36,038 bases of DNA, taken from IMG/VR virus record IMGVR_UViG_3300005613_000211, positions 1-36,038 of that record. One strand, written 5' to 3'. Source of the DNA: a virus. The position numbers and the translations under genes are program-made. Below are positions 1 through 36,038 of the stretch, in pieces (the stretch's first letter is position 1; every line of letters begins with the position of its first letter). Below the pieces are notes generated by a model, which saw only the letters and a program-made list of their open reading frames with translations, was not told the origin of the DNA and made no database searches.

Positions 1-123
1 ATTGAGTATATAAAAATCAATAATAAAATTCCAATGAATATTTTTCCAAATAAATCAAGTTCTGAATACACTTCTACGAATTTTTTCATTATAATATTTT
101 TATTAAAATTTAACTTTAGACAA
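1..123. repeat. Terminal direct repeat, left copy
   Basis: These 123 bases are identical, by base-by-base reading, to 35916-36038. The simplest reading is that the contig is circular and the assembler left one k-mer-sized overlap at its ends. The copy contains the first 89 bases (minus strand, start codon at 87-89) of the 52-aa membrane-protein gene that is complete at 35846-36004, so the partial copy here is not a second gene. Its right edge falls within one base of the 3' end of the group II intron. A true terminal repeat of a linear phage genome is possible but less likely at this length and position. Confidence 0.9.
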
Positions 124-205
124 TCGAGTAGACGGCTCCGTCCATAATTGAACGGAGTGCGCCTCTCACACCACCGTACGTACGGGTCTCGTATACGGCG
201 GTTCA
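124..205 (-). ncRNA. Group II intron domains V and VI
   Basis: Read on the minus strand, ACCGCCGTATACG and CGTACGTACGGTGGT (170-202) fold into the short catalytic hairpin of domain V with the loop between them. The linker GTGAGAGGC follows, and then a helix ACTCCGT / ACGGAG (136-158) matches domain VI, which normally carries the branch-point A. The helices are complete, so the ribozyme end looks intact. I did not assign an intron class. Confidence 0.85.
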
Positions 206-215
206 ACAATGATAC

Positions 216-1478
216 TCATCGCTTGTAGTATTCAATTAAACTAACATAACCTTTCATTTTCAATCGTTTTACAGTAATGGTAGTGCGTAAAATAGGACTT
301 TGAGCTACTGCCCAACCTCCCATTCGTGTGCGACTCCAAGCATAGGCGTGATTTTGGTCAATCCCTAGTCGAATCAGGTTTTTCCGTTTTCGCTCTGGTT
401 TCTTCCAATCGTGCCAAATACAGTACCGTAAACGGTTGCGCAACCATTCTTCTAACTTTTTAAGTTTACCTTGAATAGATGCTAGTTTAAAGTAATTAAT
501 CCAACCTCGAATTAACTGATTGATGCGTGTAATACGCTCTTCAAAACTAGCGGGGATTGTCTTTTTGGTCAGGTATTTAAGTTTTGCCTTAAACGCTACC
601 CATTTTGACTGTTTTACCACTAGCTGATATTTCCCTTTTTCATTCTTCTTGTAGGTAGGTACAAAACCATAGCCTAGTAAATTAAATGTTGAGGGTCTGC
701 GTATGCCACTTTTCTCCCTGTTTATTGGAAGTTGGAGTTTGTCTCGCAAAAATTTATAGAGACTGTTACCTACTCGTTTTGCGGACTTCTTACTTTGAAC
801 ATAGACACTGAAATCATCGGCATATCTTACATAACGATGTCCTCGACCTTCTAATTCTTTATCCAACTCATTGAGTAGAATATTAGAAAGCAATGGGCTT
901 AACGGTGAACCTTGCGGAACGCCTTTTCTTCGCTTTTGTAATTTACCATTGATTAATATCGGTGCTCGTAGAAAGGAACGTAACAACTTCAAAGTAGATT
1001 TACATTTTACCTTTTTATAAATCAATTCTAGCAAAACATAGTGTTCTACTTCATCAAAAAATGATTGAAGGTCGATATCTACAATATCTTGATATCCTGA
1101 ATTGATGTTTTCAAGGCTTTGTGTAATAGCTCCGTGAGCATTACGATTTGGTCTGAATCCGTAACTATGCCTTTGAAAGTTCGGCTCAAATACAGGTTGC
1201 AATACTTGATGTAATGCTTGTTGAAATACCCTATCTACAACCGTAGGAATGCCGAGTAATCTCGTTTTACCGTTGCTTTTTGGTATTTCAACCCCTAATA
1301 TTGGAGACACCTGATAGCGCTCTCTTTCTATTTGATGGGTATAGTAACTTCCGTGAACTTTTAGAGCGGATTGTAATTCGGTTACCCTAATACCATCTAC
1401 ACCTGCTGCTCCTTTATTACGATACACCTGTAAATAGGCTTCGTTTAGATTCTTTTTACTTGTTAATTGTTTAATCAT
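216..1478 (-). CDS. ltrA: Group II intron reverse transcriptase/maturase
   Basis: This protein of 420 aa copies the intron RNA into DNA and helps it splice. It has the RT fingers/palm with NKGAAGVDG (21-29), DIDLQSFFDEV (134-144), GVPQGSPLSPLLSNI (186-200) and the catalytic YADD (219-222). These are followed by a thumb/maturase domain (about 300-375, with IRGWINYF). The C-terminal RTRMGGW segment is typical of intron RTs. No Cys-pair HNH endonuclease domain is present, so mobility would rely on replication forks or nicks instead of its own second-strand cut (inference). The catalytic residues are intact and the frame is unbroken, so it should be active. Codons such as GCG, GCC and CTC, rare in the phage core genes, mark it as foreign to the phage. 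Confidence 0.95.
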   Translation of the reverse strand: MIKQLTSKKNLNEAYLQVYRNKGAAGVDGIRVTELQSALKVHGSYYTHQIERERYQVSPILGVEIPKSNGKTRLLGIPTVVDRVFQQALHQVLQPVFEPNFQRHSYGFRPNRNAHGAITQSLENINSGYQDIVDIDLQSFFDEVEHYVLLELIYKKVKCKSTLKLLRSFLRAPILINGKLQKRRKGVPQGSPLSPLLSNILLNELDKELEGRGHRYVRYADDFSVYVQSKKSAKRVGNSLYKFLRDKLQLPINREKSGIRRPSTFNLLGYGFVPTYKKNEKGKYQLVVKQSKWVAFKAKLKYLTKKTIPASFEERITRINQLIRGWINYFKLASIQGKLKKLEEWLRNRLRYCIWHDWKKPERKRKNLIRLGIDQNHAYAWSRTRMGGWAVAQSPILRTTITVKRLKMKGYVSLIEYYKR

Positions 1479-1967
1479 TCATACTATAATTGACTTGTTG
1501 TCTCGCTTAATCAAAGGCTACTATTTTACTGGAAAACTATCCGTGGCGTAAAACCGCTCCTTTGTCTATTAAAGACCATTATTGTTCTGTCCTTCATCAG
1601 ATTATCAGGTACCTGATTACTATGACTTCTGCTGACTTCTCTGCTATATCAACCCGTGATTACAGAGACCTCCCCAGGTAATGACATCTTCTTTCACTCA
1701 ATCACTGCCGTATCTACATATAAACCCTTTTGGTATTCGTTGGGCGTTACAATGATGTGCTTGCTTACCCGAGTTTATATGCCTCATATACGATTCCTGT
1801 TCGTCAGTACCGAGTTTTGTAGTCTCGCTTCCTTCAGTTCTATCCTCACGGATAACAACCTTGCGACTTACTAATGGTTCAAAGCGTTACCCTTGCCCAT
1901 AAGGGACTTGCACCCTCTAGATTAATTCCTTACCTTCGTAAGGTAAAGATGCCCATGCTGGGCACAC

Positions 1968-2096
1968 ACAATTTATATAAGTAATAGCCGTTGTAGTGCT
2001 GTTATTAGGGCTTATCACTTTGTTTAACATTTGTAATTATTTCAAAATTTGTGTTCAAAATCGGCTACTACTCATATAAGTAGCCGTTAGCAGCAA
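1968..2096 (-). other. Non-coding intron 5' exon region with hairpin
   Basis: About 130 bases without a gene. On the minus strand it holds a clean hairpin, CGGCTACT / AGTAGCCG (2062-2086, 9-nt loop), followed by CGATTTTGA, which could be a weak terminator for the gene just upstream. A second block, AACGGCTATTACTTATAT, ends right at the intron. It resembles the first hairpin's 5' arm, AACGGCTACTTATAT, but has no matching 3' arm. This looks like part of a structured repeat cut by the intron insertion or by a rearrangement (inference). Confidence 0.5.
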
Positions 2097-2321
2097 TTAA
2101 TTTATTTCTATTTCCTTATAAGTCCACTCATAAGCATCTTTTGAATGAATGTTTGCATTTAACCACTCTAAGGCTTCTACATTAGTTATGTCATCTCCAA
2201 CAAGTATTTCTTGCTTATTCGCTAAGTCTTTTAATTGTTTAATTACTTTTTTTGGTGCTTCTATATCACCTAATCCAACTCTAATAGTCATTGTCACATC
2301 TAAATCTTTAATATTCGCCAT
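2097..2321 (-). CDS. Hypothetical 74-aa protein
   Basis: I do not recognise this small soluble protein. It is acidic at the C-terminus, with a predicted helix at 21-36 (APKKVIKQLKDLANKQ) and a second at 48-58. It starts with ATG after an A-rich leader (TTTTAAAACAAACACAAA). Its alanine and threonine codons (GCG, GCC, GCT, ACT) differ from the near-exclusive GCA/ACA of the phage core genes. GTTAGCAGC (2087-2095) and its inverse GCTGCTAAC (2340-2348) bracket the gene. Together these suggest a recently acquired accessory cassette. Function unknown. Confidence 0.7.
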   Translation of the reverse strand: MANIKDLDVTMTIRVGLGDIEAPKKVIKQLKDLANKQEILVGDDITNVEALEWLNANIHSKDAYEWTYKEIEIN

Positions 2322-2335
2322 TTTGTGTTTGTTTT

Positions 2336-2376
2336 AAAAGCTGCTAACTATTTATATAATTTATAAAGCAGCTGGT
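2336..2376 (-). terminator. Possible intrinsic terminator
   Basis: The minus strand carries AGCTGCT (2367-2373), a 21-nt AT-rich loop and AGCAGCT (2339-2345), then TTTTAAAA. The left arm overlaps the stop region of the 59-aa gene, so it could end that transcript before the 74-aa gene. The long loop and short U run make it a weak candidate. Confidence 0.4.
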
Positions 2377-2540
2377 ATATTTTTTAATTTTATTAATTCT
2401 ATCTCTAATCTTAATTTTTCCTTTTCAAGCTCTAAAAGTTCCCTTTTATTTTTGTAAGTTATGTAAGTATCTAAAGGTACTTGTATTAAACAAAATAATA
2501 GAAAGCAAAAAATTAAAATATGGTTAGGTTTTATCTTCAT
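2361..2540 (-). CDS. Small membrane protein with coiled-coil tail
   Basis: A 59-aa protein below usual gene-calling size. An ATG at 2538-2540 opens a frame with a hydrophobic segment at residues 8-22 (ILIFCFLLFCLIQVP), followed by a charged heptad-like helix rich in L, E and K (about 31-55), and a stop at 2361. This is a one-pass anchored coiled coil. The family is unknown to me. Small membrane proteins of this shape in phages serve in lysis (spanin-like) or superinfection exclusion, but nothing here decides between them. It follows the outer-membrane-type gene by about 45 bases. Confidence 0.6.
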   Translation of the reverse strand: MKIKPNHILIFCFLLFCLIQVPLDTYITYKNKRELLELEKEKLRLEIELIKLKNIPAAL

Positions 2541-2584
2541 TGGTTCGTGTATTTATTCTTTACAAATCATATAATTTTAAGTTG

Positions 2585-3118
2585 TCAAAAATTAACACCT
2601 AAACCAAGATACAATGATCCAACAAATTTTGGCTCTGAACCATACATCTGGAAGTCCGTTCTTCTTTGGTAGTTGTATGACGCAATAATTGGAATGTTTT
2701 CAAAAGGTTTAAATACTCTTATTTCACCATTGAATCCATAAGTCCACCAAGCACCAAAACTTTCAAGATTAGGTTTCTTTCTGATTATTTGTCCAAGTTC
2801 TATTCCTGCAGATAATTCAGTGAATAAATCATATCCATTTTGATTGTGTATCTTGATTGTGTAGTTTCCACCAATTCCATACTTGTAAAAATCAATATTT
2901 GGAAATGCTTCAAATTTCAAAAGTGGTTGAATGAATGCAGACCTATCAAGTATTAAAGTTCCTACAATATCAAGTCCAGAATCAAATTCAGACTTTTCTT
3001 CAATTAAACGACTTCCATCAACTGTGATTGAAATCATTCTATTGTTTTTAAATTCATCAAATTGTTGTGATATAACAATCTGTGTGAATAGTAATAATAT
3101 TAATGTTATTTTTTTCAT
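2585..3118 (-). CDS. Secreted outer-membrane beta-barrel-like protein
   Basis: This is a 177-aa protein of unknown family. The N-terminus (residues 1-18, MKKITLILLLFTQIVISQ) is a clear Sec signal peptide with cleavage likely near S17-Q18. The mature part alternates polar and hydrophobic residues in beta strands (e.g. ...YGIGGNYTIKI..., ...SLYLGLGVNF) and ends in phenylalanine, the usual C-terminal signal of outer-membrane barrels. At about 160 residues it would make a small, roughly 8-stranded barrel. Phage-encoded outer-membrane proteins often block re-infection by masking receptors, which is an inference here. It lies in the accessory end of the operon starting at 6002, five bases downstream of the ASCH-like gene. 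Confidence 0.65.
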   Translation of the reverse strand: MKKITLILLLFTQIVISQQFDEFKNNRMISITVDGSRLIEEKSEFDSGLDIVGTLILDRSAFIQPLLKFEAFPNIDFYKYGIGGNYTIKIHNQNGYDLFTELSAGIELGQIIRKKPNLESFGAWWTYGFNGEIRVFKPFENIPIIASYNYQRRTDFQMYGSEPKFVGSLYLGLGVNF

Positions 3119-3123
3119 TTTAT

Positions 3124-3507
3124 TTAATATTTAAAGTTGGTCCAATGTATCAAAATACCTTCAAAATCTTCCTTAAACCAATTGAAGAAATCTTCTATTG
3201 AATTAAATCCATCTTTCAGTGCAAAATTATTCATTTTATCTGCATTTAAACATTTACCATCAATTGCAATTTGAAACGTCTTGTTTCCTTTTGTCTTGTA
3301 AGTGTATGGTGTATATACATTTGCAACTTTATAAATGCTTATCCTTTGTGTTGAAATGCATTTTCCAATATTAAAACAATTATCATTTTCAGTAAAATGA
3401 ATTTCATTTCCAGACTTCCATCTATTCCTTTTATCTTCTCTTATTGTATGAATTTTAGTTCCATCAATAATTGGTTTTTTAAATTGTGATTTGAATGATA
3501 ATACCAT
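3124..3507 (-). CDS. ASCH/PUA-like phage protein
   Basis: 127 aa. The N-terminus (MVLSFKSQFKKPIIDGTKIHTIREDKRNRW as read, residues 1-30) matches a phage protein family with an ASCH-like beta-barrel fold. The pattern LSFK-x-QF-x4-I-x-G-K-HTIRED and the following IHF strand are its signature. ASCH proteins bind RNA or modified nucleotides, and the role in phages is unknown. The start overlaps the stop of the upstream 70-aa gene at one base (3507), so the two are translationally coupled. The family call is from memory of the motif. Confidence 0.6.
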   Translation of the reverse strand: MVLSFKSQFKKPIIDGTKIHTIREDKRNRWKSGNEIHFTENDNCFNIGKCISTQRISIYKVANVYTPYTYKTKGNKTFQIAIDGKCLNADKMNNFALKDGFNSIEDFFNWFKEDFEGILIHWTNFKY

Positions 3508-3719
3508 TATTTCTTGATTTTATTTTTTATATGATTAAGCACAAAGTGAAGTTGTTTTTCTGTTAAATCATTAAGAACTTCACCTTTGTAAATTCTTAAT
3601 TTTTGTTTAAGGTTGTTAATGTGTAAATAATAACCTTTTGATGTTTCTTGAAGAATTAATATTTCACCAACTTCAAATTTATTTTTATTCCTTCTGTCTT
3701 TTTCTGAAATCTGTAACAT
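3507..3719 (-). CDS. Hypothetical 70-aa protein
   Basis: This is a small basic protein I do not recognise. It has beta-strand-like residues 16-45 (FEVGEILILQ, KGYYLHI, KLRIYKGEVL) and a C-terminal helix ending in KNKIKK. This could be an SH3-like or KOW-like small barrel, but that is only a shape impression. The start at 3719 overlaps the end of the HNH gene by 35 bases. The next in-frame starts are too far in, so the overlap is probably real. Confidence 0.6.
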   Translation of the reverse strand: MLQISEKDRRNKNKFEVGEILILQETSKGYYLHINNLKQKLRIYKGEVLNDLTEKQLHFVLNHIKNKIKK

Positions 3720-4023
3720 TTATTCTGAAAGGATTTTTTGGATTCAATAAATGTTTCCTGTCTTTATGCACTATATGATGACAATCTTCACAAAGTGTGA
3801 CCAACCATTCCAAATATTTAATTTCTTCACCTACAATTGAAAAACCATAAACCATATATGTGATATGATGTGTTTCCAAATTTGATTGTTTTCCACAACC
3901 TTCAATAATACAAGTGAAGTTGTCACGAATTCTTACTTTTCTTTTAACTTCTTGCCATTGTGGTGAATCAAGTGATTTTAAATATTTGGACTTTCGGCCA
4001 CGCTTATGAAATAATCTTGACAA
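3685..4023 (-). CDS. HNH endonuclease
   Basis: A 112-aa nuclease of the HNH fold. Two zinc-type cysteines sit at C38 and C43 (FTCIIEGCG), the catalytic pair at LETHH (49-53), and a second knuckle with the last histidine at LCEDCHHIVH (77-86). The N-terminus is basic (RGRKSKYLKS), fitting DNA binding. Small free-standing HNH proteins in phages often work with terminase in packaging. Here the terminase is on the far side of the map, so a homing or recombination role is as likely. The start lies two bases after the stop of the 190-aa gene. Confidence 0.8.
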   Translation of the reverse strand: MSRLFHKRGRKSKYLKSLDSPQWQEVKRKVRIRDNFTCIIEGCGKQSNLETHHITYMVYGFSIVGEEIKYLEWLVTLCEDCHHIVHKDRKHLLNPKNPFRINVTDFRKRQKE

Positions 4024-4024
4024 T

Positions 4025-4597
4025 TTAACTTGTTTTTTTCTTGGACAATTTATTTAATGCTTCAAGGTTTGCTTCTGCTGAATTAAAGATTTCACTTTTT
4101 TCATAATCAGGAATGTCTTTAATTTTACAAAGTTTCAATGATCCATTTATCAAAGTGTAATACAAGTATTGATTTTTATAAGCAACTTCAAATGTTTTTG
4201 ACTGTTCAGGATTCATTTCTTTTGTTCCTGCATTGATTTCATCAACTAACATTTGAACCTTTGTTTCTGCTGCTGAAACACGTTCATATTGTGCTTTTAA
4301 ATGGTTTTTTGCAGATTCAAATTCTGCAGATGCATTTGCAGCATTCCTTTTTAATTCAGGAAGTGATTCTTCAAGTTCTGAAATGTATTCACCACGCAAA
4401 TCATTTACTTCAACTTCATCCATTAAACGTGTTACTTCAATTATTGGATTTAAAGTAATGAATTGATTTTCATTGAAGAATTTTTGAACTTCTTTCACTG
4501 TTTTGAATTCACCAAGTGATTCTGGAATTGATTCACTTGGTTCTTGATTCAATACAAATTGAACTGAATCTGGAAGATATTCTGTAACTTTTTTCAT
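4025..4597 (-). CDS. Hypothetical coiled-coil protein (190 aa)
   Basis: I cannot place this family. The sequence is acidic and helical, with a long heptad-like segment at about 68-125 (ELEESLPELKRN...AETKVQMLVDEI) and a beta-like stretch near 140-152 (YLYYTLINGSLKL). No membrane segment or catalytic motif is seen. It starts two bases after the stop of the 447-aa coiled-coil gene, so the two are co-expressed and may form a complex (inference). Confidence 0.65.
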   Translation of the reverse strand: MKKVTEYLPDSVQFVLNQEPSESIPESLGEFKTVKEVQKFFNENQFITLNPIIEVTRLMDEVEVNDLRGEYISELEESLPELKRNAANASAEFESAKNHLKAQYERVSAAETKVQMLVDEINAGTKEMNPEQSKTFEVAYKNQYLYYTLINGSLKLCKIKDIPDYEKSEIFNSAEANLEALNKLSKKKTS

Positions 4598-4599
4598 AA

Positions 4600-5943
4600 T
4601 TATATAGTATTTATTTTTTTAATATATTTTTCTTGTAAACATTTCAATTCTGAATGGAATTCACCAACTACTTTTGCAACATCTGTATTTTCACAATTGA
4701 ATTCTTCCATTGGTGTGAAATAATTAATTTCATTGATTGCAGATTTTTTAATTGGTTTCAATTCTTTCTGTCTTTTCTTTTCTGCTGCATCATTTTTTTT
4801 CTTCAATGCAAGTTCTTTCTTTTCATCTTCCTTTTCCTTTGCAATACGTTTTTCTTCTGCAAGTTCAAGTTCTTTCTGTTTTTCAGAAAGTTCTGTTGTT
4901 TTTTCTGAATAAAGTTTTTCAATATTAGAAATATTCAAATCAATTATTTCCTTGAATTCTTCATAATATTCTTCCTTTATTTCATCATGTGATTGTGATA
5001 GTTCATTAGCAACTTTTATAATGTTTTCAAATTTTAAATTTTCAACAACTTCTTTCTGAATATTAAACAAGTTACTTATATTAGTTTTTATTTCAGATAT
5101 TCTTTTTTCTTCATCTGCTTTTTCTTGTTGCAACTTACAGGTGTTTGTTATATCAACTAATTTATTTCTGAAATCTTTTGACTGTTGAATGAATTCATCT
5201 TTAAATGAAAAAAATGTATCTGGATCAATTTCTGGAACTTCTGTGTCAAAATCAATATTAAGTTGACTAATGTTGTCAATATTAGCATTCATAAAACGTT
5301 CCATCCATTTTGTCTTGAATTGTTGGAATCTGTTTTCAGATTGTGAAACAAGCAATTCTTGGTCTTTTTTAAGTTCAATACATTTTTGATTGAACTGTGT
5401 TATTAATTGTGCATATCTTCCATTGAAGTATATTTCCAAATCTTCATAATCAGATGTATCAATCTTATTAAAGTATTCTTCAAAATCTTTTTGAAATTCT
5501 TCAATTTTTTCAAATACAAGTTGATTAACATCTTTTATCCATCCAGAAAAAACATCATCAATTGCTTCCATCACTGCTTGTTTCTTTTCTTCTGCAATTC
5601 TTTCACGTTCAAGTCTTTTTTCCTCCTGAATTGCTTCATATCTTTTCACTTCATTTTGTTGAAGTTCTTCTGCAGGTTTTGTGATTCCAATCAATCTTTC
5701 AGTTTCAGTTTTAACTGCAGTTTTTATTGAATTAACTGAATCATTAATTGTTTTCTGTTGTTTTTGAAGTTCTGTTCTTCCTTTTACAAGTGCAGTTCTT
5801 GATTTCTTTGCAGATTCAAAAGTTTCAGTATTAGTGATTTCAATAAAAGGATTTTCTTTCACTAATTGATTTTGTTTCTTTTCAAATTCTTGTAATGGTT
5901 CAAGGAATGATTTTGTTCCTTTGATTAATTTTGATTCACTCAT
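4600..5943 (-). CDS. DUF1351-like coiled-coil phage protein
   Basis: A 447-aa, highly charged, largely helical protein. The N-terminal 110 residues (pattern LIK...FLEPLQEFEKKQ...ENPFIEI...A-KSRTALVKGRTELQKQQKTIN...ETERLIGITKPAEE) resemble DUF1351, a phage family often encoded near recombination genes. The remainder is a long coiled coil (about 85-410, rich in EEKR and KKK runs). No enzymatic motif is visible. It is the first gene after the promoter at 5973-6002, whose -7 box lies about 30 bases before the ATG, so it should be an abundant early or middle product. The function is unknown and the DUF assignment is from memory. Confidence 0.65.
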   Translation of the reverse strand: MSESKLIKGTKSFLEPLQEFEKKQNQLVKENPFIEITNTETFESAKKSRTALVKGRTELQKQQKTINDSVNSIKTAVKTETERLIGITKPAEELQQNEVKRYEAIQEEKRLERERIAEEKKQAVMEAIDDVFSGWIKDVNQLVFEKIEEFQKDFEEYFNKIDTSDYEDLEIYFNGRYAQLITQFNQKCIELKKDQELLVSQSENRFQQFKTKWMERFMNANIDNISQLNIDFDTEVPEIDPDTFFSFKDEFIQQSKDFRNKLVDITNTCKLQQEKADEEKRISEIKTNISNLFNIQKEVVENLKFENIIKVANELSQSHDEIKEEYYEEFKEIIDLNISNIEKLYSEKTTELSEKQKELELAEEKRIAKEKEDEKKELALKKKNDAAEKKRQKELKPIKKSAINEINYFTPMEEFNCENTDVAKVVGEFHSELKCLQEKYIKKINTI

Positions 5944-5972
5944 GATATTTATTTTTATTGTTATTATTTATA

Positions 5973-6002
5973 CAAAGATAATATTATTTTTGATATAAAC
6001 AA
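5973..6002 (-). promoter_or_regulatory. Promoter with shared operator
   Basis: The minus strand reads TTG (6000-6002), 19 bases, then TATCTTTG (5973-5980), a perfect match to the Bacteroidota consensus TTG-N19-TAnnTTTG. The + strand word TTGATATAAACAA (5990-6002) covers the -33 box and occurs identically in the promoters at 9264 and 12788. It drives the 4600-5943 gene and everything down to about 2097. It begins four bases after the methyltransferase stop. Confidence 0.85.
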
Positions 6003-6005
6003 TGT

Positions 6006-7235
6006 TTATATATTTAATTTTCTTATTATTTTTTCAAGAACACCTGCAACAATTGAATTTCCTGCTTGTTTATATGCTTGTGAATCTGAAACATTCCATT
6101 TAAACGTGTCTGGAAAATCCATCAATCTAAAACATTCACGTGGTGTTAATCTTCTGATTTTAATTCCATTTAAAAGAATAGGTGCATTTGTAGCTGTATA
6201 TTTCAAATTAAATTCATCACGCATTGATGTAGTTAAACAAGGACTGTAACCATCCTTTCTTATTCTTAAACCTTCATCTGTTCTGTAATCTGCAATAACA
6301 ACACCATGTGTGCAAAGTGTGTCAATTGTTTGACAAACACCTTTTCCAACACGTCCACGTTTTGTTTCATTTTTAGGAAATGCAAAATTTATAGTATCAC
6401 CTATTTCTGCAACATCATAACCTTTTTTAGTATTTGATTTCACTGTCACTGCATTCATCCCTTTATAAACACCACAAGCATTTCCAGGCGATTGAATTGT
6501 TGCAGCTATTTCTGGATTCACTTTTGATGGTTGAAGATTATCTGGATTGAATAAAATGCTTTTCACTGCATCTTCACTTAAATTATATTTTTCACTAACA
6601 TTGTTTTCAAGTATGTCTTTTACTTTTATTTTTAAATATTCTTCTTTTGGCCAATGAAAAACATTATCTGAATCATCACGAATTCCAACAATAAAAACAC
6701 GTTCACGATTTTGTGGAACATTATATTTTTTTGAATTTAATACTTTGAAATAAATGTGATATGGAACAGATTCTTCATGTGGAAACATTACAGGATTTCC
6801 ATTCACTGATTTTCCACCTAAATAATTTAACCATTCATTAAATGTATTTCCGTATTTAGCTTTTTTATTTGTTTTTTCATGTGATAATAAACCTTTTACA
6901 TTTTCAAAAATAAAATATCTTGGTTTGTTTATTTTTATGAATTCATGTGAATTTAAAAACAGTATTGATCAACCACGTTTTCCTGCCATACTAAAACCTT
7001 GACATGGTGGTGAAGTCATATAAATACCAAGTGATTTTTCTGGAATTTTCCTATCATAAACGTTTTCAGGATAATATTCAGGTTCACCATAATTGTAAAT
7101 ATATGTTTGTCTTGCGAATTTGTCCATATCACACGCAAATATTTTATTTTGTTTTATTCCTGCTTTTTCAAGTGCTTGGTCAAATGCACCAACACCACTA
7201 AAATCTGAACCTGTGTCAATTATTTTTTCTTTCAT
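6006..7235 (-). pseudogene. C5 cytosine methyltransferase split by in-frame TGA
   Basis: The frame encodes a DNA cytosine-5 methyltransferase of about 409 residues interrupted by one TGA at 6969-6971. The upstream part holds motif I (DFSGVGAFD) and catalytic motif IV (PPCQGFS). Immediately after the TGA the same frame continues with motif VI (ENV, 6897-6905), motif VIII (QNRERVFIVG), the target-recognition region, motif IX (RRLTPRECFRLMDFPD) and motif X (QAYKQAGNS). Between motifs IV and VI there are about five residues fewer than in M.HhaI, so a small deletion probably removed the D-x-R loop as well as creating the stop. The start at 7235 (TAATG overlap with the HNH gene) is better than a longer one. 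A GTG at 6806 could restart a fragment lacking motifs I-VI. Probably inactive, unless read through or mis-assembled. Confidence 0.75.
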
Positions 7236-7663
7236 TACATTCTTGTTTTTAAATATCCTTTTCTTCTGGACCAACTATCATTTTCATGTATAAATTTGTG
7301 ACCGTCTGATGAAACTGCAATCCAAAATTCAGTGTTTAAAAGCAATGATCCAATTCTTCCTTTTGAATGATGAACTTCTGTTGCAAGTCTGTTTGGATAA
7401 ACAGGACAATATTTATTTTCTGGAAGTGACATGAATTCTTTTTTTCTTCTTGAATATTCCTTCAATTTCACTTCCATTGATTTTGAAACTTTCTTAATTG
7501 GTTTTTGATTTCTTTTTAACCAATTTTTCCTTCCTTCAATGCTTTTCTTATTGTATTCCAATTTTAAATGAAAACCACAAATCCAATCTTTCTTTCTTGC
7601 AATATAAGTTGATGTGCATCCTGGAATTGAACAAGGAACATTATGTAAGTTTTTAATACGCAT
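7235..7663 (-). CDS. HNH-type phage protein
   Basis: 142 aa. The N-terminal Cys/His knuckle (CSIPGC at 11-16, CGFH at 29-32) and a second half with CPVYP...EVHHSKGRIG...LNTEFW...HKFIHEN (86-127) are typical of the HNH proteins encoded in the NinG-like position of Bacteroidota phages. EVHH and the later GHKFIH would supply the metal and catalytic residues. Possible roles are Holliday-junction or recombination-intermediate cutting, alongside the NinB-like gene of this operon (inference). The stop overlaps the methyltransferase start as TAATG. Confidence 0.7.
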   Translation of the reverse strand: MRIKNLHNVPCSIPGCTSTYIARKKDWICGFHLKLEYNKKSIEGRKNWLKRNQKPIKKVSKSMEVKLKEYSRRKKEFMSLPENKYCPVYPNRLATEVHHSKGRIGSLLLNTEFWIAVSSDGHKFIHENDSWSRRKGYLKTRM

Positions 7664-7872
7664 TAATTTTTTATTTTATTAAATAGTCTTCTGATTAGAT
7701 ATCCACGAATAAATGAAACTATAAAAAACACTGCTGTAATTAATATATTTTGATTTATAGAAACTTTTATATTTAATAAAGGATAGATTATCAATTGAAT
7801 TAAAAAACTCGTTACAAGTCCAATAATTATATTTGTAATACTTTCAATTACACTCAACTTCTTACTTTGCAT
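7663..7872 (-). CDS. DUF7220-like small membrane protein
   Basis: A 69-aa protein with two hydrophobic segments (about 11-28 and 38-56). It shows the pattern S-x-IESITNIIIGLVTSFLIQ...YP...N...ITAVFF...SFIRGYLIRRLFN, which fits a short phage membrane family I know as DUF7220. I chose the ATG at 7870-7872 because longer starts would overlap the 50-aa gene out of frame. It leaves one base between genes. Function unknown. Confidence 0.7.
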   Translation of the reverse strand: MQSKKLSVIESITNIIIGLVTSFLIQLIIYPLLNIKVSINQNILITAVFFIVSFIRGYLIRRLFNKIKN

Positions 7873-7873
7873 A

Positions 7874-8026
7874 TTAAAACAGTTTAGGTTGATTAATACC
7901 ATCAAGATGTTTGTCAACCTGTTCTTCAAGAAATTTTGACCTTTGCAATGAATAAGATGTTCTATTTTTGAAATAATAGCTTTGTGCTTCACGCATTTTG
8001 AATACTAATTTTTCAAATTCATTCAT
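7874..8026 (-). CDS. Small helical phage protein (50 aa)
   Basis: The product of ATG 8024-8026 reads MNEFEKLVFKMREAQSYYFK with a basic middle (NRTSYSLQRSKFLEEQVDKH). The pattern KMREAQ-x-YF plus SLQ-x-SK-x-LE-x-VD recurs in short phage proteins of lambdoid and Bacteroidota phages, without known function. The start overlaps the preceding stop as ATGA and the next gene begins one base later, so it sits in a tightly coupled run. Too short for standard ORF thresholds. Confidence 0.65.
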   Translation of the reverse strand: MNEFEKLVFKMREAQSYYFKNRTSYSLQRSKFLEEQVDKHLDGINQPKLF

Positions 8027-8166
8027 AATTTTTGCATTATATTAATAAAACTTTCATTTGAAATTGGTGTGACTGCTTGAACTTTGTTTTGATACCAATG
8101 AAGAAAAGCTGACATTTTAACCACTTTTGATTTTCCTTTTATTCTTCCTGAACTTAAATATATCAT
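8023..8166 (-). CDS. Hypothetical 47-aa protein
   Basis: A short basic protein (…SSGRIKGKSKVVKMSAFLHWYQ…) with ATG at 8164-8166. Both ends use ATGA overlaps: its start with the stop of the 99-aa gene and its stop with the start of the 50-aa gene. That coupling is the main support that it is translated. I do not recognise the family. Confidence 0.6.
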   Translation of the reverse strand: MIYLSSGRIKGKSKVVKMSAFLHWYQNKVQAVTPISNESFINIMQKL

Positions 8167-8462
8167 GACCTTAAATTTCTTAATTCAAAAACTTCTTTAT
8201 TTTCTGGAAATTGTGCAATATATTTTCTTGCATATCTACTTGTAAAAATATCATTGATTTTAAATTCATCACCTGTTGTTGAAAGTGTTAAATTCCATCT
8301 AATAAAACCAAGTATTGTTTTTGCAGAAAGTTTCTTCTTGCCTTTTGAAATAGCTTTCTGAACCTGTTGTTTGAATAAAGCCCAAACCATTGGATTCTTA
8401 TTATCAAATTCTTCAAATTTTTCTTGAATTGTTTTTCCTGAATATTCAAAATAAGTTGGCAT
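8163..8462 (-). CDS. Conserved phage protein (99 aa)
   Basis: The sequence has FEEFDNKNPMVWALFKQQVQ, then KKLSAKTILGFIRWN and EFKINDIFTSRYARKYIAQFPE. This matches a widespread small phage family of unknown function (pattern F-x-NP-x-V...LF...SAK-x-I...IRW...KINN...YARK...P-x-N...FELR). It is found in replication/recombination operons of many phages. I see no catalytic motif. The fold looks alpha-helical and could bind DNA. Confidence 0.65.
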   Translation of the reverse strand: MPTYFEYSGKTIQEKFEEFDNKNPMVWALFKQQVQKAISKGKKKLSAKTILGFIRWNLTLSTTGDEFKINDIFTSRYARKYIAQFPENKEVFELRNLRS

Positions 8463-8484
8463 AATTAAAGTGTTTTTTGATTGA

Positions 8485-8961
8485 TTATCTATTAAAATTT
8501 AAGTCTATATTTTTAAAATCATCTGGAAGATGAATAATGAAGTTCATATTTTCTGCACAATACCTTACAATATTTTCAAAAAGATTTGATATTTCTTTTG
8601 TACTTGGAAAATTAACTGAACCAATTTCAAGTGAATGAACAACCTTTATTTTCCTTCCTGTATTGATATTTGTATCATAATGAAAAAGGAATAATTCACG
8701 CATTTGTTTATCTGCTTCAACTTCTGTGATATTTTCACCAATTGATTCAAAGGCCCTGATGACATCTTTCATTAAAAAACCATGATAATATGCAAGTTGT
8801 TGTTTTGTTGTTTCATTAAAGTCCTGAATAATTAATATCCTGATATTTCTTGTTTCTGGCTTCTTTAATTCTTTTGCAGCTTCAAAAATCAATCTTTCTT
8901 CAAAAATCAATCTTCCTTCTGGTGTTATAACTGCAGATGTGTTGAATAATACTTCCATCAT
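8485..8961 (-). CDS. NinB-like recombination protein (putative)
   Basis: 158 aa. The middle and C-terminus (QLAYYHGFLMKDVIRAF ... VHSLEIGSVNFPSTKEISNLFENIVRYCAENMNFIIHLPDD) follow the layout of lambda NinB/Orf. These proteins carry a helical segment, then a PSTKE motif, a helix, and a short strand with P near the end. NinB helps load recombinases on single-stranded DNA. Residues 16-27 contain a near-duplicate, RLIFE(E)RLIFE. Two ATGs in tandem start the gene; the upstream gene's TGA overlaps them. The call rests on pattern memory only. Confidence 0.5.
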   Translation of the reverse strand: MMEVLFNTSAVITPEGRLIFEERLIFEAAKELKKPETRNIRILIIQDFNETTKQQLAYYHGFLMKDVIRAFESIGENITEVEADKQMRELFLFHYDTNINTGRKIKVVHSLEIGSVNFPSTKEISNLFENIVRYCAENMNFIIHLPDDFKNIDLNFNR

Positions 8962-9101
8962 CTTATTTGTTTAATTGGTGAATGTTTTATATTCCAATAA
9001 TGTTTACAATCTTTTTCATCTGCAGAAAATATTGCATCTTCTTTGAATCTGAAACAAGTTTCTTTTTTACTGCAGTTATTATTTTTACAGGTATTAATCA
9101 T
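8958..9101 (-). CDS. Cys-rich 47-aa protein
   Basis: ATG at 9099-9101 starts a 47-aa protein with cysteines at 5, 10, 16 and 32 and His 34 (TCKNNNC, TCF, DCKH), compatible with one zinc site. Its start overlaps the end of the 46-aa gene (ATGATTAA), and its TGA overlaps the next start. It is not recognised. Small zinc proteins of this kind often act as inhibitors or adaptors of host enzymes, but that is inference. Confidence 0.6.
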   Translation of the reverse strand: MINTCKNNNCSKKETCFRFKEDAIFSADEKDCKHYWNIKHSPIKQIR

Positions 9102-9234
9102 TGAAATATGCTTTTAAATGTTCTTTATTACAGAAATCACCATCACAAGGTTCACCACAATAACTGCAAGTGTTTTCTGATTCATCTTCTGGTGCTTCTG
9201 TTTTCCAATTGTCTAAATTTCCAAATATTATCAT
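9094..9234 (-). CDS. Zinc-ribbon-like 46-aa protein
   Basis: This is the first gene after the promoter at 9264-9293 (about 30 bases from -7 box to ATG). The 46-aa product has an acidic N-terminus and CSYCGEPCDGDFCNKEH (23-39), which has four cysteines and a histidine spaced like a treble-clef or half zinc ribbon. A leading position after a strong promoter implies high expression. Function unknown. The frame is supported by the ATGATTAA junction with the next gene. Confidence 0.65.
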   Translation of the reverse strand: MIIFGNLDNWKTEAPEDESENTCSYCGEPCDGDFCNKEHLKAYFND

Positions 9235-9263
9235 AGTATTATGTATTAGTTGTAATTACACAT

Positions 9264-9293
9264 CAAAGATAATTCTTTTTTTGATATAAACAA
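9264..9293 (-). promoter_or_regulatory. Promoter with shared operator
   Basis: TTG (9291-9293), 19 bases, TATCTTTG (9264-9271) on the minus strand. The + strand word TTGATATAAACAA (9281-9293) is identical to that in the promoters at 5973 and 12788, while the spacer next to it differs (a run of seven A's instead of AAAAATAAT). It starts the operon of small genes that ends in the methyltransferase. Confidence 0.85.
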
Positions 9294-9310
9294 TACTTTT
9301 ATTAATTATT

Positions 9311-10087
9311 TTACTTTCTGAATGATTCACCTGGAAATTCTAATATATTGAACTGTTCTTGAAGTCTATCAAAAACACGTGGTCCATATTTTTCTTTAAT
9401 TTCTAAAAGTGAAAGATTTGTTGTTAAATATGTTTTCTTTTTATTCAAGTATCTTTTTTCAAGAATATCTTTCATTAAATTCTTCTTTCCATAATTACTT
9501 GCATGTTCTTCTGTTCCAAAATCATCAAAATATATTTTTCTAACATTGTTATATTTTTTAAAAAAGTGCTCTTTTGAAACATTTCCTGCAGATTCAAATT
9601 CATCAACAAGTTCAAGTGTTGATGTTGCTACAAACCAAATAAAATTATTTGGCATTAATTCCTTTCCTAATAAATGAAATGTGTTCATCATTGCTGTTTT
9701 GCCACAACCATATTTTCCTGTGATTAAAAGTCCTTTGTTTAGATTTGGAATATTAGCTGTTAAAGGTGTTTTATTAAATGATATGTCTTTTGCAAAGTAT
9801 CTTGAAATTAAATCAAGTATTGGTCTATTGACATCATTGATGATTAGTTCAGTGCAATATTCACGTTCAAATATGTTTTTAAATTTCTTTTTAACTGCAT
9901 TCAATGATATTGGAAAATATTGTTCACCTGCAGGTTTTAAATTTCTTATTGATTTGTTATAATCAGACTTTCTTTTTTCAATTGCTGCAATTTCTTCTGG
10001 TGTTTTATCCCCAAATTCTTTTTTATACCCACCTGGATCAACTCTTTTCGATTCTGATAATTGTTTTATTAAATTTTCTGAATTCAT
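9311..10087 (-). CDS. DnaC-like helicase loader ATPase
   Basis: This AAA+ protein (258 aa from the chosen start) should load the host replicative helicase at the phage origin. Walker A is GKYGCGKT (124-131), Walker B is IYFDDFG (185-191), and TTNL (about 223-226) is the sensor-1 position. RVFDRL (240-245) is the usual arginine-finger/sensor region of DnaC/IstB-type proteins. A longer frame up to 10165 exists. I chose the ATG at 10085-10087 because it overlaps the initiator stop as ATGA and gives the normal N-terminus. It pairs with the initiator gene just upstream. There is no helicase gene in the phage, so host DnaB would be recruited. Confidence 0.85.
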   Translation of the reverse strand: MNSENLIKQLSESKRVDPGGYKKEFGDKTPEEIAAIEKRKSDYNKSIRNLKPAGEQYFPISLNAVKKKFKNIFEREYCTELIINDVNRPILDLISRYFAKDISFNKTPLTANIPNLNKGLLITGKYGCGKTAMMNTFHLLGKELMPNNFIWFVATSTLELVDEFESAGNVSKEHFFKKYNNVRKIYFDDFGTEEHASNYGKKNLMKDILEKRYLNKKKTYLTTNLSLLEIKEKYGPRVFDRLQEQFNILEFPGESFRK

Positions 10088-10821
10088 TTTTTGTTTGGAT
10101 TTGATGCATTTAATTTTATTCCTTGTTGTGAAACTGCAGAACTTGATTTTTGTTTCCTGTTCCAATTTCTAAAGTGTGAATTGAAATCTGATTCTTTTTT
10201 CATTATTTCATTTCTTTCTTGTAATTCATTAATAAACTTTCCCATCTGTTGTTCCAGATGTTGTTCATTCATAAAATTATTTTTCGGATTTGAAATAACT
10301 GCAGAAATTAGTCTTTTATTTTTTAAGTATTTTAATTGTAAATCAAAAATGTTGAAAATTGAATCTGATGATGAATCATTATCTTCACCTTCTTTACTTT
10401 CTTTTACTTCTTTACTTTCTTTAATTGTTGACCTTTGATTGACCTTTGATTGACCTTTGATTGACCTTTGATTGACTTCTAATTGACCTGTCTTATTATA
10501 ACTTTCATATTTACAGACTGTTAGCATTGACCATTTAACACCTTTTTTTAATGAAATCATTTCATCATTTTGTAAAATTTTTAAAAAATTTCTTGTTGGT
10601 TTTTCTGTCCATTTCCATCTTTTCATAAGAAAAGAAGTGCTAATTGGATATTGGCCACGATTCCATTGACAAAGTATTCCATTTATCAATTGTTTATTAT
10701 CATCTGTATATGAAACTAACTGTATTAAGTCAAGCCACGCTTCAAACCTGCTGAATTTTCTTCTTTCAGACCATAAAAAATGATTGAATAGTTTCCTATT
10801 AATAGGAATAAAGTTCTTCAT
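10084..10821 (-). CDS. Replication initiator / replisome organiser
   Basis: This protein of 245 aa has an N-terminal winged-helix domain. The pattern FSRFEAWLDLIQLVSY ... RGQYPISTSFLMKRWKWTEKPTRNFLKIL ... MISLKKG (23-95) is the DNA-binding head of phage initiators of the DnaD/lambda O type. A low-complexity linker (about 112-150) contains the residues encoded by the iteron array and a KESKEVKESKE run. A helical C-terminal part (about 155-235, with NFMNEQHLEQQ and HFRNW) probably contacts the DnaC-like loader encoded next. The start is 13 bases after the U-tract of the terminator hairpin at 10832-10880, so expression requires passing that hairpin or a promoter I cannot see. Confidence 0.8.
   Translation of the reverse strand: MKNFIPINRKLFNHFLWSERRKFSRFEAWLDLIQLVSYTDDNKQLINGILCQWNRGQYPISTSFLMKRWKWTEKPTRNFLKILQNDEMISLKKGVKWSMLTVCKYESYNKTGQLEVNQRSIKGQSKVNQRSTIKESKEVKESKEGEDNDSSSDSIFNIFDLQLKYLKNKRLISAVISNPKNNFMNEQHLEQQMGKFINELQERNEIMKKESDFNSHFRNWNRKQKSSSAVSQQGIKLNASNPNKK
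10422..10487 (-). repeat. 11-bp iterons, candidate replication origin
   Basis: Six head-to-tail 11-bp units. Four are perfect copies of GTCAATCAAAG (minus strand; 10433-10476), flanked by two variants (GTCAATTAGAA, GTCAACAATTA). Because 11 is not a multiple of 3, each copy is read in a different frame, so selection on protein repeats cannot explain the identity. Iterons inside the initiator gene are the known origin arrangement of lambda O and similar phages. One unit per helical turn would put bound proteins on one face of the DNA. A T/C-rich stretch (10389-10421) lies alongside. Confidence 0.7.
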
Positions 10822-10831
10822 ATTAGTGTAT

Positions 10832-10880
10832 AAAAAAACCTTTAAGGTTCATCAGTGCAGTGATTCCCCTTAAAGGTTTT
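10832..10880 (-). terminator. Intrinsic terminator before replication genes
   Basis: The minus strand has a 13-bp stem AAAACCTTTAAGG / CCTTAAAGGTTTT with a 20-nt loop that itself folds (ATCA / TGAT around CTGCAC), followed by a run of U (TTTTTTTATA). It lies between the 60-aa gene and the initiator, leaving no room for a consensus promoter downstream of it. It therefore acts as a gate on replication genes. Confidence 0.8.
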
Positions 10881-10915
10881 AAATGTTTTTATGTTCATAA
10901 CACCTGCACGTGTTA
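10832..10915 (-). promoter_or_regulatory. Two-hairpin leader with complementary loops
   Basis: An upstream hairpin TAACAC-GTGCAG-GTGTTA (10898-10915, 6-bp stem, 6-nt loop) precedes the terminator hairpin, whose apical loop is CTGCAC (10855-10860). The two 6-nt loops are exact reverse complements, so they could form a kissing interaction. This looks like an RNA attenuator or antiterminator element. The geometry is seen in the sequence; the function is inferred. Confidence 0.5.
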
Positions 10916-10927
10916 ATCAATGCGAAT

Positions 10928-11110
10928 TTAAACAATTTTTTTAATAGATTCCAAATGTTGTTTGAAATCTTTTTCTTCATCAGGATTTAATTCAGATGAA
11001 TACTTTATTGATTCAACTGATTTATTCGGTCCATATTGAAGAATACAAAGTTTTCCATTGACTGAAAATTTTGAATCTGTTTTATTTAATGATTTAATGA
11101 ATGTTGACAT
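10928..11110 (-). CDS. Hypothetical 60-aa protein
   Basis: A small protein with a beta-like first half (KFSVNGKLCILQYGP) and an acidic helix at the end (NPDEEKDFKQHLESIKKIV). It overlaps the end of the exonuclease gene by 17 bases and is the last gene before the attenuator-like leader. I do not recognise it. Its coupling to the exonuclease suggests a partner or modulator role, without direct evidence. Confidence 0.6.
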   Translation of the reverse strand: MSTFIKSLNKTDSKFSVNGKLCILQYGPNKSVESIKYSSELNPDEEKDFKQHLESIKKIV

Positions 11111-11873
11111 ACCCTATTTCATTTAAGACTTGATCCAAATATTTCTTTCCTTTTTGAAGTTGTTCTGTTAGAAATTGAATTTCTTCTGGAATTAATTCAA
11201 TATCAATTATTTTCATTCTGAATTTTTCATCATAATAATGATAATATGAAATAAATTTCCATTTCTTCAATCCTGTGACTAACATTCCACCTACACATTG
11301 CCAATAATAATCAGGTTTTTGTTTTTTCAAATCTTCTTGGTCTTTAATAAGTATATGTGTAAGATGGTGTGTTGCGTTTTCAGGACATTTCACTTCAATT
11401 CCATAATCTTGACTAACTAAACCATCAGGTGTTGCACCAATGTGTTTATTTAAGTTAAAACACTTCTGTTCATCATCACGGAATTCAACCTGAACACCTT
11501 CTTTTTCTTCAAAATAATCAATTGCAATTGGTTCATACTTTTTACCCCATTCAAATTGAAAAAGATTCAAGTCACGATTTTCTGCACCTAATATTTCAGA
11601 AATAACATCTTTTAGATATGTTTTTCCTGTTTCTGCAAGATGACCTGCTTCTTTGTCTGCTTTATTTCTTGGAAGTTTCATCAACTTTCCAAAATTTGAA
11701 CCTGTTATTTTTCCACTTCTGGATTGCAACCATCTTTTGTGTTTATCTGCAGGTGTTTCAATCTTTTCACCAACTTCTGCAGATTTAAGTGCAGACATTA
11801 CATCTGCACTTAATGGTCCACTTGATTCAATAGATTTATCATCTATTTTTGCTACTATCTTTTTATTCTTCAT
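11094..11873 (-). CDS. YqaJ / lambda-exonuclease family recombinase
   Basis: This 259-aa 5'-3' exonuclease of the PD-(D/E)XK fold serves single-strand annealing recombination. Visible motifs are RSGKITGSNFGKLM (about 52-65), the family's DNA-end binding start, and WGKKYEP (107-113). The active site GATPDGLV...GIEVKCP (146-167) supplies D, E and K, and YYWQ follows further on. A longer frame starts with TTG at 11882. I chose the ATG at 11871-11873, overlapping the upstream stop by 11 bases. Such nucleases work with a single-strand annealing protein. The gene just upstream is the best candidate partner although it is not an obvious RecT or Erf. Confidence 0.9.
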   Translation of the reverse strand: MKNKKIVAKIDDKSIESSGPLSADVMSALKSAEVGEKIETPADKHKRWLQSRSGKITGSNFGKLMKLPRNKADKEAGHLAETGKTYLKDVISEILGAENRDLNLFQFEWGKKYEPIAIDYFEEKEGVQVEFRDDEQKCFNLNKHIGATPDGLVSQDYGIEVKCPENATHHLTHILIKDQEDLKKQKPDYYWQCVGGMLVTGLKKWKFISYYHYYDEKFRMKIIDIELIPEEIQFLTEQLQKGKKYLDQVLNEIGYVNIH

Positions 11874-12291
11874 TTCCTTCAAATAAATTGATTTCTAATT
11901 GAACAACTTCAAACATTGGAATTTTACGACTTCCCGATGAACTTAAACCTGTGCAAGTTATTTGAACACCTTGACCAACAGAAACAGATTGAAGTGATTG
12001 AACTAATACTGTTTGACCTGCAACAAATGGACTTTTTCCATCATGCAATTTAACAAGATAGTAAACTTCACCATTTTCATTTGATGCTTCTTTTAAACCA
12101 AGATAAAAACACTTTTGTGGTTTATCTTTTAACGCAACCCAATCTTCCTTTGTTCTGTAACTTGATGTTACTGTTACACCTTTTTTTGCATCTTTTAATT
12201 TTGCAATTGTATTTGTATTTGGCATTAAGAAAGTAACTTCACCATTTACAGGGTACAATTCATTTTTTGTTTTTTGATTTTCATCACTCAT
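11863..12291 (-). CDS. Probable OB-fold-like recombination partner
   Basis: 142 aa, unknown family. The body is beta-rich (GEVTFLMPN, GVTVTSSYR, KCFYLGLKEA, EVYYLVKLHDG, QTVLVQSL, GVQITCTG), as in an OB or similar barrel, and ends acidic (FEGNEE), a common tail of single-strand DNA-binding proteins. It directly precedes and overlaps the exonuclease, where a ssDNA-binding or annealing protein is usually found. Role by position and shape only; no sequence motif proves it. Confidence 0.5.
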   Translation of the reverse strand: MSDENQKTKNELYPVNGEVTFLMPNTNTIAKLKDAKKGVTVTSSYRTKEDWVALKDKPQKCFYLGLKEASNENGEVYYLVKLHDGKSPFVAGQTVLVQSLQSVSVGQGVQITCTGLSSSGSRKIPMFEVVQLEINLFEGNEE

Positions 12292-12309
12292 GATATATAA
12301 ATTTATTGA

Positions 12310-12768
12310 TTAATATTCTAATGTTTTGAAATGTTTTATTTGAACTTCTTTACAGAAATTGAAGAAATTAACAATTGAAAAAGGAAGTTTTCCATCATTC
12401 CACATTCTTAAACGTAATTCTGAATAATTTATTTGTTCAGAAAGTGTTTTAAAGGATTGCTTTCTTCTTGTTTTATTATGTTGTTCAAATGCTTCTTTAA
12501 TTGCAATCCTTTGAAGGATCACTTTATCTTCTGTTGGAAAATATGATATTTCAAATAAATCATCAAAGTTAACTTGAAGTACTTTTGCAATGTCTGATAA
12601 TGCTTGAATTTGTTTTGGAACATTACCTTTATTCCATAAACTTAAAGACCTGCTTTTTACACCTATTGATTCACCAACTGTTACTGCTGTTTTCTTGATT
12701 TGAACAGGGTGTTTTTCGTTCCAGGTGTCAATTGATTCTTTGACTTTTATTCTTTTGATTTTCTTCAT
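12310..12768 (-). CDS. Regulator with two helix-turn-helix domains
   Basis: 152 aa. The first HTH of the XRE/Cro type spans about 27-76 (AVTVGESIGVKSRSLSLWNKGNVPKQIQALSDIAKVLQVNFDDLFE). A second, diverged copy follows at about 98-150 (KQSFKTLSEQINYSELRLRMWNDGKLPFSIVNFFNFCKEV). In both, a W-N-G turn ends the recognition helix. One chain could thus bind a palindromic operator alone. It is the first gene after the promoter at 12788-12817, whose palindrome recurs in the two other early promoters, so autoregulation and co-regulation are plausible. Whether it represses or activates cannot be told. Confidence 0.8.
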   Translation of the reverse strand: MKKIKRIKVKESIDTWNEKHPVQIKKTAVTVGESIGVKSRSLSLWNKGNVPKQIQALSDIAKVLQVNFDDLFEISYFPTEDKVILQRIAIKEAFEQHNKTRRKQSFKTLSEQINYSELRLRMWNDGKLPFSIVNFFNFCKEVQIKHFKTLEY

Positions 12769-12787
12769 GTTTCTGTTTTTAACACTA

Positions 12788-12817
12788 CAAAGATAATATT
12801 AATTTTGATATAAACAA
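12788..12817 (-). promoter_or_regulatory. Promoter with shared operator
   Basis: TTG (12815-12817), 19 bases, TATCTTTG (12788-12795). The + strand word TTGATATAAACAA at 12805-12817 is the same as in the two other promoters. It lies about 20 bases before the HTH regulator start and directly after the terminator of the late region, so it is the head of the early operon. Confidence 0.85.
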
Positions 12818-12826
12818 TATTTAATG

Positions 12827-12863
12827 TAAAAAAAAGACCACCTAAATAAATAAGTGGTCCTTT
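12827..12863 (-). terminator. Late-operon terminator
   Basis: The minus strand carries GGACCAC, a 12-nt loop, GTGGTC (12836-12859), then a run of eight or more T. This is a canonical intrinsic terminator placed after the last gene of the late region and before the early promoter, insulating the two units. Confidence 0.9.
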
Positions 12864-12917
12864 CCAGATAATCAATCAAATCACCTTAATCATGAGGTTG
12901 TTTAAATATTCCTGTAT

Positions 12918-13286
12918 TTAGCTTGAATTTTTTCCTTTGAATAACCTTCCAAACCAAGTTCTTTTCTTTTTAGGAATTGAATCTTGGTTTTTTAATATAA
13001 CATTTACAGGTTCTTGTTTGTTGTCTGGAACTTGATTAATATTAATATTTAATGAGTCAGATTTTTTAATTTTATCAATTTTTAAATCAATTGCATTATT
13101 TATTGTATTGTGAATACTTTCTTTATCAATAGCTTTTTCAATCGTTGGTTTAAGTTGTTCAATAATATCATTTGAAGTCATCCTAGATGCTTTATATCCA
13201 ATGTATGCACCAACTAATAATATGATAATTGTAATTATAAGATTTTCTGCTGTGTTTTTCCAATTTATACTTCCTATTGCAAACAT
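12918..13286 (-). CDS. Single-pass membrane protein (lysis region)
   Basis: 122 aa with one transmembrane segment at 14-31 (NLIITIIILLVGAYIGYK). A helical, partly amphipathic region (38-80) follows, then a basic tail (KKKRTWFGRLFKGK). It is the last gene of the late operon, directly downstream of the endolysin. The shape would fit a spanin component or a holin regulator, but the basic, lysine-rich C-terminus is unusual for an inner-membrane spanin. I do not recognise the family. Confidence 0.6.
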   Translation of the reverse strand: MFAIGSINWKNTAENLIITIIILLVGAYIGYKASRMTSNDIIEQLKPTIEKAIDKESIHNTINNAIDLKIDKIKKSDSLNININQVPDNKQEPVNVILKNQDSIPKKKRTWFGRLFKGKNSS

Positions 13287-13295
13287 AATTTTATT

Positions 13296-13682
13296 TTAAA
13301 GATTCATTTCATAGTGTGGAATATCAAGAAAAGACTTGAAATTTCCGCCCCACCTGTTTTTTGGGTGTAATGATTCCCAGTAATCACCAAGTTCTTGAAG
13401 AACTGCTTTGTCATAAGTTAATATTCCATCAAGGAAGTGATTAAAATCAACTGCAAGTCTTTTTCCGTGTTTACTTACTAATGTCTGACTTCTTTTATTG
13501 CTTTTAATAAGTTTTGGTGCATCATTTTCAACTTCCACACTGTAACCATAACAATAAAGTATCTGAAGTTCTTGTGGCCTGAATGCATCACCAAATGTCA
13601 AACCAATACCCATTGAATTAGCTTTCAGAATTAAATCTGCAATGTTTATTGAAAATATTATTTGGTTTTCAGATAGTTTCAT
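13296..13682 (-). CDS. M15-family endolysin (peptidase)
   Basis: A 128-aa zinc peptidase that cuts peptidoglycan cross-links (L-Ala-D-Glu or D-Ala peptides in the family). Metal ligands are seen in SKHGKRLAVD (S70, H72, D79), and the final HYE motif supplies H123 and E125. RWGGNFKSFLDIPH (110-123) matches the WGGD/N...PH signature of CwlK/T5-type M15 enzymes. There is no signal peptide, so release depends on a holin, probably encoded two genes upstream. It overlaps the spanin-like gene by four bases. Confidence 0.88.
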   Translation of the reverse strand: MKLSENQIIFSINIADLILKANSMGIGLTFGDAFRPQELQILYCYGYSVEVENDAPKLIKSNKRSQTLVSKHGKRLAVDFNHFLDGILTYDKAVLQELGDYWESLHPKNRWGGNFKSFLDIPHYEMNL

Positions 13683-13963
13683 TTCTTTTCATTTTTTATT
13701 TCTTGCAACGCTTCCTTTATATAAATTATTGCAGATTCATATTCTCGTCTTGTAACAAAATGTTCTTCTTTTTCAATTAAAGGCATATGTACACTTTTTG
13801 ATTTTGTGTGTGAAATAACCTGTTCCTTTTGTGTTGATGATTCAAACATTCTTGATTCTGCATTTGCAGTGAATTGTCCAATGTAAAAGATTAAATAAAA
13901 TACAGGAAGAAAACTTGTAAAAGGTAACCAAGATTTTATATTTCTTTTTGTTGATGCTGTCAT
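13679..13963 (-). CDS. Putative spanin-like membrane protein
   Basis: 94 aa. A basic N-terminus (TASTKRNIKSW) is followed by one hydrophobic helix (13-31, PFTSFLPVFYLIFYIGQF) and a polar periplasmic part with a C-terminal charged helix (REYESAIIYIKEALQEIKNEKK). This N-in, C-out layout between the holin-like and endolysin genes is typical of i-spanins such as Rz. No o-spanin lipoprotein is seen nearby or embedded, so a complete two-component spanin is not shown. Confidence 0.5.
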   Translation of the reverse strand: MTASTKRNIKSWLPFTSFLPVFYLIFYIGQFTANAESRMFESSTQKEQVISHTKSKSVHMPLIEKEEHFVTRREYESAIIYIKEALQEIKNEKK

Positions 13964-13975
13964 TTTTTTGGGGTT

Positions 13976-14341
13976 TTATTGTTTTGTCGGTTTTTGATTT
14001 GGTTCTTTATTACCTGCCCAAGTTTTATCTTTCACTTTTTTCTTAATAAAAAACATCACTGTTGATGGTGCATAACCTGTTATTAAATAAACAATATATC
14101 CATTTATTTCATAACCTGTTAATTGAACTAATTGTGGAAGCACAATCATAATTCCAATTGCAAGAAAAACTGCAAATAAAAGTCTTTGAATATCTTTCTG
14201 TGTTATTGAAACACCTATAAATGAAAGATATTCAATACTTGATTTTTCTTGATTTCCAACATATGCATTTTGAAATTCTGCAATTAAAAAACCTATTAAT
14301 GTAAGTCCTAATACAACTAAAATTGATCCTAAAATATTCAT
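13976..14341 (-). CDS. Holin-like membrane protein
   Basis: 121 aa with three hydrophobic segments (about 3-21, 51-72 and 79-98) and a charged, lysine-rich C-terminus (KKKVKDKTW...KPTKQ). Three helices and a basic tail at the head of the lysis cassette fit a class I holin, which would let the signal-less endolysin reach the wall. The 30-residue polar loop after the first helix is longer than usual. Assignment by topology and position only. Confidence 0.6.
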   Translation of the reverse strand: MNILGSILVVLGLTLIGFLIAEFQNAYVGNQEKSSIEYLSFIGVSITQKDIQRLLFAVFLAIGIMIVLPQLVQLTGYEINGYIVYLITGYAPSTVMFFIKKKVKDKTWAGNKEPNQKPTKQ

Positions 14342-14357
14342 AATCTATTTATTAAAT

Positions 14358-15839
14358 TTAAATTTCTTCTGCAAACTCAAATGTGACACCTACATTCGCA
14401 CCCTGTCCATTCTCTCTGTGCATTGTGAAAATGAAAATTTCTCCAGGCGTCAAATATATATCTGTTCGCCCCTCGAATAATGCACTGGTATTATAAGTTG
14501 TATCTTGCCCAACTCTCGAACCAAAAACAGCGGGTGTCGCCTTTGTTGAATCAAAAGTAATTGGCGTGGTGACTATTGGTGTATTATAAACTAAATACTC
14601 TAAATGTCCGTCACCGTAATCTCGCCAAACTTGATCATTTAAAGTGATAGCTGTCTCATCTCTTGTCGCCCAAACTCTTAACATTGATTTTTCACTTGAA
14701 TAACCACTTGCCAACAACGCTAAGACGTCGCGAGTATTTCTTTTGCCATCTACTGTTTTTTTACTTCTTACAACTAAAATAGGTTGATTGAACCCCGTAA
14801 TAGCTACTTGACCCGATTCATTTTCAACTTGAATTGACCCGTATGTCTTACCATTAGTATCACCACCCTCAGATGTAATATCAACACATCCAGCTTCAAG
14901 AATCACTTCATCACCTAAATTAACACATTCAAACGCAATTGGATTCGCGGGATTAAACATTGTTAACTCTGTCTTCGTACCTAAATAATTGATAGCTTGT
15001 ACTTCTTGAAGATTTATAAAGAATTTATAATTTCCAACTCCTCTCCATTGCATTTGAATATCATAGATATTCCCTTTTTCAAAATCAATAACAGTACTTA
15101 TAAATCTTTCATCATCAGTTGTGATTAAATCAACAGTCGTTCTAACCACTGCAAATAAAGAATCTCTTCTTAGATTAAAAAAAGAACCACTTTCATTTGT
15201 AAAATAACCCCATTTTCTTGAGCCGTTATTTTCTGGATTTGGTAAAAAAACCGCAGTTGAATATAAGTGACCCCTATTTGGTTGATACCTTGGGTTTCTA
15301 TAAGTATCAAGGCAAGTTTTATCATTTAGTGTTGATCCTGATGTTAAATGTAATTTTCCATTGACACTTGTCGCATTTTCAATCGCACGCTCAACTCCAT
15401 TAAATGTTTCCTTCCAAGTTGTCACAGGAACATTAAATGTAAACATTCCGTGCAATATTGAGTAATCAGTAATAGATTTTGAACGCCCCCAAGCATCATA
15501 CCCTAATTCATTCTTAGAAATATTAAATGATGTTACATTTGTAGAACTGTTTATTAATTTTACAGCATCATCAACATTTGTTGGATTTATTCCATTTATA
15601 GAGAAATCAGAAAAATTTGATGTTGTTTTATAATCACTTGAAGAATTCAGAGTTGTATTTTTAATTCTTACGGTGTTATCGTCAACTTCACTTGCAATTA
15701 ATTGATTTCCTGTTGTAACACCATTAATTTCATATGCGGATTCATTTACAATTGTATTTATTGTAAGTACTTGCCCAAATGAACTGATATATATCAGTAA
15801 AAATGATATTAATAAAAATAATTTTTTTAGATTTTTCAT
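14358..15839 (-). CDS. Receptor-binding/tail protein with signal peptide
   Basis: This 493-aa protein starts with a textbook Sec signal peptide (residues 1-22, KKLFLLISFLLIYISSFGQ) followed by beta-rich sequence. The body (AWGRSK near 114, RYQPNRGHLYS near 184-194, CVDITSEGG near 316-324) resembles tail-fibre or spike proteins of other phages, and the position after the gpD-like hub fits a host-contact part. A signal peptide is unexpected for a virion protein assembled in the cytoplasm. The start overlaps the hub gene stop as ATGA. Codons and G+C are higher than the core genes (CGCC, GACGTCGCG), indicating exchange. It could instead be a secreted phage protein. Confidence 0.65.
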   Translation of the reverse strand: MKNLKKLFLLISFLLIYISSFGQVLTINTIVNESAYEINGVTTGNQLIASEVDDNTVRIKNTTLNSSSDYKTTSNFSDFSINGINPTNVDDAVKLINSSTNVTSFNISKNELGYDAWGRSKSITDYSILHGMFTFNVPVTTWKETFNGVERAIENATSVNGKLHLTSGSTLNDKTCLDTYRNPRYQPNRGHLYSTAVFLPNPENNGSRKWGYFTNESGSFFNLRRDSLFAVVRTTVDLITTDDERFISTVIDFEKGNIYDIQMQWRGVGNYKFFINLQEVQAINYLGTKTELTMFNPANPIAFECVNLGDEVILEAGCVDITSEGGDTNGKTYGSIQVENESGQVAITGFNQPILVVRSKKTVDGKRNTRDVLALLASGYSSEKSMLRVWATRDETAITLNDQVWRDYGDGHLEYLVYNTPIVTTPITFDSTKATPAVFGSRVGQDTTYNTSALFEGRTDIYLTPGEIFIFTMHRENGQGANVGVTFEFAEEI

Positions 15840-16855
15840 AATTTTCCAACTTTTAAACCAAGTGTGATTGTTTGCTTGTAACCAACTTGTGTATTATAAT
15901 TTTTTACAACTTCATCAATTTTATATTTTCCATTTCTTTCTGGTGTTCTTTCATCAATCAAATGTGCAATATCACCATGATTAATTGAAGGTGAACCAAA
16001 TGTTGTGATTTTACCTGTAACACCTGTATAAAACAGTTTTGGAAGTCTTTGTTTAACTAAATTAGTTAACGCATTAAGACTTAAATCAGGAACTTTCAAT
16101 GTGTTTAAAACACCAATTGGTTTGATTGTACTGACAACAATTTCATTTTCTGGAAGATTATCTTTATATGTTGCAAACACTTCAAATTTAGTTCCATTTT
16201 TCTGAATTGAAATTCCGTGTGAAATAACACCAATATCTGTATCATTTTGAAATTTCAAATCATCACTTCCTTGAACCACGTTTTCTTGAATATTCAACAA
16301 TATTTCTTTTGTATCTTCATTATCAATCAATTCTGTGTTTATATTTAGAACACCTTCTTTGAAATTACTTAAAACACCAAGTTTTGATTTTAATTCATCG
16401 AGTACATTTATCAATGTGGCGTTTTCTGAAACACGCCAATCACCAATTTCTGCATCAAGTATGTTTGTTTCACCATTATAAAATGTTTCAATTAGTTCTT
16501 GAATTGTTGTGTTTTTCAATGTTGTTGCAGGAAGTGATTTTCTTTTCAATTGAAAAGATTCATCTTCCAATTTTAGGACCAACGGACTGTTTTTGTCAAT
16601 GAACGAAATATACCCTTCAAACTCTTTTACTAAATTAGGAAAATAACCTAAATAAATAACAACTTTATCACCAATATTTATTTTATCAATCAGATTTTCT
16701 TTTCTTCTTAACCTATTAGGAAAAGTCACTGTTGCAGTATCTGTGTAATTTGTTCTTTTTTTAACTATCTCAACAGATGTGACAATGTCGAATTTAAACT
16801 TTTCTTTTCCTGTGTTCCTGTCAAATATTGATATGTCTGATTGTTTTCTTAACAT
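15836..16855 (-). CDS. Baseplate hub, late control gpD-like
   Basis: 339 aa. It follows the P2 gpD / T4 gp27 hub pattern: an N-terminal barrel (TNYTDTATVTFPNR near 36-49, IGDKVVIYLGY near 61-71), a short helix-rich insertion (ETFYNGETNILD), and a C-terminal barrel with GVTGKITTFGSPSINHGDIAHL (281-302) and YKIDEVV. The hub joins tube and spike. It lies two bases after the tape measure stop, the usual order TMP, hub. Its C-terminal region lacks any lysozyme domain. Confidence 0.75.
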   Translation of the reverse strand: MLRKQSDISIFDRNTGKEKFKFDIVTSVEIVKKRTNYTDTATVTFPNRLRRKENLIDKINIGDKVVIYLGYFPNLVKEFEGYISFIDKNSPLVLKLEDESFQLKRKSLPATTLKNTTIQELIETFYNGETNILDAEIGDWRVSENATLINVLDELKSKLGVLSNFKEGVLNINTELIDNEDTKEILLNIQENVVQGSDDLKFQNDTDIGVISHGISIQKNGTKFEVFATYKDNLPENEIVVSTIKPIGVLNTLKVPDLSLNALTNLVKQRLPKLFYTGVTGKITTFGSPSINHGDIAHLIDERTPERNGKYKIDEVVKNYNTQVGYKQTITLGLKVGKL

Positions 16856-16857
16856 AA

Positions 16858-18426
16858 TTATCTTGCAATTTCAATATCTGCTAATGCTTCAAGAAGTGCT
16901 TGTTCAATCATTTCTTTAACACTTGCAGGTGCTTCTTTTATATTTTCAGTTTTTATATTGAAATTTTCAACTAATTTATTAATGTTTATATTAAATTGTT
17001 TTGGTGCTGCAGATGTCACTGTTTGTTGTGAATTCTTTTGTCCACCACCTGCACCAACTATTCCTGAACCAAGACCAACACCACCTTCACCTGCAACACT
17101 TCCAATTGATCCAATTCCTATTCTTTCACCAATTTTTGATTTTTCCTGTTCTTTTCTGAATTCTTGAACACCTTTTGAAAAACCTTTTGAAAATGTATTT
17201 CTGATGTTTTTTATCATTTTTCCAACACCTGGAATTTTTTCAAGAAGGTCCAGAAATTTATTAAATGCATTCATAGCAAGTTCAATTGGTTTTTGAAGGA
17301 AATTCATTATTGCTTCACCTATGAATTTTAAACCTTTCCACAATTCCTTCAATCCTGCAATAAAAACTTTAAATAAGAACTTTGCAACTTTTGAAACAAC
17401 TGCAAAAACACCTTGAAGAATTCCACGAAATGTTTCTGATTGTTTATAAGCAACAACAATTATTGCCACAAGTGCTGCAATTGCAAGAATTATCAATCCA
17501 ATTGGATTTGCAAAAAGTGCTATATTTAAAGCCCATTGAACTGCAGTCCATATCTGTATTATTCCAACAAGAACACCTATAATTGCAACAAAAACACCAA
17601 GTATTTGAACAAATGTAGTGAATACACCTGTGTTTCTTTCAATTACATCTGCAACTTTTGAAATTAATTCTGCAAAGAAATTTATAATTGGAAGGATTGC
17701 ACCACCAATTACTTCTTGTATATCACCAAGTCTGTTTGATAACTGTGTTAAACCACCTTTTCCTGCTTTTGCTGCTGCTTCTGCAGAACCACCAAATTGT
17801 GTTTCAAGTTCTTTTAAAATAATATCTTGCGCTTCTGCAATTCTGTTTGTTTCTTGAAGTGATTTAATCACTTTTATTTGGTCATCAGAAAATTGAATTC
17901 CAGACCTACTTAATGCAGATAAATTTTTCTTTGGGTCATTTAATGCTTTTCCAAGTTGAAGTGCTGCACCTTTTGTGTCACCACCCATTCTTGTAGCAAG
18001 ATTCAATGCAGCCATTTGTGTTTTATCAAATTGACTTTCTGTAATATTAGTAAATGTCAATAGTTGTGCAGTGACATTTTGAAGAATATCTTCATCACCA
18101 AATATTGTTTTCTTTTGAAGGTCTGATGCTTGTTTGGTTAATTCTTGAAATGTCTTTCCTGAAACATTTTTTGTTGAAATTAAACCCTGTCTTACTTGTG
18201 CTTCTGCTTTTGCTTGTTTATCAAATGCATCAATTGATTTTTTTGCAAACACACCAATTGCCGCTGCTGCTGCTGTAGCTGCAAGTGCTGTTCCTGCAGA
18301 AATAGATTTATTCACTTTCTTAACTTCATTATCAAGTTTATCAACTTGTGTTGATGCTTTCTTGATACCTGATGAAAAAGTTTTATCTTTTAATGTTAGA
18401 ACGTATTCAACAATATTTTTTGGCAT
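16858..18426 (-). CDS. Tail tape measure protein
   Basis: 522 aa. The N-terminal helical part has an Ala-rich hydrophobic stretch (42-60) and a prophage TMP motif with KSIDAFDKQAKAEAQVRQGL and the ALNDPKKNLSALSRSGIQFS region (162-181). The centre has strong hydrophobic segments (about 236-330) for membrane insertion, then a Gly-rich linker (about 440-470, GGVGLGSGIVGAGGG) and a helical end. With 0.15 nm per residue, the usual tape rule, the tail would be near 80 nm long. It follows the frameshifted chaperone gene, as expected. Confidence 0.88.
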   Translation of the reverse strand: MPKNIVEYVLTLKDKTFSSGIKKASTQVDKLDNEVKKVNKSISAGTALAATAAAAAIGVFAKKSIDAFDKQAKAEAQVRQGLISTKNVSGKTFQELTKQASDLQKKTIFGDEDILQNVTAQLLTFTNITESQFDKTQMAALNLATRMGGDTKGAALQLGKALNDPKKNLSALSRSGIQFSDDQIKVIKSLQETNRIAEAQDIILKELETQFGGSAEAAAKAGKGGLTQLSNRLGDIQEVIGGAILPIINFFAELISKVADVIERNTGVFTTFVQILGVFVAIIGVLVGIIQIWTAVQWALNIALFANPIGLIILAIAALVAIIVVAYKQSETFRGILQGVFAVVSKVAKFLFKVFIAGLKELWKGLKFIGEAIMNFLQKPIELAMNAFNKFLDLLEKIPGVGKMIKNIRNTFSKGFSKGVQEFRKEQEKSKIGERIGIGSIGSVAGEGGVGLGSGIVGAGGGQKNSQQTVTSAAPKQFNININKLVENFNIKTENIKEAPASVKEMIEQALLEALADIEIAR

Positions 18427-18650
18427 TATAAAGGAAATTTTGCAGGTTTATTTTTATCACCATTCAATCTTCTGGAATCAAATTCAATTGCATAAACAAC
18501 TTGGTCATATAATTCAAACCAATCTTCCATGTCAAGTGCATTTAATTCTGTCAAAGATGTATGAAAATAAAAATGAAGAAGTGCATTTGCTTTTTTAAAC
18601 GCATTTGCAACATCTTCATTTTCATCTATACTTAATTTGTTTAATTTTTT
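18426..18650 (-). CDS. Tail assembly chaperone, -1 frameshift extension
   Basis: This open frame of 75 codons (74 aa: KKLNKLSIDENEDVANAFKK..., ending KPAKFPL) has no useful start of its own; its first ATG is at residue 41. It joins the upstream chaperone frame by a -1 slip at T TTA AAA (18650-18656), making a 205-aa fusion. This is the G/GT or E/E+E' design found in front of tape measure genes in most long-tailed phages. The fusion recruits the tape measure to the tail tube. The stop overlaps the tape measure start. Confidence 0.8.
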   Translation of the reverse strand, partial: KKLNKLSIDENEDVANAFKKANALLHFYFHTSLTELNALDMEDWFELYDQVVYAIEFDSRRLNGDKNKPAKFPL

Positions 18651-19042
18651 TTTAAACGACCTTGTAAAACTTCAATAACTTGTGCAGCTTGAAGTGCTGC
18701 TGCAAATCTTAATTCTTCATTGTCAAGAATTTCATTATCACCTGCAACCCAGCAATTTTTCAAAATATGATTTCCTGCCTTATACATATCAGGATCATCT
18801 TTAATGCTGCTTAATGCACCAAGTGCTTTTGAAAGAACGTATGGTTTAGGGTGGTTTAAAATGCATCCAAGACCATTTTCAAGAACTAATATTTTAGTCT
18901 TTGAACCTTTTGGAACTAATTTTCCGTATTTTTCAAGGATTTTTTCTTCAATTAAATCAAAGAATCTTTCCTGTTCTTTTTCGTTTAAATCATCAAATTT
19001 TGCTTTCAGAATCTGATTATCTGTTTTTGTTATCTCACTCAT
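18641..19042 (-). CDS. Tail assembly chaperone (G-like)
   Basis: A 133-aa, mostly helical protein (acidic N-terminal half, then NHPKPYVLSKALGALSS, DPDMYKAGNHILKNCWVAGDNEIL and an ELRFAAALQAAQVI helix) typical of tail chaperones between the tube and the tape measure. The last codons CGT TTA AAA AAA AAT TAA contain nine A's and a slippery heptamer. The ordinary product stops there and a minority of ribosomes shift -1 into the extension frame. Confidence 0.8.
   Translation of the reverse strand: MSEITKTDNQILKAKFDDLNEKEQERFFDLIEEKILEKYGKLVPKGSKTKILVLENGLGCILNHPKPYVLSKALGALSSIKDDPDMYKAGNHILKNCWVAGDNEILDNEELRFAAALQAAQVIEVLQGRLKKN
18650..18656 (-). promoter_or_regulatory. Programmed -1 frameshift site
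   Basis: On the minus strand the heptamer T TTA AAA in the zero frame fits X XXY YYZ and is followed by five more A. The zero frame stops seven bases downstream, at 18641-18643. The -1 frame stays open to 18426. Confidence 0.75.
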
Positions 19043-19057
19043 GATTATTAATTAAGG

Positions 19058-19483
19058 TTAAATGAAATCTATTCCTGCAATAATTAAAGAATATGTTCTT
19101 TTCACTTCTGGATCATCAGTTGCAACTTCAATTCCATCATCAGTGAATTCACAATTTTTTACTCTTATTTTTGAAACACTAACTGAATTGTCTAACACTG
19201 CTAAAACTTCAAAAACAGGTATGTTTAAAAGTTCACGTGTTGGACTTAAATTTCTTAATTTTAATGTTTCAGAAAATGATAAATCAATTGATGCTTCATA
19301 TTCTTTTGTTGCACGACCTCTTGAAACAGGTTCATCAGAAAATCCTTTGTTGTTTGTTTTTTCTTGTGAAACTGTTGCTGTCAATGCAGAAACACCTGCA
19401 ACATTGATTCCTGCAATTATCAGTGAAATATCTGATGCACTGAATGCTTTTCCGTTTATTAATACTTGTTTATCTTGTGCCAT
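19058..19483 (-). CDS. Tail tube protein
   Basis: 141 aa, beta-rich, with the inner-tube layout: N-terminal strand (QVLINGKAFSASDISLIIAG), a long arm with SQEKTNNKGFSDEPVSRGRATKEYEASIDLSF (about 42-73), one helix and final strands (IRVKNCEFTDDGIEVATDD, TYSLIIAG). Its position right after the sheath and before the chaperones is that of the tube in all contractile phages. The family identity comes mainly from position. Confidence 0.75.
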   Translation of the reverse strand: MAQDKQVLINGKAFSASDISLIIAGINVAGVSALTATVSQEKTNNKGFSDEPVSRGRATKEYEASIDLSFSETLKLRNLSPTRELLNIPVFEVLAVLDNSVSVSKIRVKNCEFTDDGIEVATDDPEVKRTYSLIIAGIDFI

Positions 19484-19487
19484 AATT

Positions 19488-20717
19488 TTAACCTATTTTT
19501 GGAACAAATCCAATATTAACAATAATTTCACGTGCTACACCAACAGGAACAATTTTCACTGTTATCACAACCTGTGAAGTTGCAAGAACATTTTGATTTG
19601 GGTCAATTAAAACACTTCCTTCTGGAAGTTTTCCTGTTGCTTGGTCAACACTTATTTCACCATCTTGTGCCATTTGTTCAAGTGCTGTCAATGCTGCATT
19701 TTCAAACCCAAAAATTGTTGTTTCACTTAATTGTCCAGATGTTGCATCAACATATAAAGGTGAATTGATAAATGGCAATAATTTTTGTCTTACAAGTCTA
19801 ACTGCTTTTTGAATAGTTCTTGAGTTTTCAATATAAGCAAAATCACTTGTTGCAAGTGTTGTTTGTGGTGAATCAATGTAAAAAGTACCTGTGATTTCCT
19901 GTCTTTTTATCATTAATAAATAACCTTGACCAGATATTGTTTCAATTAATGCGTTTGAAATATCTTTAACAAGTTGACCATTTGCAAATGCAGGTTCTTG
20001 AAATTCAACTGAATCTGCAATATCAAATTTATCAACCCATCCAATGTTTTCATGAACATTTGAAAGCGCTATTGTTCCAAGTGTAGTTCCTAATGCTGTG
20101 ATACTTTGACCAACTGAATCAAATAGTTCTTTTCCTGTTCCAGAACCATCTTGTGCAATATCTACTGAAACCCATCTTTTATTTAATGCACGTAAATCTG
20201 CAAGTGTTGATAAATCTGCAACACCTGAAATGTCTGCACCTAAAATTCCGATTGTTGGTCTATCTTGACCAAGTAATGTGTCAATTGAAGAACTAACTGC
20301 ATTAACAAGTGAAGATGCAAATGCAATGTCATAATAAACACCTATTTGTCTTAACTCACCATCTGCAAAGTTCTGTAAATCTTCAACCTGTTGACCACCA
20401 TCATACACACCTGCATTTTCATCAAATAAATAAATATAAAGAACACCTGTGTTTCCTGATTTATTTAAAATTCTGAAATATTCTGAAATGTGATAATGTG
20501 CAATCTTGGTTGCATCGTTGGCTGAATCACTTGTAATTCCAAGTGCTTCTGCTTCTTGAAGTGTGAAAACTTTTTTAAATCTGTCATCTGTGGCAAAACC
20601 TGCAGGAAGTTGTGCATCGACAAATGGAAATGCAATTCCTGAAAAATAATCTTTTCCAGGTATTGCACGACCAAGTCCACCTTCTTGAATATTAAATGTT
20701 ATTGCATTTATTGGCAT
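19488..20717 (-). CDS. Contractile tail sheath protein
   Basis: 409 aa. The N-terminal GGLGRAIPGKDYFSGIAFP (13-31) and domains with IGILGAD, DLSTLADLRALNKRWVSVDIA and the C-terminal YIENSRTIQKAVRLVRQKLLPFINSPLYVDATSGQL (298-333) match sheath proteins (DUF2586-like in Bacteroidota). The last part gives the handshake arms that link neighbouring subunits. Presence of a sheath makes this a myovirus. It is somewhat short for a sheath, so it may lack an outer decorating domain. Confidence 0.85.
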   Translation of the reverse strand: MPINAITFNIQEGGLGRAIPGKDYFSGIAFPFVDAQLPAGFATDDRFKKVFTLQEAEALGITSDSANDATKIAHYHISEYFRILNKSGNTGVLYIYLFDENAGVYDGGQQVEDLQNFADGELRQIGVYYDIAFASSLVNAVSSSIDTLLGQDRPTIGILGADISGVADLSTLADLRALNKRWVSVDIAQDGSGTGKELFDSVGQSITALGTTLGTIALSNVHENIGWVDKFDIADSVEFQEPAFANGQLVKDISNALIETISGQGYLLMIKRQEITGTFYIDSPQTTLATSDFAYIENSRTIQKAVRLVRQKLLPFINSPLYVDATSGQLSETTIFGFENAALTALEQMAQDGEISVDQATGKLPEGSVLIDPNQNVLATSQVVITVKIVPVGVAREIIVNIGFVPKIG

Positions 20718-20732
20718 AACTTAATTCAAATT

Positions 20733-20990
20733 TTATTTTTTAGTTTCTTCTTTTTTCGCTGCAGGTGCTTTTTTCGCTGCAGGTGCTTTTAGTTCAACAT
20801 CTTCACGTGTGATTTTATGTGTTTCAAAATCATCAACAAATCTTGGTGGAACAACATAATAAAAATGACCATTACCACGTGCATACATAACTTTTACACT
20901 TGGTTTTTTAAAATAACCATTCTTTTTTGCAATTTCAATCAATTCTTGTTTTGATTTTCCTTGAACTTTCTTTTCTTCTGATTTTTTCAT
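20733..20990 (-). CDS. Small basic protein with KAPAAK repeats
   Basis: 85 aa. The core (SVKVMYARGNGHFYYVVPPRFVDDFETHKITRED) looks like a small beta domain. The tail is two tandem copies of KAPAAK followed by KEETKK, encoded by an 18-base direct repeat (around 20757-20792). Proteins in this slot, between capsid and sheath, are often head-completion or head-tail joining factors. The lysine/alanine tail could bind DNA in the head. No family recognised. Confidence 0.55.
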   Translation of the reverse strand: MKKSEEKKVQGKSKQELIEIAKKNGYFKKPSVKVMYARGNGHFYYVVPPRFVDDFETHKITREDVELKAPAAKKAPAAKKEETKK

Positions 20991-21010
20991 GACTTATCTG
21001 ATTTTAATGA

Positions 21011-22027
21011 TTAAGGAACTAATGTTTCAATTAAAGCAACAACACCTTTTTCATCAGAACGCCCTGATGATGCACCAAATCTTACATTTGATGAAATGAT
21101 GTCTGCTTGATATTCTGGATTGTTTGGATCATAATAAACATTCACATTTCCTTCTGAACGTCTTACCATTTTTTCGTGCCAAAATAAAACACCACCAACT
21201 GATGTTGCATTTGGAACTAAAACTTGAACAGTTCTTCCACCAACAACTGCAGGTGTATAATCTATTTTAACAGGTGTTGCAGGAACAGCATCATCATAAA
21301 CGATGTTTGCACCAAGTCCTTCATTCCAACGTGGTTCATACCAATCAATACCAAGCCATCTTCCAATTGTTCCTTGCTTCAACAATGTGTCCATTCCTGT
21401 TTTTTCAAAATCTCTAAATTCAGGAATATTCATAATGTCATTCCAGAATGCAGGTGTTGGAAGCGCATACAATTTACCTGCAGGAAGATTCATTTTTTGG
21501 AATAAACCTTTTACATTTAAAATATCTGCTAACACTGCACGTTTTACTTGACCTGCATGTCCACCAACAACTTCACAAGTTCTTGTTGCTGTACCTGTTG
21601 TTTTTACCATTCTGGCAACTGTTGCAGGTGACCATTTAACTGCAGCATAATTTGCTACTTGTGTATTTAATTCAAGTGACATTTCTTCACGAATTTCTTG
21701 TTGTTTTGAATAAGACAATTCACCATCTTGATTGTTTTTATCAATCACAACAGGTGGAACAAAGAAATTCTGGTTTGCATACGTTTTTAACGTGTTAATT
21801 CTCTTAATTGGATCAAGTTTATCTGCTGCTGCAAGATTGTTTCCTGCATTATCATAATCAATTTGAACATTTCCAATTACTGCTGCAGCTTGTTGTTGTG
21901 CTTGTGGAATGTCAATTGATTCTGCACTTGATGGTGCATCTTTTTTTGAACGCTTGTAAAATGCGTTATCTGGGAAAAGATTTTTTTGTAAATCTCTACT
22001 AAATATTTTTACTCTTACTTCTGGCAT
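21011..22027 (-). CDS. Major capsid protein
   Basis: 338 aa, directly after the protease-scaffold gene. It has the flexible N-arm (about 1-55, including DAPSSAESIDIP), then helix and belt regions of the HK97-type fold: NQDGELSYSKQQEIREEMSLELNTQVANYAAVKW (98-131) is the spine-helix neighbourhood, and LFWHEKMVRRSEG (285-297) and the RFGASSGRSDEKGV end are typical. The N-terminal arm has no obvious large delta domain because the scaffold is supplied by the protease fusion. Identity is by fold pattern and position. Confidence 0.85.
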   Translation of the reverse strand: MPEVRVKIFSRDLQKNLFPDNAFYKRSKKDAPSSAESIDIPQAQQQAAAVIGNVQIDYDNAGNNLAAADKLDPIKRINTLKTYANQNFFVPPVVIDKNNQDGELSYSKQQEIREEMSLELNTQVANYAAVKWSPATVARMVKTTGTATRTCEVVGGHAGQVKRAVLADILNVKGLFQKMNLPAGKLYALPTPAFWNDIMNIPEFRDFEKTGMDTLLKQGTIGRWLGIDWYEPRWNEGLGANIVYDDAVPATPVKIDYTPAVVGGRTVQVLVPNATSVGGVLFWHEKMVRRSEGNVNVYYDPNNPEYQADIISSNVRFGASSGRSDEKGVVALIETLVP

Positions 22028-22053
22028 GATAATAATTTTAAAAGGTTGTTTTT

Positions 22054-23256
22054 TTATTTTAAATTGTCAAAATCAATGTTTGAATTCAAATATGCTGTTT
22101 CCAATTTCTTGTATTTGGCATTATTTGTTTTTTCTAAATTTGCAAGTGTTCCTGCAACATTGTGTTTATGAAATTCCATTGCAAGTTTATCATCTGCATC
22201 TGCATCTGATCCACCTTCATTGATTTTGTTTGTAACGTCAACAAATTCAACTGATAATGAATCAGTGATTGATTTGAATCCTTCAAAATTTTCTTTTGCT
22301 TGATTAACTAATGAATCACGGTTTTCTTTTTTTAATTTACCTGCATTAATTAATGAATCAACATATGCTTCTGCTGCTGCATCTGCATCTTCTTTTGCTT
22401 TATCAACTAATGCTTGCTTTTCACCTTTTAATTTAAGGATTTCTGCATCCTTTTCATCAATAGATGTTTTCTGGTCATTAACTTTGTTTTGCAAAGTTTC
22501 AATTGCTTCAACTGCTGAATTTTCTGCAGCATCTTCACTTAAATTTAGTTTTTTGTTTACTAATTTCATCTTTTTAGATTTTGATTCTACTTTTATTTTT
22601 GAACATGCAGCCATCAATTCAATAGCTGTTTTATTTTTAATGTCAACACTTTCATTTGACAATTTAACTACTTTGTCAACCATTCCAAATGATTTCATTT
22701 CAGATGAATTTAACCTTTTCCCTTCTTTCATCACCTTCTTTACTTCTGAATCAGTTTTTCCTGTACTTGAAACCATTAAATTAACTAATGAACCACGCAT
22801 ACTTAATGCTTCATTTTTCAATTCACCATCTTCCATTTCATCAATAGTTATTAATGTACCATCTTTTGCTTGTGCCATTGGTTCATGAACAATTCCAGAA
22901 CCAAAATTTGCAACAGTTCTTTTTCCTTTATCACCGAATGCAGAAATCATTCCTGCCATTGAATCTGCTATTCCAACAACATGTGTTTCAATAGATGCAC
23001 CATTCATTCTGACAATATTCATTGCATTGATTATTGACATTCCTTTGATAATTCCACCACCAATACTGTTGATGTTTACACGTATAATTCTGAAACCTAT
23101 TTCAGAAAGGAAAACCATTTCACGTGCAAATTCATCACCATTTATCATGTCTTGTCTTTTTTCACTTCCGATTTCACCAAACAACATCATGTCTGCTGCT
23201 GCAAGTTTTTCATCAATGTTTTTAACAAAGTTTAAATTGTGATTTTTGTATTCCAT
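22054..23256 (-). CDS. ClpP-like prohead protease fused to scaffold
   Basis: 400 aa. Residues 15-200 are an S14-type protease: oxyanion strand NINSIGGGI (61-69), nucleophile in GIADSMAG (S99), catalytic H124 in GIVHEP, then the RLNSSEMKSFGMVDKV acidic/hydrophobic end. Residues 225-330 are a long coiled coil (ETLQNKVNDQKTSIDEKDAEILKLKGEKQAL) that acts as internal scaffold, ending in an acidic Gly/Asp linker and a capsid-binding tail. The protease trims the scaffold during head maturation. A TATATTTA box lies four bases before the ATG. Confidence 0.88.
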   Translation of the reverse strand: MEYKNHNLNFVKNIDEKLAAADMMLFGEIGSEKRQDMINGDEFAREMVFLSEIGFRIIRVNINSIGGGIIKGMSIINAMNIVRMNGASIETHVVGIADSMAGMISAFGDKGKRTVANFGSGIVHEPMAQAKDGTLITIDEMEDGELKNEALSMRGSLVNLMVSSTGKTDSEVKKVMKEGKRLNSSEMKSFGMVDKVVKLSNESVDIKNKTAIELMAACSKIKVESKSKKMKLVNKKLNLSEDAAENSAVEAIETLQNKVNDQKTSIDEKDAEILKLKGEKQALVDKAKEDADAAAEAYVDSLINAGKLKKENRDSLVNQAKENFEGFKSITDSLSVEFVDVTNKINEGGSDADADDKLAMEFHKHNVAGTLANLEKTNNAKYKKLETAYLNSNIDFDNLK

Positions 23257-23299
23257 AATGTAAATATATAAATATTATATTAATTAAATCAAAAAAATA

Positions 23300-23464
23300 T
23301 CAGTCTTTGCAGTTGTTTTTCAAGTCATTCCAAATTGTTTTTTCTGATAGAAAAAGTCTTTCTGAACACTTCTTGACTGCATCTGTTGTTGGACCTTTAT
23401 GATTATTGACAAACTGTTTGACAAAATCAGACCTTTTTTGAATTTTATTTTTATCTCTATTCAC
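23300..23464 (-). CDS. Small HTH-like protein (54 aa)
   Basis: GTG at 23462-23464 overlaps the end of the preceding gene (GGTGAATAG), and the frame runs 54 aa to TGA at 23300. The sequence KRSDFVKQFVNNHKGPTTDAVKKC followed by SERLFLSEKTIWNDLKNN reads as a helix-turn-helix of the kind that recognises DNA (LSEKTIWNDL). It lies inside the head genes, between a tail-terminator-like gene and the protease. It might regulate late genes or belong to packaging. Too short for routine calling. Confidence 0.6.
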   Translation of the reverse strand: MNRDKNKIQKRSDFVKQFVNNHKGPTTDAVKKCSERLFLSEKTIWNDLKNNCKD

Positions 23465-24047
23465 CTGCAATGTTAATTGTTAATGATCCAGGTTTTGCAT
23501 CACCTGTGTGTTTTATTAATAATTCTGGTTGAACTTCAAAATCAACAGGTTGTGCATCAATGATACTTTCACCAATTCCTGTTTTTCCACATTCAAAAAC
23601 CCTTAATGCATAAACAACAGGCCAATCACGCCAAACTTTATGTCTTAAAATATTTTCATCTGAAAATCTTTGAATTTTACCTTCAATAAAATCTAATTCA
23701 GGATTTAAGACTGTTTTAAAATGAACTGCTTCATAAACAAGTTGTTCAATGTCATAATGGTCCAATTCATCCTTTTCTTGCAATTTTGACTTTTTAATTA
23801 CAATGTGAAGTGTGAATTGAAGGTCACCATTTTGATTTGGTAGTATGTCATCAAAATTTTGTGTACTTCCAACAGTTGAAGGTTGCCAAGTTCCTGCAGA
23901 CCATTCAAAAAAAACTGCAGGTGTTGGAAATGAATCAACTTCACCATCACGTTCAATATTATCATTCCAAACATCCCAATGTTTGATTTCTGGAATCAAT
24001 GAAACCAATCCTTTAACTAATAAGTAAACTTCTTTTTTTGCACTCAT
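23457..24047 (-). CDS. Tail completion/terminator-like protein
   Basis: 196 aa, unknown family. The N-terminal pattern (LLVKGLVSLIPEIKHWDVWNDNIER...FPTPAVFFEWSAGTW) and central strands (DLQFTLHIVIKK, DHYDIEQLVYEAVHF) resemble tail terminator or minor tail proteins (Mu gp37/U-like), which cap the tube and join it to the head. The gene overlaps the gpG-like gene by four bases, supporting the role. Assignment is tentative. Confidence 0.5.
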   Translation of the reverse strand: MSAKKEVYLLVKGLVSLIPEIKHWDVWNDNIERDGEVDSFPTPAVFFEWSAGTWQPSTVGSTQNFDDILPNQNGDLQFTLHIVIKKSKLQEKDELDHYDIEQLVYEAVHFKTVLNPELDFIEGKIQRFSDENILRHKVWRDWPVVYALRVFECGKTGIGESIIDAQPVDFEVQPELLIKHTGDAKPGSLTINIAGE

Positions 24048-24484
24048 ATTTTAAACACTTTGTCAAATTCTCTTAAAAGTCTTTTTTCAATCTTTCTTTC
24101 TAAAACACGACTATCACCTATAAATTCACGTTGAACCATCTTTTCTGTTCCATCATTTATATATCCTGCATATGGAATTGAACGTGTTCCAACTGTTATA
24201 TTATTAAATGAAATCTTTCTTTTCTTAATATCAGAACGCATTTTTCCAGACCTCACCAATAATGCACGACCAACAGACCTTTTTCTTTCCCTTGCAGACC
24301 TTGATGTTTTTCTTTTGGTCCATCCACCAATTGATGCATTTGTTGAACCACCACCCCTTCTGAAACCTTTTAAAAAGTGCTGTTGAACATCATTTGCTAA
24401 TCTTAAAGGTATTTTTGATTTAACAACAACAAAATCTGTTTTTATTTTATCAAAATTAAATCCTTTTGTCTTTTTTAAGGTCAT
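24044..24484 (-). CDS. Virion morphogenesis protein, Mu gpG-like
   Basis: 146 aa, very basic. The middle (GGGSTNASIGGWTKRKTSRSARERKRSVGRALLVRSGKMRSDI...VGTRSIPYAGYINDGTEKMVQREFIG; listed in parts at 46-85 and 94-123) shows the GWxxR...L..SG.L..S......V.G....YA..H..G family pattern of Phage_tail_S/Mu gpG proteins. In P2 and Mu these complete the tail or head-tail joint. It lies between the DUF6046-like gene and the tail-terminator-like gene. Confidence 0.75.
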   Translation of the reverse strand: MTLKKTKGFNFDKIKTDFVVVKSKIPLRLANDVQQHFLKGFRRGGGSTNASIGGWTKRKTSRSARERKRSVGRALLVRSGKMRSDIKKRKISFNNITVGTRSIPYAGYINDGTEKMVQREFIGDSRVLERKIEKRLLREFDKVFKI

Positions 24485-24487
24485 AAT

Positions 24488-25018
24488 TTATGATATTTCA
24501 AAATCTTTAATATCAAAAGGAAAATCTGATTCCATTTTTATATTTAAAACAACATTTCCTTTTCCTTCACCTGGAACAAATGTGAAATCATTTATAACAA
24601 CATCATCAATTTCAAAGATACTGTTTAATATTTTTGAAACAACAGGAATACTTTCTGGAACTTTAACCAATTCACGAAAACCAATCAATTGGTCTGCAGG
24701 AAATACTGCAATGACTTCATTTATATTTGCTTGAAGTGTGATTTGATAATCACCTTCATTATTATATTCCTTTACAGTTCCTTTTCTTCCTGAAATAGCT
24801 GTTTTAACAATATTCTTTTCTTGTGTTACCACCATTGCAACTGATTGAACAGAAAATTCTTCATAACTGACAACTTCACCTTTTAAATTCTTGTAAGAAC
24901 CTGCAGGAAATTGAACATCATCATACATTAATGTTCCTAATGGTGAAACACCAATTGGAAGTGTGAATCCAATATCTGTAAAACTTGGAATAAGTCCTTT
25001 TAAATTAATTACTGCCAT
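24488..25018 (-). CDS. DUF6046-like phage protein
   Basis: 176 aa, beta-rich. The middle has the pattern VVTQEKNIVKTAISGRKGTVKEYNNEGDYQITLQ (63-96), as in DUF6046 proteins of Bacteroidota phages and phage tail-like systems. A later segment has ISDVV-type strands (FEIDDVVINDFTFVPGEGKGNVVLNI). The function is not known; its place among head-tail completion genes suggests a baseplate or connector component. The DUF call is from memory of the pattern. Confidence 0.55.
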   Translation of the reverse strand: MAVINLKGLIPSFTDIGFTLPIGVSPLGTLMYDDVQFPAGSYKNLKGEVVSYEEFSVQSVAMVVTQEKNIVKTAISGRKGTVKEYNNEGDYQITLQANINEVIAVFPADQLIGFRELVKVPESIPVVSKILNSIFEIDDVVINDFTFVPGEGKGNVVLNIKMESDFPFDIKDFEIS

Positions 25019-25831
25019 TTACAAGAAGTTTTTTATCTGTTCATCTGTTGGTGTTTTAAAACCAAAATTTATTTTTTGTTCCTTTTTAAATTCCTTTGGA
25101 ACATTATAATATGGGTGTTTTTTAGGAAATATCAATCCATTTTTTCCAACGTTTGTTCCAAATACAGGACTGTCATTCTTTGGAAATGTTCCTTTTGTTA
25201 CTGTTGCAGTTTCTAATTGTTCAACAATGCATCTGCAGTTCCAATCATTTGGTGGAAACCAAGTGTTCCAGAATGGATCATCAACACGTTTTATTACACC
25301 ATCAACTTCTGAATGGTCATGTCGTACCCTGTCATCACCAACAGTGATATACTTTAAATAAGGAAATGTTTCTTCATCTTCTTTAATATCTTTCCAATTT
25401 GCAACACTTTCTGATTGCCTGAACGCAGCCTGTTGTTCTGTTTCTAACCAATGTTTGTTATATTGATTATCAATTCCAAGTCCTATTTTCTTAAATTCAT
25501 TAAAAGGAAGAACTTCACCATCAACAAGAACATTTGATGATAATTCCAATACTTCTTGAAATGTCTTTGAACCTGAAAAAACTGAAAGATTGTTTTTCAT
25601 TTGTGTGGACCTTTTAAATCCAAATGTTCCTTTTTTAAAATCACTTGGAAGTCCAAATGTTTCTGCAACTAATGTTGACAATGCATAAAATGTAAATTCA
25701 AATAAATCTGCAGGTAAAACAAAAGGTGATATTTTTCCATCATACACATCTTGAATCAATTTATTTGAATTCTTGTATGTTGGTGTTTTTATTTTTTTTT
25801 CTGGCTCACCTATGTTTACTAATTCACACAT
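25019..25831 (-). CDS. Head morphogenesis protein, Mu gp30/SPP1 gp7-like
   Basis: 270 aa. The C-terminal half has the diagnostic YLKYITVGDDRVRHDHSEVDG...VDDPFWNTWFPPNDWNCRC pattern (177-220) of the phage F/gp7 head morphogenesis family, including the Cys pair and H-x-H. In Mu and SPP1 the protein enters the prohead in a few copies and helps assembly or DNA ejection. It stands after the fibre gene and before the gpG-like gene, as part of a Mu-like head set with the portal and gp36-like genes. Confidence 0.88.
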   Translation of the reverse strand: MCELVNIGEPEKKIKTPTYKNSNKLIQDVYDGKISPFVLPADLFEFTFYALSTLVAETFGLPSDFKKGTFGFKRSTQMKNNLSVFSGSKTFQEVLELSSNVLVDGEVLPFNEFKKIGLGIDNQYNKHWLETEQQAAFRQSESVANWKDIKEDEETFPYLKYITVGDDRVRHDHSEVDGVIKRVDDPFWNTWFPPNDWNCRCIVEQLETATVTKGTFPKNDSPVFGTNVGKNGLIFPKKHPYYNVPKEFKKEQKINFGFKTPTDEQIKNFL

Positions 25832-26671
25832 TTAACTTAAATCTAAAGGAATAACTGTAATTATTAATGATAAATCTTGTGTGTTTCCAACTGTTTCACG
25901 AAATAATACTTCAAATGATGTTGCAGTCATATTTTTAACCATACAAAACACATCATTGTCTAAATCCCAATTAGCATTATTGCTTTGAATAGTTAATATT
26001 GGGTGATATGATGTTGTTCCAATATTTGCAAAATTAACACGTATTCTTAAATCACCAGATGTATCATTTAAAACAACTGCAGATGTCACACCACCTTCAA
26101 CAGTTCCAACTGTACCACCTGTTCCAACTTGAATTCCATTTACTTTTCCTTGAAGTAAATTATTAATTATTAAAGGTTTGTTTTTTATAAAATCAGGTTG
26201 TGAATTATCTGCTTGTGTCCAATCTGATTGAACTTGAATCAATCCTTTTAACACATCAATCACTGTGTTCCCTTCAACACTTAAACCTGTAATTGCTGCA
26301 ACATTTGTTGGAACTGCACGGTTTTTTTCATAAACATTGTGTGTTGTTCCATCACGAAAATTCCTGTCACCATCAGGTGAAATTTCTGTTGTTACTTTTG
26401 TGAATTGATATAAATCAGTTCCAACTGTTCTTGGAACAACTGCTGCATCAACTTTTAACATTTCACCATTCATGAAAATAAAACCATCTTGAACAGAAAC
26501 ATCACTTCCTGCATTAATTATTGCATCAACACCTGAAACAATCATATTAACACCTTCACCAAGACCATCTGGAATTCCATTCAATCCTTCCCTGTTTGCT
26601 TCTGGCATAAAATTCAATTCATTTGATGTGATTTCTATTTCACCACCTGGAAAAAGTTTTCTTGTATTCAT
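25832..26671 (-). CDS. Tail fibre protein with NKP motif
   Basis: 279 aa. The middle contains SDWTQADNSQPDFIKNKP (148-165), a short motif found in many tail-fibre and baseplate proteins of Bacteroidota and Firmicutes phages. N-terminal strands (FPGGEIEITSNEL, GFIFMNGEMLKVD) would attach to the baseplate and the C-terminal 90 residues look like a globular beta tip (VFCMVKNMTATSFEVLFRE). It lies between gpI-like and head morphogenesis genes, separating tail genes from head genes in an odd order. Confidence 0.7.
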   Translation of the reverse strand: MNTRKLFPGGEIEITSNELNFMPEANREGLNGIPDGLGEGVNMIVSGVDAIINAGSDVSVQDGFIFMNGEMLKVDAAVVPRTVGTDLYQFTKVTTEISPDGDRNFRDGTTHNVYEKNRAVPTNVAAITGLSVEGNTVIDVLKGLIQVQSDWTQADNSQPDFIKNKPLIINNLLQGKVNGIQVGTGGTVGTVEGGVTSAVVLNDTSGDLRIRVNFANIGTTSYHPILTIQSNNANWDLDNDVFCMVKNMTATSFEVLFRETVGNTQDLSLIITVIPLDLS

Positions 26672-26677
26672 AATTTT

Positions 26678-27241
26678 TTATACTCTTATTATTAAATATT
26701 CTTGTGGTGCAATAACATAAATATCCATTAATGCACGTATTAATTCATCAGATTCAACAACATCAATTGGAACATACACAATGAATGATTTTCCTGCAAT
26801 GCTGTTTGGGTCATTTATTTCACTGTCAAGAAAAAGTGTTATTGGAATAGGATTTGTTTCACCATCCAAAAACAATTCAATTGGTGTTGGATCATCTTCA
26901 ATGTCAAGATATATATCTATTCCTTCAACAAAATTAAGGTCTAAACACGCAATTGTTATTCTTCTTAATGTATTATCATAATTATCATTTAAAAGTTCAA
27001 TCAAAGCCATTCTTTGACCTGTATAATTTAAACGTGTTGTAATAAATGAACAGAAATCAACCATTGTTTGATTTAATGGTTTTAACGGACTGAATAATGT
27101 CCATACATAATTTAAAAAAACAGTTTTTTCAATATCTGTTCCAATAGTGTATGACCAGAAATAAGGAAGAATTCTTTGAACTTGTTGTTCAAAATCAATT
27201 CCATATTTTGCTTGACATTCCTGTTCAATTGGTGTTGACAT
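26678..27241 (-). CDS. Baseplate protein, gpI-like (putative)
   Basis: 187 aa. It follows the baseplate J-like gene with one small gene between. The ending FIVYVPIDVVESDELIRALMDIYVIAPQEYLIIRV (151-187, split here for reading) resembles the C-terminus of P2 gpI-type proteins (xVPxxx...E-x-IxxLVDxYxxAGxxYxxxxx). Such proteins bridge the J wedge and the fibres. The N-terminal half is helical. The call relies on order and on the C-terminal pattern. Confidence 0.5.
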   Translation of the reverse strand: MSTPIEQECQAKYGIDFEQQVQRILPYFWSYTIGTDIEKTVFLNYVWTLFSPLKPLNQTMVDFCSFITTRLNYTGQRMALIELLNDNYDNTLRRITIACLDLNFVEGIDIYLDIEDDPTPIELFLDGETNPIPITLFLDSEINDPNSIAGKSFIVYVPIDVVESDELIRALMDIYVIAPQEYLIIRV

Positions 27242-27242
27242 A

Positions 27243-27473
27243 CTAAACTTTTTTCAATTCTTTTTTAACTTCCTTTATTTCATCAATGTTTATTTCAACA
27301 TCATATTTCTTTCCATTTACATCTGCAACACATTTTGTGTGAAGGAATTCACCACTTCCTGCATTTGCAATTGTTGTGACTATTATTGAAACTGCTTCAT
27401 TTACAACTTTTCCAACAAATTCTTCTGTTGTTTCCTTTTTAAGTTTCTTTTTGATTGATTTCTTTTTACTCAT
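27243..27473 (-). CDS. Hypothetical 76-aa protein
   Basis: A lysine-rich N-terminus (KKKSIKKKLKKE), a beta-prone Ala/Gly/Val middle (NEAVSIIVTTIANAGSGEFLHTKCV) and a charged end (EINIDEIKEVKKELKKV). One cysteine, no known motif. It sits between the J-like and gpI-like baseplate genes in the same operon, so a virion-assembly part is likely, but I do not recognise it. Confidence 0.55.
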   Translation of the reverse strand: MSKKKSIKKKLKKETTEEFVGKVVNEAVSIIVTTIANAGSGEFLHTKCVADVNGKKYDVEINIDEIKEVKKELKKV

Positions 27474-27484
27474 GATTGATTATT

Positions 27485-28342
27485 TTAATAATATGTTAAT
27501 GTATCATCAAGTGTTTCACCTGCTGCAGTTGAAACTGTGATATAACCTGCTTGTGCAGAATATTCTTCATTTACTTGGTCAATTACTTCTGTGTAAACAC
27601 CATCAAATGGTTTTATTTGAACACTTTCTGCAACTACATTTTCAACACCTTCAACAGATTGAATTGCATCTGTTAATTTCATTATTCTAAATATAGAACT
27701 GAAATTTTCTGCTTGAAATGTTTCCAAGAATGTGTTTATTGCATCTTGAACAGGAAAAGTTCCAGGTGTTAACAAACTTTCACCATTTGCAGGATTTATG
27801 ACTGTTGCATTCACACCAATACGATAATCAATAATTGCTTTGTCTGATTCTTGACTTACAAATGCTAATGGTGTACATGCAAATTTTTTCTGTGACCAAT
27901 ATTCCTTGAATGAAACCATTTCTGTTGTTGTTATAGGAATGGCATTTCCTGCAACATCATATTTTGCAACCTTAATGACTAAAAAACCATTTTCTTTGTC
28001 TGCAGATGCTAATTTGATGATTTTCTTGTCATCATCTTCAATGGCATACACAACATTTCCATCAATAAATTCAAGTGCATCACCATTTTGATATTCAAGT
28101 GATTCTGCTGCATACCATCTTGCAGTTCCTGTTGGAATTTCTAATGCACGAACTTCAACTTGTTTTTGGAATTCTTCCATTGAAATTTCATTCAAATATG
28201 ATGAAACTGCAAATGAATATATTAAATTTCGCCAAACAGAAACAAGACTTGTTGAATTAAGTCCATTTAATTCTGGTCTTGATTCCTTGTCAAGAATCAT
28301 TGCATCTTCAATTTCTTTAATTGTTCTTGGTGTAATGGACAT
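27485..28342 (-). CDS. Baseplate J-like protein
   Basis: 285 aa. The N-terminus (ITPRTIKEIEDAMILDK...LNGLNSTSLVSVWRNLIYSFAVSSYLNE) and the ALEIPTGTARWYAAESLEYQNGDALEF segment (69-95) correspond to the J family. A later DYRIGVNATVINPANGESLLTPGTFPVQDAINTFLETF (171-208) and the VEGV stretch are the usual C-terminal domain. These proteins form the wedge of the baseplate, like P2 gpJ and T4 gp6. It lacks a longer C-terminal region, giving a short J. Confidence 0.75.
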   Translation of the reverse strand: MSITPRTIKEIEDAMILDKESRPELNGLNSTSLVSVWRNLIYSFAVSSYLNEISMEEFQKQVEVRALEIPTGTARWYAAESLEYQNGDALEFIDGNVVYAIEDDDKKIIKLASADKENGFLVIKVAKYDVAGNAIPITTTEMVSFKEYWSQKKFACTPLAFVSQESDKAIIDYRIGVNATVINPANGESLLTPGTFPVQDAINTFLETFQAENFSSIFRIMKLTDAIQSVEGVENVVAESVQIKPFDGVYTEVIDQVNEEYSAQAGYITVSTAAGETLDDTLTYY

Positions 28343-28345
28343 AAT

Positions 28346-29644
28346 TTATTTTTTAAAATTTTTTTTATAGAAATCAACAATTTTATTTTTATTCACAAAA
28401 TTGAACCAAGATTTATTTTCCAATTCTTCAACATCAGTTTGTGTTGGTAGTTGGCCAACTTTTTCTTCAACAGGAATTCCTGTCTGTTCTGTCACAAATT
28501 CTGCAGGAACATCATAAATTCTTCCAATTCTTTCAATTATTTCAGACCATTCTTTTTTGGTTAATTTTTCAATGTGTTGATATGTGAATTTATCATCTGA
28601 TGCAATTGAAATTCCAAGTTTTGACATTTTAGGAATTAATTCATCATTTATTAAATTCTGAATCATATCTGCATAACCAACAATAAATGCATTTGTATTT
28701 TTTTGATGAACTTCACCTTGCGACCTTGAAGAACCTTCATCAAGTACCATTGTTGAACCAATAAGTGCTTTTGACATTTGTTTATCTGCAACATCAATAA
28801 AATCTTTAAAAGTGGCATATCCTGCACCTGTTGATGGTGATACAAATTCAATTTCATCATCATTGTCAATTACTGCAAATGCTGCTGTTGACATTGTTTG
28901 CATTGTATTAATGGCATTTTGCCTTCTGAAATTGTCTTTTATATTGGTTTTGGTAACTCTAAAAGGTTGACCAAATAATTCATTAAATATTGCCCAAAAT
29001 TGTGTGACTTCACGCTTTAAAATAAACCACTTTGCTATTTTATTGTATTTACCAAGTTTATATTGGTCACCAAACATTCTTGGATAAATAAATGTTGTCC
29101 AAGTTTTAAAGGGTTCATTTGCAAAGAAAATATTTGCGTTGTCATTGTTTTGGTCTGTTGCAATTCCATTTTGTTCAGGTCTTATATTATATCTTGGAAT
29201 TGATTTAATATAAGTGAATTTGTCATTTTCTATTGGTCCATATTGGATTCCAGAAAAACCCCATAAAATAGATTCAACTGTTATTGATAGCCATTCTTTA
29301 AACCAATTTGTTTTGAAAAGTGTTGCTAAATCAAGTTGTGGTTCATTATTTTTATTTAAAACAACAAAATCCATTGATGCAATTCCTTGATATATTGTTT
29401 CAGTTACTGCAGTAATATGTGTGTCAATTTCAATTGTTTCATAAATTTCAAGAAGTTCTTGTCTGTTTGGATCATCAACATCTTTTGCCATTTCATAGGC
29501 ATCTTGCCAATTTGATAATGATGCACGTACAACATTTGATGTTTCTTGTTTTAGTTTATTAAATACATCTGCACCTTTTGGAATTGGTTTATCTGCATTT
29601 GCAATTGTTTCAACTATTTTTCTGACTGCAGTGTTATTTTCCAT
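28346..29644 (-). CDS. Portal protein, DUF935/Mu gp29-like
   Basis: 432 aa. The layout matches the DUF935 portal family: VDDPNRQELLEIYETIEIDTHITAVTETIYQGIASMDFVV (36-75, split here), a middle FNELFGQPFRVTKTNIKD motif (219-236), and FVSPSTGAGYATFKDFIDVADKQMSKALIGSTMV (265-298, split). In Mu-like phages gp29 is the dodecameric portal through which DNA is packaged. It lies downstream of the terminase with the gp36-like gene inserted between, an uncommon place for that connector. Confidence 0.88.
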   Translation of the reverse strand: MENNTAVRKIVETIANADKPIPKGADVFNKLKQETSNVVRASLSNWQDAYEMAKDVDDPNRQELLEIYETIEIDTHITAVTETIYQGIASMDFVVLNKNNEPQLDLATLFKTNWFKEWLSITVESILWGFSGIQYGPIENDKFTYIKSIPRYNIRPEQNGIATDQNNDNANIFFANEPFKTWTTFIYPRMFGDQYKLGKYNKIAKWFILKREVTQFWAIFNELFGQPFRVTKTNIKDNFRRQNAINTMQTMSTAAFAVIDNDDEIEFVSPSTGAGYATFKDFIDVADKQMSKALIGSTMVLDEGSSRSQGEVHQKNTNAFIVGYADMIQNLINDELIPKMSKLGISIASDDKFTYQHIEKLTKKEWSEIIERIGRIYDVPAEFVTEQTGIPVEEKVGQLPTQTDVEELENKSWFNFVNKNKIVDFYKKNFKK

Positions 29645-30234
29645 TATATTGAAGTATTTCTTTTGACCACATATTCTGCATATCCTGATGCAAATGAATT
29701 TCCACTTTGTGTTGAACCATCTTCAACTTCTGGCAATAGGCCCAAATTTATTTGAACAGTTCCTTTTCTGATTTCTTTTAAATATCCAAGTTTTCCACCT
29801 CTTTGTTGTGAATCACCACCATCATATAAGACTTGAATCCAATTTGGTATTTCAGAACCATTGATTCTTGAATAAATAGTATATAAAACAAGTACAACAA
29901 TTATTTGAACAATTGCAGGATTTCTTGAATCTGCTTTTGTCCAGAACAAAACATCTGTTAATGGTGTATTTGCAGGAACATCTTGAATTGCAAAATACAA
30001 ATCAGTTCCATCAATAACACGTGCATTTTCTTCATATGTACCTGCAAGAACGTGTGTTTCTATTGGTGCAAATTCTTTGTCTGTGTCGTACCTGAACCTT
30101 AAATAAGATGCAGCAACTTCAATTGCAGACAAAAGTTCATTTTGCCAAATTGAATCAGTTGAATCAGTGATTCCATCAAGGTTTTCTTCTGATATAACAC
30201 TGTAAAAATCAGATTTTAATAAATAGTTGCCCAT
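29644..30234 (-). CDS. Head-tail connector, DUF1320/Mu gp36-like
   Basis: 196 aa. The N-terminus (YLLKSDFYSVISEENLDGI...WQNELLSAIEVAASYLRFRYD) and the central NPAIVQIIVVLVLYTIYSRING helix with the R-x-N-G-S and WIQVLYDGG segments are those of the Mu gp36 adaptor family, but with a longer insertion (66-100). It joins portal to tail. The ATG is preceded by TATATTTG four bases upstream, a possible leaderless promoter. Confidence 0.75.
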   Translation of the reverse strand: MGNYLLKSDFYSVISEENLDGITDSTDSIWQNELLSAIEVAASYLRFRYDTDKEFAPIETHVLAGTYEENARVIDGTDLYFAIQDVPANTPLTDVLFWTKADSRNPAIVQIIVVLVLYTIYSRINGSEIPNWIQVLYDGGDSQQRGGKLGYLKEIRKGTVQINLGLLPEVEDGSTQSGNSFASGYAEYVVKRNTSI

Positions 30235-30258
30235 ATCACAAATATAATTAATTAAATT

Positions 30259-31863
30259 TTAAATACCACCACGTGTGAAATTGTTTTTTTGTGGAACAAA
30301 TGAATGACTTAAATCATTATTTCTGTTAATAAATGTCATATATTCATCATAGAAACATTTTACAATGAAATATCTTAAATCATCAGTGAAGTGTCCGTGT
30401 TCTTCAAATGATATTCCTTTTGAATCAGTTACACGTTTTTTCAACATTCCACCATCTTTGTCTTTCTTGGTTTGAATATAGTCATTTGTTGACTTCACAC
30501 AACTAACATCAATTATTAATTCAATACCTGGAATAACACCACGCAATATTGCATTTACAAATTCACCAGACATTGCAACACTTGGTGCTTTTCTGAACAT
30601 TCTTTCTTCAATTGTTGTGACTTTTTTAATCTGTGAAACATATTTCTGCAGAAATGTTCTTTTTTCATCATCAATAGTATTTCTTTGTTTTGTTGTAGGG
30701 TCGCCATAAATAAAAACTGTCTGTTTATTATCAACTTTCTTTATGTATTCTGCAACTTTTTGACCTGCTTTTGTAGCTGTGTTGTATGGTTCAGATGCAG
30801 GAACTTCTGCAATTTGTCTAATTTCCCAAATATCACCAATTTTAATTGTTTGAAATATTGATGTTGCAATATATGGAAACACATTATTGTCAACTGAAAT
30901 GTGAAGTGCAGATTCAGGTGTATATGTTAATTGACCAATATGTCTTTCTGTATCAAAGTCTGAAAGAAATTCACCACCTGTTTTAATGTTTTTCGTGTCT
31001 TGTTGGTATTGAAAATAAAAAACTGATGGATTCACTGATTTAATCATTAAAAGTTCTTCAACAGTGTGTTTAAATGGCCATAATGCAGTTCCATCATTTT
31101 TTAATGCAGGCATTGATAAAACTTCCCATTCTTCTGGACCATCAATCAAATATCCTGACAAATCTTCTGCATCAACTCTTTGCATCACAAGGACAATTGG
31201 TGTTCTTCTTGAATTTACCCTTGAACGTATTGTTGAATCAAATCTTTCATTGACTTTTGACCTTACTGTTAATGATTTTGAATCTTCTGGTTTAATTGGA
31301 TCATCAATCACAATTGCACCACCAAATGAAAAGATGTCACCATCTTCTGTGTTTTCTGGAATAAATTCATCTAATGATTCAGATTCATTTTCTTCATCAA
31401 CAAGACCTGCACCAAAACCTGTTATTTGACCACCTGTTGATGTTGCATAAACACCACCTTTATCTTGTGTATACCATTTCTTTTTTGACTTGGAATCACG
31501 TTTTAATTGTCTATTAAATAACTTTTGATATTCTTCTGACTCAATCAATTCTTTTATTGCTTCTGAATTATCAAGCGCCAATGAATCTGAATATGATGTA
31601 TGTATGAATTTAGCTTTTGAATTAATTGCAAGACCTTGTGAAATGAATCCTTTCACTATTTGTTCAGTCTTTCCATATCTTGGTGCAATGTTTATGATTA
31701 ATCTTGTTATTTCACCACGCAAAACTGCATTCAATTTTTCTGCAATTAATCTGTGGTGTTCACCAATAACAAATTTTCTTCCATACTGATGTTTAAAAAA
31801 GTAACGTGTGAAAAACAGATTATCACTTAATAATTTAGCTTTTAAGAAACTTTGTTCTTTCAT
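30259..31863 (-). CDS. Terminase large subunit
   Basis: 534 aa motor that pumps DNA into the prohead. The ATPase has an adapted Walker A, IAPRYGKTE (59-67), preceded by GEHHRLIAEKLNAVLRGEITRLIIN. Walker B is GAIVIDDP (182-189), and the coupling motif lies further on. The RNase H-like nuclease includes VFIYGDPTT (about 389-397) and the acidic residues in the C-terminal half (LRYFIVKCFYD). The gene starts one base after the small subunit stop. As there is no obvious cos sequence and the contig is circular, headful packaging is plausible (inference). Confidence 0.92.
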   Translation of the reverse strand: MKEQSFLKAKLLSDNLFFTRYFFKHQYGRKFVIGEHHRLIAEKLNAVLRGEITRLIINIAPRYGKTEQIVKGFISQGLAINSKAKFIHTSYSDSLALDNSEAIKELIESEEYQKLFNRQLKRDSKSKKKWYTQDKGGVYATSTGGQITGFGAGLVDEENESESLDEFIPENTEDGDIFSFGGAIVIDDPIKPEDSKSLTVRSKVNERFDSTIRSRVNSRRTPIVLVMQRVDAEDLSGYLIDGPEEWEVLSMPALKNDGTALWPFKHTVEELLMIKSVNPSVFYFQYQQDTKNIKTGGEFLSDFDTERHIGQLTYTPESALHISVDNNVFPYIATSIFQTIKIGDIWEIRQIAEVPASEPYNTATKAGQKVAEYIKKVDNKQTVFIYGDPTTKQRNTIDDEKRTFLQKYVSQIKKVTTIEERMFRKAPSVAMSGEFVNAILRGVIPGIELIIDVSCVKSTNDYIQTKKDKDGGMLKKRVTDSKGISFEEHGHFTDDLRYFIVKCFYDEYMTFINRNNDLSHSFVPQKNNFTRGGI

Positions 31864-32342
31864 TAATATTCATTTTCAAGACTTTCATTGTATTCTTTCA
31901 TTTCTTCTTTTGAAAGTTCTTTTGAATTATAATTATAGTTTTTATTTGTATTTTCAACTTTATTTGAAAGACCAAGTTTTGATGCAATAATACTTGAATT
32001 AAATGCACCAACAACTGCACCTTCAAATTGTTGTGTTTCAATAATATTGCGTATTCTTTCAGTGACTGTCAAAAAATCTTTTTCTTTTTCATAGTTTTTA
32101 AAGGTGTTTACACTACAATCAAGATACAAACAAAGTCCTGTAATACTAAAAGGTGTTTCAGTTGGAATTTCAATCTTTTTGACTTGTGATCCACGAAAAT
32201 CTGTCTTTTTCCACTTTCTTTTTTGTGTAGATTCAAAATATTCCAACGCTTCTTTCCAAAGTTCATCAGGATTTGACCAAATCTTATTTCTTCCAGATTC
32301 AGTTCTTATTTTCCAATATTGATTTCCTTTTTCTGCAGCCAT
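31863..32342 (-). CDS. Terminase small subunit
   Basis: 159 aa. The N-terminus AEKGNQYWKIRTESGRNKIWSNPDELWKEALEYFE (3-37) and the PFSITGLCLYLDCSVNTFKNYE (64-85) HTH region are characteristic of a DNA-packaging protein family in Bacteroidota phages. QQFEGAVVGAFNSSIIASKLGL (103-124) follows. It binds the packaging start and presents DNA to the large subunit, whose gene overlaps by one base. Confidence 0.85.
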   Translation of the reverse strand: MAAEKGNQYWKIRTESGRNKIWSNPDELWKEALEYFESTQKRKWKKTDFRGSQVKKIEIPTETPFSITGLCLYLDCSVNTFKNYEKEKDFLTVTERIRNIIETQQFEGAVVGAFNSSIIASKLGLSNKVENTNKNYNYNSKELSKEEMKEYNESLENEY

Positions 32343-32463
32343 AATTTTGTTTTATCTGTACGGTGTAACAATTAGACTAATTGATTGATTTTCAATTCTT
32401 TTGATTTTACGAGTTATTATTCAATAATTCATTTATGTTTTTATCACAAGCCATTTTTTTGTT
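32343..32463 (-). other. Gap before terminase with degenerate small ORF
   Basis: About 120 bases between the fibre gene and the terminase. The minus strand has ATG at 32452-32454 and 15 codons (MACDKNINELLNNNS) to a stop at 32407. A second frame directly after it reads RKIKRIENQSISLIVTPYR. A single one-base shift would join the two into a protein of about 34 aa. It may be a decayed small gene or chance. No promoter or terminator stands out. Confidence 0.3.
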
Positions 32464-34140
32464 TTAATATGTGTTTGGTGTTTTATTAATTGTTAATACT
32501 GTACCAAGTCCGTTATTCATTCCTGTTGCGTTAGTCTTGAATGATCCGTAAACATTTACATTAAAACCTTCACCACTATCAATATTGTTCCAAAGTGCAT
32601 TTGGTGCATCTTGAACAAAGTTAGAGTTTGAGAAATTAAATGTTTGAGCACTTAAATTTATATGATCCCCTATATTTTGCAAATAACTACTTAAAAATAT
32701 TGTTGAATTTACTATTGACATCCCTTTCGTTACGCTTCCTCGGTCTGTTATTTTACCGATAAAACCGTTGAATATATATTCCCCATTAATATCAAGCGAA
32801 TAGCTTAAATCACTCATTGTTCCGCTTATCGTTCCATTTCCTGCGTATGAAAAAGAAGGACAAGAAAATATAACATCGTCAACATTTAGGTTTTGTGAAT
32901 AATTATCATTTATTAAATTAGTACCACTATACTTTTTAATTGGATTGTAATAATCTGCAAATGTACTTTCAAGAGTTAATGTATATGTGTTTGAAATAAC
33001 TTCATTGACCTTCAATTTAAAATATGTTGTTATATCATTTCTAAGCCTAAAACCGAATGTCTTAGATTCGAATCTTTCAGCTATAAAATAGCCAGAATAA
33101 CCAATTAATCTAACTGGTGAAGTTGCTTCCGTATAAAAATAATCACATTTTATGAATCCCGTATCTACAAGTGATGACGCTGAAGAACCAAAAAACCCTG
33201 AAAAACCACTTTGAAACGCTTTTAAATGCAATTCTCTAACATTAATTTTTAACAATGATGGTCTTAAACTTATTCCGACACTATCTTCAAATAATAAAAT
33301 GGAATAAGGTGCTTCAATTTCAAAATAAGGACAATTCACTTCCAAGTCTGTTCCTAAATTTAAGAACCTAAATGTCCCCGAATTTGGCGTTGTTATTTTA
33401 ATTGGTCTGTTAGGTATTACTGACAAATCCCGAATACTTGAATCTAAAAAATACAAAGTCCATAACACCCCATTATCTATTGGTAAATCATTATAAGCTC
33501 CGTTATCCGTTTGATATGGTTTATTTGCATTGCCCAATTCACCTGTTAAGTCATTACCATTTACAGTGTCTATATAAACCGTTAGTGGCAATAAGGGATT
33601 CAAATCATTTGCAGTAATAAAAGGATTTACACCATCTTCACCATCATTTGTTAATTCACTTGTTAATGTTGGAATATTAAAATTTGTTATTGGTCCAGAT
33701 TGTAAATTTCCACTTGCATCTGTAAAAAGGTAATTCAATGAAACACCATCATCACGTGTGTTTTGATAATTTGAAAGTGTTACATTGTTAGAAATTACAC
33801 TATTTAAACTTTGAAGTGTTCCTGATGTTGTTATATTTCCTGTATGATTTATATTTCCAATTCCTGTTATATCAAAATTGTTTAAATCAAGATTTCCACC
33901 AAGTTGTGGTGTTGTATCATCAATTAAATCTTGAAGAAAATCTGTTAAATTTAATTGTGTTTTAAAATCTGTGAATGCTGTTGCAGAAACAATGTCATTT
34001 GAATCTTTTGTCAATAAAGAATCAACTGTTCCAAGATTTGGTGTTTTCTTTAACTTTAATCTGTGGTTTAAAGTTGTTGTTTTCTGTGAAATTGCAAGTG
34101 TTGAAATTAACAATGCAATTATTAAAATTAATTTTTTCAT
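32464..34140 (-). CDS. Tail fibre/spike protein with signal peptide
   Basis: 558 aa from the ATG at 34138-34140; a longer frame to 34167 overlaps the upstream gene and adds a charged stretch before the signal. Residues 1-19 (MKKLILIIALLISTLAISQ) are a Sec signal peptide with a clear cleavage site. The next segment, DDTTPQLGGNLDLNNFDITG (near 79-98), is a classic phage fibre repeat. Residues past 180 look like a beta-helix or jelly-roll tip that binds or cuts the receptor. The last 370 residues are encoded in sequence richer in CCG, CGT and CCC than the core, so the tip was probably exchanged. A signal peptide on a fibre is odd. Confidence 0.7.
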   Translation of the reverse strand: MKKLILIIALLISTLAISQKTTTLNHRLKLKKTPNLGTVDSLLTKDSNDIVSATAFTDFKTQLNLTDFLQDLIDDTTPQLGGNLDLNNFDITGIGNINHTGNITTSGTLQSLNSVISNNVTLSNYQNTRDDGVSLNYLFTDASGNLQSGPITNFNIPTLTSELTNDGEDGVNPFITANDLNPLLPLTVYIDTVNGNDLTGELGNANKPYQTDNGAYNDLPIDNGVLWTLYFLDSSIRDLSVIPNRPIKITTPNSGTFRFLNLGTDLEVNCPYFEIEAPYSILLFEDSVGISLRPSLLKINVRELHLKAFQSGFSGFFGSSASSLVDTGFIKCDYFYTEATSPVRLIGYSGYFIAERFESKTFGFRLRNDITTYFKLKVNEVISNTYTLTLESTFADYYNPIKKYSGTNLINDNYSQNLNVDDVIFSCPSFSYAGNGTISGTMSDLSYSLDINGEYIFNGFIGKITDRGSVTKGMSIVNSTIFLSSYLQNIGDHINLSAQTFNFSNSNFVQDAPNALWNNIDSGEGFNVNVYGSFKTNATGMNNGLGTVLTINKTPNTY

Positions 34141-34150
34141 TTTTTTATTT

Positions 34151-34498
34151 TTATAGTAATTCATCAAAACTTATTGTATTATAACTTCCATTATTAAAAA
34201 ATCCTGCAGGTGTTCCAAAATCTGAAATGTCACCTGTATTGTATTGTGCTTTTATAAAATATTTAGTTCCTGAAACTTCAATAATACCTTGAACCAAATC
34301 TTTTTGTTCAACAAATGCAATATTTGGATTTCCAGGATAACGATAAACTGTCAAAAGGCCTTCTTCAATTCTATTTGTTATATCAAATAATTTTCCAAAG
34401 TTGGAATTCATTTTTTGACCACCTGTTCTTATTGGATCACCTGTGTCATCATTTGGTGCTGCGCCAAGACCTATTGTTTCTAATGTTGTATTGCTCAT
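34151..34498 (-). CDS. Tail fibre adaptor with GAAPNDDTGDP motif
   Basis: 115 aa. The N-terminus (LGAAPNDDTGDPIRTGGQKMNSNFGKLF, 12-39) matches a repeated phage motif (xGAAPNDGTGDPxRxAxxKINxNFxxLY) found at the start of many fibre proteins. Here it makes up a short separate protein upstream of the main fibre, so it may be an adaptor between baseplate and fibre. Start overlaps the gpX-like stop by four bases. Confidence 0.7.
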   Translation of the reverse strand: MSNTTLETIGLGAAPNDDTGDPIRTGGQKMNSNFGKLFDITNRIEEGLLTVYRYPGNPNIAFVEQKDLVQGIIEVSGTKYFIKAQYNTGDISDFGTPAGFFNNGSYNTISFDELL

Positions 34499-34809
34499 AA
34501 CTTTATTGAATCAAATGTTTTTAAAATAGTATCGAATGTAATATTTGTATTATCCCAATTGAATGGTGGAATATCATTTTTAAATATATAATTGTTTTGT
34601 GGAAATTTATTTTTCAATTCATAGAAATCTTGAATGTCTTTGTTAGAGAGTATAGTATCATCAACAACAAGTTCTTGACCTTGTGAAATATCACCACTAA
34701 AATTCAAATTATTGTCATCAATAAGTTGATTCAGGAATTCAAGTGTTCCATAAACTTGCAAACATACATCATAAATGTTTTGGTTTGATTTTACAATTAT
34801 AGTACTCAT
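34495..34809 (-). CDS. LysM/gpX-like baseplate protein
   Basis: 104 aa. The N-terminus (VKSNQNIYDVCLQVYGTLEFLNQLIDDNNLNFSGDISQGQELVV, 7-50) is a LysM-like domain: S/D-N-x-YDVC-x-YG...L..L..N......I..GQ.L.V. Such a domain is the core of P2 gpX and similar baseplate proteins. The rest is unlike known domains. It lies between the gp25-like wedge and the fibre adaptor, as in P2 gene order. Confidence 0.7.
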   Translation of the reverse strand: MSTIIVKSNQNIYDVCLQVYGTLEFLNQLIDDNNLNFSGDISQGQELVVDDTILSNKDIQDFYELKNKFPQNNYIFKNDIPPFNWDNTNITFDTILKTFDSIKL

Positions 34810-35129
34810 ATTCTTGATGTTGTTTTATCTGCTTTTATATCAATGTCAAGACCACCTTCATCTGTTTCTTCTGCATCAATTTCTTTTAATAAATAACCAT
34901 CTTTTTCAAGTTCCTGTCTTATTTTCTTCCTGATATTTCTTCCATCATCAGTTGGTGCATTAATAAATGAAACTATTGCAACACCAAGTGTTGGTGATTT
35001 TCTGACTTGACCTGCATCTGCATAAACAATATATTGAATGTTTCTGTCATCTGCTTTTTCAATTGCAATGTCACCATTTTGAATTTTCAAGTCTGGTTCA
35101 ATTATTATATCATTTGAAATTATAGCCAT
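34806..35129 (-). CDS. gp25/gpW-like baseplate wedge protein
   Basis: 107 aa. It begins IISNDIIIEPDLKIQNGDIAIEKADDRNIQYIVYADAGQ, then SPTLGVAIVSFINAP, IRKKIRQELEKDGYLLKEID. The order (early strand, D-x-x-IQ-G-D, Q-x-I-x-x-I-L, ...P-x-x-G-V-x-x..., RRxIxxxLExDG) matches the T4 gp25/P2 gpW family that starts sheath polymerisation. It follows the spike gene. The family pattern is visible though the lengths differ slightly. Confidence 0.75.
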   Translation of the reverse strand: MAIISNDIIIEPDLKIQNGDIAIEKADDRNIQYIVYADAGQVRKSPTLGVAIVSFINAPTDDGRNIRKKIRQELEKDGYLLKEIDAEETDEGGLDIDIKADKTTSRI

Positions 35130-35133
35130 TTAT

Positions 35134-35751
35134 TTAATGTTTAATTTTTTCATCTTCAAAATCTACTTTGTTAAATGGTGTGAAATTTCCAACACTTGTT
35201 GATGAAGGTCCAGATGTGTCTGTTCCTGTTTTAACAAGTCCGTGTGTATGTGAATTCAAGCTGTTTTTCATTGAATTCAATTCTGAAATTAAACCATTCA
35301 TTTTTGTCACTAAATCTGAAATGATTATCATTCCACCAAGATTTCCACCATTGAACACCCAAGAATCTGTTTCAACTTTCACATCATCACAAAATATATT
35401 ATAATCATCTTGTATTGCTAATATTTTTGAATTTGCAACTTCTTGAATGATATTTGAATTTATAAGAACTTTGTCTGATTCTTGAACCACAATACATTGT
35501 GCAACTGTGTTTGAATGAAAACCAACAACAACTTTTGTTCCTTCTTTTGGAACAATAACAAATGATTCTGGACCACCATCAACAATTGTTTTCATTCTTA
35601 CTGTTTCAACATCTGATTTTTCATCTATTGGTGTGAACTTAAAAGTGAAATCTGATTCATTAATTTCTGATGCAACACCAAGTTTCAGATACAGTTCTTC
35701 TTTACTTGCCCAATTTTGAATGAATGATGATAAAATATCAGGTATTGCCAT
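35134..35751 (-). CDS. Baseplate spike, gpV-like
   Basis: 205 aa. An OB-like domain at about 45-95 (VETVRMKTIVDGGPESFVIVPKEGTKVVVGF) is followed by a narrow spike region and a helical segment (LVTKMNGLISELNSMKNSLNSHTHG, 145-169). The ending NFTPFNKVDFEDEKIKH is typical of Bacteroidota phage spikes. It makes the central puncturing device of a contractile tail. It is the first gene of the late block after the terminator at 35771-35804, and a TATATTTG box sits four bases upstream of its ATG. That box is the only candidate promoter seen. Confidence 0.78.
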   Translation of the reverse strand: MAIPDILSSFIQNWASKEELYLKLGVASEINESDFTFKFTPIDEKSDVETVRMKTIVDGGPESFVIVPKEGTKVVVGFHSNTVAQCIVVQESDKVLINSNIIQEVANSKILAIQDDYNIFCDDVKVETDSWVFNGGNLGGMIIISDLVTKMNGLISELNSMKNSLNSHTHGLVKTGTDTSGPSSTSVGNFTPFNKVDFEDEKIKH

Positions 35752-35770
35752 AACACAAATATAAATAAAA

Positions 35771-35804
35771 AAACCTTAACTATTTAATTAACAGTTAAGG
35801 TTTT
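35771..35804 (-). terminator. Intrinsic terminator
   Basis: On the minus strand an 11-bp stem, AAACCTTAACT / AGTTAAGGTTT, closes a short AT loop and is followed by a U-run and AT-rich bases. It ends the transcript from the 52-aa gene. The stem is nearly symmetrical, with a T-run on both sides, so it could work in both directions. Confidence 0.85.
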
Positions 35805-35845
35805 AATTTAATAATAACTAACCAAACTTTACATAATAAAAAATA

Positions 35846-36004
35846 TTAATTTAATGAAATCAAAGTACTAATATAATGAATTAAATCTGATAATGTGTAA
35901 TAAATAACACCAATAATTGAGTATATAAAAATCAATAATAAAATTCCAATGAATATTTTTCCAAATAAATCAAGTTCTGAATACACTTCTACGAATTTTT
36001 TCAT
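35846..36004 (-). CDS. Small single-pass membrane protein (52 aa)
   Basis: The product (MKKFVEVYSELDLFGKIFIG, then ILLLIFIYSIIGVIYYTL, then SDLIHYISTLISLN) has one long hydrophobic helix (17-38) and short polar ends. Its ATG is at 36002-36004 and its stop at 35846; its first 89 bases are repeated at 1-89 as the contig overlap. It is the first gene after the intron 3' end and is followed by a strong terminator, so it forms its own unit. Unknown family. A lysis or host-membrane role is possible. Confidence 0.65.
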   Translation of the reverse strand: MKKFVEVYSELDLFGKIFIGILLLIFIYSIIGVIYYTLSDLIHYISTLISLN

Positions 36005-36038
36005 TATAATATTTTTATTAAAATTTAACTTTAGACAA
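35916..36038. repeat. Terminal direct repeat, right copy
   Basis: Identical to 1-123. Joining the two copies makes the genome a circle of 35,915 bases, in which the group II intron end (123) comes right after the 5' part of the 52-aa membrane-protein gene. The next base, where the window stops, would be the intron. Confidence 0.9.

Follow-up and report, generated by a model that had tools for sequence, protein, structure and literature searches.

Predicted Q-rule signal peptides on two tail-region proteins of a contractile-tailed phage and their recurrence on virion proteins of flavophages

Genes A and B of a contractile-tailed phage encode proteins with predicted N-terminal Sec signal peptides of the kind that Bacteroidetes use, and signal peptides of this type appear to be recurrent on virion fibres of flavophages. 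We put close to an even chance on A and B being host-binding virion proteins that are routed through the host Sec pathway and dock on tail stubs around the time of lysis. The textbook view is that tailed phages assemble wholly in the cytoplasm.

The window, by which we mean the whole IMG/VR virus record of 36,038 bases (G+C content, 30%), begins and ends with the same 123 bases, so the record probably shows the whole of a circular map, about 35.9 kb long. Profile searches identified a contractile-tail phage gene set (sheath, hub, tape measure, portal, head-maturation protease, and terminase). Because the sheath (41% identity) and portal (about 28 to 29% identity) resemble those of Winoviridae phages of Flavobacterium, the most likely host is a flavobacterium (Bacteroidota). 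Scans with the hub and portal for close relatives returned only two contigs (L020 and L057), both of which end short of genes A and B. The features discussed here are collected in Table 1.

Table 1. Positions in the window of genes A and B, their signal peptides, and other features
Feature	Position	Strand	Description
Third Q-rule protein	2585..3118	-	177 aa; predicted exported; MKKITLILLLFTQIVIS^QQF
Endolysin	13296..13682	-	phrog_1768, 5.3e-08; lysis cassette starts right after gene A
Gene A	14358..15839	-	493 aa; Sec signal (predicted), N-arm, phrog_1645 virion domain
Signal peptide of gene A	15774..15839	-	22 aa; predicted cleavage SFG^QVL; Q-rule
Baseplate hub	15836..16855	-	phrog_4930, 8.8e-44; no signal; lies just upstream of gene A and overlaps it by 4 nt
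H-like tail fibre	25832..26671	-	P2-like J-I-H position; phrog_35342, 3.1e-10
Gene B	32464..34140	-	558 aa; fibre-like; Sec signal (predicted)
Fibre motif of gene B	33862..33921	-	DDTTPQLGGNLDLNNFDITG; also in marine-phage fibres and in Ingeline_1 gp31
Signal peptide of gene B	34087..34140	-	18 aa; predicted cleavage AIS^QKT; Q-rule
Candidate adaptor	34151..34498	-	No signal; N-terminal baseplate-binding domain as in T4 gp9/gp10, followed by a short C-terminal part

Signals were predicted by our own scan and by reading of the sequence. Under the Bacteroidetes Q-rule, the signal peptidase I (SPase I) site is followed by a glutamine, which a periplasmic cyclase makes into pyroglutamate (PMC5837995; PMC10653852). 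The N termini of A (MKNLKKLFLLISFLLIYISSFG^QVLTIN) and B (MKKLILIIALLISTLAIS^QKTTTL) each have a charged n-region, a hydrophobic core, and small residues at positions -3 and -1, and the +1 residue is Q in both (FG^QVL and IS^QKT, respectively). We regard them as genuine-looking predicted Sec/SPase I signals of the Q-rule type, in agreement with a preliminary description of this DNA, which had called them textbook Sec signals with G-Q and S-Q cleavage sites. Both ATG starts are secure as far as the sequence allows. The ATG of gene A overlaps the stop codon of the upstream hub gene (ATGA, positions 15836 to 15839), and the next in-frame start is codon 129, within the conserved domain. The ATG of gene B lies 10 nt past the upstream stop, with an A-rich leader (ATAAAAATAAAAAA) ahead of it; the TTG at 34167, listed by the ORF finder, lies upstream of this ATG, and the only downstream in-frame alternatives are TTGs at codons 10 and 43. 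For a start codon downstream of the signal, which the preliminary description had named as a possible refutation, gene A thus has no usable candidate before codon 129 and gene B only the TTGs.

Among the 46 genes of the window, only A and B passed the scan with Q at +1. When N termini of the window proteins were shuffled in 20,000 trials, 0.05% showed a signal followed by Q, and the same scan found none in 326 control ORFs, of which 155 came from other phage loci (mostly marine) and 171 from contigs of gene A relatives. The first reading came from sequence alone, which speaks for chance or a wrong start codon, with the true proteins beginning downstream; this explanation is nonetheless highly improbable in view of the ATGA coupling, the A-rich leader, the lack of good alternative starts, and the low chance rate. 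A third gene shows the same signal anatomy by eye (Table 1) and was missed by the scan because a Q lies inside its hydrophobic run; by reading, its product is a probable outer-membrane beta-barrel, with no Pfam or NCBIfam match. The third fibre-like gene of the window, encoding the H-like tail fibre, has no signal and serves as an internal control. Neither A nor B has the +1 Cys of a lipobox, as in an Llp-type superinfection-exclusion lipoprotein, the +1 residue being Q, and neither contains a C-terminal sorting domain for type IX secretion (no NCBIfam or Pfam family above threshold). As possible reasons for export, we also considered O-glycosylation motifs (D[ST][AILVMT]), which were not enriched, and cysteines, which were few. 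A diversity-generating retroelement aimed at the fibres was considered and rejected, the reverse transcriptase at positions 216 to 1478 being part of a group II intron; target proteins of such elements in phages are reported to be without signal peptides (PMC6199706).

The preliminary description had placed tail-fibre motifs in both protein bodies. Gene B does contain such a motif, but the body of gene A is, by profile and structure prediction, a virion-protein domain with a concanavalin-like (lectin-like) fold and not a classical fibre. The phrog_1645 profile (virion structural protein) matches residues 105 to 417 of A (2.7e-23), and the domain spans residues ~105 to 493. Structure prediction gave a good, all-beta model of residues 122 to 493, with pLDDT values mostly of 80 to 95 in the body. 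Among solved structures, the model most resembles concanavalin-like lectins and glucanases; its viral matches include proteins of haloarchaeal tailed viruses such as HGTV-1. The ExDxxE catalytic motif of GH16-type glycosidases is absent. Matches to toxin receptor-binding domains were given no functional weight, since, with identities of about 10%, they reflect no more than the concanavalin-like/LG fold that these proteins have in common. In the gene A relatives, most of them from uncultured viral contigs, the common domain starts at about residue 110 and the parts upstream of it differ; the N-arm of A (residues 23 to 110) is unique, a search for N-arm relatives having given none, and none of the 18 relatives with a readable N terminus has a signal. 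The phrog_1645 proteins of Halogranum tailed virus 1 (gp10, annotated as a virion structural protein) and Vibrio phage phiKT1024 have the fold of the gene A body by structure search. Unlike gene A, the phrog_1645 relatives examined lack a signal, and they sit near the portal or terminase (head genes) or near other genes; in the window, gene A has the hub on one side and the lysis cassette on the other.

No full-length relative of gene B was found, its part beyond the fibre motif is without relatives, and its single-sequence structure model is poor (pLDDT of 37). The motif lies in the mature N-terminal part of the protein and matches marine fibres with E values down to 7e-16. Gene B is without an N-terminal virion-attachment domain of its own; a gp9/gp10-type domain sits in the product of the gene directly upstream, the candidate adaptor (PF07880, 5.2e-05, just under the gathering score; phrog_677, 5.8e-09). 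In five marine-phage contigs (L031 to L035), adaptor domain and fibre motif (GG-LDLNNFDITG) resemble those of the window but form one polypeptide without a signal, whereas the window has two genes, the second with a signal. Since the two parts are fused in those contigs, the adaptor and the gene B product may act together; the motif is widespread, however, so we take this as a hint and not as proof.

By annotation, signal-bearing proteins occur in virions of other flavophages. Cellulophaga phages phi10:1 (gp091 to gp094), phi19:1 (gp101 to gp104), and phi18:3 (gp085 to gp087) each have a run of neighboring proteins to which the depositors assign virion status from MS/MS; here we rely on their notes and not on spectra, peptide coverage, or abundance. 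By scan and reading, all 11 of these carry Sec signals, with Q at +1 in 10 (in phi18:3 gp085, the site GYS^Q was identified by eye); the exception is phi19:1 gp104 (FG^K). No signal was found on the 8 other MS-annotated virion proteins of phi10:1 (portal, capsid, tape measure, and others) or on the 19 MS virion proteins of phi14:2; capsid, portal, and tail-tube proteins have none. Similar signal blocks occur in phi13:2, phi19:3, phi46:3, Nekkels_1, and Ingeline_1, where the signal-bearing gp31 is annotated as structural and has the motif of gene B. The lyase-domain proteins of Ingeline and Nekkels have been described as carrying "signaling peptides," although the present interpretation was not made there (PMC8776804).

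In phi10:1, phi19:1, and phi18:3 (Assiduviridae and Pachyviridae) and in Ingeline (Duneviridae), the structural proteins with Sec/SPase I signals and Q at +1 are encoded next to one another where the tail operon ends distally, and a small protein without a signal often precedes them. These small proteins (phi10:1 gp090, which is MS-annotated, Ingeline_1 gp30, and phi19:1 gp99) resemble the window adaptor in size and position, not by homology. The block proteins likewise have no full-length homology to A or B, and only the short fibre motif is common, with Ingeline_1 gp31. The suggestion in the preliminary description that signals on two genes reflect a real strategy thus gains support beyond the window. 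Fibres of the exported type, which it expected to be lost from virions unless attached late, apparently stay there, since 11 signal-bearing proteins are MS-annotated as virion proteins.

The signal on fibres is a recurrent option and not a rule, given its absence from many flavophage fibres. In a small, hand-picked survey of flavobacterial phages, of the kind the preliminary description had proposed, the feature extended to the Assiduviridae, Pachyviridae, and Duneviridae and failed to appear elsewhere: no signal was found on structural fibres of 11b, FCL-2, P12024S, RAP44, B40-8, crAss-like phi14:2, or Forsetiviridae, on fibres of Danklef_3, immuto, or Panino, or on tail proteins of the nearest phages, the Winoviridae (lotta8-1, FPSV-S1, and fF4). 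The window phage therefore seems to depart from the habit of its nearest phages in having fibre signals. The Winoviridae major capsid proteins have a long hydrophobic N terminus without a Q-rule site, though capsids form in the cytoplasm, an observation that calls for caution in reading signals.

The block proteins also bear on whether such signals are used. The mature parts of phi18:3 gp085, compared with phi19:1 gp101 and Ingeline_1 gp31, are 41 to 51% identical and the signals 50 to 53%, and all three proteins keep the signal. The spike domain of phi10:1 gp093 is 44 to 49% identical to its homologues in podophages phi14:2 (gp097, MS-annotated) and phi17:2 (a virion protein by similarity), neither of which has a signal. 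It is conceivable that the signals of A and B are silent, the N termini having come with host-type secreted modules, and that the bulk of each protein forms trimers in the cytoplasm before it can be targeted and enters tails normally, with its uncleaved hydrophobic end buried or trimmed. Gene A relatives and the podophage spikes do manage without a signal, and the Winoviridae capsid proteins are cytoplasmic in spite of their hydrophobic ends. We nevertheless judge this account quite unlikely, as unused signals should decay, whereas signal and +1 Q persist in diverged homologues, and the capsid-protein N termini have no Q-rule site.

If the signals do function, as they fully appear to, A and B might instead be lectin- or adhesin-like proteins that are secreted, cover the host surface or debris, and cling to virions as these are purified. 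Suggested roles are the masking of receptors, superinfection exclusion, action as decoys, and the handling of exopolysaccharide. The lectin fold of gene A would suit such a role; the genome also encodes the Q-rule outer-membrane-barrel-like protein, and Maribacter phage Colly_1 has a "tail fiber" with a lipoprotein signal adjoining an exported OmpA. Set against this, A and B lie within the structural operon, adjoining hub or adaptor, signal-less homologous spike domains are virion proteins elsewhere, and one signal-bearing block makes up 4 of the 12 MS-annotated virion proteins of phi10:1, which is much for carry-over. A non-virion function is thus rather unlikely, though far from negligible. 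Exported decoys, one of two uses raised in the preliminary description, are possible; the other, late attachment, fits the Cellulophaga virion data best, we infer.

In the reading that we prefer, in which A and B are exported virion proteins, both genes would be translated late and their products exported by Sec. SPase I would cut each before the Q, and the new N-terminal Q would be cyclised to pyroglutamate, as in exported proteins of the host. Both proteins would fold outside the cytoplasm; tails would leave with a stub only (the adaptor for B and perhaps the hub end for A), which A and B would join when lysis opens the inner membrane. Signals, starts, gene order, and domains were read from the sequence, and that virions of other flavophages contain proteins with signals in a similar arrangement comes from the annotation of others; we infer export, cleavage, pyroglutamate formation, the time and place of docking, and virion membership of A and B. 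This reading is favored by the fit of both signals to the Q-rule, far from chance, by the restriction of signals to one set of Cellulophaga virion proteins, by retention of the signal while homologues diverge, by the fused adaptor and motif in the marine contigs together with the signal and motif of Ingeline_1 gp31, and by the virion status of the signal-less podophage spikes. The 18 signal-less gene A relatives and the Winoviridae tail proteins argue against it, as does our finding no periplasm-specific benefit in glycosylation motifs or cysteines.

We know of no precedent for exported fibres that dock on tail stubs, and in the literature searched (subscription papers and preprints lay outside it) we found no paper that treats the virion fibres of tailed phages as substrates of Sec. 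Exported phage endolysins are known, namely Lys44 of fOg44 and the SAR endolysins (PMC6116005). Like A and B in our proposal, these are phage proteins with a host-type signal that are exported before lysis, but they are lysis enzymes and not virion parts, and A and B have predicted cleavable Q-rule signals and not SAR anchors.

More broadly, some tailed Bacteroidota phages may finish their virions outside the cytoplasm, with receptor-binding fibres that pass through Sec, are cleaved, gain an N-terminal pyroglutamate, mature in the periplasm, and dock at lysis on tail stubs that are already in place, a generalization that we find plausible while leaning somewhat against it. If receptor-binding parts use Sec, then host export, processing, and envelope state would determine infectivity. 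The N terminus of phage fibres would bear a modification made by the host, and assembly would include a second step, outside the cytoplasm, that needs explaining. A signal peptide is, in any case, no ground for calling a Bacteroidota phage gene non-structural.

In the marine phage fibres (L031-L035), one protein combines the gp9/10-type adaptor with the LDLNNFDITG fibre motif; the window divides the two between separate genes. The small membrane proteins following gene A, the signal-bearing gene with the phrog_1645 virion domain, are likely the products of holin and spanin-like genes.

Features of the window
Feature	Position	Strand	Evidence
Group II intron	123-1855	-	Rfam domain matches
RT/maturase ORF inside the intron	216-1478		
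Third Q-rule signal protein, 177 aa	2585-3118	-	Signal, alternating pattern, terminal F
Three small membrane proteins flanking endolysin, after gene A	12918-14341	-	

The group II intron sits in an intergenic stretch, with no gene obviously interrupted, and adjoins the record's joint (where the identical first and last 123 bases meet).

In Maribacter phage Colly_1, the "tail fiber protein" (L054:6923-8929) has collagen-like and DUF7151 repeats, gains a lipoprotein signal (TLVG^C) if an upstream ATG is taken as the start, and is followed by a putatively exported OmpA-family protein. Flavobacterium phage FCL-2 has a small, predicted exported Q-rule protein (L041:45363-45806; STYS^QVGIATTTPTETLDVNG), which resembles the host "tail fiber domain" style and is encoded apart from the tail genes. 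The major capsid proteins of the Winoviridae phages lotta8-1 (L058:20810-21892) and FPSV-S1 (L059:11142-12239) have long, hydrophobic, signal-like N-termini, a feature that the capsid protein of the window lacks.

The third Q-rule protein had no match in Pfam or NCBIfam. Judged from its sequence, it is probably a phage-encoded outer-membrane beta-barrel, and it perhaps acts in superinfection exclusion or receptor masking.
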